Assembly: GCA_009760855.2 (NCBI GenBank)
Contig: WPIO01000012.1
Span: 7,851,001 to 7,915,000 of the forward strand
Direction: 5' to 3'
Length of the DNA stretch: 64,000 bases
Source: Cristatella mucedo
Lineage: Eukaryota; Bryozoa; Phylactolaemata; Cristatellidae
Shown here: positions 1 to 64,000 of the stretch, in pieces
Layout: every line of letters starts with the position of its first letter
Position numbering within the stretch: the first letter of the stretch is position 1
Notes under the pieces: generated by a model
What the model was told of the DNA's origin: nothing
What the model saw: only the letters and a program-made list of their open reading frames with translations
Databases searched by the model: none
Program-made: the position numbers and the translations under genes

Positions 1-274
1 GTTATATTGGAGGATCTGTAAGATAAGATTAAAGTTTCAGCTGAAACGATAATCCAAAATAGCTCCATGACGAAATTAAAAAGCCAAACTCGTTTGTTTT
101 AAGATTAGCAGCCGAGCAGAAGAGCATCGGCCAGTACTACTTTTGGCTAAGTAGTTGAGGCAAGATCTGAATTGGAGGAAAACCTGACCGGTCTAAGCTA
201 ATGCAAGGTGTCACAGCCGCCCACTCATTTAGTCTCAAGAACGGTGGCATGGCGACCCACTATCACGCCCACTC
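1..274. other. Unassigned sequence
   Basis: I see no reading frame, RNA gene or recognisable repeat here. A short piece at the right end (the 'cactcgactagcattaatcatgcg' region, about 270-295) recurs at about 22795-22815 and starts the shared flank described next. Confidence 0.4.
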
Positions 275-700
275 GACTAGCATTAATCATGCGTTCATAG
301 AGAGAGCTACATTAGAAGTTATTACGTAGAATAATAATCACAAACTTATTAACGCATTTGCATAGCACTCTCAGAGAACTTGGTCACTTTCTAGGCACCC
401 AAAAGTTGCTGCAAAGGCACCAACTTTGAATGGCTAGTGTAGTGGTAGCATGCTCAATGTCATCAACATGATCAGAGGAAATAGGCAAAGTGTCAACATG
501 CAAAAATAGTGGCGGCGAGCATAGTGTCAGCACGGATATGCACTCAAATGACTTGTGACATAGACCCACTAAATGCCGTAGCCAACACGTGTGTTTCCCA
601 AGCACTTAAAGGAAATGACAGCTGCTTACGTTTGGATGAAAAGTCTCTACTTGAAAATTGAACGTGGCTTTGATGCGAAAGTGAAATGTTACGTATTGCG
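275..700 (-). mobile_element. Degenerate LINE 3' tail, shared flank copy 1
   Basis: Read on the minus strand this ends like the better LINE copies in the window: a 'cactctcagagaac..tttctaggcac' hairpin remnant near 368-397, then 'gctgcaaagg', then the conserved 3' UTR with 'gcatgctcaa', 'cagcacg' and 'cccactaaatgc'. No open frame survives. The same stretch recurs at about 22800-23200 and, more diverged, at 37990-38300, so it was copied as part of the large duplications rather than inserted three times. Confidence 0.55.
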
Positions 701-1192
701 AATGCGCTCTGTGTAAAGAAGCACAGAAGCGAAGACAAAACACTCAGCCAGCTCTTGAGACCAATCATAGCTTAGCTCAGAAATGTTTGGAGGTCAGTTA
801 AAGACCCATTATAGAAGATTCTAGTAAATAAGAAGGGGGTCCTTGCGATGATTGAGCTTAAATGAATAAGTTATATTTATCTAGAAATGTTTTGCATAGG
901 TACGTTAGCGCACGATAATTAAGCGACTTAAAACTTGAAGTGAAACAGCATTGAAGTCTGTGCAATCATTGGTGAGAGCCTGTACTAAAAAGTAACACGC
1001 CACATGATGCGGCGGCTGAGACTTTCACGATAAACGGGCGCATCCGGGGATTTGTGCAACCGCTTTTAAAGTCCTAACTAGCGTCTATCGTGAATTGATT
1101 ACATGCCTGTGAACATAGCAACTGAACGCACGATCTACGAAGGATTTGAAAATGGCTAGATGTACTGCTAAATTACTTGAATCTGAAACCAA
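701..1192. other. Unassigned sequence
   Basis: No coding or repeat signal was recognised. In the second flank copy the place just after 690 is where the small LTR element (23215-24715) sits, so this stretch has no counterpart there. Confidence 0.35.
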
Positions 1193-1410
1193 TGCTCGCT
1201 CAGGGCCTGTCACCACGGAATGACAGGTGTCGGCTGGCTAACTGTTGTCGTAGGACTGGACTGCCAGAAAACGTTGATCCTATTTTCTACCACTCCGGCG
1301 ACCGCATCTCTGTGCAATGACAAGCGAAAAAGTGAGCGGATTCTTCTTCCGGCTCAGAGCCTCGCCCGAGTGCTCAGCCTTGGCACTCAGTTAGGGGTGA
1401 CATGTGCATT
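1193..1410. repeat. Block repeated at 26470-26690
   Basis: The sequence from 'aatgctcgctcagggcctgtca' through 'ggtgacatgtg' is nearly identical to about 26470-26690. It lies between the LINE-tail flank and unit A here, and between the CT tract and unit C there, which ties the two regions together as parts of one larger duplication. Short frames inside it are not conserved protein. Confidence 0.75.
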
Positions 1411-1645
1411 AACGCAGTTAGGAGTGGCAAGCACAGGGTAAGCATGTAAGTATAGTTGGTGGCAGCTTGCTTAGTCTCAAGGGGATTTGAGGTTCGTGCG
1501 AGGTAAAGGTAAACAATTAGATTCCAAAAACTTAGTGGTACGATGCTTAGTCTGGTTGGGGAATAGATCTGATGGATAGGCTGAAGCCAATGAATTAAGG
1601 GACCCAAAAGTGAGTGACAAAACATTGATAAACGTTGATATGGAG
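1411..1645 (-). mobile_element. L2/CR1-type LINE fragment with internal deletion
   Basis: The minus strand encodes remnants of the C-terminus of a LINE ORF2: 'HRTTKFLESNCLPLPRTN', the same block as in the best copy at 62620-63389, preceded by 'LTFGSLNSLASAYPSDLFP'. The 3' UTR part (1411-1480) is joined to it with a deletion of the usual sequence around the stop. It is a dead fragment. Confidence 0.7.
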
Positions 1646-1689
1646 CCGCCAAACCCTGGAAGCACGAACGAGAGTCCGATGGCTCTCAG

Positions 1690-2400
1690 GCCACTGCTGC
1701 TGCTACTGCTGCTGTGCTGAGCCCATGACAGTGTGATTCGCAAGAAAAGCCTCGAACACCCGTAGCTAACGCGAAAGGCTGAACGACTCTGGTGGTGGAG
1801 CGTGCCAGAGTCAGCAGTGCTTAAATGTCAAAATTAAGAGCCGCGATTTATTGTTGAAGGGCGTCTACAGGACTGCCAGCTGAGCAATCAGTTCGATAGC
1901 CAGCTGAAGATGTGGCCAGCCATTACCTATTAGTCAACAGAATGGAGTATCTCAGCTTCTTTGTCTTCCGTTCAGCTAGCTTACCGTTTTTCTCGTAGAA
2001 AGGTGCCATAGGCACCTCCGATCTAGATTTCACCACCAATGCAAGTAGCAGACCAGCTACGACCGACATCCAGACTTGAGCACTATTTAAGACCGCTGGC
2101 ATGGTAAAAGTGGAGCTTTATGCTTCAAGAGCAAAATGCTGATTTATTCGTCTTCTTATATGTAAACGTATGCCGATGACTGCATTTGTCGGAGCAGACG
2201 CACGCAGCCATGAATAATTGGTGACCTGTATCCCTGGAGAAAATTTGTGCCCGCTGGGGTTACTCTCGCTGGCAGTGTTCGACAGACGAAAATAGCTCCG
2301 GGCTGTCGTTCTAATTTTGCCGAGTGCTCGGACGGATTGGCTTGAGTGAATGGGTTATCTTTCACGGCTGGTAGAAAACTCTGTGTTTGATTGGGAGACG
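1690..2400 (-). mobile_element. LTR-like sequence related to the 51.5-52.1 kb LTR region
   Basis: About 1690-2110 aligns with 51485-51885: both have the CTG-rich start, 'gattc(g/a)caagaaaa', and 'caatgcaagtagcagaccagct' near the right end. Beyond that the resemblance to the gypsy LTR (51891-52169) is weaker: a 'tttattcg' match, and 'ggattggct' near 2333. It may be a diverged solo LTR or LTR plus leader of a related element. No coding sequence is visible. Confidence 0.45.
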
Positions 2401-4265
2401 GTTGGCATTAGTTGACATTTGTCTCCTGTCAGGTTGGCTCGATAAGTAACCAATGTACAATTCACTGCAGATCCACAGGGTTTATTGCCAAGATTGTCAC
2501 CTATTGGCTAGGCGAACCATAGGCGTCGTTGAAGCTGATGATGTAGAAAGTAAATAAAAAAGAACCGCCAAAGCGGAATTGACATAGCCCCGGGTTATTG
2601 CAGCTACACTCAGCTGTGAGTAATGCTACAACTTTTGCTGCTGCTTGCGGTGGCCATTTGCTGCACCAAACTCGAGTTGTCAGGAATTACACTTACCTTC
2701 CTTTCGCTCATGACAGATCCTCCAGCAGACTGCCGTTTCACACGCTTTCGATGTGCCATAACCAAACGGTTCGTACGCTGCAGGAATCTTTAACTTTCAC
2801 CGACGAATGCCGACACTTAAGAAAATCCGATACGTAAGCACCGCCAATAATAACGACGTTTTGAAACCAAAACCTCGGCATGCTAAAGGAAGCAAGGACG
2901 TTCCATTAGTGGATTCGGATGTTCCTCTTGCCGTTGACTTCCTTGACGGATTTCCATAATATAATTTAATTGTACATTGCCCTGAGCGACTTTTTTCAGG
3001 ACCTGTAGTTTGATTATATGAAGGCTGGCATTACTATTCCCGGTAACCCACTGGTGAAAAGCTGCTGGGAGATCCTTCACGGGGGCCACTGCACGTCTGT
3101 GTTCCGTCTTTGATGTGGCTTAGACAATGGCCAGTATTATTCCTCCAGCTAAGCCTCTGGTAAACTTATGTTAGATATACCATCGTGGTCGGTCGATGCA
3201 CAGCTCTGGCTCGGCTCTAATTAATCATTGTGGTCGGTTGGCTCACAGCCGTGTTCGAGGAGTGGGACTCGGGTGGGCAACAGGTGCGAGGGCGTCATAC
3301 TGCCCTCTGTTTCCTGCGTCGTAGAATAAATCCTTGGTGTGGGTCATTGGTTTGCGTTCTGGCCTGCATGCTTGAACAAACGAGCGGCGCTTCACATAGC
3401 CTCGAGGCTCGGTCACATGACCTCTGGCAGACCTTGTCCCGGGCGAGAACCTCAACCACTGAGAAAAAACTCACCGAGGCGTCCTCTGGCAGTGAGTTGC
3501 TGGTTATCATTATGAACCGGACGCACGATAGCCTAGAGCTCAGCTCGTGAGAAATACCACTAATTGGGCAAAGGACCACATGCTCTTTAGCAAACAGGCG
3601 TGGCATTTCACGTCGTGCAATATCTAGCTTTTCGTAAAGAACTAAGATTTGCTATTAAAAGCGTACTGGTATCGTCGGCTGCTATTTTGATGTTCCGTTG
3701 CCACCACTTGTGCAACTGAGTTTCGAAGACACACGAATGAACCACAATTAACCCAATCCACAGCCTTCCATTATATTTCCCGTCAAATTTATCACAAATC
3801 AGAACCACCAACCTCCAAATAATTTGGAATATCGGACTACAGCTACATGTACAATATACTGAGAAATAGTTGCGTGATTCCATTCTCATGTTCTCACAAA
3901 GTTAACTTAAAGTAGATTGCCAGGGGCCCAGGCGTAATTCCACTACATTCCGCCACGAAACGGTGGAAATTCTTTAAGAAAAGCCCCCTTTTTTTGCAAC
4001 GCATGTGACAGAAAATTCTACGAAAATTGACACATCAACATTTTTTATCGCATTCGTGCGGTCTTTCTCGCGCAATGTGCTGCGATTGAATGCAGTAACC
4101 CATGCCAATACCTAGATCTATGCCAATCACTGAATCCACCTCATAAAAAATAGAAACAAATTGTGCCGAGCTCCAGTGTTTCTTGCATATCAAAGTATAC
4201 CGTGTCGTGTGAGCTACCATGTAAAATAAAAAAAATGTGCATCCTTCAACTGTATCAATAGGCGG
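2401..4265. other. Unassigned sequence
   Basis: I recognise no gene or element. Several frames of 60-106 codons overlap each other on both strands near 2600-2840 and 3230-3890, but none shows a motif, a consistent codon pattern or a copy elsewhere in the window. Confidence 0.35.
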
Positions 4266-5380
4266 CTATCGCCGGAAGCGACCTTGGAAACTACTGCAAA
4301 CCCATCTATTCCACTGCAAATCATCCTGAAATTGCCACCAAGAAGCTCTAATCAGCGTTGCATACAGGACTAGACTCAGTTTAATGTGCACCTGCAAAGT
4401 TTTCCACCATTGAGCACACTCGTTTTCATGCAATACATTGCAATGCAATGTAATGGCCCGGTCCCATACTGAAAAACAACCTCAATGTGCCGAAATCAGC
4501 TGCAGTGACCAGAACGCTCACACAAGAAGCTCTAATTAAGATCGTTACTTTTCGATTATTGTGTACTCTCATAACTTCGCTCTGATTGCTTCGACCATTC
4601 TGCAGCAACTCACTGCAATACACTGCAACGGTCCGGGCCAGTAAATCACCCACATACTTTCAACCCATTAAACTAGCTCTGACCGCTAAATTTTGTGGAA
4701 TGCACGGCAATCGAAGGCAATGGCACGGGAAACTACGGCGATCCATTGCGATCAATCGCAAATCACTGGAAAGTGACTGGGCAAGAATCAAATTTATCTT
4801 ACTTGCCACAGCGAAACAGGTTAAAAGTGCAATCTCGGGCACATACTGGTTCAGCGGCAGCAAAGGCTGGGGCTAATTCATGGTAAATTCATGAAACATT
4901 GGCAGCTCGAAGCCCCAGTCATCGTTACATATAACATTCTGCTGATTTCAAGGTAGTGCCGTATCGTTTTTTAAAAGATTTGCTGTTTAACTGTCAGCAA
5001 TGCACGGCATTCTACAGCGATGGTTGGAGCGAAAAGCAAAATCCGTGGAGAATTGACAAGATTTGCTGCAGTAAATTGCAGCTCTCGTTTTATGCAACAC
5101 ATACCTGCGTGAATGCACAGTTTTCGCCAATTGTGCCGGTTCAATTGACTGCAAGGCACGGCAAACGACGGCAATGCCCGGGGACATACGCCAATTCATG
5201 ACAGTCAGTTACACATGGACCGACAGTTGCAGAGAGACGCTCCTACTTTTCTTGCTTACTGGAAAACACTGCATCAAGAGTGCAGGCCACATCCTTTTAA
5301 AGAATCAAAAAGGCACAATGGAGGGCAATGCATGGAAATCGACTGCAATTGGTCAGCCTTTACCACGAGCTGGTTTGGTC
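4266..5380. repeat. Degenerate GGCAAT-rich repeat array
   Basis: A motif of the form 'gcaatgcacggcaat' followed by 'ggcaatggcccggg' returns in decayed form near 4430, 4600, 4695, 4995, 5150 and 5310, with 'ctggaaa' and 'gtgcaa' blocks between. The spacing is roughly 100-300 bases and irregular. Many overlapping short frames on both strands arise from it, but the repeat structure argues against coding. A related snippet lies at about 5825-5865 and 26905-26945. Confidence 0.5.
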
Positions 5381-5550
5381 TAGCGGTTTTGGTCTAGCCG
5401 AGCTGGTTTGGTCTAGCGGTTAAGATGCTCGCCCCAACCAAGATCTCACTGAGGTCGTGGGCTCGGGCCCTGAGGCATATGCAAAGCGCCTGTATAGAGA
5501 TTAGGTTCTCTTGGGGCGCTATATAATTAAATGAATTATTTATTTATACC
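5381..5550 (+). mobile_element. tRNA-derived SINE, family 1 (LINE-like tail)
   Basis: A tRNA-like head contains an A-box-like 'tggtctagcggttaag' and a B-box-like 'gtgggctcgggccc'. After it comes a tail 'gcgcctgtatagagatta' then 'ggttctcttggggcgct' that folds as the same double hairpin as the LINE 3' end, and a TTTA-type terminus. The first 20 or so bases of the head occur twice (around 5367-5388 and 5399-5420), a small local duplication. Other copies lie at 47221, 48366, 56342 and 60311. Confidence 0.8.
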
Positions 5551-5589
5551 ACAATCAGTTTAAAATTCGCTTGAACTTGGCCGCTTGAA

Positions 5590-6809
5590 TATGCCATTGT
5601 CCTACCACATAACGCTCTCTCTGGGTTCACAAACTTTAATTCTTTGAGCTCAACTTTGGGCTATGTATGGCTGTTAATGGCAATCGGCCGAGATTATACA
5701 GCAATCTATGATCTTCTGATATTATTACAAGCAAAGAGGTGTGAGAAGATCCAATGTTATTAGCTTACTATAGTGTGCTGTAATAAAAGTGCATTCGAAT
5801 TCTTTCTACTGTTGTCGAACGCACATTAGAGGGCGATGCCCAACAATCGAAAGCAACGGCCTGAGAAAATAGGGAAATCTGTAACGGTGCAATAAAAATA
5901 GAATCGTCGATGCTGGGTGACGCAGCCATTTAGATTTCTCGTTCACATATACTCTATTATTTGGTTCACTCAGGAAGGTTCACCCTTGTAATATGCAGCT
6001 GGCTTCCATCTATCCGCTGAGCTTCCACTTTGTGTGGTCTCGGATATTGCTTTAGCATTTGCCTTCTCAGCTGGCAGTCCTTTGCTTCATCTCCAACTAC
6101 CGTTAATTAGTAAAGCCTTCGCTTCCACCCTAGGTGGAGATACTGGTGACGCTAATACCGGCAGCTCTTGGGCTGCCTTATGGATGGGGCCAGCAGCATC
6201 TTGCAAGCAGGCGCTGAATGATTGTACTTGCCATACCTCCATGGTTGCCAGCTGATCGTGAGCCCCTCCTTCCTTCAAAACTCGGAAGACTCAGATGCAC
6301 ATCCGAATACATAAATAAATAACTATAATTCATTTGCATAACACTCAAGAGAGATTAATATCTATACGGGGGGGGGGGCTTCACACATGCCACAGGGCCG
6401 AGACTAGCATGGTTCAACCTGTCATGTCACCACCAGCTCTTTCTCTTTCTTTCTCTCTCCCCAAGTCTCCCAGTCACTTTCTCTCTCAGTTTCTCTCTAT
6501 CTATTTTTTTGCTAGTTTACAGTGCTGTCTTTCCATTGTGCGTATCTTCGATAAAGGACAATCGTTTCCCATTGCATCATCATCCTAATCGCTATGTTCA
6601 CTGGGATTCTAGTCAATGTTCCAGCCATGGACTTTGCTTAAAAATTTAGAGACCATTCACAGACTGAGCTGGCGAAAAGCTTCTTATACACATGAAGGTT
6701 TTTCTATGATCAGTTTCAGGTTCAATTACGAAATTAAAGTCATTGACATAGCACCTCACAGCTTCATAAGGTAGAAAATGCATGTTCCGAAACAATTTAG
6801 TTTTCAGTT
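5590..6809. repeat. Upstream flank of unit A, repeated at 26690-27893
   Basis: From 'ccacataacgctctctctgg' onward this matches 26690-27893 closely with small indels. It contains a truncated minus-strand family-1 SINE tail (about 6310-6400, with a 12-G run) and a pyrimidine-rich tract (6435-6510). The piece 6060-6320 also has a diverged relative at 60050-60300. No gene is recognised. Confidence 0.85.
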
Positions 6810-8071
6810 AGGGATGCTGCCCTTCGAAAGTCTGTTTATTCGACAGTCGTATGAGCACACCTAAGTGAGTGGAATCTTACATAGAGAAACATTAGGAATT
6901 ACACAGAATTTCTGTGAGTGCAACGATTCACTTAGGGAAGGCTGATTTTACGAGCTAGGGTTACTGTTATTTTTAGATCAGCCGGTCGCTCTCATCTTGT
7001 TTGTTGTAACTAGTCATACGAAAATGTGCAATGTATCAGCTATAACATTTCAACGATTGCAAATAATTGCAAACACGCCACGCCTAACGTTTGCAGTACT
7101 TCAACTTTATAATAAAAACCTATGCCTCTACGAAAGTTTGCAGTGAAGCCTGCCGTCACTGGCTATGCCAATAGCCTTTAAAAAACATTTTAGTAGCATG
7201 ATATTGTATGGGGTCACTGTGGAAAACCCTGATTCATTACAAAACTAAAACATCTAGCGAAACGTAACGTATCATTCAACGTCCATAACTCGACATTGCA
7301 TAAAAGACAACGTGGATGTTAGGGGGGAAGGTTTGCATAGCAAACTCGCAGCCCAAGCAGGTTTCGGTGCACATTCGTTAGCCAACAGACTTTATTTTGC
7401 ACAACAAAGATAAAGTGATAATCAAGGTAAAGTCAGGAGAGAAGTTGAGGTAACGAGTAGCCTATAAGATGCGCCTGACTTGAGATTTCTCTCAAATCAT
7501 GTAACTGGCTCGTAGCCCTGTTAAATGCCGTCCGCAGTTTTTGGGACACGAACCTGTGTATTGACGTTTGCGTGTTTTGCTCGTTCGATGCTAAATAGTG
7601 ACATTAAAAAACAATCCAAAGTTAAAACTTTGGGCTGCAATAGATCACTTCAAAATAAAGTGAATAACTTATAACTTAGGTAAAAAGAGTAAAGCCAAGT
7701 GATACTTTACTGCATTTATATCTTAAACGTATTATTACATCGCGTGCAAGTGGCACAACTTCATATACAAGCAGCATTATAGTTTATTGTATAAGTGACT
7801 TGATATCAAAATACCACAAGCGTTGAACTATAATTGAGAAGAATAGCTGTATTTATAAATATTCTCATATTTATGCAAATCACTGTATCAAGATCTACAC
7901 AAATGATCATTTAAAAAGTTTTCTAGGCTACAGCTGGTGCAGGCGTAAGGAACGGTCGAATGACTAAGCAGCAGCATGTCGAGAAATATTGGTCTTTGTT
8001 CGTTTCGCCTTGAGGTGCCTGCTTTCAATACAGCGAGTCCCTGCCGACATCCTTGGGCGTTTCTTCCCTTC

Positions 8072-8077
8072 TTTATT
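8072..8077 (-). promoter_or_regulatory. Polyadenylation signal AATAAA, SAP30 copy A
   Basis: AATAAA on the minus strand lies 129 bases past the stop codon of exon 2. It is kept at the same distance in copy C (29155-29160) and at 177 bases in copy B (17260-17265), which supports it as the 3' end signal. Confidence 0.6.
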
Positions 8078-8205
8078 TTTCTCACCGTATCTCACGTGGC
8101 CGACCACACTTGTGTCGGTGGCATGACTTGCTGTTGAGTCGTTGCACGACTCTTCTCTTGCCACGTTCAGTGTCGTGGCCAGTTGTCAACTTCCGGTTGT
8201 TGTAG

Positions 8206-8511
8206 CTACTTCCTATCACTCTCGTCAATATCGCTGCCACGAACTTTCAAAATAAAATTATGTGCAGTGACGTCTCCATGCACATCTATGCATTCGAAGT
8301 GCTGCTGAACAGCACGTAGGTGCTCCTCTCTTGTCGCAGCAGGATCGATTTCGATATTAAACACTTGTGCATAGCGCCTTAGAGAAGTATCCGAAAGAAC
8401 CCTTAAGTCAGCTGCCATCATCGTTGGTTTCCTTGTTGCTGGTGTTCTCCTTCGGAGGCGCGCATCTTCGATGAAGGTTGCATGGTAACCGCAAATATGA
8501 TTGTGTGGAAC
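8206..8511 (-). CDS. SAP30: SAP30/SAP30L-like protein copy A, exon 2 (end of zinc module and Sin3-binding domain)
   Basis: This terminal exon has 101 codons plus the stop. The acceptor 'tttctatttaag' precedes a phase-0 start. It begins with the C-x2-H half of the zinc module ('ICGYH'), then a basic stretch ('EDARLRRRT'), then the Sin3-binding domain: 'TSLRRYAQVFNIE', a 'TREEHLRAVQQHF' helix and 'NFILKVRG'. These match the 'NTLRRYKRHFK', 'NKAQLVEIVGCHF' and 'YFIYSVK' blocks of animal SAP30 in order and spacing. In known animals this domain binds the PAH3 region of Sin3 in the histone deacetylase corepressor, in the nucleus. The aspartate of the usual C-D-x-H is glycine here. Identity rests on motif matching; expression is unknown. 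Confidence 0.85.
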   Translation of the reverse strand, partial: VPHNHICGYHATFIEDARLRRRTPATRKPTMMAADLRVLSDTSLRRYAQVFNIEIDPAATREEHLRAVQQHFECIDVHGDVTAHNFILKVRGSDIDESDRK

Positions 8512-11500
8512 CTTAAATAGAAAAGATTCATGAATACGATTGAATATCAGTCGGTCCAGCGAGATCTGGTAAAACAGTGCTGCAACAAAAAATTCAGACA
8601 GTTTAGAGTGATAAATTATTGTTTCCTTTCCATTCCGAGTCAGGCCTTTCTCTGTCTGTCTGTCGTTCTGTCTGTCTGTCTCTCTCTACCTCTATTTTTT
8701 CTTAAGCTTTTGTTCTTCGTTCTCTTAATCTCTTTTAGTCGGCTTCTCTCACTGCGTCTCTTCTAAAGTAAATAACAGATAAAAGTGTTATAGTCTCCAC
8801 CTTACGTTGATGCGTTTGTTGATATCCTTTTAGTATCTATTTGTTACTACATTATTATTCTGTCTGCAGCTGTCGTTGTCTAAACAGAAATGGCTATTAA
8901 GTCATACGGGAATTGAGTGACCTGATCTCCTAGCTAAGCCAAGAATAGCCCCTAGAATGAATGCTTACAAAAGTGTTGTCAATAGGAAGTTAACTGATGA
9001 AACTGTATTGCCAATCGAGGAGAGTCTACTAACCTCAGGTGGGTAGAGATACAAACAAAAACAGGGGCATGAGGACATTGCTTTCGTACTGGCCGGAGAG
9101 GCTCAAATTAAAAGGTTTTAGCAGACAGACCATCCATTTATAAAAGTGGTAACAGCTTTCTGGAATTTTCTACGTTTCTGGCTTCATGCAGTATCTTCTC
9201 TTTCGTATTGCTGTCTAGTGTAATCACAAACCTTCCAGGCCGGAAACGTGTAGCTGCAAAAGGCACAGTGCTAGACCGTGCAGGACCAGTGCTAAAGAGA
9301 TAATGTCAGTTTAGCATCAACACGGTCACAGCAGTCGTGATGCTGGATGACGGCATAGCAATGGCGAAATCACCAGCAAATATGCAACCAACAAAATATT
9401 CTAGCTGTGGTTCGATTATGCGACTAGCTCGGTGTCGTCTGCTCATCGGTATCAAAGCACTGCCGAATAGAACTGTCGCATTTCGAGAACTTGCACAATC
9501 ATGCAAGGACAATAAATAGATTAGCATTAGTAAATATTGGGTAGTATGAGGCTTGCTAGTGGTGGCATGTTCGAGCCAACTAAACAACGTAAGCTTCAGC
9601 TCATCAGCAGTGACAAAGTAGACAGTTGCCGGCGGGCACACGACTGTGTCTAAAGATTAGATTACGACTAGCTATGTACTTTATTGAAGACAAAAAGAAA
9701 TTGACCATATTTGTCAAGTGGAAAACTAAGATTGAGGGTTACAAGAAGTAAAGATGCGGCTATTGGCTTGATAGTTTTAAAATTACATCGACATTTTGAG
9801 ACAAGCTAGTGATGATTCGGGCTGGGAGGCCGCAAAAGGCGTCGAGGCTTTACGTCATATCTAAGGAATTGTAGATCAATGCACGCATCTTCAGGTTAGC
9901 TAGTCTGGGAAATTGGACTGCAGGTGCCAACAATCAGCTCGGGTATAAGTACATTTAGCAGCAACAGGACCCTAAGCATGCAGCATGGTCAGTAAATTTC
10001 ATAATAATCAGATGCATGGCAGATGCAATGGCCCAGCAAGTCACAAGATCTGCCCTCTCCAGAGCATTTATCCGACGACTTCAACAGGCACATAAGGCGG
10101 GATGAGCTGTTCGGTCAGCAGAAGGAGCTGCTAGACATTCACTTGTACTTTTTCTTTGACTTCTCCAAACCCTCTAGCTTGTCTAATTCTCTAACAACTT
10201 TTCTGGCTGTATCGATTAAATTCACACAGGGAATGCTGCAAACTTACAAAGATTTAATGACGACAAAAAACCCAACCACTTGTTAAGGATAGCCGAAATG
10301 GCGATTCAGAATATGGAAAACCTAACCCTCACAATCAGCTGCACCAGCATATCTCTGTTTGAATCTCCAAGTAACCTGGTGTCCGGTTCTAATAAGACGA
10401 CCACATCAAATGCATAGTCACGTGTGCCTACGTTTAGCCACACAACAGTGCCAGAGTTCGAGCTTGCTTAGACGGTACTACATCCAAATTAGTCCGTACA
10501 TAAATGAGCTCCCTTCTAGACTTCTGTAATGCTGCTGCTCGTGCTGCTACGTATGTAATCGTAGGCACGAAAGGGACTGGTCATGGTTGGTCTTGTAGGT
10601 TAGAGTGAGTAATTTGCTCTGTTTTGGTATCCATTTATCAACTGGCACCATCGCAGCTTTTTTGGCACAGGAGACAATTGAGTCTTTCTGATTTACCAAC
10701 CAATCTTGCATCTATATTCAGCACCAGCTACAAAAGTTTAAAGGCTGTTTTTTTAAGGTAGCCCAGCAAAATCTAAGTTACAGTAGTCCTGTTTAGTCAG
10801 AATAACGAAGCCAGTAAGGTCTTTCGACGGCCACCTGTAGGTGGTACTTAAATTGGACAGGGATCAAACAAGATGACTACCTCTGGTTATACTCTTCAGA
10901 AGAGCTCGTGCACATTGTAAATCAGAGGCTTACGGTCAGTGCAAAAATCCTACTGCTCGGTGCACGTTTCGTGAACTAAGCAGTTTTCACATTACATGCT
11001 TGATGTTCTCCCAGGGGGTGTAATCAGGCATGTACAATCAGGAACGTGTATTTGGTACAGAACTGGCATTTGCCACATCGTACCACTTAGCACCGACGTG
11101 CACTGGCTCTCAAACAAACAGTCCGTCGACTGCAAGGTTTTCTAGTCACTATTAGGTCCCTCCATTCTCAGGCTGCAACCTTTATGCTCCTAAACCCTGC
11201 AACTCACTACCGACGCACGTTACAACACCCCCTGACAAAAAACAGTAAAAAAGTACCCAACATTAGCAGATGAGTGTAATACAATATCTGCAAAGTGCTT
11301 TGAAAGTGAATCCCTTCTCTGAGAGCATTATATATAGATAGTATTATCATTATTAATATTGTTATTGCCTTCGCAAGATTTAAATTATTTTGACTTAGTC
11401 CTAACAATGACGGTACGAGCGACGATAACGCTGATAGGTCGTTTGCATAGCTTTCTTAGAGATCTAAATCTAGCTTAAGGCGTTTTACACTTCGATGCAT

Positions 11501-11974
11501 AATAGTCAACAAGCAATGGTTAGTGAAATGTATTGAAACAAGCTTGCAAAGGCAAAATGATACCATGCTTACACGAGCATGCTAAAAACATTTGAAGGAT
11601 CTAGAACCAGGGACGCACACACTATGCGAATGAACCGAGAGAATAATGCCTTCGAAGACATTCGTCGATGGTTCGCGACGAAGCGATAGGATGTGCGAGG
11701 GCTAAAAAGCTACATCGTCCAAGGCGCACTTGAGGGCGCTAGCAAATACTTTGCCACTCTGGATCGGGCTACAGGGTACGAATCGAGAGCTAGGCAGCCA
11801 ATTTAGTGGCAAATCAACGTCTAGACAAGCAGAGTACGGCAGGGTCCGAGCGTCCGGCGCCTCAAGGCATTCACACGATCAAATACGAGAAATGCACAGG
11901 CCTCAACGGGCAATTGCAATCCAATACCCTTTCCCTTCGCCACCCTTCCCGTTCGTTAGGCACGAATATCTTAC
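8512..11974 (-). other. Intron of SAP30 copy A
   Basis: This is a 3463-base intron with donor 'gtaaga' (11974-11969) and acceptor 'tttaag' (8517-8512). It holds a pyrimidine-rich tract (8640-8770), an unrecognised stretch 9306-9641 whose minus frame is also open in unit C (30373-30708), and a degenerate plus-strand LINE (10133-11370). The corresponding introns are 2454 bases in copy B and 4419 in copy C. Confidence 0.8.
10133..11370 (+). mobile_element. Degenerate LINE 3' half in SAP30 intron A
   Basis: Traces of LINE ORF2 run on the plus strand: the post-YADD region near 10130-10290, 'IRACLD'-type sequence near 10455-10520, and a 3' tail 'tgcaaagtgc..gaaagtgaatc..tctctgagagc' at about 11288-11330 followed by ATT-type repeats. 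About 370 bases (10560-10930) interrupt it. The same interruption is in unit C but not in unit B. Compared with unit C the reverse-transcriptase front is deleted at 10133. Confidence 0.6.
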
Positions 11975-12148
11975 TTGGTCATTGTATTTGAGCTCCAGGC
12001 CTCGCTTCTGGGTTGTCTGAATCGCTCTCGATCCATAAATTGCCTTGCCCACGCTCCGCCGGCAAACGACACCTGAATCAATCAGGCAACACAGTTTCCC
12101 ATCGCTCTCGACAGAAAACTGCTCCATACCTGCATGAAAAGAAGGCAT
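11975..12148 (-). CDS. SAP30: SAP30/SAP30L-like protein copy A, exon 1 (zinc module)
   Basis: This exon has 58 codons from ATG at 12148 to a phase-0 donor (caa|gtaaga). The start is chosen because it is the first in-frame ATG after an in-frame TAG at about 12256; the A at -3 fits a Kozak context. It carries 'CCLIDSGVVCRR', with the same Cys-Cys..Cys spacing as 'CCLIDDGERC' of vertebrate SAP30L. Next comes 'GKAIYGSRAIQTTQKRGLEL', corresponding to the 'GNASFSKRIQKSI..KLEL' block. Joined to exon 2 it gives a 159-residue protein, close to the roughly 180-220 residues usual for the family. No other upstream exon is seen. Confidence 0.85.
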
Positions 12149-12500
12149 CTTAATACTACCTAGTGAGTAACTTGCTAGAAGTGAGACAATTAGCAGAAGA
12201 GCAGCGGCGCTACCAATTACCGCATGCACTGCGAGTCTACAATACAGCTACAGCGAGCACATGAAACGAACATCATAGGTAGGGCCGTGTCAAGGTAGCA
12301 TTTCCCGACATCCTTGATATCATGCACATAATAAATACTAATAATTATAATCGATTATATAATATTAATAATAGTAATTATAATACGTTTGATTTTTGAG
12401 CCCTTAGAGGTATCTTTTTTCTTCTTTCAGCATTCCAAATTTGGGGTATGCAAATAGAGAGGTACATTTAATCTAAGGGAATTATTGTGCCATTGCCAAT
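12149..12500. other. Upstream region of SAP30 copy A
   Basis: This is the presumed promoter and 5' UTR side of the minus-strand gene. It is conserved with units B and C, including an AT-rich stretch (about 12325-12385) of TAATA repeats. I cannot point to a TATA box or a defined binding site. Confidence 0.35.
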
Positions 12501-12699
12501 CGCTTTAGATTCACCGGACGTGTGGATCCTCGATCATGTATTCTTCTTGCCCGCCAAGTAGCTGCAATCTTGTACTGCCTTCTGGAAAAACCAGTTTTAA
12601 GGTCAAGCTTATAGCTTTATATTGTCTCACACTTATCAACGAAGAATCAAAGCGCAGATTCTTCCTGCTTTGCCACAGACCAGCACGATTTGCCGCTGA

Positions 12700-13430
12700 T
12701 AAATTCCAAGCCCCGCACGGTGTCCACCCGAAAGTTCTACTATCAGTGACATGGCTACTGAGACTTCTGATTGCAAATGCAAGTTGGATGCTATGGCTAC
12801 AACTAAAAACAAAACCGCGGGCGATCAGAGACGTGTCGGCAACCATCGCAGCACTAGTTGATTTGCAGGAGGCATCACTGGGCCTACCAATGGCCCAGAC
12901 ATAGTATCTCCTGTGCCTGCCGGCCTGTTTGGAGAGTTTGGATGATTCCAATTACTCGCTCAAAGAAAGCGTACTAGAACTGCTTCGAGCTCACAATGAG
13001 ATCTCTCAACCTCCACTGGCTTTGCCTGTCGCATTGCAACACCTGGGAATGATGGGCCGTCAGGCAAAACAGATGCTAACTGCTAGGCAGTGGTCATCGC
13101 ATCTTGTAAGGTAGTAGAAAGCTTCGTGAATACGGTACAGCTGACAAACAGTCGAGTTCCAGAAGAAAACTCTTGCTACATGTTGACAATCACAGAGAGC
13201 AAAGGAAATGTTCAGGAGGACAAAAGTAAGCAGGACGGAGAGAGTGAAAAGAACAGGGCAGAGGACGAAAACAGTGAAGGTGGAGAGCGTGGCAAAACTA
13301 GAGACACAAACGCTTTGCTAGCTGAAATGTTCATGAAGAGAAGAACGCTTTCTCCGTGAAGCCGAAGATTTAAACGAAGCAATGCCAGCACTATCAGAAA
13401 AGAAAGACACATAATCTACTCTAATTTTCA
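12700..13430 (+). pseudogene. Unrecognised reading-frame remnants, unit A
   Basis: Plus-strand frames are similar in units A, B and C. One reads 'LKESVLELLRAHNEISQPP' and then 'MMGRQAKQMLTARQW' (about 12955-13100). Another is an acidic/basic stretch 'GERGKTRDTNALLAEMF' (13280-13330) followed at once by a stop, with 'LREAEDLNEAM' in the next frame. Related sequence is at 34960-35440 (unit C) and 21180-22165 (unit B, split by a LINE). The frame breaks look older than the duplications, so this is probably a relic of a gene or element that I cannot identify. Confidence 0.35.
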
Positions 13431-16007
13431 AAATGCTGACCCACAATAATATTGGCAACCATTAGGTTGACCAAACCTTGCTTTCAATGGTCATTTTCCA
13501 AGAAATTAAAACAGATAGTTTTGATAGTTGTAGAGAATCAAGCCTCTTTCGGAAGGATGTAGGTCCATTTGATAAATTAGGTAGTTTTGGTTTGAGGACA
13601 GCCTGGTTCACGAGGCAACTTGCTCATGCACACGAAGTTCGAAGGACCTCGCGGGCCTAGTCTCTCTTATTCTCACTCTTTCTCAAAAAAGTCTCTGTAG
13701 TTTACTGTTGTTTTCCCTTCAAACAAAACAGCCCTCATCACTGTCAATATTTCATTCCGTCAAAGGAAACAAAGAGGAGACTTTTCGAAATAAGTGGAAT
13801 AGACGCTGCTGCTGACGCACATGCCTCATTGAAGAAAATGATGGCAAGACGTTCTAAAGAGAGCTCTCAGCTACATCAAATTAGTGGTTTTGTAAAGCAT
13901 GTCACTGAGTTGTCACCTAGGCAGTCTTTGCCTGACTGATGAGGAAAACCTTTAAAGCATCTTGACCACAGCAGTAACAATCCAAGGCCAGCCTCTTATA
14001 TGTCTCCTAAGCCAAAACCTAAAATGAATGGCTATTTATACTTGCATTGACAGTGTAAGACAAGCTCCTCAGTGATTTACGGTTAAACCAGTGCTATAGA
14101 ATTCTATTAAATCCAGCTGCTGACTTGGCTTACAGCCGGCAGCCGCTCAAGGTCATCAGATATGTCGATGTTCATTTGGCCAAAAAACAGCACTAATCAG
14201 GACTCTGTTATGGCTTTTAGAGTAATCTATGAAAAAGATGGTGCAGCTAAACGAGGGTCTCATCGCGGATCAACTTTATCCGGCAAAATTCCTGGCAAGA
14301 TTGGTGGTCGCAATGCTAAGTCAGCAGCCATGTCTGGCTACTTATTTAGTGTCCTTAAGAGATTACTGTCCAATGATGGGAACGCTACTTTTGTAAACCA
14401 AGATAACCACAGCTTGAAGCTAGCAGGAACTCACGTCCCAAGAACAGAGGCTATTGCCATTATATATTTGAAACCGTAGATAACACCCACCATATCTTTT
14501 CATGGTCACCTCTGAGGTGAGAAGTAATGTACAAAGTGCTAGAGATGACCCCTAAACGTAATTGGGCAACAAGATGAAGTGCAAGAAGTACAGGCCGTGA
14601 AAGCTTACCGCGGTGGATAGAACAGAATTGTGATTTTTTTTGGAGCCACTGCCTGAGGACATAAATTGAACACTTGAAACAAGATTTGAAGCAGATTGAC
14701 ACACTACGTTGGGTTCGAAACTTTAAACTGTGTGGCTCTGTCGCCATTTAGGTGCAGCATCTTGACCAAGATTGACAGTGTTCAGAGAAGACTGCACGAG
14801 TCTTCCGCTTAAAGACGGTCGGCGAAAAAACCTTTAGCTGCTCAGGTCTCTGCCTGTTGAACTCGATTGCATGATTCTTACGCGACGACAGCTTCTCTCC
14901 TGCTGCCGACTATGGCCCATCCTTTTCAGCGGTTCCGAGCTGCTACTTTCGTGCTACTCACTATCTCAACTGCTCGTTTGACTCTCGTAGGATTCCCATT
15001 TTCTCTTTGCTGCGTGAGATCAAGTAGGTTAGCCACCGAATGCGTACCGAAAGCCGTTGAGGCAGTGAATGAGTTATTCAAAACTCTCTAAACCTATCAC
15101 CCACTTAGTCTGTGTGGCTTTGTGGAGGTAAAGACGGTGATACGTTACGCTACATCACACCTAACGATGAAATTTATATACGCCTCTTGAGAACTCCACT
15201 CCCTTGAAATTCAGTTGTCAACACTCTGAGAACCCTTGTGCCAAGTACCGCCACCAGGTGCCAAATTTAGACGTGAAACGTTGGAGTGTTAGTTCGACAG
15301 GAACTCCTGTCGAAGGACACACGTTTAGTCCGCTGTCAGACCTCCAGGTCTAGTTTAGTTCCTTGTTGGATGCTGAGCAGCTATTAAAGGCTTGGGCCGG
15401 GCCAGGTTTGGTGAGCCATGTCTAGATCTTTGAGGCTAACCAGACGTTGATGGATGAGAGCTTTACAATGAAATATGTGACTTTATAAGACTTTTGGCTA
15501 CACCTAATGATTCGGCTACGAAGACTACGCTGGAACTTACTTGTCTTTCATAGTCAGTTATGGAGAAGATTCGTTCACTGAATTGAGAGTTGTCTTGCGA
15601 ATTCGTATCACTATTGCTGTATCAATGACCAAGTGTGACCATTACTTTAGCAAGCTGAAGATAATCAGCTTGTATCTTATAACATCGCCGGACAAGTTGA
15701 CTCTCAGACCTGGCTCGAAGTTGAACGTAAAGAAAAACATATAACACTGTGAACTTTCAAGCTGTAGTAGACCAGTTTACAGTGTTAAAGAAAATTTGAT
15801 TACGTCCAAGACCAGGCAAATACATTCAAGTTAAAGATGGCATTGCTTCATTATACATTTAATACAGCTGATTAAAATGTTCTCGAATTATTTGCCACCT
15901 TGCTTGGTGTTGCATTTCTTCTCCGGCGGAGCTACTTTGTAGCAACCTTGGAAGAGGTCCATTTGTAGGTTTGTTCGGGGGTGCAGAAAGGTCGCACTGT
16001 CCCCACT
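13431..16007. other. Rest of unit A, no gene recognised
   Basis: The sequence is conserved with 35450-37176 of unit C and in part with 22190-22780 of unit B. Short frames near 13800-13940 (with 'QISGFVKHVTEL') and 14162-14479 are open in unit A, but unit C carries a stop or frameshift. 14760-15580 is present in unit A only and has no recognisable content. Confidence 0.45.
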
Positions 16008-17259
16008 GGGATGCTGTCCTGCGAAAGCCCGTTTCTTTGATAGTAGTTGTATTGTATGGGCACACCTGAGTGAGTAAAATCTTAGACAAAGAAAATTTCG
16101 GAATAAAACAGTATTTTGGTCAAAGCAACGATTCAGTTAGAAAGGCTCATTTTATGAGCTACAGTTACCGTTTCTTAAACGTCAGTCGGTCGCTCTCATC
16201 CTGTCTGTTGCAGCTTGTCATAGGAAAACACTCAAAGAACCGGCTATAACATTTCATTAATTGGAAGTAATTGCAACCGCTCTTGAAGTTTGCAGTTCTA
16301 TACCTTTATACAATGAACTTATACTTTTATGAAAGTTTGCAATGTAGCCTGCCCATCAGTTGGTAAGCCAATTGACTTCAAATTTGGTTGACTATGACGA
16401 TATTTTATGGGGTCACCATAAAAGACCCAAACTCATTAGAAGAACGAGAAAATCTTGCTTAATTTAACCTCTCATGCAATTTCCGTAACTATAGAAAGCG
16501 AAAACGACGAGGTATGTGTTATAGAGGATAGTTTTGTAAAGCCCACTTGCAGCCCAAGCAGGTTTCGGTACGCATTCGGTTGCCAACAGACTTCATCTCG
16601 CCCAACGAAGATAAATTGGGAAGCAAGGCAAAGTTAGAAGAGCAGTTGAGGTAGTAAGTAGCGTATGACATACCTTCTAGTATAACTTGAATTTTCAAAT
16701 ATATAGCTGAGTTGTAGGCTTGTACGATTCAGTCCGCAGCTTTAGGGACTTTCTGGTGATTGTACTCACGCTCGTTATTAATAAGAAAGCAAAGCTAGTC
16801 GAATATGTAATCCCAGACGCATCTTTACCGGGGCGTATAAATGTTTTTCATATTTGAAGAAAAATTGTGATATTAAAAAAGAAACGAAAACTACAATTTC
16901 GGGCTGCTATAGGTCACTCCAAAATAAATTGAATGAAATGTAACTTGGGTAAAATAGCAGAGCTACTGGATATTTCACTTGACGATATCTTGACTTTATT
17001 TTTTACATAGTATACAAAACATGCCACGTGCAGGTAGAAATAAAGTCTGTTTTATGCTTATATTGATACCAATATCACCCAAGAATGTAACTCCCCTTAG
17101 ACAAAAGCTCTATTTATAAATATTCACATACCTTGACGAAGCAACCGAAGCAGTAACTACCAAAGTGTCATTTAGAAAGTTTTCTAGGCGACACCTGATG
17201 CCAGCGTAAAAAATGTCAATGAATAAGTAGCAGCACCTTCAAGCGTGTTTCTTCCATTC

Positions 17260-17265
17260 TTTATT
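17260..17265 (-). promoter_or_regulatory. Polyadenylation signal AATAAA, SAP30 copy B
   Basis: AATAAA on the minus strand, 177 bases beyond the stop of exon 2, is at the corresponding place to the signals of copies A and C. Confidence 0.55.
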
Positions 17266-17441
17266 AATATCACCATATCTCGTCACTGCGAAGACCTTAC
17301 TTTTGTCGGAGGCAAAACTTCTGGGAGCAGGTAATCTCTATCGATATTTACAGTGCTGACTGCTCCATAGTTGCATGACTTCTCTCTTGCCACATCCGGT
17401 GTCATGGCCAGTTTTCAAATGCCAGTCTTTGAAGCTACTTC

Positions 17442-17741
17442 CTAATCACTCTCATCAATGTCGCGGCCACGGACTTTAAGAATAAAATTTTGCACCGTCA
17501 CGTCACCGCGAACTTCTATTTTAGGGAAGTGCTCAGCAATGCATCGTAGCTGCTCCTCCCTGGTCGCAGCAGGATTGATTGCGACGTTAAACTTTTCTGC
17601 ATAGCGCCTGAGAGCATTATTCGAAAGGCAGGATAAATCAGCTGCCGTCATCATTGTTGTTCTTGTTGCTGATGTTGTCCTTCGGAGGCGCGCATCTTCG
17701 ATGAAGGTCGCATGATAATCACAAACATGATTGTGGCGCAC
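17442..17741 (-). CDS. SAP30: SAP30/SAP30L-like protein copy B, exon 2
   Basis: This terminal exon has 99 codons plus the stop, after the acceptor 'tctatttaag'. It starts with GTG CGC CAC, giving 'VRHNHVCDYHATFIEDARL', a near match to 'VRHLYICDFHKNFIQSVR' of vertebrate SAP30L. It keeps the full C-D-x-H of the zinc module. The Sin3-binding domain follows ('NALRRYAEKFNV', 'TREEQLRCIAEHF', 'VQNFILKVRG'). Of the three copies it is the closest to the family consensus and has all zinc ligands, so it is the best candidate for a working gene. It differs from A and C at many residues, yet the frame is intact. Confidence 0.88.
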   Translation of the reverse strand: MRHNHVCDYHATFIEDARLRRTTSATRTTMMTAADLSCLSNNALRRYAEKFNVAINPAATREEQLRCIAEHFPKIEVRGDVTVQNFILKVRGRDIDESD

Positions 17742-17874
17742 CTTAAATAGAGAATATTAATGAATAAAATTGAATATTGGTTGGTCCAGCAACATCAAGC
17801 CAAATGGTGCACAAATAAAAAACAGAACTGCCGTGGGCCAACCTCTTACATTAAAAAATCTTAGCCGATTCAGC

Positions 17875-18110
17875 TGACTCATTTGCATAGCAGCAGAATG
17901 GCATTGCCGGCTATCATCACTGCTCTCATTTGCATTAAGCGACATCCCAACTGCAGGATTTAAACCATCGACATAAATCGTGGGTTGCCAGCACCTTAAC
18001 TTCCGTGCTACCACAGCTGAGTGGATACGACAGCAATTCGTGTTTGCTTTGTAGTGTAAATTACTTGCACTTGTTCTGCACAAATACAAGGTCTGGCATC
18101 TTGGAAAACC
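17875..18110 (-). mobile_element. Old tRNA-derived SINE, family 2
   Basis: On the minus strand there is an A-box-like 'tggtagcacggaagttaagg' and a B-box-like 'gatggtttaaatcctgc', then 'agttgggatgtcgc', matching the order of the better copies at 41098-41266 and 60739-60907. A diverged counterpart sits at 31330-31590 in unit C. Unit A has lost it in the deletion at 10133. Confidence 0.55.
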
Positions 18111-18254
18111 TTCCTACCCAAGCGAGTAGCAGCCACAGCACCCGTAGCCTTCCTATTTTGTTAATCCACTAAAGAAAGCGATTGTGGATCGAGAGGATTT
18201 AAACAGCTTCCACCATGTCCATCTTTTGCCTTTCCTATGAAAAACTCTAGAAAG

Positions 18255-19575
18255 AGGTGAGACAACTAAACGCTTATATTGAAACCTTAGACCTAGCAAG
18301 TAAGTTGATGTCTGAGCTAATTCAATTACTCGGCAGTGTCAGCATTACCGCCTCAATGAAGACAATGGCCATGTGTCATGCGTCATTGGTCGTACATCTT
18401 GAGATAGCATTTGATACTAGTGATACCAAGTCATTCTTGATCACCTCGTATCTCAAGAGGGCCACGCTGGCACGGCACTGCAATGACTCAGGGCCTATCT
18501 CAGTGGGAGACTCGGATGTTTGATGTAAACAGACAAAGAAAATCCGAAGAACTACTGAAGTTTAAGCAACCACGTAGCTCTGGACTTGGTCAGCTTCCCT
18601 TCAAAGTTCATACTTTCCCACTTCCTGATGTAATTGCCAAGCACAATCTTAACCTTTATTTGTATGCAGGTGACATTCACTTGTAACCTTATTTGTATGC
18701 AGGTGACATTCACTTGTACTTTTGCTTTGATGTCTCTTAACAGTTAAGCATTTCTAGTTCTCTCAAAACTTTTCTGGCTGTATTGATTACATCCACACAT
18801 GGAAGGCAGCCAATTCTTATGAATTTTAAAAAGAAAAACCCAACTGCTTGTTATGGATAAACCAAGTGGGAATTCAGAAATTGGAAAACCTAACGCTCAC
18901 AATCACCTCAGGCAGCGTATCTCCTGTTGAATCTTCAAGTAATCTGGTGTCCCGTTCCAAAGTGACATTTCATTAGACTACACATGAACAACACATCTGA
19001 ATCAGTCAAATCAGAATACTTTCAACTACCTTACATTGCCAGAATTCGGGCTTGCTTAGACAAGTGTACAACATCTTAATTGATTCGTGCATTTCTAACC
19101 TTCCTTCTAGACTTCTGTGACAAGCTGGTTGCTCGTGCTTACACGTATGCAATCAGTGGCTTATAGTCGGTGTGCAAATTCTGATGCTTGGTAGGCCTAT
19201 CGTGAACTGAGCAGTTTCCGCATCGCATGCTTGATGGTCTCTCCGTGTGCAATAAGGCACGTACAATCAGACGCGTGTAGTTGGTGAAGAACTGTAATTT
19301 GCCACATCAAACCACTTAGCAACGACCTGTGCTGGCGTTCAATCACATAGTCTATCGCCCGAAAGGTACGTCAGTCACTATGTATTCGCTGCATTCTTTA
19401 CGCTCCTAAACCCTGCAACTCACTACCAACTCAGGTCACAACAATCCCTGACAAGACAACATTTAAAAAGTACTAATCGTTTGGTGATCCGTTTAGTGCA
19501 ATACATGTAAAGTGCCTAGAAAGTACACAGATTCTCTGAGGGCGCTATATATTGATTTTATTGTTATTATTAATA
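18255..19575 (+). mobile_element. Degenerate LINE in SAP30 intron B
   Basis: Decayed reverse transcriptase is readable on the plus strand: 'AFDTSDTKSFLITSYLKRA' (LINE 'AFDTVDH..LL..L' block), and 'LNLYLYAGDIHLYF' in place of 'YHLYADDTQLY' (catalytic YADD changed to YAGD), then 'IARIRACLDKCTTS' near 19035. The 3' tail ends near 19560 with ATT-type repeats. A 34-base piece is tandemly duplicated at 18651-18717. Confidence 0.65.
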
Positions 19576-20195
19576 TAGCACTCGGAAGACTTTTCTGTGA
19601 CTCATTTAAGATGGTCCTAACAGAGAAGGTAAGAGACACGATACAGCTTATGACGTTAGGTCATTTGCACAGCTTTCTTAGCGATCTAAATCTCCATTTA
19701 GGAGCTTTACATTTCGATGCATGAAAGTCAACAACTAAGGGTTAGTGAGATCTAGTGAAGCAAGCATGCACACGGAAAACGGTATCATGCTTACGCGAGC
19801 ATGCCAAAAGCATTAGCACGATCTTCCAGCTGGGGAGCGCACACTCTGCAAACGAACAGCGATTAGAGAATAGTGTCTTAGCAGACATCCGTCGTCGGTG
19901 TGCGGCGAAGCGATGGGAGTTGCAACGGCTGAAAAGCTCCACCGTCCAAGGCGCACTTGAGGGCACACGAAAATGCTTATCCACTCGTGAGCGTGCTACA
20001 GCTCACGAATTGAACCAGACAAGCCAAGTAGCCGTCCAGCGGCATATGAGCCTCTAAACAAGCCGAGAACGACTGGTTCTCTAGCATCAAGGCATGCGAT
20101 CCAATACGAGAAATGTACGGGCTACCACTGGCCACTGCAACTCAATTGCTTTTCCCTTCACCACCCTGCGCGTTCGTTGGGCACTTATGTCTTAC

Positions 20196-20369
20196 TTTCT
20201 CGTCCTGCTTGAGATCCAGACCTCGAGTCTGCTTTGTCTGAATCGCTCTAGGTCCATAAATTGCCTTGCCTGCGCTCCGCCGGCAAGTCACGCCGGAATC
20301 GATCAGGCAACACCGTTTGTCGTCGCTTTCGACCGAAAAGTGCTCCATACCTGCATGACAAGAAGGCAT
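20196..20369 (-). CDS. SAP30: SAP30/SAP30L-like protein copy B, exon 1 (zinc module)
   Basis: This exon has 58 codons from ATG at 20369 to the phase-0 donor (aaa|gtaaga), the same length as in copies A and C. It contains 'CCLIDSGVTCRRSAGKAIYG' and ends 'LDLKQDEK', which joins to 'VRHNHVCDYH' of exon 2 exactly as 'LELDKSVRHLYICDFH' runs in vertebrate SAP30L. That continuity across the predicted splice is strong evidence for the intron. The spliced protein has 157 residues. The N-terminus before the first cysteine pair is short (19 residues). Confidence 0.88.
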
Positions 20370-20849
20370 CTTATTACTACCTAATAAGTAACTTGCTAAC
20401 GGCGAGACATTAAGAATAAAGCAGCTGGCGCTACCATTTACCGAAAGTAAGACCAGTCTACAATAAAGCTACAGCGAGCACATGAACGAACATCCCAGGT
20501 AGGGCCGTATTAAGGTAGCGTTTTCCGACAAACCTCGACATAAAGATCATAGTAATAATAGTAATATTAATAATAAAAAAAATAATAATATATTTTAATA
20601 TATTTAATATAGCGTCATCAGTGGTCTCTTTTTAATCTGCTTCAGGCACTTTACATTTACTAAATGCAAACGGAGAGGGACATTCAATCTAAGGGATTAG
20701 CAGTCCCGCAGACAATCGCTTTAGATACACAGAACGGGCGGATCCTCGATGATGGGTTCTTGTTGCCTGCTAATTAGCTGCAATCTTGTACTGTTATCTG
20801 GAAAACCCAGTTTAAAGTCAAGCGTTTAGTCTATTATTGTCGCAAACTC

Positions 20850-21460
20850 AGCTATGAAGAAGGAAAACGTAGATTGTCTTCGCTTCTGGAAACAAGTGCA
20901 GCTACCAGCAGATCAATTCCATAAACGGCAAGGTGCCTACTTGGCAGTACTTCTACCATGGACCTGGCGTCTGAGACTTCAGTTTAGGAAATGCAAGTCA
21001 GATACAATGACTACAACTAAAAACGGTACCACGGGCAATCAGAAGCGTGTGAGCAACCATAGCAGCACTATTTGATTTTCAGGAGGCATCCCTGCACCGA
21101 CCCATTACCCAGACGTCGTATCCCCTCAACCTGCCTGGGCTGAGACTATTGATGATTCCTAATATTCGCTTAAATAAAGCAACCTAGAACAGCTTCGAGC
21201 TCACAAAGAGATCTCTCAGCCGCTATAGCCTTTGCCTGTGGCTTTGCAACTCCTGAGAGTGACGGGCCGTCAGGCTACACTTATGCTAACTGCTTGGCAC
21301 TGGTCACCTCAGTTCAAGATATTACAGGCTTTCATGAATAAGGTACCAGAAGAGAGACAGTGAAGACACAGAAGACACCAGTTACATGATAACAATCTCA
21401 TAGGCAGTAAAAACAGTTCAGGAGGGCAAACGTAAGCAGGAAGAAAGCAGTAATAATAAT
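20850..21460 (+). pseudogene. Unrecognised reading-frame remnants, unit B
   Basis: This is the counterpart of 12700-13200 in unit A. 'QLRAHKEISQPL' and 'TGRQATLMLTAWHW' are readable but with an in-frame stop. The next part (after 21455) is split off by the LINE insertion and resumes at 22019. Confidence 0.35.
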
Positions 21461-21461
21461 A

Positions 21462-22018
21462 TTAATAATATTGCACTTGATAAAGCGCCCTCAGAGAACT
21501 TAATCTCTTTCTAGGCGCTTTACATTTGCTGCAAAGTGATACGCAATAGAATAGTAAGTAAAATTATGCTTGAAAAACAAAAAAAATGAACAATATGGTT
21601 AGGGGTGACATGCACAGGGTCAGCATGCAAATGTGGTTAGTGGCAGCATGCACAGTGTCAGCACGCATAAGCACAACAAGGAGGAATCACAGGGACCCAC
21701 TAAATGCTGTCCTACATAGGTGTGTTTTTAAGTTTCTTTTAAATGTGGTCAGGTCAGGGGAAGTTTCTGATGCAGGTCGGGAAGGAGTTCCAGGCTTTGG
21801 GAGCATACGAGCTAAATGCACGGTCTCCAAAGGATTTAAGGTTTGTACGAGGTATTTCTGGACTGTTGGATTAAGAAAAGCGAGTGGTACGATGCTTGGC
21901 CTGATGGGGTAGTATATCTGAAAGATAGGCTGGAGCCATAGAATGAAGAGACCTAAACGTGAGCGACAAAACTTGAAGTCAATCCGTTGCTTAACTGGTA
22001 GCCAGTGCAGGTCAGATG
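21462..22018 (-). mobile_element. 5'-truncated L2/CR1-type LINE inserted in unit B
   Basis: Reading on the minus strand, it starts at the 'DLHWLPVKQRIDF' block, runs through the SPKAWNSLP-type block and the conserved 3' UTR, and ends with the double hairpin (AAAGCGCC..AGAGA..TCTCT..GGCGCTTT, 21482-21521) and ATT repeats. The neighbouring unit-specific sequence stops at 21455 and resumes at 22019, and units A and C lack the insertion. It is therefore a separate later event in unit B. Confidence 0.88.
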
Positions 22019-22799
22019 AGGAAAAAATAACAGCCGAGAGCGTGGCAAAACTGAAGAAACGAATGCTCTGCTAGCTGATAGCTTCATGAGAAGGAGAGCA
22101 CTTGCTCCGTGAAGTCGAAGATTTGAACCAAGTAGGGCTAGCACTACCAAAAAAAAGATACAGTTTCTTCTCTAGTGTTCCAAGTGGTGATCCTGAATGA
22201 TATTCGTTACCTATAGTTTGACCAAACCTCTGTTTCTCATGCTATATCGCAATATATTCAAACTGATAGTTCTTTGAGGATAAGGCCTCTTTCGGAACAA
22301 CGAAGGTTCATTTGATGGAACAGGTAGTCAAGCCGTGAGCACACCCTGGTTCAAGAGGCAGCTTGCTCATGGGCAATAGGTTAGCAGGACCTGGCTGGCC
22401 TACTCTCCCTCAAAAAATTCATTATATTGTTTCTTTTGTTTTCTCTTCCCTACGTTCAACCAAAATTTGCGATTTTCACTTGCATTGGGAAATAGATTTA
22501 GCCTGCCGAGAAAACCTGAAAAACTAGTCGGCCACGAAAACCACCCATCTCACCGTCAACTTTCAAGCTGTAGTAGACCATCTTGCTATGTTTCAGAAAA
22601 GTTCATGACCAGACCAATACACTTAAGGTAAAGCTTCATTGCTGTCTTAACCATTAAATACCGTTGATTAAACGCTTTCAAATCCTTTTGCCTGCTTCCT
22701 TGGTATTTGCATTTCTCCTGCGGTGGAGCTACTTTTTATAGACCTCACAAGAGGGGATGGGATGCCATTTTTAGGTTTGTGCCCTGTACGACTCACTCG

Positions 22800-23205
22800 A
22801 CTAGCATTAATCATGCGTTCACAGTTAGAGCTACATTAGAAGTTATTACGTAGAATAATAATCACAAACTTATTAACGCATTTGCATAGCACTCTCAGAG
22901 AACTCTGTCACTTTCTAGGCACCCAAAAGTTGCTGCAAAGGCACCTGTCACTTTCTAGGCACCCAAAAGTTGCTGCAAAGGCACCAACGTTGAATGGCTA
23001 GTGTAGTGGTAGCATGCTCAATGTCATCAACATGATTAGAGAAAATAGGCAAAGCGTCAACATGCAAAAATAATGGCGGCGAGCATAGTGTAAGCACGGA
23101 TGTGCACTCAAATGACTTGTGACAGAGACTCACTAAATGCCGTAGCCAATACGTGTGTTTTCCGAGCTCTTAAAAGAAATGACAGCTGCTAACGTTTGGA
23201 TGGAA
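22800..23205 (-). mobile_element. Degenerate LINE 3' tail, shared flank copy 2
   Basis: This is nearly the same as 275-665. It differs by a perfect 40-base tandem duplication (22905-22944 and 22945-22984) covering the hairpin arm and the 'ttgctgcaaagg' block. Its continuity with 275-665 breaks where the LTR element begins. Confidence 0.7.
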
Positions 23206-23214
23206 AACCTCGAA

Positions 23215-23424
23215 TGAGGCGTGGACACAGGCCGACAACCTGCTGGTGAACAGATGGTGGATTCATCATCGGGGTTGACCAGGTGACAGGGGCAGTTGAG
23301 TCCAGGAAAGACTCGAGTGTGCGAATGGGGCGAAGGGAGCCGTGCGCTCCTCGGCTCCGTACGTCAGATAATAAACTGTTGGCGTGTGCATCGGCATGCT
23401 CTCTGCTGTGCAAACCAAACCACA
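23215..23424 (+). mobile_element. 5' LTR (truncated) of a short LTR element
   Basis: This 210-base direct repeat of 24505-24715 shares 'tgaggcgtggacacag', 'gactcgagtgtgcgaatggg', 'gataataaactgttgg' (with an AATAAA signal) and the end 'aaaccaca'. It lacks the first roughly 100 bases present in the 3' copy. Confidence 0.75.
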
Positions 23425-24405
23425 AGCTATTTCTGGAGATAGAGCAGATGACGCCCTTGGAGATGTCTTACGTAGCGTCCTAAACCTTCGATGGCTTGGG
23501 AGATCTTGTTGGTTGGCTGCTGAACTTTAAGAAGAAGATCGAGTAAAGTGGTTACGAGTTGCTAAAAAATGCTACACGGGCAACCGGAAGCGGCAGCAGC
23601 TATCACTGGCGGCGTGCCAGGCGACAGAACTTTGCCAGGCTGCCACGAGGTGGTGGCAGCAACGGCTTTCAAAGCGGTGACGGTTGGTCAGGCTGCAATG
23701 GTGTTCCACGAAGCAACAGTGCTGTGCAAGGCAACGCTTAGTGGCGTGGCTGAGGCGAAAGACAATGAGACGGCGAACGGAGAGCCAGCGGCGACCGCTG
23801 GAAGGCGGCTGCATCGACGACAGAGTCAGCTGCGTCCGCAATAGGGTCGGCGGCGTCCGAGACAGAGGCATTGGCCTACGATGGAGCGCAAGCCATGAAG
23901 GTGACGTTTGCCTAAGACCAGCCTGCGGGCTGTGACTCGGCGCAGGCCGGAGATTGTGTGCAGACCGAAGAGTCTGCACAGGCCAGAGAGTCTTTGCCGG
24001 CCACTGAGGCAGCAGGCCGGAGATATTGGTCAGGTTGGAGAGGTTTTGAAGGACAGAGAAGCAGTTGTGGATGTCGGAGGCGCGGCGGTAGAATTAGCAG
24101 AAGCATATGGAGCAACAGCGGCCGAGTTCAGCAAAACGGTGGCTGTGGACGTCATCTCGGCGACAATGGCCGGTGGCTGACGTTGCCGGCTGATCGCGTA
24201 AGGCAGTGCACCAGCACGCCTCCTGCGAGCAGCCGTAAGTGAGCCTGTGGGATCAGCTATTGATGCATGCTGCTATGCTGCGGATGTGTAGTGTCTAGAG
24301 TGTCTAGTATGCATCGTTTGTAGATAGGCTCGTTCATCGCTATCCTGTACATTGCAGCTACATGTGTTTCTGCTGAAAACGTGTGTCTTTACGGTTAAGG
24401 GGGCA
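23425..24405. mobile_element. GC-rich internal region of the short LTR element
   Basis: About 980 bases lie between the two LTRs. GC content is visibly higher than the flanks, and there are many short overlapping frames on both strands (up to 135 codons, 23572-23979 minus) rich in Ala, Arg and Gly. None shows a gag, protease, RT or integrase motif. It ends in a polypurine tract 'ttaaggggg' (24395-24403) beside the 3' LTR. It looks like a non-autonomous LTR element (TRIM or LARD type). Confidence 0.55.
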
Positions 24406-24715
24406 TGTGGGTTGATCACATGCAGACCGGTACAGCTACTTTCCTAAACAGCTGTTGGGAGCCACATCGATAGGGGCCTGGGCACTGCTGTGGCTCGCCT
24501 CTACTGAGGCGTGGACACAGATGGATAACCTGCTGGCTAACAAATGTTGGATTCATCATCGGGGTCGACCAGGGGACAGGGGCAGTCGAGTCCAGAAAAG
24601 ACTCGAGTGTGCGAATGGGGCGAAGGGAGCCGTACACTCCTCGGCTCCGTACGTCGGATAATAAACTGTTGGCGTTGTGCATCGGCTGGCTCTCTGCTGT
24701 GCCAACCAAATCACA
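24406..24715 (+). mobile_element. 3' LTR of the short LTR element
   Basis: This runs from 'tgtgggttgatcac' after the polypurine tract to 'caaatcaca', giving TG..CA ends and a length of 310 bases. The last 210 bases are the direct repeat of 23215-23424. The AATAAA inside 'gataataaactg' is the likely polyadenylation signal. Confidence 0.7.
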
Positions 24716-24839
24716 TAAAGCCCAGTTGGTTATGAAGCCCACTCATAGCCTAAGTGGCTTTCGGTATACATTTTGTAGCAAACATATCCAGCAACAAAGA
24801 TGAAGTGGGAAATATAGAAGAGCAAGTAAAATAGTTGAG

Positions 24840-25930
24840 CTCGTTGATAACATGGAGGTAGCAGTTCGGGACGGCTTGAAACAATATGGGTTAGTTGGCA
24901 CCATGAAAATAGTTGTCGTTGCATAAGAATCTTGGAAGTAAGTTCCATAGTCAAAGAACTGCAGTGCAGCAGTTTCTGTCACCAACGGTCTTGAAGCAGC
25001 GGAATGGAACAGCTAATTTACGTCCATAGAGGACCTGAGGGTGCGAGAAGGCTGAAATTGAGGCAGCAGTTAAGATAGGTATGGGGGAGCCAAGCCGGCG
25101 GGCCTTATTGATCAGAGTAAGAACTTTACTCTGTATCCTTAGATAAATCGGCAGCCACCCTAGCTCTTTTAGTAAAGGAAACAAATGAATTAGTAATGTT
25201 CTCAAATCTTTCGCAAACCAATGCCCACAGAAAAACCTCAGGTGCTCACAATTGTTCATATTTAAGTTTGGGTACGCATTAAACGCCTGCATGTGCTTGA
25301 GCATGTGCTAATCTTTTATGTATTCCCACAAATGGACTAGGGATGAAGGGTGCTAAGACTGATAATTATCTTCTGCGAATTTTAAAATCAAGCATCTTTA
25401 GCTAATCAATCGGCATGCAACAGCCTTTGATTTCACAATATTAGCCCATCCCTATCTAAAAACCGTCACGGAAACCGCCCCTGTAAAAAAGTCCGATAAT
25501 CCTTCTATACATCGAACTGCAATAAGAAGACTATGATGGCCTTTGGCCACAAGCAGACAGAATCCATTTTAGGTTTTGGTAGATACGTGGAATGCATAAA
25601 ATTTGAAGCTTACACGGGACAATATTCCAGAGCTGCACAATGGTGATACAAGTTGGGACTTGAGCAGCTTTGATAAGCCCTCAAGAAACTGCTAAAGCAT
25701 AGCAGCAAAAATTAGTGCACGTGTGCTTACATGTCCCAGTTGTGTGACTTTTAGTGGAAACATAAATGAAACTAGGCAACTAATCATCCAAATATGATTT
25801 AACACCAGAACCGCCTTTGAAGCTCTAAAAAGAGTAACCTACCGGCCCGTCAGGCTACTCAAATGTGCTACAAGTAGCAACACGTGTAGGACAGGCACGG
25901 ACTATTATTGTAGGCACGTTTCTTAGGGGC
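24840..25930 (-). mobile_element. LINE-related repeat R2, copy 1
   Basis: The minus strand of 24951-25150 reads 'ELGWLPIYLRIQSKVLTLIN' and, after a gap, 'LAVPFRCFKTVGDRN'. These are the 'LHWLPV..RI.YK' and 'VPRSRLKTVGDRAF' blocks of a CR1/L2 LINE C-terminus from a family different from the main one here. The whole 1.1 kb recurs at 48285-49740. The left half beyond the coding trace is unassigned. Confidence 0.55.
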
Positions 25931-25949
25931 CTATTGAAATGGAAGATTG

Positions 25950-26213
25950 CAGCTCTATTACTCTCTTTTTCTCTCTCAATCTTTCATTCTCTCTCTTAAA
26001 GTCTCTCCTAGTCTCTCCATCTCTGTCTCACTTTCTCTCTTACTCATTCTCAATTTCCGTTTCTTTTCTCTGTCCCTCTCTTTTTTAGTCTTGTTCTCTC
26101 TCTTTCCGTCTCTTTCTCAGTACCTCGTTTTCTCAGTCACCCTCTCTGCATCTTTCTCTATGTCTCTCTGCCTCTCCATTTCTCTCTTTCTTGGTCCATT
26201 TCCGCCTCTCTCC

Positions 26214-26262
<49 letters not shown>

Positions 26263-26400
26263 ACTCTCTCTCACTCTCTCTATCTCCCTCCATCCACCTC
26301 TCTCTCACTCTCTTTCTCTCTCTTTTTCTCTCTTTCAATCTCCCAGTATATCTCACGGTCCCTCTTTCTCTCTCTCTCTCCCCTGTAGCTAGTTTACTGC
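25950..26400. repeat. Pyrimidine-rich (TC)n tract
   Basis: About 450 bases are almost all C and T on the plus strand, including a pure TC run near 26221-26257. Long Leu/Ser frames across it come from the base composition. Similar shorter tracts lie at 6435-6510, 8640-8770, 27520-27590, 29725-29840 and 62520-62620. Confidence 0.9.
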
Positions 26401-26469
26401 ACCTTTACATGGGTAGCGGGAGCTGTTGTGTTTTTAGTAAGCGCCTGAGTGGCAGGCAGTCTGGCCTCC

Positions 26470-26690
26470 AATGCTCGCTCAGGGCCTGTCAACACGCAAT
26501 GACAGGTGTCGGCTGGCTAACTGTTGTCGTAGGACTGGACTGCCAGAAAACGTTGATCCTATTTTCTACCACTCCGGCGATAGCATCTCTGTGAAATGAT
26601 AAGCAAAAAAGTGAGCCGATTCTTCTTCCGGTTCAGAACCTCGCCCGAGTGCTCAGCCTTGGCACTCGGTTAGGGGTGACATGTGACCAC
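26470..26690. repeat. Block repeated from 1193-1410
   Basis: This is a near-identical copy of 1193-1410, directly followed here by the flank of unit C. The 1411-5590 sequence of the first copy is absent. Confidence 0.75.
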
Positions 26691-27892
26691 ATAACGCTCT
26701 CTCTGGGCACACAAAAGTTTATTTTTTGAGTTTAACTTGGGGCAATGCTTGGCTATTAAGGGCAATCGCTCGACACCATACAGCAATCTATGATCATCTG
26801 ATAACATTACAAGCAAAGAGGTGTGAGAAGATCCAATGTTATTAGCTTACTACAGTGTGCTGTATTAAAAGTGCATTCGAATTCTTTCCACTGTTGTCGA
26901 TCCCACATTAGAGGGCGATGCCCAACAATCGAAAGCGACGGCCTGAGAAAATACGGAAATCTGTAACGGTGCAGTAAAAATACGGTGCAGTAAAAAGACT
27001 CGTCGATACTGGGTGACGCAGCGATTTAGATTTCTCGTTCATCTATACTCAATTATTTGATCCACTCAGGAAGGTTCACCCTTGTAAGATGCAGCTGGCT
27101 TCCATCTATCCGTTGAGCTTCCACTTTGCGTGGTCTCGGATATTGCTTCAGCATTTGCCTTCTCAGCCGGCAGTTCATTGCTTCATCTCCAACTACCGTT
27201 AATTACTAAAGCCTTCACTTCCACCCTAGGTGGAGATACTGATGACGCTAATACCGGAAGCTCTTGGGCTGCCTTATGGATGGGGCCAGCAGCATCTGGC
27301 ATGCAGGCGCTGAATGATTGTACTTGCCATACTCGATGGTTGCCACCTGATCGTGAGCTCGTCCTTCCTTCAAAACTTGGAAGACTCAGTTGCACACCCG
27401 AATACATAAATAAATAACTATAATTCATTTGCATAACACTCAAGAGAGATTAATATCTATACGGGGGCTTCACACATGCCACAGGGCTAGCATGGTTCAA
27501 CCTCTCATGTCACCACCAGCTCTTTCTCGTTCATTCTCTCTCCCCAAGTCTCCCAGTCACTTTCTCTCTCAGTTTCTCTGGATCTATTTTTTTGCTAGTT
27601 TATAGTGCTGTCTTTCCATTGTGCATATCTTCGATAAAGGACAATCGTTTCCCACTCCATCATCATCGTAATCGCTATGTGCACTAGGAATCTAGTCAAT
27701 GTTCCAGCCATGGAGTTTGCTTAAAAATTTAAAGACCATGCACAGACTAAGCTGGCGAAAAGCTTCTTGTACACATAAACGTTGTTCTATGATCAGTTTC
27801 AGGTTCAATTACGAAATTAAAGTCATTGACATAGCACCTCACAGCTTCATAAGGTAGAAAATGCATGTTCCGAAACGATTTAGTTTTCAGTT
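26690..27892. repeat. Upstream flank of unit C (copy of 5590-6809)
   Basis: It is close to 5590-6809 apart from small indels, including a 16-base duplication 'tacggtgcagtaaaaa' near 26965-26995 and a shorter G run in the truncated SINE tail (27405-27490). No gene is recognised. Confidence 0.85.
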
Positions 27893-29154
27893 AGGGATGC
27901 TGCCCTTTGAAAGTCTGTTCCTTCGATCGTATGAGCACACCTAAGTGAGTGGAATCTTACATAGAGAAACATTAGGAATTACACAGAATTTCTGTGAGTG
28001 CAACGATTCACTTAGGGAAGGCTGATTTTACGAGCTAGGGTTACTGTTATTTTCAGATCAGCCGGTCGCTCTCATCCTGTCAGTTGTAACTTATCATAGT
28101 ATAATGTGCAATTTATCAGCTATAACATTTCAACGATTGCAAATAATTGCAAAAACGCCACGCCTAACGTTTGCAGTTCTTCAACTTTATAATAAAAACC
28201 TATGCCTCTACGAAAGTTTTTGGTATAGCCTGCCGTCACTGGCTATGCTAATAGCCTTGAAATTTTTTTTTAGTAGGATGGTAATTTATGGGGTCGCTAT
28301 GGAAGACCCTGATTCATTGCAGAACAAGAGCATCTAGCGAAACGTAACGTATCATTCAACGTCCATTACTCCACATTGCATAAAAGACAACGTGGGTGTT
28401 AGGGAGGAAAGTTTTGCATAGCAAACTCGCAGCCCAAGCAGGTTTCGGTGCACATTCGGTAGCTAACAGACTTTATTTTGCACAGCAAAGATAAAGTGAG
28501 AATCAAGGTAAAGTCAGGAGAGAAGTTGAGGTAACGAGTAGCCTATAAGATGCGCCTGACTTGAGATTTCTCTCAAATCATGTAACTGGCTCGTAGCCCT
28601 GTTATATGCCATCCTCAATTTTGGGGACACGAATCTGTGTGTTGACTTTTGCGTGTTTTGGTGGTTCAATGCTAAATAGTGACATTAATAAAACGGATCC
28701 AAAGTCAAAACTTAAGGCTGCAATAGATCACTTCAAAATAAAGTGAATAACTTATAACTTGGGTAAAAAGAGTAGAGCCACGTGATACTTTACTGCATTT
28801 ATATCTTGAACGTATTATTACATCGTGTGCAAGTGGCACAACTTCATATACAAGCAGCATTATAGTTTATTGTATAAGTGACTTGATATCAAAATACCAC
28901 AAGCATTGAACTATACTTGAAAAGAATAACTCTATTTATAAATATTCTCATATTTATGCAAATCACTGTATCAAGATCTACACAAATTATCATTTAAAAA
29001 GTTTTCTAGGCTACAGCTGGTGCAGGCGTAGGGAACGGTCGAATGACTAAGCAGCAGCAACTCGAATAATATTGGTCTTCGTTCGTTTCGCCTTGAGGTG
29101 CCTGCTTTTACTACAGCGAGTTCCTGCCGACATCCTTGGGCGTTTCTTCCCTTC

Positions 29155-29160
29155 TTTATT
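29155..29160 (-). promoter_or_regulatory. Polyadenylation signal AATAAA, SAP30 copy C
   Basis: AATAAA on the minus strand, 129 bases past the stop codon, is at the same distance as in copy A. Confidence 0.6.
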
Positions 29161-29288
29161 TTTCTCACCGTATCTCACGTGGCCGACCACACTTGTGTTG
29201 GTGGCATGACTTGCTGTTGAGTCGTTGCACGACTCTTCTCTTGCCACGTTCAGTGTCGTGGCCAGTTGTCAACTTCCGGTTGTTGTAG

Positions 29289-29594
29289 CTAGTTCCTATC
29301 ACTCTCATTACTATCGTGGCCACAAACTTTCAAAATAAAATTGTGTGCAGTGACGTCTCCATGCACATCTATGCATTCGAAGTGCTGCTGAACAGCACGT
29401 AGGTGCTCCTCTCTTGTCGCAGCAGGATCGATTTCGATATTAAACACTTGTGCATAGCGCCTTAGAGAAGTATCCGAAAGACACTTCAAGTCAGCTGCCA
29501 TCATCGTTGGTTTCCTTGTTAGTGATGTTGTCCTTCGGAGGCGCGCATCTTCGATGAAGGTTGCATAATAACCGCAAATAAGATTATGTGGAAC
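29289..29594 (-). CDS. SAP30: SAP30/SAP30L-like protein copy C, exon 2 (zinc ligand lost)
   Basis: This terminal exon has 101 codons plus the stop after the acceptor 'tttctatttaag'. The Sin3-binding domain is the same as copy A over 'TSLRRYAQVFNIE..TREEHLRAVQQHF..HNFILKV'. The zinc module ends 'ICGYY': the codon for the ligand histidine is TAT instead of CAT in copy A, so a required metal ligand is replaced by tyrosine. Other changes cluster at the very C-terminus (CGHDSNESDRN). The frame is open, so either it tolerates this loss (only Sin3 binding kept) or it is an early pseudogene. Confidence 0.8.
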   Translation of the reverse strand, partial: VPHNLICGYYATFIEDARLRRTTSLTRKPTMMAADLKCLSDTSLRRYAQVFNIEIDPAATREEHLRAVQQHFECIDVHGDVTAHNFILKVCGHDSNESDRN

Positions 29595-31329
29595 CTTAAA
29601 TAGAAAAGATTCATGATTACGATTAATTATCAGTCGGTCCAGCGAGATCTGGTAAAACAGTGCTGCAACAAAAAATTTAAACAGTTTCGAGTAATAAATT
29701 ATTGTTTCCTTTCCATTCCGAGTCAGGCTTTTCTCTGTCTGTCTGTCGTTCTGTCTGTCTCTTTCTACCTCTATTTTTTCTTAAGCTTTTGTTCTTCGCT
29801 CCCTTAATCTCTTTTACTCGGCCTCTCTCACTGCCTCTATTCTAAAGTAAATAACAGATACAAGTTTCATAGTCTCCACATTATGTTGATGCGTTTTCTG
29901 ATATCCTTTAGGTATTTATTTGTTACTAAATTCTTATTCTATCTGCAGCTATCAATGTCCAAACAGAAATTGCTATTAAGTCATACGGGAATTGAGTGAC
30001 CTGATCTCCTAGCTAAGCCAAGAATCAAGGCTTACAATAATGGGGTCGATAGGAAGTTACCTGATGAAACTGTATTGCCAATCGAGGAGATTCTACTAAC
30101 CTCAGGTGGGAAGAGATACAAACAAAGACAGGGGCATGAGGACATTGCTTTCGTACTGGCCGGAGAGGCTCAAATTAAACGGTTTTAGCAGACAGACCAT
30201 CCATTTATAAAAGTGGTAACAGCTTTCTGGAATTTCCTACGTTTCTGGCTTCATGCAGCGTCTGCTCTTTCATACTGCTGTCTAGTGTAATCACAAACCT
30301 TCCAGGCCGGAAACTTGTAGCAGCAAAAGGCTCAGTGCAAGACCGTGAAGGACCAGTGCTAAAGAGATAATGTCAGTTTAGCATCAACACGGTCATAGCA
30401 GTCGTGAGGCTGGATGACGGCATGGCAATGGCGAATTCACCAGCAAATATGCAATCAACAAAATATTCTAGCTGTGGTTCGATTGTGCGACCAGCTAGGT
30501 GTCGTCTGCTCATCGGTATCAAAGCACTGCCGAATAGATTTGCCGCGTTTCGAGAACTTGCAAAATCATGCAAGGACAATAAATAGATTAGCATTAGTAA
30601 ATATTGGGTAGTATGAGGCTTGCTAGTGGTGGCATGTTCGAGCCAACTAAACAACAAAAGCTTCAGCTCATCAGCAGTGACAAAGCAGACAGTGACCGGC
30701 GGGCCCACGACTATGTCTAAGGGTTAGATTACGACTAGCTACGTACTTTATTAAAGACAAAAAAAATTGGCCATATTTGTCAAGTGGAAAACTAAGATTG
30801 AGGGTTTTAACAAGTAAAGATGGGGCTATTGGCTTGATTGTTTTAAAGTTACATCGACATTTTGAGACGAGCTAGTGATGGTTCGGGCTGCATGGCCACA
30901 AAAGGCGTCGAGGCTTTACCTCATATCTAAGGTATTGTAGATCAATGCACGCATCTTCAGGTTAGCTTGTCTGGGAAATTGGACTGCAGGTGCCAACAAT
31001 CAGCTCGGGTATAAGTACATTTAGCAGCAACATGACCCTAAATATGCAGCATGGTCAGTAAATTTCATAATAATCAGATGCATGGCAGATGCAATGGCCC
31101 AGCAAGTCACGAGATCTGTCCCTTTAGAGCATTTATCCGACGACTTCAACAGGCACATGAGGCGGGATGAGCTGTTCGGTCAGCAGAAGGAGCTGCTAGT
31201 TTCAATAAAACTCACTTCTCTGTGGAACGCTTAAGCAGAAACGTCTACACAGAAGGAAACTTGTGCCATTCATCCATAGGTGGACCGAAATAGAATTCAC
31301 ATAGAATCGCAGTGGGCCGACCACTTTAA

Positions 31330-31590
31330 TAAAAAAAATACAATCATAGCCGATTCCACCACCTCATCGTGTAACAGCACAATAGCATTGTCGCTTATCA
31401 TCACAGCTGTAATTTTCAATCAGCGACCGCCCAACTGCAGGATTCAAACCAACGACCCTTATCGTGAGTTGCCGGCACTTTGTCTCCTGTACTATCACTG
31501 CCGAGTACGTGCAAAGAATATTTGTGTTTGTTGGAACGGTGCAAATTATTTGCACTTGCTCTGCACAAATACGTAGCATCTGATATCTTG
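31330..31590 (-). mobile_element. Old tRNA-derived SINE, family 2
   Basis: The minus strand carries a B-box-like 'ggtttgaatcctgc', then 'agttgggcggtcgc' and 'gtgatgataagcgac', the family-2 order. It corresponds to 17875-18110 of unit B. Confidence 0.55.
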
Positions 31591-31749
31591 GACAACGTCC
31601 TTTCTACCTACCTAAACGAGTAGCAGCCACAGCACCCGTAGCCATCCTATTTTGTTTACGGACCAATTAAAAAGGTAATATAGACCAAGAGAATCTAAGC
31701 GACTTTCACCCAGGCCATCCTGTTGCCGTTCCTATCAAAAACAATAGCA

Positions 31750-33405
31750 AGAAGTGAACCACCTGAACTCCTGATATTGGGACCATAAACCTAGCAAGTA
31801 AGTTACAATCTGAGCTTGGACCCAATTACTTCAGTGTCAGCATTACCTCGGGAATGACGGTTTGGATAAAGTCTTTTGTCAGGATTCATCTTCCGACATC
31901 ATTCGATACCATTGATAACAATTTATTCTCGAGCACCTTGTATCTCAAGAGGGCCTCACTAAGACGGTATTGCAATGGTTCACGGCCTACCTCAGTGGGA
32001 GACTCCAGATGCTTGACGTAAGCGAGCAAAGAGCATCCAAAGTGCCACTGAAGTCTAGGCAACCTCCTGCTCTGTGCATGGTTCAATTCTTTTCAAAGTT
32101 CGTATTTTCCCGCTTGCTGATGTCATCGTCAAGAACAACATTGGCCTTCACTTGTATGCAGGTGACATTCACTCGTACTTTTTCTTTGACATCTCCAAAC
32201 CCTCTATCATGTCTAATTCTCCAACAACTTTTCTGTCTGTATCGATCGAATTCACACAGGGAACGCTGGAAACTTACATAGATTTAACGACGACAGAAAA
32301 CCCAATCACTTGTTATGGATAACCCAAATGGCGATTCAGAAATTGGAAAACCTAACCCTCACAATCAGCTGCGCCAGCATATCTCTAGTTGAATCTCCAA
32401 GTAATCTGGTGTCCTGTTCCAAAATGACCTTTATTAAGACGACCACATCAAATGCATACTCACGTTTGCTGACTTTTAGCCTCATAACAGTGCCAGAATT
32501 CGAGCTTGCTTAGACAGTACTACATTCAAATTGGTCCGTACATAAATGAGCTCCCTTCTAGACTTCTGTAAGGCATTTGCTCGTGCTGCTACGTATATAA
32601 TCGTAGGCATGAAAGGGCCTGGTCATGGTTGGTCTTGTAGGTTAGAGTGAGTAATTTGCTCTGTTTTGGCATCCGTTTATCAACTGGCACCGTCGCAGCT
32701 TTTTTGGCACAGGAGACAATTGAGTCTTTATGATTTACTAACCAAACTTCCATCTATATTCAGCACCAGCTGCAAAAGCTTAACGTTTTTTTTTTGGTAG
32801 ATCAGCAAAATCTAAGTTACAGTAGTCCTGTTTAGTCAGGATAACGAAGCCAGTAAGGTCTTTCGACCGCCACCTGTAGGCTGTCCTTAAATTGGACAGG
32901 GATCAAACAAGATGACTACCTCTGGTTACACTCTTCAGAAGAGCTCGTGCACATTGTAAATCAGAGGCTTACGGTCAGTGCAAAAATCCTACTGCTCGGT
33001 GCACGTTTCGTGAACTAAGCAGATTCCAAATTACATGCTTGATGTTCTCCCAGGGGGTGTAATCAGGCATGTACAATCAGGAACGTGTATTTGGTACAGA
33101 ACTGGCATTTGCCACATCGTACCACTTAGCACCGATGTGCACTGGCTCTCAAACAAACAGTCCGTCGACTGCAAGGTTTTCTAGTCCCTATTAGGTCCCT
33201 CCATTCTCAGGCTCTAACCTTTATGCTCCTAAACCTTGCACCTCACTACCGACGCACGTTACAACACCCCCTGACAAGAAAACAGTAAAAAAGTACCCAA
33301 CATTACTAGATGAGTGTAATACAATATCTGCAAAGTGCCTAGAAAGTGAATCTCTTCTCTGAGAGCATTATATATAGATAGTATTATCATTATTATTATT
33401 GTTAT
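31750..33405 (+). mobile_element. Degenerate LINE in SAP30 intron C
   Basis: 'LQWFTAYLSGRLQMLDVSEQ' (31965-32025) and 'LHLYAGDIHSYFFF' (near 32150) are reverse-transcriptase blocks, the latter again with YAGD in place of YADD. The 370-base interruption shared with unit A is at about 32600-32950. The 3' tail with hairpin arms and ATT repeats is at 33330-33405. The shared YADD-to-YAGD change shows the LINE was already dead before the units were copied. Confidence 0.65.
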
Positions 33406-34013
33406 TGCCTTCTGAAGATGTGAATGATTTTAACACAGTCCAAACAATGACGGTACGAGCGACGATAACGCTGGTAGGTCGTTTGCATAGCTTTCTTAGA
33501 GATCTAAATCTAGCTTAAGGCGTTTTACACTTCGATGCATAATAGTCAACAAGCAATGGTTAGTGAAATGTACGGAACTAAGCTTGCAAAGGCAAAAGGA
33601 TACCATGCTTACACGAGCATGCTAAAAGCATTGGAAATATCTTCCACCAGGGAGGCACACACTATGCGAATGAACCGAGAGAATAATGCATTCGGAGACA
33701 TTCGTCGATGGTTCGCGACGAAGCGATAGGATGTGCAAGGGCAAAAAAGCTTCACCGTTCAAGGCGCACTTGAGGGCTCTAGCAAATACTTTGAGACTCA
33801 TGTGCGGGCTACAGGGCACAAATCGAGAGCTAGGCAGCCAATTTAGTGGCGTACCAACGTCTAGACAGCAGAGTACGGCAGGGTCCGACCGTCCGGCGCC
33901 TCAAGGTATTCACACGATCAAGTACGAAAAATGCACAGGCCACAACGGGCAACTGCAATCCAATACCCTTTCCCGTTGCCACCCTTCCCCTTCGTTAGTT
34001 ACGAATATCGTAC

Positions 34014-34187
34014 TTGGTCATTGTATTTGAGCTCCAGGCCTCGCTTCTGGGTTGTCTGAATCGCTCTCGATCCATAAATTGCCTTGCCCACGCTCCGCCG
34101 GCAAACGACACCTGAATCAATCAGGCAACACTGTTTCCCATCGCTCTCAAAAGAAAACTGCTCCATACCTGCATGAAAAGAAGGCAT
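34014..34187 (-). CDS. SAP30: SAP30/SAP30L-like protein copy C, exon 1
   Basis: This exon has 58 codons from ATG at 34187 to the donor (caa|gtacga), the same length and phase as copies A and B. 'CCLIDSGVVCRRSVGKAIYG' is identical to copy A. Substitutions against copy A are few (for example FES for VES and KQC for KLC). The donor differs at the fourth intron base. The spliced product would have 159 residues. Confidence 0.8.
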
Positions 34188-34779
34188 CTTAATACTACCT
34201 AGTGAGCAACTTGCCAGAAGTGAGACGATTAGCAAAAGAGCAGCGGCTCTACCAATTACCGCATGCACTACGAGTCTACAATACAGCTACAGCGAGCACA
34301 TGAAACGAACATCATAGGTAGGGCCGTGTCAAGGTAGCATTTCCCGACAACCTTGATATCATGCACATAATAAATACTAATAATAATTATTAATTATATA
34401 ATATTATTAATAGTAATTATAATACGTTTGATTTATGCACCCTTAGAGGTATCTTTTTTTCTTCTTTAAGCATTCCAAATTTGGGGGATGCAAATGGAGA
34501 GGTACATTTAATCGAAAGGAATCATTGTGCCATTGCCAATCGCTTTAGATTCACCGGACGGGTAGATCCTCGATCATGTATTCTTCTTGCCTGCTAATTA
34601 GCTGTAATCTTGTACTGCCTTCTGGACAACCAGTTTCAAGGTCAAGCTTATAGCGTTATATTGCCTCACACTCCGCAACCAAAAAGGAAAACGCAAATAC
34701 TTTCTGCCTTGCTGCAGACCAGCACTATTTGCCGCAGATAAACTCCACGCCCGGCAAGGTATCCACCCAACAGTTTTAC

Positions 34780-35440
34780 AGTGACATGGCTAGTGAGACT
34801 TCTGTTTGCAAATGCAAGTTGGATGCTATGGCTACAACTAAAAACAAAACCGCGGGCGATCAGAGACGTGTCGGCAACCATCGCAGCACTAGCTGATTTG
34901 CAGGAGGCATCACTGGGCCAACCAATGGCCCAGACATAGTATCTCCTGTGCCCACCTGCCTGGTCGGAGGATTTGGATGGTTCCTATTACTTGCTTAAAG
35001 AAAACGTACTAGAACTGCTTCGAGCTCACAATGAGATCTCTCAACCTCCACTGGCTTTGCCTGTCGCATTGCAACACCTGGGAATGATGGGCCGTCAGGC
35101 AAAACAGATGCTAACTGCTAGGCAGTGGTCATCTCATTGTAAGGTAGTAGAAGGTTTCGTGAAGAAGGTACAGCTGACAAACAGTGGAGTTCCAGAAAAA
35201 ACTCTTGCTACATGTTGACAATCACAGAGGGCATAGGAAATGTTCAGGAGGACAAAAGTAAGCAGGACGGAGAGAGTGAAAAGAAGAAGGCAGAGGAGAA
35301 ACAGTGAAGGTGGAGAACGTGGCAAAACTGGAGACACAAACGCTCTGCTAGCTGTAAGCTTCATGAAAAGAAAAGCATTCGCGTCGTGAAGCCGACGATT
35401 TTAACGAAGCAATGCTAGCACTATCAGAAAAGCAAAAACA
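34780..35440 (+). pseudogene. Unrecognised reading-frame remnants, unit C
   Basis: This is the counterpart of 12700-13430. It has an open stretch of about 80 codons (34973-35218) with 'LKENVLELLRAHNEISQPP' and 'CKVVEGFVKKVQLTNSGVPE', then a stop. The following acidic part is frameshifted relative to unit A. Confidence 0.35.
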
Positions 35441-37175
35441 ATATCTACTCTAATTTTTCGAATGCTGACCAAGAATGATATTGGCTACCTATAGTTTGAC
35501 CAAACCATGGTTTTAATTGTCGAAGACGCAAGAAATTCGAACAGATAGTTTTGATAGTTCTAGAGGATCAAGCCTCTTTCGGAATGACAAAGGTTCATGT
35601 GATTAAATAGGCGGTTGAGCCTTAAGAACAGCCTGGTTCACGAGGCAACTTGCTCGTGCACAGTTGGTTTGACTTTGCGGGCATAATCTCTCCTATTCGT
35701 CCTCTTTCTCCCTTTCTCAAAAAATCTCTATAATTTACTGTTGTTTTCTCTTCCCTACGTCCACCCAAAATTCCCGATCGTCACTTGAATTAGGAAACGG
35801 ATTTAGCCAGTGGAGGAAACCTGAAAAACTAGTGCCCCATGAAAACAGCCCTCATCACCGTCAATATTTCATTCCATCAAAGGAAAAAAGCGGATACTTC
35901 TCTAAATAAGTGGAATGGACGCTGCTGTTGACGCTCATACGTCATCGAAAAAATCGATGGCGAGACATTCTAAAGAGAGTTGTCAGCAAAATCAAATTAG
36001 TGGTTTTGTAAAACATGTCACTGAGTTGTCATCTAGGCAGTCTTTGCCTGACTGATGAGAAAAACCTTTAAAGCGTCTTGACCACAGCAGTAACAATCCA
36101 AGGCCAGCCTCTTATTTGTCTCCTAAGCCTAAACCTAAAATGAATGGCTATTTATACTTGCATAGACAGTGTAAGACAAGCACCTCAGTGATTGACGGTT
36201 AAACCAGGGCTATAGAATACTATTAAATTCAGCTGCTGATTTGGCTTACAGCCGGCAGCCGTGCAAGGTCATTAGATATGTCGATGTCCATTTGGCTAAC
36301 AAAACAGCAATAATCAGGACTCTGTTATAATTTCTATTGTAGTCTATGAAAAAGATGATGCAGCTAAACGAGGGTCTCATCGTGGACCAACTTTATCCGG
36401 CAAAAGTCCTGGCAAGATTGCTGGTCGCAATGCTAAGTCAGCAGCCATGTCTGGCTACTTGTTTAGTGTCCTTAAGAGCAGGAACTCACGTCCCAAGAAC
36501 ATATGCTATTGTCAACTATTATATATTTAAAACCATAGATGACACTCACTTATTCTTTTCAAGGTCAACTCCGAGGTGAGAAGTAATGTACAAAGTGTTA
36601 GCGATGACGCCTAAACGTAACTCGGCAACAAGATGAAAAGCAAAGGAGTACAGGCCGTGAAAGCTTACCACGGTGGACAGAACAGAATTGTGATTTTGTG
36701 GAGCCACTGCCTGAGGACACAAGTTAAACACTTGAAACAAGATTTGAATCAGATTGACCCACTGCATTGGGTTCTGAGTTGTATCAATTACCAAGTGACC
36801 ATTACTTTAGCAAGCTGAAGATAATCAGCTTGTATCTTATAACATCGCCGGACAAGTTGACTCTCAGACCTGGCTCGAAGTTAAACGTAAAGAAAAACAT
36901 TTAAAGTTCTGAACTATCAAGTTGTAGTAGACCAGTTTAACGTGTTGAAGAAAACTTGATTACGTCCAAGACCAGGCAAATACATTCAAGTTAAAGATGG
37001 CATTGATTCATTATACATTTAATACAGTTGATAACAATGTTCTTGAATCATTTTGCCACCTTGCTTGCTGTTTGCATCTCTTGACCGGAGGAGCTACATT
37101 GTAGCAACCTTGGAAGAGGTGGTGGGATGCCATTTGTAGGTTTGTTCGGGGGTGCAGAAAGATCGCACTGTCCGC

Positions 37176-37480
37176 ACTGGTTAAAGCAATTGTGAGTTTG
37201 GATGACGGCTTGCAACTAGCAAATTCACCGACCCCTGTACTATCAACAACTATTCTGGAATTGTGTCAACGGCCTCAGCAGCCGGATCTGGCCAGATGAT
37301 TGAGACGGCTTCACTGCTGAATTAAACTACCTCATTTTGAGGCCTTGAACAGTTGCACACGGCCGCTGCAGGGATTGATATTGGTAAAGATGTGGCCAGT
37401 ATGAGGAACGCCACCGATATTTTTTCCAGCTGCTCGCTAAACGCAAGCTACTGCTCAAAGGCTGTCACAAAGCAAACCGC
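37176..37480. repeat. Decayed start of a fourth unit piece
   Basis: Right after the end of unit C, the sequence from 'gtgagtttggatgacggc' to 'gtcacaaagca' follows 9325-9630 of unit A and 30395-30690 of unit C in order, with many substitutions ('ggatgacggc', 'aattcaccg', 'tattct..gctg' blocks). It begins in what corresponds to the SAP30 intron, so exon 2 is not included. Confidence 0.5.
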
Positions 37481-37989
37481 TGACTTTAATACTACGACTA
37501 TGCCTAGTAGACAGAACAAGACTTGAATCGTGCTTACTAGACCGAAGAAACCAGTAATTACACCAGAAATGCTGTATATGCTGCTCGCACTGCGACAAAA
37601 GAGTGGTGTCTGCACGACCATACGTTGATAGCTTAAGCAATGTGCTGAGCAACCGCTTGAAAGATCCACCAATCGCTATGATTGTCCTAAGAAGCTGCAT
37701 TTTTGGAGGCAACCATTGCCATTTATGTCTCCGAAGAAGCTTTCTTTTGTAGGATGACTGCACCGATATTGAGTATCTATACCAATATGTGAACGTATCT
37801 ATTTGCGACTAAATAACTATTTTAAACACGCCGTTTTAATTCCGTGTGGAGCCAATTTGAAATGCTGCTCCACTTGTATGTTATGAAAGCATCAAAGCTA
37901 CAATTGTGTCAACAGTGGACCTCCTGTGGAGATTGCTCTTTCTAATGCGTATACGAAAGTGCATTTAGATATATTAAAAGTACACAACT
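37481..37989. other. Unassigned sequence
   Basis: Two overlapping minus-strand frames (37448-37672 and 37455-37763) are present, one of them strongly hydrophobic near 'VLFCLLGIVVVLKSAV'. They have no start context, splice sites or relatives that I can identify, and they run into the decayed repeat. Confidence 0.3.
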
Positions 37990-38300
37990 TCAACCCGAAC
38001 ATGACACAAGATTTGCTGCAAAGGCGGCAACATCGAATGGCTAGTGGTAGTATGCTTTACGTCAGAAACATCGAAGAGAGGAAATAAGCAAAAGGTCAGT
38101 ATGCAAAAATAGTTGCAGCGTGCACAGTGTCATCACGGATATGCACATACATGATTTGTAACATACTCAACTACTGCCATAGTCAATACGTGCATTTCCC
38201 CAGCACTCAAGGGAAATTCTAGCAGCTTACTTTTGGATGAAAAGTCCCCACTTGAAAATGGAGCTTAGCTTTGATGCGATAGCTAAACGTTACAAATTGT
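37990..38300 (-). mobile_element. Degenerate LINE 3' tail, shared flank copy 3
   Basis: It matches 400-690 from 'tttgctgcaaagg' to 'ttgatgcgatagc', more diverged than the 22800 copy. It marks a third occurrence of this flank, now downstream of unit C. Confidence 0.6.
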
Positions 38301-39823
38301 GAATTCGCTAAGTCAGGTATTTCGTATCCCCTTGAAATTCATTGTAATTTTCCCTCTAGAAAATGTTGCTATAGGTACAGAGAAGAGCAAAATAGTAAAT
38401 GTGAAACGTCAGAATACGCTTACTAGGAATGTGAACGCGATGAAACCGATAACTAAGCATTTATTAGCTTAAGAATCCTCTAAAGTTCAGGAAATGCTGA
38501 ATATAGATCCACCCAAAGTACTTTCGCATGCATGGTGGTCATGTTATCTGCAGCTGTGACCACATGAGAAAAACAGTAAGAAATGGAGACGAACGCATGC
38601 TGGTGGTAGCCCTATATTTTTGAAGATTGTCTATTTAAAATGAATGGTTTGCAGGCCACCTACGCAGGAGGCAATACCAACCATTTATTTACATTGCAAC
38701 GTCTCTCCGTTTAAGGTCGCACACGATTGGATAGAGGCATTCAATTGAACGTTTGTCGAAGATTTACGTTTCCAAAAGACTGCAGCTTAACGTTGGAAAT
38801 AAGAATAGTACGTGAAGCTGAATTATCGTTTTTTTTGCTATAGCTCTCAAGCCCTATGCAAATTAATTCAATCTCACGAATTAACCTGGAGTTGCCATAG
38901 ATAAGCCACTTCACGTGATTAAGACAACTTCACCAGTTTAGGTGTACGTGGGGACGCCGCCGGTAGTAACTTTATGCTATAAGTCCAGGGATGGTACAGG
39001 AATGAGAGGGTCAGTGCAGATAGCGATCAGATCGACGAGGCAAGGCGAAAGCTACAGCGTCAGACATCAGACTTTATATTATGTGAATAAAATTAACATC
39101 TCCCCGTATCGTTTTCATTGAAGATGAAAATACTTGTAGGATACATTCTGAGTAGTGTTCTGTTCGCCTGCTATTCCAATTAGCACAACAGCCTCGGATG
39201 TGGTGTGTGCCTGCTGCTTCTGCTGTTGCAATTAGCACAGCAGCCTTGGCCACTAACGTATGCCCCACCGCAGCAGGTGGTTCTACAAGTGACTCGGTGC
39301 ACAGCTCGGCCTTTGATGACAGGATGTGGCCTGCCACAGATGCACTTCCCCATCTAACGTAAGTCGGCCAGCCAGTTTATGTACCCGTTAACGGTATAAA
39401 GATAAGAGTGCAACAGTTGGAGCACCCATTTTTATTGTTATCAAACTGCAAACGAAGCACAATCAATTCTACCAGTCCATACAAGCTCGGTCTGAGCTCT
39501 TAAAACTCATTACTTATACACCATGAGTAGCTTACTGCCTGTGGACTCGCTTAGCTGGGTGATAGCAGATGTATATTATGATTTCATTATACGTCACTTC
39601 CAGAAGAGCTGGTCACGAAAAACAAAGCTTCGTCAAGTTTTGATGAGACTCAAGTGACACATGTGGCGGCTTGACGGAGCGAAGGACGAACTTTCTTGCT
39701 TTATTAACTATAATTGTAGACTTTCGTTTTAACTAATATTTTGGCCAAATAACATTCTCTTAATGTGATTATGCTTCGATTAACATTTCTGATGTGACTT
39801 GTCAGGAGACTACAGTTTACCCA

Positions 39824-39826
<3 letters not shown>
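38301..39826. other. Unassigned sequence
   Basis: No gene is recognised. About 39165-39245 has a short internal repeat ('aattagcacaacagcc' and 'aattagcacagcagcc', 51-52 bases apart), which explains the Ala-rich minus frame there. Confidence 0.35.

Positions 39827-39890
<64 letters not shown>
39827..39890. repeat. (CT)n microsatellite
   Basis: This is a perfect CT dinucleotide run of about 32 units. The Leu/Ser frames across it are artefacts. Confidence 0.97.
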
Positions 39891-39893
<3 letters not shown>

Positions 39894-40424
39894 GTACAAT
39901 CTCGTATACTCGTCGAATCTTCATGCTCTACTGTTTCTCGATTGGTTTTCATTTAACAAACGTACTGGCAATAAACCTAAAGTACGTCGTTAACTTTTAG
40001 TTGTTAATATTTACACTAATATGTTAGATTTATATGTTGATGTCAATGTATTCCTAGTCGGAAATTTTGTTTTAATTTCAGATAGTCTGAGATGCATTCA
40101 TTAAGGGCTTGCTAATAAGATGCACTCGTCTTCGGCTGAGGTTCGTGAGGTAGCCACGGACTACGGTTTCCCAGTATCATGCTGTAGGTTGAAGTCGACA
40201 TGTCAGGTTATTTTATTACTATTTTAAAAGTTATCTGCTCATTAGGTTTATCTGTAATTAATGTAAATCTGTTATCATTGGCTGTGTGCTTAATCTTTTG
40301 ATAGCGAACCTTCGACATATTTGGGAATGGGAATCCATTGATATCACACTTACCAGCTGATAATCGGTTATGGCTGTCTCTCTTCGGGTGAAGGCACTAA
40401 GGTTGCCATATTTTCACGAGCTAC

Positions 40425-41070
40425 ATTAGATTGATCTATTGCTGGGTGAGTTGGCCATTTCTGAACAGCCGTTTCTGGCCATCGCTCTCACAACCCATCT
40501 TGGGCTGACAAGGTATTGCACAGACATTAACAGTATTATACACAAGTCTTCAGCTAAGCTTGGTGTCTTTTCCCTTTTTAGCTGGCAGCTGGGAGAGGGT
40601 GTCGCTGATACTGGGACTGCTAGCTGCACTCTTGTTTCAGTCCGAGGATAGGAAGTTCATGCATGTGAATTAAATACTAGCCAGAGTTCTTACTTACCGG
40701 TGGCCATTAGTGTCTTCTGATTTGCTTTAGGGTGCTTGGATGAGCACATAGCTGATTGCTTTTGCTTGGATGTAACTGCAGTGCATGTAACTAACCCTTA
40801 GCTGTTGATTGTGTTGGAGCAACCTGTCAAGCACGTGGATAGAGTGATGAAGTTCTTTTAGTATACTATGCTAACGATGTATTACTATGATACCATTGTG
40901 TAATTTGTATGCATTTAGTTAATTTAAAATAAGTATAATTTAATGTAATTAATAATTTAATATATGCGATCTGACTTCACGTGCATCAGCATGTAGTAAT
41001 AATAGTTATAATAAAACACGGGTGGCACTCTGAGAGAACTAGAAATCCTTGCCAGGCATTTCACTCGGTC
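40425..41070. repeat. Dispersed repeat R3, copy 1
   Basis: It shares 'gtttctggcca', 'cccatc.tgggctga', 'agtccgaggata.gaagtt' and the AT-rich right end with 43060-43730. The right end 'gcactctgagagaac..tgccaggcattt' resembles the minus-strand LINE hairpin, so it may be a very old LINE of another family. No coding trace is reliable. Confidence 0.5.
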
Positions 41071-41097
41071 TGCTAATAAATAAATAAATAAATAAAT

Positions 41098-41266
41098 CCT
41101 AGCTGATTAAACAGCCTCTTTTTGTATAGCGACAGAAGAGCTTTTGCGGCTATCACCATCGCTTGCAGTGGCGATAGAGAATCGCCCACCGCAGGAATCG
41201 AACCGATGACCTCGGGACCGAGGTCGTGAAAGCAACCACCTTACCTAGTGTGCCATCACGGCTCAC
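41098..41266 (-). mobile_element. tRNA-derived SINE, family 2
   Basis: On the minus strand: 'ggcacactaggtaaggtgg' (A-box region), 'ggtcatcggttcgattcctg' (B box GGTTCGATTCC), a 'gcgat..atcgcc' stem region, and the tail 'gtttaatcagctagga' followed by a TTTA repeat (41076-41097). It is about 85-90% similar by eye to 60739-60907. Confidence 0.85.
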
Positions 41267-42094
41267 CGTGACACGGTTGAAAGCAATCCAGCCATCCTAT
41301 TCATTTTGAATCATTTTCAGCCCTCATACCATGCTATTTAAATTATTCCATGCATTGGGTACGTTTTGAAAAATTATGAAGTGTGGAAATGTCGGCTTTG
41401 GAGGATGTATTCCTGTGGCTTTTTGATAATTTGGCTTGCAGCATTTGTAGTCTGCTTCTCCCTCTCAGATCATGGATTGTAAGAGCAAATGCCGCTAAGC
41501 ATCTCGGTACTATCAGGTTCTAAAAGTCTGGCTCATAATATTAATTCACTTTTTCTCTGTGCTCCCCACACAGCCGGTTGAAATCAGTGCTTGCTTTGTA
41601 GGTCACACGAGAAATTGGACCTTTAGGCCAGTCTGAAGCACCATCTTATGCAAGTGCTTTATAACTCGTGAGTTCGACGGCCTGACTGAATGCAGCAGTG
41701 CTCCTCCTGCCGTCAAAGAAATCGGAAAATCGGAGGTCGACAGCGGGCATGCACCATGAACTCGCCAACTAGCCAGCATGCATACACATGATGAGTACAG
41801 CCACCGGAGACTTCAAGCCTGCTCTGCCGGTTTCACGGTTCAGGCTGTAGCGATCCACAAGGTTCAATGCCTATATTATATTATGCACGACGAAGTAATA
41901 CTAATAGAATCACAAGTGAGCAAGCTCACTCTCCTATTTACATGACAGCTAGTCCGTTATTGCTCCTTTGCTCGTGAGATAGATCGATAGCTGCACAAAA
42001 TGTGGCAGCAAAGCTGCAGCAGCTGTACTAATCAATCTGTGAAACCAGCTAAAACAAATTAAGACTTCTTCTTCTTCGTTCAGTGATTCTAAAA
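41267..42094. other. Unassigned sequence
   Basis: I see no reading frame or repeat relationship that I can support. Confidence 0.35.
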
Positions 42095-42484
42095 ATTCTT
42101 TGGAAACCCTGCATTTAGTTCGTATGCTCTCAAAGCCTGGAACTCCCTCCCGACCTGAGTCAGAACATCCCCTGACCTGACCACATTAAAAAAGAACTTA
42201 AAAATACACCTATTTGGGACAGGATTTAGTGGGTCCCTGTGATTCGTCCTTCATGTGCTTATATGTGCTGACACTGTGCATGCTGCCACTAACCACATTT
42301 GCATGCTGACCCTGTGCATGTCACCCCAAACCATGTTATTCATTTTTTTGTTTATCAAGCACGATATTACTCACCATTCAACTGCATTTCCCTTTGCAGC
42401 AAATGTAAAGCGCCTAGAGAGAGATTCAGTTCTCTGAGGGCGTTTTATCAAGTGCATTATTATTATTATTATTACTATTATTAT
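42095..42484 (+). mobile_element. 5'-truncated L2/CR1-type LINE
   Basis: It begins in the 'AFSSYALKAWNSLP'-type block (near 42112-42150), continues through 'LFGTGFSGSL' to the stop, the 3' UTR, the double hairpin (42407-42447) and ATT repeats (42462-42484). It faces the next LINE tail to tail. Confidence 0.85.
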
Positions 42485-42549
42485 GTATTGAGGCACGCAA
42501 AGAAATACTTTTCCAAAGTATGCTCAGCTTTTGCACTCTTGGTTCGACC

Positions 42550-43010
42550 ATAATAAAAATAATAATAATGCACTTAATAAAGTTCCCTCAGAGAACTTAA
42601 CCTCTTTCTAGGTGCTTTAGATTGGCTGCAAAGGAATCACGATCGAATGATGAGTGGTATCATGCTTGATAAAAAACATGAATAACATGGATAGGGGTGA
42701 CATGCACAAAGTCAGCATGCTAGTGGGGTTAGTGGCAGCATGCACAGCATCAGCACGCATAAGTACATGAAGAACGAATCACAGGGACTCACTAAATGCT
42801 TTGCTAAAAAGGCCTGCTTTTAAGTTTTTTTTAAATGCAATCAATTCATGGGATGCTGTGATGCAAGTCGGGAGTGAGTTCCAGGCTTTGGAAGCATACG
42901 AACTAAATGCGCGGTCTCCAAAGGATTTGATGTTTGCACGAGGTATTAGTAAACGGTTGGATTCCGAAAAGCGGGTGGTACGACCCTTGGCTTCATGTGA
43001 ACCTACTGAT
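42550..43010 (-). mobile_element. 5'-truncated L2/CR1-type LINE
   Basis: On the minus strand 'TTRFSESNRLLIPRANIKSF' and 'GDRAFSSYASKAWNSLPTC' are readable and in frame to the stop after 'SKAFSESL'. The 3' UTR, hairpin (42570-42615) and AAT repeats follow. It is separated from the previous LINE by about 65 bases that recur at 44190-44255. Confidence 0.87.
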
Positions 43011-43059
43011 TTAGATGCTGGTTTAGATTGATGAGATTTAGATTTAGATTTTTTTGTAG

Positions 43060-43730
43060 GGTGCCTGTAATAGTATCGTCGTTTCTGGCCAACACTCCCA
43101 TAACCCATCATGGGCTGATCAAGGCTTGGCACTGACATTTACTGTCATACACAGAGGTCTTCCACTGTGAGTGGTTTTACTCCCCTTCTTGGCTGGCTGC
43201 TGGGATTGTTCTAGTCCGAGGATAAGAAGTTTGTGCATATGACGGACAGTCTGAAGGCTCCCCTGATTTAGTTTAGTTATGCCGTAAGGAAACAGTACTT
43301 CCCTAAAACCACCGGGGATATAACCAAAATCTGGATTAGCCAGCAAGTAATCGGCTAGAGCCTGTTGCACTCTGCCGAACAACTGCATTTGATAGGAAGA
43401 GCTGCAGCATTGGTGTGTGGCATTGGTACAAAACTCGGAAGCTCGTTTAGTCTGTCGTTAATAGGGTAGCTGACATATCACACAACTTTTGCGTGTGCCA
43501 CTGGCTCCCTACCAAATTTCCGTATCCGATCTATTAGGAGATCTGTACTCGACCCTACAGATAGCTTCACTTGCTTGCATCTTGCAGTTTCTTGCATATG
43601 AGTTTAATTTAATGTAATTACTATTGTAATATTTGTGCTCAACTTCAAGCGTACCTGCATTTAATAATGATATAATAGCATGTATGGCACTTTGAGTGCA
43701 AAACATCCTTGCTCAGTTCAAGGCTGCCCC
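43060..43730. repeat. Dispersed repeat R3, copy 2
   Basis: This is a relative of 40425-41070. A minus-strand frame of 89 codons (43119-43388) ends 'GSKTTHSGRPLCMTVNVSAK'. I do not recognise it, and copy 1 does not keep it open. Confidence 0.45.
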
Positions 43731-44019
43731 TGGGACGGTGCTGCCTGTTTAGCTTGCTGGCAAGCCGGCTTCTTACTCCTCCAATGAGAGCTCCTGCATA
43801 GCATGAATGCAGTAGCTCTCATTCAGTGGTTCTGCGACCAGCACCACCTATTCGTCGGCATGTTGCAGTACATTCCGTGCATCAGGATCGTCCTAAAATT
43901 ATATACAACGAAACCAGTTGCTCATGGTACTCGTCCGGTGCTGCATCCTACAGGGAATACAAATAGCATACCAATGCCTCTTCTGAAATTGATAGGCAAA
44001 CAGCATCTCGGTACGCATC

Positions 44020-44145
44020 CCAAATAATCAAGGCTGTGATTTCAAATCTTGCAGTTGGGCGATCCTTTAGTGCCAGCTGTCAGCTGTGGTGATAGATGAT
44101 AAGGCACTTCTGCCACTATTAAAATGAGGCTGCTAAACAACTAAG
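44020..44145 (+). mobile_element. Partial family-2 SINE
   Basis: It starts at a B-box-like 'gtgatttcaaatcttgcag', then 'ttgggcgatcctttag', a 'ggtgatag' block and 'gaggctgctaaacaact', in the family-2 order. The A-box half is missing or decayed. Confidence 0.5.
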
Positions 44146-44514
44146 TAAGATTTTGTAAGACTTCGATGCTGACTGGTTCTTAATCTTCATTGAGGTATGC
44201 GAGCACAACTTTTCTAAAGTATGCTCAATAATTGCACTCTTGGTTTGACCACTGCCGTAACAGGCTCAGGCTGCAGCATCACCTATGCATAGGCTGACCA
44301 ATTTTCCAAGTCTGCAAGCTTGCAGAGTCAGTCACACAGAGAGTTCATCAAAATCAGAATGCAGCTGCTCTGGCACGATCTTCTGCTGTCATCTGTTCTT
44401 AGTACTCATACACCCAAGGTTTCAATCTACTCAATACATAGTACTGGGCACGATTTCAATAAGTGCTAGGTAGCAAACTATTGACAGGTTGCTATTAACA
44501 GGTTAGAATATCAT

Positions 44515-44770
44515 GATAATAATAATAATAATATATGTATGACATGTATATATAGTGCCCCAATGGAGCTAAATATCTTTCTAGGCACTTGACAACTCCG
44601 GAAAAGAAGCACGGGAATTTGCTATGAAATGCAATTCGAGTAATGACGTGATGTGAAGTGTTTGTGAACTCCAGGCGTTTAGGGCAAAGGAACCGAGGGG
44701 ACAGTGTTTAGTGGATTTGAGTTCGTTAGAGGCATAGCTAAACAACCCAAGTCAGAGGTGGTGGTGGTAC
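44515..44770 (-). mobile_element. LINE tail of a second family
   Basis: The minus strand reads 'NELKSTKHCPLGSFALNAWS', an analogue of the 'RTNLKSFGDRAFSSYAPKAW' block, and ends with 'agtgcc..tagaaagatatttagctc' and AT/ATT repeats (44517-44560). It is too diverged from the main family to be the same one. Confidence 0.5.
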
Positions 44771-46864
44771 AATGGGAAGCCTGGTTAGATAAAGCCAAAA
44801 ATGAATTAAAATTACCTAGCCAGGACACTACGAACGAGCGAGTAACATTCTTTGCAAGCCATCGTGGAAGACAGTTCTTCATCCTAGATTCAAATAAAAC
44901 ATGATGGCTAGCTATGGAAGCAATCGTTCTTAATTAACAAAGCTTTTTAAACTTAGGCAGCCGTCGAAGACGACACCTGAATTCCAAGCACATGGTGGCG
45001 ATCACATAACAGCATCACCTATTAGAAGAGTAAACCATCTAGTCCAGCCACGCGTTTAGGGTGTCCTATGAGAACTTCATTTTCAAGATTAGTTTATCTA
45101 GCATCAAGTGAGTCAAGTATGCCAGTCAGCAAGGCATGCAGTTACAAAACGACTTTCATTAAATGAGCACGTATCTTCCATAGTCAAGTCGGCCTAACTT
45201 CAGCTTATAGACATTTTCTAAATAAGAGTTTGGACGCCGCAACATCGCATTTAGATACTGAAATACCCTTCATTCAGAGAATCCCGAAATGTGTGCTTTA
45301 TTGGCTACAACTAGCGTAAAAATCCAGTGGCTTGACTTGTCTGTTGTCGAAGACATAGCTGCCACAGTGCACAGCTTCTGCTGAGCTATGCTTTCTCCCT
45401 GTCAAGCATCGATGAATCAACTTCGCGATCATCTATTTAGCCTACAGGTCTCTTCTCTCGCTTGCACTTAATCCTTTCTGAGTGGTCTACGAGGCCCTCG
45501 CGGTTGCCAACGGTATAGCAGAGTTCTAGCTTACATTTGCTACTGACACATCGAAGAAAACACACTAACGCTACCAGTATCATCTCACTCTACCTTAGTG
45601 AAAGTAAGACTTGCCGGAAGAAGACCAAGGCCGCAGCGATCAAACGGTTGATTAGGGACAACATCACAAGAAATTACACGAGATGACAGTTATGGACCGT
45701 CACGTGGTGCTTGAATCCCTACATTTCCTCTGTCTCTTGCATGCACGAAGATCAGCAAAGCCACACTAGCTAGCCGAGCAGTGAGAGGGGGGTCCTTGGT
45801 GCAACAGGCCAAATGATAGATCAATGAATTAAATAGCAGCAATGTGCTGCTTTCATCTGCTAACACAATGGCAACCTGCCTCATGCCTCACGAAGGCCCC
45901 TGATATCAAGTCGGAATTCAGGACTCGTGGGCTGGGAACATGCAAGCGGCCGACATCGCGCGCTCATCAGACACTACACGCGATAGAAGCGTAGCTGGCT
46001 AAGCAAATGAAGGCTCTAGTGCCACGACACAAATGCATCGAAATGACTCACGCTTGTAAGCCATGGCTTCGAGCTATCAGGACGAGATACATGTGTTCCA
46101 TTCGTGGGTGCCCAGCAGCACGTTTTCAATATGTAATCGGCAACTACGATGCCCAGCGCAAACGCCAGAAAAATTCAATTTAACCTAGTAGAGAATATCG
46201 ATGCTTAGGGTTCAGTGATAGGTTGACACTGCCGAGGTTTACCTGGTAAAAAGTAGCATCGCTATAAAATCCGTAGTAAAACAACGTTGTCTACACTACG
46301 TAGCTTTTGTGCAACTACGACACAATTGTTCTGCAAATAGACAGAATCCGCCAGGGTAGAGAGGCCGGCATAGTGGCAACAAACACTACGTGGGGTTGCA
46401 GTTGGAGAGGAAGAGCTCCAAAAGCAACAAATAAAGAGTACTGGCAGCTTGCAAGGACATGGGCATTGAAAGCATTGTCGTTTGCCCAAACAGCATAGAA
46501 GCTTCAGTGCGCCTTACCAATGTCAATGCAAGCAGGGTGGAGCATTATGCATCGATGACCAAAATGATTACACGGCAACTGGCTAAGGCAAATGGTTCGA
46601 GCTAATGGTGCAAAATAACGCCTCTAATGCAGAGAGGTTGGGCTTAATTTGCTAAGCTGACAAGGAGTTTTCAACTTATGTTTTGAGTTCAAAGCAGAAC
46701 CTTAGCCCAGGGGCTAAGACATGAATTGCCATGACTATACCATTAAGGTACATATAGGTGTGGAAGGTCTACAAGTTGGACCCTCAGCTTAATATTGTGG
46801 ACTTTGCATGGCATCCTGCAAGGATTAAGTCTCTTTCAAGGTAATATTCATCCTTTAAAGGAAG
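44771..46864. other. Unassigned sequence
   Basis: This is 2.1 kb without a recognised gene, SINE, LINE or duplicated segment. Frames are all under 76 codons and lack motifs. Confidence 0.4.
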
Positions 46865-47090
46865 CATGTCAAATAGTCAGTCGTGTCTTGCACAGTGTCA
46901 GCACATATAAGCACAACAAACAATGAAAACGAACCCTGCAAATGCTGCGAGGAACCAGTACGGCCTCCAAAAGACTCAAGGTTGGTTATATAAACAGCTA
47001 AATAACTTTGAGTCACAAGAGTGATCGTCTAGGTATTGGGAAGTAGTTTAAATGGGCCTTAGCAGAGAACCAAAGGACCTAAAGTGACCG
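46865..47090 (-). mobile_element. Degenerate LINE fragment
   Basis: The 3' UTR words of the main LINE ('cacagtgtcagcac', 'ataagcacaacaa', 'gcaaatgctgc') are present, followed by decayed coding ('acctaaagtgaccgtgaaag' near the left of the RT tail). The hairpin end is missing. Confidence 0.5.
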
Positions 47091-47215
47091 TGAAAGCCTA
47101 GGAGGTAAGGTGCTTGCTCTTCCTGACCGAGGTCGTGGGTTTGAATCCTGCTGAGGGTGATCCACTATTACCAACTGTAAGCATTAGTGAAAGCCGTTAA
47201 GGCTCTTCAGCTGAC
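47091..47215 (+). mobile_element. tRNA-derived SINE, family 2 (partial)
   Basis: It has the A-box-like 'aggaggtaaggtgcttgc', the B box 'gtgggtttgaatcctgc', then 'tgagggtgatccac' and 'aagccgttaaggctcttcag'. It is truncated at the 3' end and followed directly by a family-1 SINE in the same direction. Confidence 0.65.
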
Positions 47216-47366
47216 CTCTGGCTTGACCCTAAGGTTAAGGTGATCGCCTCCATCAAGGTCTGGCCGAGGTTGTAGGCCCGAGCCCTGAGCCATACGTGAA
47301 GTACCTAAATGGATATTACATTCTCTTAGGCTGCTACACAAACGAAGAATATTTATTTATATTCAC
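47216..47366 (+). mobile_element. tRNA-derived SINE, family 1
   Basis: It has the A-box region 'aaggttaaggtgatcgcc', the B-box region 'gttgtaggcccgagccc', the LINE-like tail 'gtacctaaatggatattaca' then 'ttctcttagg', and the TTTA end. Confidence 0.7.
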
Positions 47367-47756
47367 ACGAGATATGCTGGCCGAGCACATTATAAGGGGT
47401 TGGTTGTCCAATTTCAACATTGGGTTTAATAATAGTTTAATTACTACTATACTACTATATTAGTTTAATTGTGATGCAATCTCGAGAAAGCTTGCTGTCA
47501 TACAACTGCAAATGCCAGCAATGTATGCAGCAAGAGATCGGAGACAATATTGACATGCTGGATGGCAGGAAGAGATCAAATCACACCTGTGTATTATTTG
47601 CATAAAAGTCATGCTCTACATTGTGCTAGGTTGCTGGTGAGGGGAGATAAATTGGGTCTGGCAGATCGAATTCTGTCAGACACCCACCGTTTACTTTCAA
47701 CAATGAATATCATGACAGCCAATGGAAAGACAGAGAACTTAAAATAGGTCATACCT

Positions 47757-47945
47757 TAATAAGCTGGTAGCACACATTCACGAAAGTGCCGTCATCGCTG
47801 ACATGCTTCACAATGTCGGATGGAACAGCTGTATCGAACATGGCTGTTCCGTCGATCTGAGTAGCTCCTCGGAAGTTATACAATGAAAGGTTTGGGATCC
47901 CTGCTTCCAGACCTCTCTGATGAAGAGCCAGCCCTACTTCCCACT
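47757..47945 (-). CDS. Possible unidentified exon
   Basis: The minus strand is open for about 60 codons, with mixed residue use, reading 'LSLYNFRGATQIDGTAMFDT' and ending 'VNVCYQLIK' right before a donor-like 'gtatga' at 47756. Possible acceptors are 'tggctcttcatcag' (to about 47925) or 'cgctgtag' (47945, weak). I do not recognise the product and found no partner exon nearby. It could equally be a chance frame. Confidence 0.3.
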
Positions 47946-48284
47946 ACAGCGTCCCCCCTGCTGCTGCTGCTGCTGCTGCCAAAGTTCGAAGACCAGTGCA
48001 GATTGGATTTGCATATGCTCTAAGCAGCGGCATCGATGCCGGTCAGGTCAGTGCCGAGTCTGTCGAGTGACTGACAAGCAACGATAGAATTTCCATCCCT
48101 TCATGACTCTACACGGCTTTACTGGATCTTCATACGAAATCAAGCGGTATTTCGTACTCACCAGAATGTAGATCAGCATTTGATACACAGATAGCACATG
48201 AATAGGCTCAACAAAACACCAGTAAACCTAATAAATAGCTCAGCTTCTACTGTAATGTAATGCATCTCTGCCTGTAACTTAAAA

Positions 48285-49740
48285 GGTTATAAACATGGAT
48301 ATAGCAGTTCGGGGCGGCTGGAAAGGATGTGCCATAGTCGGCACCATGAGAATAGTTGACGTAGTGTTTGGCTCAGTGGTTAAGGTGCTCGCCCCAATCA
48401 AGGTCTGGCCCGGGCTATAGGCTCGGGCTCCGTGGCATACGTGAAGCACCTGAATAGAAATTGAGTTCTCTTAGGACGATATGCAACTGAATTACATTTA
48501 TTCATTTATTTAAAAATCGCAAAAGGAAGTTCCGCAGTCTAGGACCTGCAAAGCAACAGCTTCTGTCACCAACGGCCTGTAAGCTGAGGAATGGAACAGC
48601 TAATTTACTGTCCGTAGAGAACCTGAGGGCACTAGAAGGCTGAAAAACGTGCTGCAGTTTCAAATCGTTCGCAAAGCCATTTACACAGACAAACCTCAGT
48701 TGTACACAATTTTTAATATATTTTAAGGACGACTACGCATAAAAACACCTGCATGTGCATGAGAATGCGCTAATCTGTATATATAACCCAACAAGCCTAC
48801 AAGGAATGCAGGGTGCTAAGACAGCAAATTATCTGCAGCACATTTTTAATTCAAGCACATTTTGGTGATCAATCGGCAGCCAACAGCCTTAGATTTCATG
48901 TTACCAGCCCAGCACTACCTAAAACCCACGAGGGAAACCTTAACTATCAAACCTGAGTCAAGCATCCTTTTATACATTAAACTGCAATAAGGAGACTAGG
49001 CTGTACCTTGGCCAAAAATAGAACGCATCAATTTTAGGATTCTGCAGACACCAAGGATGCTTAAAATCAGAACCTTAAGTGGGCCGACATACCAGTACTG
49101 CACAGTGGTGCTGAGGGCATGTCGTCGTCATCACGTGGTTCTGCTCCAGCCAATGTTAAGATGGATCAACTGGAGCCCTCCTTGCCGGAACGTGACTTGC
49201 TCCTTGCCAGGTAATTCACTTTCTGCCTGTGCATCGGCCTGTACGAACGCTATCGACTGACTTCTCTCTTATCCCTACGTGCTCCGTAGCAGCACAGCTA
49301 CAAGATCAGTCTGTAGGCATGCTCGTATGTAGTGCCTGTATGCGATACAATACAGCCGTCGTTGACAGCAAAACAACTCGCTTGTAGGGGCTTCGGTCTT
49401 CGTCGAGCCACCATCGCACACCCACGAGCCCCCACAGTGCTACAAGCTGTGACTAGAGCAGCTTCGATAAGCCATCTAGAGACTGCTGAAGGAAAACAGC
49501 AACTTTAGTGCACGTGTGCTTACATGTCGCAGTTTAGTGACTCCGAGTAGAAACGTATATGCAATAAGGTAAATAATTGTTGCAACATGATTCGACATCA
49601 GAACCGACATTGCAGCTCTAAACAAAGTAACCTATATGCCCAGCAGGCTACTCAAACCTATTAGAAGTGGCAACATGCGTAGGACAAGCACGGTCTAACC
49701 TTGTAGGCATGCTTCTTGGGGGCACGTTGAAATAGAAGAT
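48285..49740 (-). mobile_element. LINE-related repeat R2, copy 2, with SINE inside
   Basis: It follows 24840-25930 block by block ('gcagttcggg.cggct', 'ttctgtcaccaacgg', 'cctgcatgtgc', 'gggtgctaagac', 'aatcggca'). It is interrupted by a family-1 SINE at 48366-48515 and by about 330 bases at 49110-49440 that copy 1 lacks. Confidence 0.65.
48366..48515 (+). mobile_element. tRNA-derived SINE, family 1, inserted in R2
   Basis: 'ggctcagtggttaaggtgct' (A-box region) and 'ctataggctcgggctcc' (B-box region), the tail 'gcacctgaatagaaatt' then 'gagttctcttagg', and the TTTA end are present. The R2 sequence is continuous across the same point in copy 1 near 24912, so this is a true insertion. Confidence 0.8.
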
Positions 49741-51480
49741 GCAGCCCCATAACAAAGGCACCAAAAATGACTACCTAAAATATGAGGCCCCTTCATGTAA
49801 TGATACTGTAACGCCGAAGGCTCGACGGAGTAGACTTGACCTGCCGCTTACCTGGCGGCGTAACCTAGCGCCTAATGCCGTCCGGTGCGCGCCTACGCGA
49901 AATAAGCTGGCCGCCCCGAAACGAGTGCTTCTGGCGCTGACCTGCTTACCGTTACTAAAGGTGGCCGTGAGTCCGGCGCGTGAATTGGAAAGCAAAACAC
50001 AAATTGGGGATTTTATGGAGCTTTATTCTCAAGCACACAAAGTCGCTGCTCGTCTAGCTCAGTTTTATCTCTACACTCCTCACAAGCTCTCAACAGCACC
50101 AACACTCTTTCGGGAGGAATACGTCTCCACACTGAGGCTGCTAATGTCTACAATGGGAAACGACCCAAATAGACGAAGCCCGAACCGGAGCCTAAACCCT
50201 TAAAGGAGAACTAGGACTCCACACACGCCAACTACGTCTAGCTCTCACTGGCAAATCCTTATGCCAAGACCACGTGCTAGCTCGAACACGCAAAACACAA
50301 AAGAAACACAAAATTCCAGCTCAGGCGCGATACGACCATATTCGGTTGAATCCACCGAATCCTCCTAGCTCTGTCTCGTTCTGTCCGGTCAATCGCCGGC
50401 GAACAGCCCGCCTCCTCCCTCGCTTTCAGTGAAACGAGTCTGACGGCATCGAAGCGAGGCCGAAGCGAGGTGCCGAACGAAAGACGACCAAGAGCGAGCG
50501 TCGCTTGACCCTTTAGTACTTAGCTGAGACAATGGGGCAAGAGCTTAGTGGTATTGGGCCCGACACCATGGCCCATTACGGTAAGGAATTAATACCATCC
50601 CTAGGCCACTGGAATGGCACCTCTGTCCAGCTAGAATGTGCGAATGGGTTCCAGACGAATCTTTCTGGACAGAGTGATGGCGCAGGTTGACAGGCCAGCC
50701 AACATCAATCAGCAGCTTCAGCGGGTTTCGGACCAATTCTAAAGGCCGAATCACCACCGCTGGTCTCAGAGCTTCCTGGCTTGCTCTTTAAGCTCTTGCT
50801 CTCTAACCGCACCGGCGCCGCCTCTCTGGCTCACTGCTCCAGGACAAAGGAGTTCTAGCCCGCCACCAAACAGCTCTTGTTCACGCTAAAATTCAGCCAA
50901 GGCCAGCAAGGCGCTACAATACTAATACACTCTGCCAGTAGTGAAATGAAAAAACTTAATGTTTCAGTTGTCGTCCACTTTGTCTAAGAATAAATCCTGT
51001 TTTAGTGTTATGTTGATAAAATTCGTTTCAAGCAACGCTAGAAAAAAGCTTACTTTTGGTACCACAACACAAGACGATCCACAAAGGCTAGCCAATGTGA
51101 GGAACCTTGAGAAATCACCAAACCAAGTTCCGGCGGCCATCTCTGAAAAAACCCAGACCAGCAGTACGGCGGGACCGATAGCGCGAGAAAAATGCTTGCG
51201 TGAAGAACACGACGCTCGTACCTTGCTCAGAAGGCTGCCACTAAAGCCGACGTCTAGAATAGTACAGCCATTCGGAGTCCGGCGGCTGGTTTATTGGTGC
51301 ATCCTGTATTAGCAGGACCCACAGAGCGTTTAGCGAGTGCAGCGGTGCAAATTCTTCCGACTCTCGCCACCGTCTAGAAGAACCGCTCGATCTCCGATGC
51401 TTCGACGGTCAAGGCCAAAGTGGATGTCGGGCGGCCGAGCCCGGGAGGTGCGACTGCGCGAGCGAAAGCGTGTAGGCTGA
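49741..51480. other. Unassigned, GC-richer sequence
   Basis: GC content rises from here. A 154-codon plus frame (49739-50203) and shorter ones have no motif I can name. The sequence 50390-50520 is rich in 'gcgag' words. It may belong to an old LTR element, but nothing shows that directly. Confidence 0.3.
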
Positions 51481-51484
51481 TGCA

Positions 51485-51890
51485 CTGCTACTGCTGCTCT
51501 ACTCAGCACCCGGCGGTACGATTCACAAGAAAACCGTCAAATACCGACAAAGAACGAAAGGCCAAACGGCTTAGGCAGTGGAGCGTTTCGGCGTCTGTGT
51601 TGTGTAAATGTCCAAATTGGAACCGCTATTAATATGTCAAGGCCGTCTAACGAACTACTGGCTGAGCTGTCCGCTCGACAACCAACTGAACATGAGGCTA
51701 GCAATTAATTATAATGAGCCGTCTCGAGCTTGCGAGCGTTCGTATTCTTCCTATCTGTTAGTGTGCCTTTTTTATTCCGGAAAGTGGCGGTAACCGCCGT
51801 GGACCTAGACATCGCAAACAATGCAAGTAGCAGACCAGCTATGACGGCATCCAGACTAACGAGCTATTAAAGAGCGCTCGGCACTGCGTG
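51485..51890 (-). mobile_element. LTR-adjacent sequence related to 1690-2110
   Basis: This matches 1690-2110 and abuts the LTR at 51891. Read on the minus strand it contains an AATAAA (around 51770-51777). It may be the rest of a longer LTR, which would make the 3' LTR about 680 bases and the 5' LTR a truncated copy. Confidence 0.45.
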
Positions 51891-52169
51891 TAGTTTGATT
51901 GCCGTCGCGCACTGCACAAAACACCAGCCGGATGAGCAACACCACCAGTTTATTCGACCACGCACCGAGCTGGCGGAAGCGCCGCTACCCTCCCGCAGAC
52001 GTTCGTCTGCTTCTGTCGTATGTGGTACCGGAACGCTGCGCTCTGATTCGTTCGCGTTGTTGCTTACGCCTAACTTCGCTCCGATTGGCTAGCCGGTGGT
52101 CGGGAGGGCCACCCAGCCTAGTACTGGCAGATAATATTTAGGCGTGGTACTGTTACATACTGGGGTATG
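51891..52169 (-). mobile_element. 3' LTR (or its U3 part) of the gypsy element
   Basis: This direct repeat of 55990-56270 runs from 'tagtttgattgccgtcgc' to 'ggcgtggtactgt..actggggtatg', with roughly nine of ten positions the same by eye. Confidence 0.8.
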
Positions 52170-52446
52170 CATACACAAAAGCACATGCCCTCCTGATCTG
52201 GAGATCAATCTAGGGCGCATTCTCTACTTTTTGGCAGCAAGAAGGCTAAACAGTAAGCACATAGTCGTCATAGCGTGCCGGTGGTCTCAGGCCATATCTT
52301 GGCCGTAGCTGTCCTCTGGGCTCGTCGGCTCTGGCCGTATTACCAGGGCCAGCATCGGAGTGTTCGTCAAGGAGTTCGTTGGCGTTCGGTACTGGTCTCA
52401 TGTCCGCTAGGTGGCGGCGGATTCCGTCAATTTCAATGCCAACTCC

Positions 52447-53310
52447 TTAAGCCGGGGCAGTAACTGTCCCACGAGGCCACGGAGTGGTGCAACGGGTTCC
52501 AGGGGGTTTTACGAAAACCCGCTGACCCTGAAACAAGTCACTTCCGTCAGATCTCTCTGTGCGAGGCTCGCGAGCCATCGGAGGTTTCCATTCGTACGAG
52601 AAAAGCTGACGGCAAGGCGATGAGCCGGCGTTAAATCCGGTGGTGGCAGAGAGATTGTACCAGTACACTATCATCATTATGTCCCGCCCACACAGGGCTG
52701 CCATTCCTTTTATATTTCGGTGGTTTTGCTCTACTATGCCATTTCCAGAGGAGCGGTAGGCACAGCGATACATTGTGTGTATACCCCAACGATCACAAAG
52801 CTGGTGAACAGCGTTCGATCGGAAAGTGGCGGAATTGTCCATTAAGAGCTGCCACGGCGGGCCCCTTTCTCTGAATATTTCGTCCAAGTGTCGGACCACC
52901 GAGGTCTCGCTCTCGTCGGGTATACGCCACCAGATGGCAAACTTGCTGGGGCCGGTATCGACAAGTGTCAGATACTTGACCCTGTTGAAGAAAATAACGT
53001 CAATAGCCAGGCGGCGCCAGTTGGAATCTACGTCCAAATGTCCATGACTCCAAGACTCTGGCGCTGGATCTACAGACCGGCAATGCATGCACGATTTAAC
53101 AACGCGTTCCGCTATCTCCCGCGTTACGGAAATGCCTGGAAGCAGAGTCTGGCCATGTACAACGTACGGTCAAACCCAAGGTGATGCAAATCGTGGAACG
53201 CTCGCAGGTCTGCTTCTTGTGCTGGAGTAGCAGCTGCGAGAATCGATATTGGCTTACGCCACGTCTGCGGTACTCGCGTTAAGTGGTCTGCTTTGTGGTC
53301 AGCCGAACGC
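52447..53310 (-). pseudogene. Gypsy integrase region (H2C2 zinc site and DDE core)
   Basis: On the minus strand a zinc site reads 'HDLHHLG' and then 'KSCMHC'. The integrase core follows in an open frame of 213 codons (53088-52447). Catalytic residues are D30 ('LAIDVIFF'), D84 ('LLMDNSATF') and E120 ('GNGIVEQNH'), with the D-35-E spacing of retroelement integrases. The type is the Ty3/gypsy group known from many invertebrates ('YLTLVDTGPSKFAIWWR' block). The upstream zinc part is in another frame, and no complete pol frame remains. Confidence 0.88.
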
Positions 53311-53682
53311 AACAGTTATATTCTCACCCAAAGGTTGTACTCCTTTATTACGCCGCGTATTATTGCTGTCGTCCGTCGAGCCAATGCCTCGCCTAGACCT
53401 CGCGTACGGACCGGCTTATCACCTTCAACAAGCGATCGAAGCCACGAATGCACAGTGGCCGAGTAAGTAAACAATTCGATCTCTCGCAGGCCCCAGGCCA
53501 GGGATAAGTTTAGGCTCTTTATGACAGCCTCTAGTTGGGCCAGATTTATACGCGCCACGTCATCTGGCTTTCTAAGCCAAGAGGCATCCTCAACAGTCTG
53601 CCCTCCAATTCGTAAGCAGGCGCCTATCGCTAAGCTGCTTGCGTCACACCATACCTGTCCGCTGGGTAATAATATATTGCAC
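53311..53682 (-). pseudogene. Gypsy RNase H region
   Basis: The minus strand reads 'WCDASSLAIGACLRIGG', then 'DDVARINLAQLEAVI', 'GLREIELFTYSATVHSWLR' and 'LGEALARRTTAII'. These are RNase H blocks of this gypsy type, with the usual TDSATV changed to TYSATV, which removes a catalytic aspartate. A LINE insertion splits this region from the reverse transcriptase. Confidence 0.8.
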
Positions 53683-53932
53683 TTGCACTTGATAAAGCGC
53701 CCTCAGAGAACTTAATCTCTTTCTAGGCGCTTTACATTTGCTGCAAAGTGATACGCAATAGAATAGTAAGTAAAATCATGCTTGAAAAACAAACAAAATG
53801 AATAACATGGTTAGGGGTTACATGCACTGGGTCAGCATACAAATGTGGTTAGTGGCAGCATGAACAGTGTCAGCACGCATAAGCACATCGAGGACGAATC
53901 ACAAGGACCCACTAAATGCTGTCCTAAATAGG
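53683..53932 (-). mobile_element. 5'-truncated LINE inserted in the gypsy pol
   Basis: It has the ATT/AT end, the double hairpin (53695-53735), the 3' UTR and the last codons 'FRTAFSGSL' of the main LINE family. The gypsy frame reads 'RRWQRECHL' on one side and 'WCDASSLAIG' on the other, in the expected order for RT and RNase H. The LINE therefore arrived after the gypsy element. Confidence 0.88.
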
Positions 53933-54900
53933 TGACACTCTCTTTGCCACCGCCGGATTGGACGCCGGTTCATCGCCTTGCCGTCAGCTTTTCTCGTACG
54001 TATGAAAACATCCGATGTCTCGCGAGCCACTCCAGAAACTGGACCCTCTTTTATCACGCGTCGGCTGATCTCCTGTGCCATCCAAAGGACGTCGTCCGTA
54101 ACCTCGGCATCCCACGACAGGTCTTTTGTGGCTCTCTTTACGCAGCTGCAGGCTGGTCGAAGCCATCCGGCAACGGAAAAATGGCCCGTTAATTGTCCAC
54201 ATCACGAGAAAAGCTGCCTGTGAGTCGCGCACTGAGGTAGCGGTTCAACATCGTTATCTCTGCCCCACTTAAGCTTTCCTTTATGGTCAGTGACGCGAAG
54301 CCCAAGTACGCGAACCCGACCAAATTTTCCGGGGACTTAGCTTCGAGCCCGAACTGTCGTAGCAGAAAGATAACATGCTCATTCGTGACAATGTCATTGT
54401 TGTCGATTATATCGTCCACGTATGAGTCAGTGCCTTCGCGCACCCGTGGGTCCATAGAAGCACCTTATTTAACGTGGTGGTCATTATCTTAGGCGCTACA
54501 TTTAATCCGAAGCCCACCCGCTTAAGGCTGTACCGCCTCCCCTGGTAGACGACAACCTGGCATCTCTACAGGGAAGGGTCGACATGAAGCTGTAAGTAAA
54601 TAGTCTTTGTAAAGGTCGATAATGCTGACGTTACTTCCCATGTGCCTCGCGCCATGTCCGATGTTTCTCGCTGCAAACGTCATCGTAGGCAGTGTGGCTG
54701 GAAACGTATTGGTTCAGCTCACGGTAGTCTAAAATGGGCCACACTTTGTCTTTATTACTCTGGAACACTGCCATTAGCGGCACGAGGCCTTTTTACGACC
54801 ATTTTTTGTCACGGTATACCGCCGAAAAAATCTCTGTCGGAAACACTGACGTCGCTCGACAGTGCCCCGATTGCACTCTCCCGCCCATTGAAGGCTACTG
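53933..54900 (-). pseudogene. Gypsy reverse transcriptase
   Basis: In order on the minus strand: 'VWPILDYRELNQYV' (about 54755-54710), the catalytic block 'GTDSYVDDIIDN' with YVDD at 54422-54411, 'LLRQFGLEAKSPENL' and 'YLGFASLT'. Stops and frameshifts occur near 54480-54700 and 54190, so it cannot be active. Confidence 0.85.
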
Positions 54901-54918
54901 CGCCGCCTTCAGGGCCTA

Positions 54919-55419
54919 TCACCACGCCTCCCAGCTGTCGCACAGCATCCATACCAAGGAGCATATCATATCCAGGTCCGATCTCGGATACGAGGCAGTC
55001 CAGCTATATTGCGATGCCCTCACAGAGCATGTCATGCGGCACGCAAAACGGCAACGAGCAACTGCTTCATTGAACGCAATTAATGGCTCGTTCACCGGAT
55101 AAGACTGCGCCGACGTGGCACGCAGTACCGAATATTTGGTCACTATTGACCGAGAGCAGCCAGTATCAAGGAGCGCCTTCATAATACGACAACCGTTGAG
55201 AACATTTATTGTTGGCAGTCGAGTTGACAAGCAGGAGAATGCGCCGGCGCTATTAAATACGCCTCCCCTTACTCGTTTTTTGTCTGCACATCGGTGCGAC
55301 GCCCCGGACATATCGCTGCTAGGTGCGAGTCGTCGCCGCATACAAAACACAGCCTTCGCTGCCTTTTCGACGAACAGCTGTCTCGAATTATGTGAGCTTC
55401 CCTTTTGCAGAAGAAACAA
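54919..55419 (-). pseudogene. Gypsy aspartic protease region
   Basis: 'MKALLDTGCSRSIV' carries the retroelement protease DTG (55167-55159). This frame overlaps the gag zinc-knuckle frame by about 150 bases in a different phase, as in elements that use ribosomal frameshifting between gag and pol. After about 55030 the frame is broken again. Confidence 0.8.
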
Positions 55420-55990
55420 AAACGCGTCCGTGGAGTCAGGCGAGAGCCTCTAGCTCCTAGTGCCTCAGCAGCGGCCGCGTAGCTCGGCTCCTGGCTACTC
55501 ATAAGCGCTCGAGCCTACTTAACAACCTCAGAAATCGCCATCTTGTCAAGCGCACACGCCGCGCATAGCAGCTTTCGGATATCCTCTGGCAGCCCGGGGA
55601 CGAAAGCGCATTTTAACAAGTCATCCTTCGCAGCCGCACTTACCAAAGGCCAAAATCGATGCTTATACGTCCACTGGTTCCCCAGCTTGGAGCCATCGTA
55701 TCGTGAGCTCTTCATAAGCTTTAAATTTATCCGCAGAAAATGCAGTCAGAAGAGCCTCTTTCACGACGGCATAGTATTTCTTTGCCTGACCATCCATGCT
55801 TTGGTACACGGCGAACGCTCCACCGTTAAGAACAAATGGCAGGAATTTGTGACGGTCGGCAGCAACAATACCTTGTATCTCTGCCATCAGATCAAACTTT
55901 TCAATCCAGCCCAAAAAGTCTCGGCTGCCGTCGAATTGAGTGACGACGTGGCTGAACTTTACGTTCTCTATTTCTGCGGAAGTAGCTTTT
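55269..55990 (-). pseudogene. Gypsy gag with zinc knuckles
   Basis: Capsid-like sequence runs from 'IENVKFSHVVTQFDGSRDF' through 'GGAFAVYQSMDGQAKKYY' to 'FVPGLPEDIRKLLCA'. A frameshift lies near 55690 and a TAG at 55517-55515. After this stop, in the same frame, come 'CFFCKREAHIIRDSC' and 'CFVCGDDSHLAAIC' (CX2CX4HX4C). The gag frame runs directly into the LTR without a start codon, primer-binding site or leader, so the 5' end is damaged. Confidence 0.82.
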
Positions 55991-56270
55991 AGTTTGATTG
56001 CCGTCGCAAACTGCACAAAACGCCAGCCGGACGAGCAACACCACCAGTTATTCAACCACGCACCGAGCCGGCGGAAGCGCCGCTACCCTGCCGCAGATGT
56101 TCGTCTGCTTCTGTCGTCTGAGGTACCGGAACGCTGCGCTCTGATTCGTTCACGTTGTTGCTTCACCTACCTGCGCTCCGATTGGCTAACCGGTGGTCGG
56201 GAGGGCCACCCAGCCTAGTACTGACAGATTAACAACAATTAGGCGTGGTACTGTCATAGACTGGGGTATG
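55990..56270 (-). mobile_element. 5' LTR (possibly truncated) of the gypsy element
   Basis: This is the direct repeat partner of 51891-52169. Inside the element it joins gag coding sequence directly, unlike a normal LTR followed by a primer-binding site. No clear target-site duplication is visible outside the two repeats. Confidence 0.8.
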
Positions 56271-56341
56271 GATAAGCTGTTGCATATGCAGTGCTGCTCG
56301 CGTGGGTAATTCACAGTTCCTAGAGGCGCTGACTTCTGCTG

Positions 56342-56491
56342 GTAATAATATAATATGATTCATTTGTATAGCGCCTCAAGAGATCTAAATCTCTATTCAG
56401 GCGCTTCACATATGTCTCAGGGCTCGAGCCCACGACCTCAGTCAAACCTTCGTTGGGGCGAGCACCTTAACCGCTGGACCAACTCAGCTCG
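56342..56491 (-). mobile_element. tRNA-derived SINE, family 1
   Basis: On the minus strand: 'tggtccagcggttaaggtgc' (A-box region), 'ggtcgtgggctcgagccc' (B box), and the tail 'agcgcctgaatagagattta' then 'gatctcttgaggcgct', which folds as the double hairpin. This copy has one of the cleanest hairpins. Confidence 0.85.
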
Positions 56492-57779
56492 GCATAATGA
56501 CGTTCAACCCCAGCCGGATTCACATCACTCCGCCAGGCCAACGGGTGCTCTGAGTACCAAATTATTAGGCGCGGCAGTCAAACAGTATAAGCTAACTAAC
56601 CTGGATTTAAGTGCAACAGGTCAGCTGTGGTCGCGCGACTAGCTAGTGTTGCAGCGAGCAGCTTCCCGCTTGTCAACCGGCGAGCGTGAACTTTGTCCAC
56701 TCGCTCTCTCTCATTGCTCACCCTCTCTTCACTTATCTACTGGCGTTCCGAAGCTACTAATGCAAAGGCTAATACTGCTACATCCGTATGTACGCTCGCT
56801 CGTGTGGGTGTGCCTGCGTGCTATACAGCCGTCGTCGTCATCGCTACCGCTCGCTCGTGGGGCCTTCGTTTTTACATTGCGCCGCCGCTGTGCACCGAGC
56901 CCCTACGAATTGGCGAGCCTGCAAATTTGTGATCCTGATGATTGATTTGAACGTGCAATCTTAGTCGACCGTAAGCAACTCGACGTGAATACGCAACTCG
57001 GCAACCGACCACCAACGACTCGATTAAGAAAGTCAGCGACGAACCAGCAACGACCAACTGGTGCGGCCCAGTACTACTGGGCCGAACATCGTCGCTCGTC
57101 GGCGACGCTCCCCTCCGCACATGTGCTGTTGGCTGTGTCTACCCCTCCGCCGACATGGCGACTTGTTTGGCTCCAGCTACGGCGCCCAGCTATGTGCTAG
57201 ATGGAGACGCAAGCCTCAGTGTAGGTACGATGCACGGCTACGATGCCTCTGCCTACGGCTGCCGACCACGCCCCCCAACGACGCCTCAACCGCGCTCAGC
57301 TCCATACCGCGCCCAGTTCCATAGCCCCTGCACTGCTATGTAACTTTAAATTCCGGCCTTGGCATTCCACTAAGCTGATAAGCACACTTAATTACATAGG
57401 GCATTGAGTATTCTAAAAAAAGCGTTGCCCATTTACTACAATGAACGAATAGGTTAATAATGATGAGGAATGGAGTCGCCCGAAATGCTTCGCTTGTTGA
57501 ATTTTTGCTAAGAATGTTTACTATTGGCCCCCTCTCAGTGAAAGGCGTTCCTACCGGCGCCGCCCATGCGTCTCAAAAGGTGGAAGGCGATGCTGAGAAC
57601 AGCTCTATCGGACCACCAAGCACTTATTACCCGGTAGAAGTGTAGCCGAGTTCCAGGGGTCAGAGGCTTTATCCGGCCAAGCCCAGCCACACTCTGGCCC
57701 CGCCGTCGCTCGCCATGTCACATTGCTAAAGTAAGACGAGCTGCCATCAGGTTAAACATCTTCATAATAACGCTTGCGC
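56492..57779. other. Unassigned GC-rich sequence
   Basis: Many overlapping frames (up to 99 codons) reflect high GC. No domain is recognised. A 19-base perfect inverted repeat (57065-57083, arms 'ggcccagta') is present. Confidence 0.35.
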
Positions 57780-58835
57780 CAACAACAGAAGGGGAACTAA
57801 ACAGGTCTACAGGGAGGGTCCTAAACAAAGCATACTATAGAGTCGCAAGGCGACGAAGCAAGCGCGAACAAGCGTGTTAGTTGGTCAGTCGGATTCCGCA
57901 GTCCCGCCGTTGTACCAACTCCGAATCCAACACTACGAGCGTACGCCGTAAAAGTGTAGCCGAGTTTTTCGGGTGCTAGCCTATTCCCACTAATGCCCTC
58001 TACTATCTATGTCCGTTCTTGGTCGTAACGCCGGCTCTCCGGCAACAGCGGTCCGCGGTTGATCGACTGGGTACACGAGATTTTATATAATACACACGCA
58101 TGCGCTGTACAGGAGGAAACTAAATAAGTCTACAGGGGAAGGTCCCAAACAGTGTACTCGTCGCCTTGCGTGCGTTGCCGCATCGCCGGAGCACGCCTGC
58201 ACCCATCCAGTTGCATAACTCGGCGAGACCGGCAGCCTCCAACAGCACGACTGACTCGGTCAACTTTTCCTACCCAAGAGTCGCGGTGAGTTCACGTCAC
58301 CACATATCCGGCCATGCCGTAGGTCGTACCCCGGCCTAGCCGGTGACCCTTACCCTCATTATGGCCGTCCGGTCCAAGTTAACCGAACATAGTCTGTGTA
58401 CAAAAAAATCGGGCTAGCTGAGTAACTGCTTGGTTGGTCGGAGTCGACGTTCACGACAGTCGAGAGCTTCCGCCAAAAGATGCCAACTCACGGGGGGGAG
58501 TCACGAACACGCTATACGGGGAACGCACAATATACAAGTCACAACAAGGAGCGTGCTATCCAGCTATACTCGGACCTTGGGCACTTGTTGCCCTGCGTGC
58601 GTGCCCGCATCGCCGGAGCATGCCTGCAACCATCCAGGTCCATAACTCGGCGAGACCGGGAGCCTCTAAAACCATAAATTGCTCGGCTAACTTCTTCTAC
58701 CCAAGATCCCCGGTGACCTCTCCTCACCACACTTCCGGCCATACCGTCGGTCAGATCCTGGCCTAGCCGGTGACCCTTACCACATTACAGCCGCCTTGTC
58801 TCCGCCAACCGAACCTAGCCAGGGTACAGAAGCAC
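57780..58835. repeat. GC-rich tandem repeat, about 430-550 base period
   Basis: 58150-58385 and 58585-58830 are direct repeats ('gcatcgccggagca', 'cataactcggcgagaccg', 'ctacccaaga', 'ggcctagccggtgaccctta'). Flanking words recur too: 'aactaaa.a.gtctacaggg' at 57795 and 58120, 'ttggtcgg' or 'ttggtcagtcgg' at 57880 and 58430. At least two and a half degenerate units are present. Frames inside are not conserved between units. Confidence 0.65.
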
Positions 58836-59184
58836 TCTTTTAAACCCTTTGAAGATCGTAACCGTTCCCATGCTATCCGGTTTATGAACCTAATAGCCAT
58901 TTCATAGTCCTTATGCAATTTGAAGCACCTACAGTACGGGTATTTGACAACAGAGAGTTCAATGGACTGGACAGTCAAGCGTTCGCTGAGACTCGCTACT
59001 CAAGTAAAAGTACGAGCACCATCGCTCGAGATCCTGTTCGGCAAAAATAGGCATGAGTATAAATATTTGAGACCGCTTATGCCGTTAGCCTCGTTTCAAG
59101 ACGGTTATTCCATCAGTGTTAGTATCAGCCGTGAAGTGGTTTTGTTATTAAGTGACCACAACAGCTCTACAGACAAGTCTGCGT
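58836..59184. other. Unassigned sequence before a LINE
   Basis: A plus frame of 122 codons (58920-59288) runs from here into LINE sequence, but only its last 30 codons match the LINE. The first 90 are unrecognised and may be an upstream part of a decayed ORF2. Confidence 0.35.
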
Positions 59185-59605
59185 ACTTTCAGTTACTTTA
59201 TGTTGCTACAATTTGGGCATGTTTAGGCCGGGACACCGAATCTAAATTGGTCCATGCATTTGTGATATCCCGCCTTGACGGTCTGTAACTCTTTGCTTGC
59301 TGGTCTACCGGCTTATGCAATCAGGCGCATACAGCTGGTGCATAAACCCTGCAGCTGGCTTGTCTGCCGTAAACGTTGCTGTTGCCACAACATGCCACTT
59401 CTCGCCGACCTGCACTGGCTCCCAGTCAAGCAACGCATTGACTTCCAGCTTGTGTCAGAAACATTTGGATCCCTTCATTCTTTGGCTCAAGCCTACCCAT
59501 CAAGTATATTCCTCCACCAGGCTAAGCATCATACCACCAGATTTTGGAATCTAGTTGTTTACCTTTACCTCGTTCAAACCTCAAATCCTCTATAGAAGTT
59601 TCTGC
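59185..59605 (+). mobile_element. L2/CR1-type LINE fragment
   Basis: The plus strand reads 'ATIWACLGRDTESKLVHAF', 'LLAGLPAYAIRRIQLVHKP', 'LLADLHWLPVKQRIDFQLV' and 'LVQTSNPL', in order, across two frames and with stops. The 3' UTR is cut short at about 59605. Confidence 0.82.
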
Positions 59606-59714
59606 CAGCAATCTGATCCGCACTTTGCCTGTGAGTCCTTGGCAATTTAGTGCTGGCTGTTGAAGTCGCACAGCTGCTGCATTCCCGTCGCACGTGGCAC
59701 CACCTATTCTAATA

Positions 59715-60060
59715 AACTTATAATAATAATAATGATATAATTGATATAGAGCCTACAGAGACTCAAGCTGTTTCTAGGCACTTTACACTTGCTGCAAAGG
59801 AAGCACGATCGAATGGCTAGTGGTAGCTTACTCAATAAACAACAAGTATGACATAGTTAAGGGTGACATGCACAAGGTGAGCATGCAAGAATGGTTAGTG
59901 GCACCATGCACAGTGTCATCACGCAGAAGCACATTAAGGACGAATCACTGGACCCACTATATGCTGTGATAAATAGATCCGTTTAAACTTCTTTTTAATG
60001 ATATGATCAAGTTAGAAGAAGTCGTTACAAAAGTCGGGAGCGAGTTCCAGGCCCTCACAG
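59715..60060 (-). mobile_element. 5'-truncated L2/CR1-type LINE
   Basis: It has AAT repeats (59718-59733), the hairpin (59748-59788), the conserved 3' UTR and a decayed coding end to 'gggagcgagttccaggcc'. It lies tail to tail with the previous fragment. Confidence 0.82.
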
Positions 60061-60310
60061 CCAACAGCCCATTGCTTCGGCACCAACTTGTGGTAAATGT
60101 AAATGCCTTTGGTTGTCTTCTAGGTGCAGACACTGGTGACACTGATGCTGGCAGCCCTCAGGCTGCCAGATGGATGGGGGGGGGGGGCAGCTGCATTTCG
60201 CAAGCCGGCATTGAACCCCAATGCTTGCCGTTCCCCAGTGGCAGCTGGCTGATCGTGAACCCTTCCTTCCATCAAAACTCAGGAGCCTCATTTACACATC
60301 AGAACTTAGA
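60061..60310. repeat. Diverged relative of 6060-6320
   Basis: 'aggtg.agacactggtgac', 'ggcagc.ct.gggctgcc', 'tggatggggc', 'cagctg.ctgatcgtgagcc' words occur in the same order as at 6060-6320 and 27130-27420. As in those places it is followed by a minus-strand family-1 SINE end. A 12-G run sits at about 60176-60187. Confidence 0.6.
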
Positions 60311-60446
60311 AATAAATTACTACAATTCACTAGCATAAACTCAGCAAGAGCTTAATCTCTATTCAGGTGCTTCACATATGCCACAGTGCTCGATTCCACG
60401 ACCACGGTCGTCAAAGGTGAGCACATTAACCCCTGAGCCAGTCCAT
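60311..60446 (-). mobile_element. tRNA-derived SINE, family 1
   Basis: On the minus strand: 'ggctcaggggttaatgtgct', 'ggtcgtggaatcgagcac' (B-box region), 'gcacctgaatagagatt', and the TTTA-type end at 60311. It is more decayed than 56342-56491. Confidence 0.7.
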
Positions 60447-60514
60447 TGTAATCAGTTTGCTTTACATAGGTGCACTAGTTACACACAGAGCACCTCTCTC
60501 AGGGAAGATAATAA

Positions 60515-61335
60515 TTATAATAACCCACTTGATAAAGCGCCATCAGAGCACTCAATCTCTTTCTAGACTCTTCACATTCGCTACAAAGGAATTACGATCG
60601 AATGGTGAGTGGTAACATGCTTGATAAACAACATGAATAACATGGTTAGGGGTGACAGCACAGAGTCGGCGTGCTAGTGTGGTTAGTGGCAGCATGCACA
60701 GTGTCATCTGGCATAAGAACATACAGGGAGAATATATATCCTAGCTGATTAAACAGCCTCTTTTTGTATAGCGACAGAAGAGCCTTTACGGCTATCACCA
60801 CCGCTTGCAGTGGCGATAAAGGATCGCCCACTGCAGGAATCGAACCCACGACCTCGGGACCGAGGTTGTGAAAGCAACCACCTTACCTAGTGTGCCATCA
60901 CGGCTCACAGTGATCCACTAAATGCAGTCATAAATAGTTGTTTTTAATTTGTTTTTAAAAGTGGTCAAGTCAGGGGATGTCCTGACTGGAATTCGACAGT
61001 GATTTCCAGGCTTTGGGAACTAAATGCACGGTCCCAAAGGATTTGCGATTTGTACGAGCTATAGGGAAACGGCTAGTTTCCGAAAAGTGTAGAAAAGTAC
61101 GATTCTTAGCCTGATTGGGAGTAGATCTGATAGGTTCGCTGGAGCCAAAGAGTGATTGGACCTAAAAGTGAGTGAAAAAACCTTGAAGTCGATTCGTTGC
61201 TTGACTGGCAGCCAGTGCAGGTCGGCAGGAACTGGTGTGATTTGGCAACTGCAACTCCCTGAACAGATAAGCCTAGCTGCAGAGTTTTGTACCAGCTCTA
61301 AGCACCTGATTGCATATGCCGGTAAGGCAGCAAGC
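60515..61335 (-). mobile_element. L2/CR1-type LINE split by a SINE
   Basis: The 3' part (60515-60738: AAT repeats, hairpin, 3' UTR) and the coding part (60908-61335) are one element separated by the SINE at 60739-60907. The coding part reads 'LPAYAIRCLELVQNSAARLI' and 'VPADLHWLPVKQRIDFKVFS', ending in a broken 'FYTFRKLAVSL' region. Confidence 0.87.
60739..60907 (-). mobile_element. tRNA-derived SINE, family 2, inserted in a LINE
   Basis: On the minus strand: 'gtgagccgtgatggcacac', 'ggtcgtgggttcgattcctg' (a perfect GGTTCGATTCC B box), 'gcagtgggcgatcc', and the tail 'gtttaatcagctagga' with a short TA run. It interrupts the LINE 3' UTR before the 'cactaaatgc' word. Confidence 0.88.
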
Positions 61336-61395
61336 AATAGTTTATGTGTAAAACACTTATATAGGGCTTAAGTTCTTTTAGGGTTCTATACAATT

Positions 61396-61455
61396 GACAC
61401 ACACACCAAAAACACACACATCACAAACACACACACAGAGACACACACACACACG

Positions 61456-61522
<67 letters not shown>

Positions 61523-61552
61523 CTGTGTGTGTGTTTGTGTGTGTGTATGTAT
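61396..61552. repeat. (CA)n-(TA)n-(TG)n inverted-repeat microsatellite
   Basis: A CA-rich arm, a central AT run (61474-61494) and a TG-rich arm form an almost perfect inverted repeat. The arm interruptions are mirrored as well: 'cacaaac' and 'cagaga' on the left, 'gtctgtg' and 'gtttgtg' on the right. Confidence 0.92.
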
Positions 61553-62515
61553 TAATGCCGATTTACAGAGAAGCCTTTTGCCAGGATGAATATGAAAACA
61601 ATGAAAGAACTTCTTAGAAGCCCTGGCTACCCGAAAGAAAGCGGTTCAGTGGCAGCACTCCAGCACAGCAATAATTGAGTTGTGCATGACTGAATATTTC
61701 TGCGCTGCCAAATGGGGCCAGTCATTATAACGTGTCTATGCTTGATGTGCTGGTCAATGAAAGACTCGGGAATAGTGTTCTGGCCATGTCGATAATCCTA
61801 TTCTTTTTACTGGCAGGTCTTTACCACTACTTCCCAAACCTGTCTACCATTTGAGAAGTGCTTATCGCACTTTCTTCATCTGGCATTTATATGCTGTCTG
61901 CAATTGATTGCCCACTTTGGGTGTTAGCATCTTTGCTCAAGCGACCAGCCATGTTCCCAGCATTTGCTGCATGGGATTTTTGCTCGGCAGCTTAACTGCC
62001 AGCATAGGCCTGGGTCTTTCGTGGAGTTGCCGACGGAGCGATAACGAGAGCTCAAGCTCTGGCCAGCTGCTTGCCTCGCGCCCAAAGGCTTGGGCTAGGG
62101 CAAGCAGAGGACCTCGGGTCATATTGCTTGTGAGAATAACAGTTGGAAATGATGCTGCAGACGATTGCATGTAGCCTCAGGAGCCTCCAAGGCAGACAAT
62201 GCTAACCTGCAGATGTTAGTTAGGAGCTTCTTTAGCCTGAGCTGTTAGCCATGATGTACCGGTTAGTCATGACAGAGGATACTATGAACAGTATGATACA
62301 GGGTAGAGGATAAGACGGCAAATGGTGGACAGAAAAGGAAATCATTTCTTAGTCAACTGTTGGTGGCAGCAAGTGTCACCAACTTTCACTCTTTTACCGG
62401 GACAGTTCTCCGGCTTCCTGCTCGTGTTATCATGTGGGTTGATATTAGCTGCTACAACTGGTTACACCTGCTGGCAGTGCTTCCTGTGTTGACACATGCA
62501 GAGTCCACCGTATCA
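61553..62515. other. Unassigned sequence
   Basis: Overlapping frames of about 80 codons on both strands at 61908-62174 are unrecognised. No repeat relation is seen. Confidence 0.35.
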
Positions 62516-62619
62516 TGGTGCCACCAGCTCTGTCTCTTTCTTTCTCTGTTTTTTCTCTCTTTCTCCTTTTCTCTCCCTTTCTCTCTATTCCCCTCTCATT
62601 CTCTTTCTTTCTCTCTCAG
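62516..62619. repeat. Pyrimidine-rich tract before a LINE
   Basis: About 100 bases of mostly C and T follow 'tgccaccagctctgtct', a lead-in also seen at 6425 and 27505 ('caccaccagctctttct'). The LINE starts directly after it. Confidence 0.8.
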
Positions 62620-63389
62620 CTACATAAAATTGCTAAAATTCGGGCTTGTTTAGATAAGGATACCACGTCTAAGTTGGTCCATACATTCGTGACATTCCAT
62701 CTCGACTTCTGCGATTCACTGCTTACTGGCCTACCGGCATGTGCGATCAGGCGATTTCAGCTGGTGCAAAACCCTGAAGCTAGGCTTTTCTGTCGTGAGC
62801 ATCGCAGTTACCACATCACACCACTTCTCGACGACCTGAACTGGCTACCAGTCAAGCAGTGGATCGACTTCAAAGTTTCGTTGCTCACTTTTAGGTCACT
62901 TCATTTTTTGGATCCAGCCAATCGCTCAGATCTACTCCCCCACCAGGCCAAGCATCGTACCATCCACTTTTCGGAATCCAACAGTTTACCACTACCTCGT
63001 ACAAACCCCAAATCCTTTGGAGACAGTGCATTTAGTTCGTCTGCTCCCAAAGCCTGGAACTCTCTCCCAACTTGCGTCAGATTATCCACTGACTTGACCA
63101 CATTTAAAAAGTACTTAAAAACACACCTATTTAGGACAGCATTTAGTGGGTCCCTGCGATTCGTCTTTCATGTGCTTATACGTGCTGACACTGTGCATGC
63201 TGCCACTAACCACATTTGCATGTTGACCCTGTTCATTTCACCCCTAACCATATTATTCATGGTGTTTGTTTATCAAGCATGATATTACTCACCATTCAAT
63301 TGCATTTCCATTTGCAGCAAATGTAAAGCGCCTAGAAGAGATTGAGTTCTCTGAGGGTGTTTTTTCAAGTGCATTATTATTATTATTAT
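62620..63389 (+). mobile_element. Best L2/CR1-type LINE copy (3' end)
   Basis: The plus strand is open for about 220 LINE codons to the stop at 63280-63282. In order: 'KIRACLDKDTTSKLVHTFVT', 'DSLLTGLPACAIRRFQLVQN', 'HITPLLDDLNWLPVKQWIDF', 'HRTIHFSESNSLPLPRTNPK', 'SAPKAWNSLPTCV', 'FRTAFSGSL'. This is the region C-terminal to the reverse-transcriptase core. The 3' UTR follows with the hairpin (63325-63362) and ATT repeats. The RT core and endonuclease are absent, so it is a 5'-truncated copy, but it is the least decayed of those in the window. Confidence 0.92.
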
Positions 63390-64000
63390 CTCTCTCCCTC
63401 GCTTTCTCTCTTAGTCTCTCTCTTTATCTCTCTCTGTCTCTGCCTCTCTTTGTCCCTCTATTTCTCTCTTTTCTGTCTTTTTCTCTCTCTTTTTTCTCTT
63501 TATTTATTTCTCTTTCTCTCTCTTTCTTTCTGTCTCTTTGTCTCTTTCTCTCTGTTTCTCTTTTTTTCTCTGTTTCTCTTACTTTCTCTCTCTCTCTCAT
63601 TGTCTCTCTTTCTCTCGCTGTTTCTCTCTTTCCCTCTCTGTGTCTCTGCCTCTGTTTTTATTTCTATTTCTATTTCTTCCACTCTCCTAATTTCCCTCTC
63701 TTTTTCTCTCCGTCTCTAGCTTTCTCTCTCTTCCCCTCTCTTTGTCCCTGTCTCTCTTTTTTATCGATCTTTCTCTTCCTCTGTCTTCTCTCTCTCTTTT
63801 TCTCTATAATTTGCTTTCTTTCTCTCCCATTCTTTCTCTTTCTTTTTCTTTCTCTCTCTTCCTCTTTTTATCTCATTCTCTTTTTCTTGTTCTCCTAGTC
63901 TCTGCTCGTCTCACCGTCTCAATCTCAGCTTCTCTCTTTTTCATTCTCCCTCTCTCTCTCTTCGCAGTCTTTTTCTGGTTCCTTTTCAGTCTCTAGCTTT
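63390..64000. repeat. Long pyrimidine tract to the window end
   Basis: About 610 bases are nearly all C and T on the plus strand (TCTC, TTTC and CCTC mixtures) and continue past the window. Long Leu/Ser/Phe frames of up to 210 codons on the plus strand and Glu/Arg/Lys frames on the minus strand follow from this composition. Confidence 0.95.

Follow-up and report, generated by a model that had tools for sequence, protein, structure and literature searches.

The window, a 64,000-nucleotide stretch of the Cristatella mucedo genome, holds three two-exon SAP30-like genes, copies A, B, and C (K4, K5, and K6), which belong to a cluster of ten open, divergent copies spread over ~207 kb of the same 572-Mb genome (C33, 7.815–8.022 Mb). 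A canonical SAP30 gene, K0, lies at 8.045 Mb on the same contig, has its phase-0 intron at the identical position, and scored 107.5 and 77.1 bits in Pfam searches. SAP30 encodes a subunit of a gene-silencing complex, and the ten genes are shortened, fast-evolving versions of it. We favor, at a probability of roughly 0.6, the view that they form a family of Sin3 adaptors whose targeting has changed and which, in this lineage alone, grew near canonical SAP30 by the birth and death of copies. One published survey reports one or two SAP30 genes per animal, and the open-licence PMC literature, judged by titles and the beginnings of abstracts, yielded no description of clustered SAP30 genes. When SAP30 genes were counted elsewhere in the genome, as an earlier sequence-only reading of the window had proposed, the result was these ten open divergent genes and the canonical gene, all on one contig, and one partial match on another (C453). 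That reading had named an intact canonical gene as one half of a pair of findings that would jointly speak against it, and this half does exist, in the form of K0.

Domains and gene structure of the copies

First, the spliced products of A, B, and C contain a zinc module followed by a Sin3-binding domain, the order known from animal SAP30/SAP30L and the one read from the window earlier. They scored 52.3, 57.0, and 45.0 bits against zf-SAP30 (PF13866; cut-off 25) and 37.7, 37.8, and 36.5 bits against SAP30_Sin3_bdg (PF13867; cut-off 22.2). All ten spliced copies passed both gathering scores (43.5–60.1 and 31.5–42.1 bits, respectively), which rules out a chance resemblance to SAP30. A genome search with SAP30_Sin3_bdg also picked up all ten, and zf-SAP30, searched exon by exon, recovered only six first exons, missing those of K2, A, C, and K8. 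Among solved structures, copy B matched the SAP30L and SAP30 zinc fingers 2n1u (8.8e-11) and 2kdp (3.8e-9) and, weakly, the SAP30 Sin3-binding domain 2ld7 (E 0.006). No THAP domain or any other Pfam domain beyond the SAP30 pair was found in the ten copies. The zinc ligands C-x8-C-x35-C-x2-H, strictly conserved in animal SAP30 (PMC2711940), are intact and identically spaced in nine of the ten copies. Of the zinc modules that had been claimed for all three genes in the window, those of A and B are complete and that of copy C ends in C-x2-Y, with loss of the histidine ligand.

Second, the gene models in the window held up in most respects. Strand, coordinates, intron phase, and last-exon lengths were right as first read, as were the junctions 11975/8511, 20196/17741, and 34014/29594, taken as sequence borders (Table 1). 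The acceptor side ends in TTTAAG in all three genes; the donor is GTAAGA in A, B, and the other copies of the family and GTACGA in copy C alone. GT/AG borders are present in all ten copies, and retention of the intron throughout rules out that the open copies arose by a processed (retro) route. SAP30 and SAP30L are reported to have four exons (PMC2711940), compared with the two coding exons found here.

Table 1. Coordinates of SAP30-like exons, introns, duplicated units, and relics in the window
Feature	Position	Strand	Details
Copy A (K4) first coding exon, as first read	11975..12148	-	family-supported start 12127 (MEQ..., 51 codons)
Copy A intron	8512..11974	-	3463 bases, phase 0, GTAAGA...TTTAAG
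Copy A last exon with stop	8206..8511	-	101 codons; AATAAA 128 bases beyond stop
Copy B (K5) first coding exon	20196..20369	-	supported start 20348 (MEH...)
Copy B intron	17742..20195	-	2454 bases, phase 0
Copy B last exon with stop	17442..17741	-	99 codons; AATAAA or ATTAAA 176 bases beyond stop
Copy C (K6) first coding exon	34014..34187	-	supported start 34166
Copy C intron	29595..34013	-	4419 bases, phase 0
Copy C last exon with stop	29289..29594	-	101 codons; tyrosine in place of the zinc histidine (CGYY)
Unit with copy A	5604..16009		pairs with 26686-37180 at 87-93% identity in pieces
Unit with copy C	26686..37180		duplicate of A unit
Older unit with copy B	16008..22780		piecewise identity to the A and C units ~69-78%
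Broken relic of a last exon, downstream of A, acceptor side included	6608..6926	-	score 42 vs 19.5 maximum of 200 shuffles; each of the three frames has stops over 6608-6880
Partial last-exon relic downstream of B	16010..16120	-	score 31 vs 18 maximum of 200 shuffles
Broken last-exon relic downstream of C, duplicate of 6608-6926	27736..28006	-	score 41 vs 17 maximum of 200 shuffles; each of the three frames has stops over 27736-27960
Broken last-exon relic with some flanking intron	38676..39008	+	score 43 vs 17 maximum of 200 shuffles; each of the three frames has stops over 38708-39009

The first exon had been read as 58 codons, with a start codon that is probably wrong. An ATG occupies that codon in six of the ten copies, K7 has ACG there with an in-frame ATG one codon earlier, and the remaining three have no in-frame ATG at this place (out of frame in K8, ACG in K9 and K10). 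The ATG sits within a pyrimidine-rich tract that ends in GCAG, and the CAG/GTATGGAGCA border is conserved in all ten copies. An alternative start seven codons downstream (MEQ or MEH), also present in every copy, would give a first exon of 51 codons. When 600 upstream bases were aligned for nine of the ten copies (all except K3; six shown), no conserved upstream coding exon was seen. Because conservation in the alignment was limited to the CAG/GTATGGAGCA border and a block conserved in part, a non-coding upstream exon is possible but unproven.

Constraint and decay among the copies

Third, comparisons between the five main lineages revealed constraint. Silent changes per site exceeded amino-acid changes in all 37 inter-lineage pairs (Fisher p 1.9e-12 to 0.0023, the pairs being non-independent), and dN/dS ranged from 0.15 to 0.49 in the 36 pairs for which it could be estimated, with dS saturated for K1 (2.1 or more). 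Values were 0.35 for A and B (p 9e-6), 0.26 for K7 and K3 (p 4.8e-7), and 0.27 for K9 and K8 (p 1.5e-8), and none of 5000 neutral simulations run to the A-B divergence stayed open and free of indels. Judged by these substitution patterns, the main lineages have evolved under purifying selection, which argues against dead genes.

The younger pairs behaved differently. For A and C, dN/dS was 0.80 (p 0.61), and this pair, K2-A, K2-C, K3-B, K9-K10, and C-K8 were all indistinguishable from neutral at 0.05; between K3 and B, 3 changes were counted over 450 coding bases. Since A and C separated, the ratio of amino-acid to silent changes across 157 codons has been 6:1 in A and 10:2 in C. Because 6.9% of neutral runs at the A-C divergence stay open, an open frame in a young copy is no proof of function. 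No constraint could be measured on copy C after it parted from A, and, with its zinc histidine lost, it is probably a failing copy.

Decay is also visible in the surrounding DNA. The window holds four last-exon relics besides A, B, and C. Over 314 kb around the cluster, 15 remnants of last exons lie among the ten open copies, along with a broken first exon in which two cysteines are gone; so many remnants indicate that copies die often. One remnant type recurs within a 1.03-kb tandem repeat on a different contig (C497). The relic at 16010..16120 is too short to be called broken or intact. Two candidate exon-1 relics were set aside as weak, one at 580-643 (score 23, shuffle maximum 17) and one at 23144-23206 (score 16, shuffle maximum 20).

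We think it unlikely that the canonical gene does the work and that the ten copies are all without a role, either as pseudogenes or as passengers carried along by segmental duplication. The remnants, the neutral-looking young pairs, the lost zinc ligand of copy C, and the intact K0 close by speak for such an account, but it fits poorly with the silent excess between lineages, with the absence of open neutral runs at the A-B scale, and with the retention of all four zinc ligands in nine of ten copies, compared with the two cysteines missing from the broken first exon.

Parts lost, parts kept, and a possible role

Fourth, the copies differ from K0 in specific parts of the protein. Only 12 residues precede the zinc module, compared with 48 in K0, and the linker has 13 residues with at most one acidic in all ten copies, compared with 22 residues, 7 of them acidic, in K0. 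The octamer that we take to be the equivalent of the nucleolar signal (NoLS) of SAP30L has 0–3 basic residues in the copies and 4 in K0. As far as sequence can tell, the copies are without the acidic linker and without the acidic N-terminus, which is long in K0, and their counterpart of the nucleolar signal seems weaker. The basic stretch found after the zinc module in animal SAP30/SAP30L appears to be kept in nine of ten copies, with 4–5 basic residues in the 12 positions that follow the module (2 in K1, 5 in K0), which suggests that DNA binding still matters. The acidic region and NoLS are described as conserved in animal SAP30 (PMC2711940).

The copies also differ from animal SAP30/SAP30L in number, with ten divergent genes near one canonical gene. 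The tetrapod SAP30-SAP30L pair, as described in PMC2711940, also arose by segmental duplication, after which one copy evolved faster and associated more weakly with the nuclear matrix; here, by contrast, there is a local cluster of ten with gain and loss ongoing and the acidic elements gone. The THAP-C gene of Holothuria glaberrima is likewise a lineage-specific reuse of both SAP30 domains, but it is a THAP-domain gene (PMC13228809) and the ten copies have no THAP.

In the model that we favor, tandem and segmental duplication near canonical SAP30 would have enlarged the paralogue family, with K0 or its ancestor as the presumed parent. Each copy protein would pair a short zinc module with a Sin3-interaction domain and could replace canonical SAP30 at PAH3 of Sin3. 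The genome contains at least one Sin3_corepress match (one was found), and SAP30 is reported to bind Sin3A PAH3 constitutively, 1:1, at about 10 nM (PMC6295471). The resulting Sin3/HDAC complexes would keep DNA binding, with fewer contacts to histones, the nucleolus, and the nuclear matrix, and might be aimed elsewhere or used in certain tissues. A more far-reaching proposal, which we offer tentatively, is that the ten slimmed-down variants vie for a single Sin3 scaffold and thereby redirect or restrain histone deacetylation, probably within one particular tissue or in genetic conflict, while debris of dead copies seeded the 1.03-kb tandem repeat elsewhere. Ten open, stripped-down paralogues from constrained lineages beside one canonical SAP30 and apparently one Sin3 amount to a natural experiment on which parts of SAP30 serve Sin3 binding and which serve targeting, and the cluster also tests whether core chromatin subunits can turn into arms-race genes.

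Loss of the acidic elements with retention of the Sin3-binding domain, together with the turnover of copies, the Sin3 match, and the occupation of PAH3 by a single SAP30 per Sin3A (PMC6295471), would also suit competitors or decoys that hold PAH3 and displace canonical SAP30 without making histone or nucleolar contacts, thereby damping the complex, for example in the germ line under genetic conflict. We regard this as rather improbable, and the basic region apparently kept beside the zinc module in nine of ten copies weighs against it.

Duplicated units and additional searches

Finally, the flanking DNA bears out the earlier claim of a lineage-specific SAP30 expansion by segmental duplication, as seen in the unit identities and in the ten open copies near K0. 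The A and C units have ~10 kb in common, and identities elsewhere in the cluster were 96.6% for the K3 and B units, 94.8% for K9 and K10, and 92.9% for K2 and A. That some copies are assembly artefacts, with two haplotypes laid end to end, would suit the near-identity of K3 and B and of K9 and K10, but is very improbable given that the non-coding divergence among A, B, and C is 7% to 26% within one 8.56-Mb contig and that the adjacent K2-A unit is less similar than the K3-B unit. Judging from the translations, a 700-base stretch of mitochondrial COX1 makes better sense under the invertebrate code (table 5) than under tables 2, 4, 9, 13, or 14. Among viral contigs, five stretches matched a pattern and none was confirmed as a relative of copy B; Rfam gave no match at gathering scores. 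We found no link to SAP30 among the ten of 41 stop-to-stop open reading frames of at least 110 residues that were scanned with Pfam, which yielded one integrase match above the cut-off.

SAP30 genes of the cluster

The three minus-strand two-exon genes A, B, and C lie where the sequence-only reading had placed them, with GT/AG borders and phase-0 introns in all three, and their spliced proteins (159, 157, and 159 residues, respectively, counted from the ATG proposed in that reading) scored over the curated cut-offs for both zf-SAP30 and SAP30_Sin3_bdg. Against the Protein Data Bank, copy B matched the SAP30L and SAP30 zinc fingers (2n1u, 8.8e-11; 2kdp, 3.8e-9); its match to the SAP30 Sin3-binding domain (2ld7, 0.006) was weak. 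A PF13867 search of the 572-Mb genome (688 contigs; window, C33:7851001-7915000) gave 12 matches. Eleven fell on contig C33 at 7.815-8.047 Mb and correspond to ten divergent two-exon genes, K1-K10 (A = K4, B = K5, C = K6), and a canonical SAP30 gene, K0; the count of SAP30 genes besides A, B, and C is therefore seven more divergent copies, K0, and one match on contig C453.

K1-K10 were modelled from the window and pieces of C33:7771001-8085000; K1 to K6, K9, and K10 are on the minus strand and K7 and K8 on the plus strand. In all ten the frame is open and the intron, 1.7-4.7 kb long and in phase 0, has GT/AG borders; the seven outside the window, once spliced, also passed both Pfam cut-offs. 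Searched exon by exon, zf-SAP30 found the first exons of only six copies, missing K2, A, C, and K8. The zinc module, previously assigned to all three window copies, is present as C-x8-C-x35-C-x2-H in nine of the ten, copy C being the sole exception.

K0 scored 107.5 and 77.1 bits in Pfam and matched SAP30L (1.7e-22), SAP30 (1.8e-19), and the SAP30 Sin3-binding domain (1.2e-18). Its single coding intron is at a position identical to that of the copies, and the undivided last exon is therefore not peculiar to the cluster; four exons are reported for SAP30 and SAP30L in excerpts of Viiri et al. (2009; PMC2711940). K0 has 23-28% of residues in common with the copies, and we infer that K0 or its ancestor was their parent. 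The C453 match is made up of two exon-like pieces that have splice-like borders and divide the Sin3-binding domain between them; this further SAP30-like gene fragment is more intron-rich, and its zinc half was not found within the 20 kb examined. A short tandem array (141-base step, 99% identity) lies just outside the cluster.

Coordinates of genes, relics, and other features
Feature	Location	Strand	Remarks
Copy A	window 12148-11975 (exon 1) joined to 8511-8206 (last exon)	minus	
Copy B	window 20369-20196 (exon 1) joined to 17741-17442 (last exon)	minus	
Copy C	window 34187-34014 (exon 1) joined to 29594-29289 (last exon)	minus	
Last-exon relic	window 6608-6926	minus	alignment score 42; 3' of copy A
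Last-exon relic	window 16010-16120	minus	alignment score 31; 3' of copy B
Last-exon relic	window 27736-28006	minus	alignment score 41; 3' of copy C
Last-exon relic	window 38676-39008	plus	alignment score 43
K0	C33:8044985-8045245, 8046245-8046640	plus	218 residues
Relic matching C497 repeat	cluster, near 7939516-7939693		
Short tandem array	C33:7796904-7798325		
SAP30-like fragment	C453:1709635-1713862		
Last-exon array	C497:1348066-1374165		
Last-exon match	C497:1200882-1201049		matched part without stop
Retroelement remains	window 52447-53702	minus	
Interspersed repeat family	window 21453-22013, 42093-42997, 53683-53934, 59407-61337, 62833-63389		74-95% identity
Predicted tRNA-Thr (GGT)	window 60825-60915	minus	91 bases
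Repeat overlapped by tRNA-Thr	also at window 41092-41271		
COX1	C688:15615-16955		mitochondrial; 21,008-base contig

Missing elements, start codon, and possible Sin3 binding

Before the first zinc cysteine, K0 has 48 residues, 19 of them acidic, and the copies have 12, of which 2-4 are acidic; of the 22 linker residues of K0, as cut by our script, 7 are acidic, and of the 13 in each copy 0-1. In the octamer used as the nucleolar-signal equivalent, which we take to be the site of the NoLS, K0 (KRYKAHYK) has four basic residues and the copies have 0-3. The ten copies belong to the SAP30 family but lack the acidic region conserved in animal SAP30. Excerpts of Viiri et al. (2009; PMC2711940) describe the zinc spacing, acidic region, and NoLS as conserved in animals, and their survey table, as excerpted, has at most two entries for any animal. 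Judged by title and opening of the abstract, none of the open-licence papers found in the searches reported a SAP30 gene cluster; the nearest find was a THAP gene of a sea cucumber that carries SAP30 domains (excerpt of PMC13228809).

The ATG proposed as the start, 7 codons 5' of MEQ/MEH, is doubtful, since only six of the ten copies have it at that codon. In K7 the codon is ACG, with an in-frame ATG immediately 5' of it; in K9 and K10 it is also ACG, but an in-frame ATG is absent; and the ATG of K8 is out of frame. By contrast, CAG followed directly by GTATGGAGCA is kept in all ten, 3' of a pyrimidine-rich tract. Conservation therefore makes MEQ/MEH the likelier translation start, possibly with a splice acceptor directly before it.

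Excerpted accounts describe constitutive binding of Sin3A PAH3 by SAP30 in a 1:1 complex (about 10 nM; PMC6295471) and, in yeast Rpd3L, engagement of PAH3 of one of two Sin3 copies by at least three Sap30 helices (PMC10224958). An exon-by-exon PF08295 search of the genome gave at least one Sin3 match. If they bind, the copies would have to share the PAH3 site of Sin3 with K0. Such adaptor exchange would yield putative Sin3 complexes that keep the zinc-module DNA contact without the acidic histone contact, and their nucleolar anchoring would presumably be weaker.

Selection and descent

For Nei-Gojobori counts on 150-152 codons, the copies fall into five main lineages (K1; K9, K10; K7; K3, B; and K2, A, C, K8), and two results show that the older lineages are constrained. 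First, the 37 between-lineage pairs, which are not independent and in which dS is saturated for K1, gave Fisher p values of 1.9e-12 to 0.0023; for the 36 of them with estimable dS, dN/dS lay between 0.15 and 0.49 (A-B, 0.35; K7-K3, 0.26; K9-K8, 0.27; K9-B, 0.49). Second, when neutral evolution was simulated with substitution and indel rates from neighbouring non-coding DNA, 0/5000 copies were still open at the A-B divergence and 6.9% at the A-C divergence. The claim does not reach the youngest copies, C above all. Within lineages, six of eight pairs were indistinguishable from neutral at 0.05 (A-C, 0.80, p 0.61; K2-C, 1.13, p 1; K2-A, 0.69, p 0.41; K3-B, 0.59, p 0.54; K9-K10, 0.43, p 0.09; C-K8, 0.56, p 0.08), and K2-K8 (0.38, p 0.004) and A-K8 (0.46, p 0.04) were under 1. 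When 157 codons were polarised with B, changed bases in codons with an altered residue numbered 6 in A and 10 in C, those in silent codons 1 and 2, with 3 changes unassigned; the zinc histidine is among the changes gained by C.

In the codon tree K0 lay outside the copies, from which K1 and next K9/K10 branched off; of the remaining copies, K7 joined K3/B and, apart from those, A, C, and K2 joined K8. The main nodes had ultrafast bootstrap values of 71-100, and those within the group of A, C, and K2 had 58-59. The duplicated units of A and C are alignable over ~10 kb, in pieces at 87-93% identity, and that of B is ~69-78% identical to both.

Exon debris and other repeats

Four last-exon relics adjoin A, B, and C in the window. 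All four scored above the maxima of dinucleotide shuffles (17 to 19.5; 200 per relic), and three, translated as they stand, are interrupted by stops in each of the three frames, whereas the relic at 16010 is too short for a judgement. Scanning 314 kb on both strands with the exons of five copies (score at least 22) located 25 last-exon places, the 10 genes and 15 others, and 11 first-exon places, the 10 genes and one other; reversed sequence gave 0/2090 and 1/2090 scan windows, respectively. Frames were read for the three of the 15 that lie in the window, and one more contains two in-frame TAA codons; the PF13867 genome search matched none of the 15. In the extra first exon two zinc-module cysteines are gone, and GC stands in place of the GT donor.

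A protein search with the K10 last exon found at least 28 places, at least 11 on C33, where they are the ten copies plus a relic, and at least 17 on contig C497. Fifteen of the latter form an array in which each has one or two in-frame TAG codons and 10 of 14 steps are 0.93-1.04 kb. A 1.5-kb sample of this array (L036) contains a 1034-base direct repeat (98.7% identity over 466 bases), whose best match in cluster DNA is a relic, ranking above genes K2 and C. SAP30 last-exon debris is thus now part of a satellite-like array on C497.

The window also holds retroelement remains, in which an integrase core exceeds the Pfam cut-off and an RNase H-like match falls short of it, and an interspersed repeat family whose ORFs resemble LINE 3' ends; three ORFs scanned had no Pfam match. 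The predicted tRNA-Thr, which overlaps a repeat, is possibly a tRNA-derived repeat. For mitochondrial COX1, the invertebrate mitochondrial code gave the best reading of a 700-base sample.
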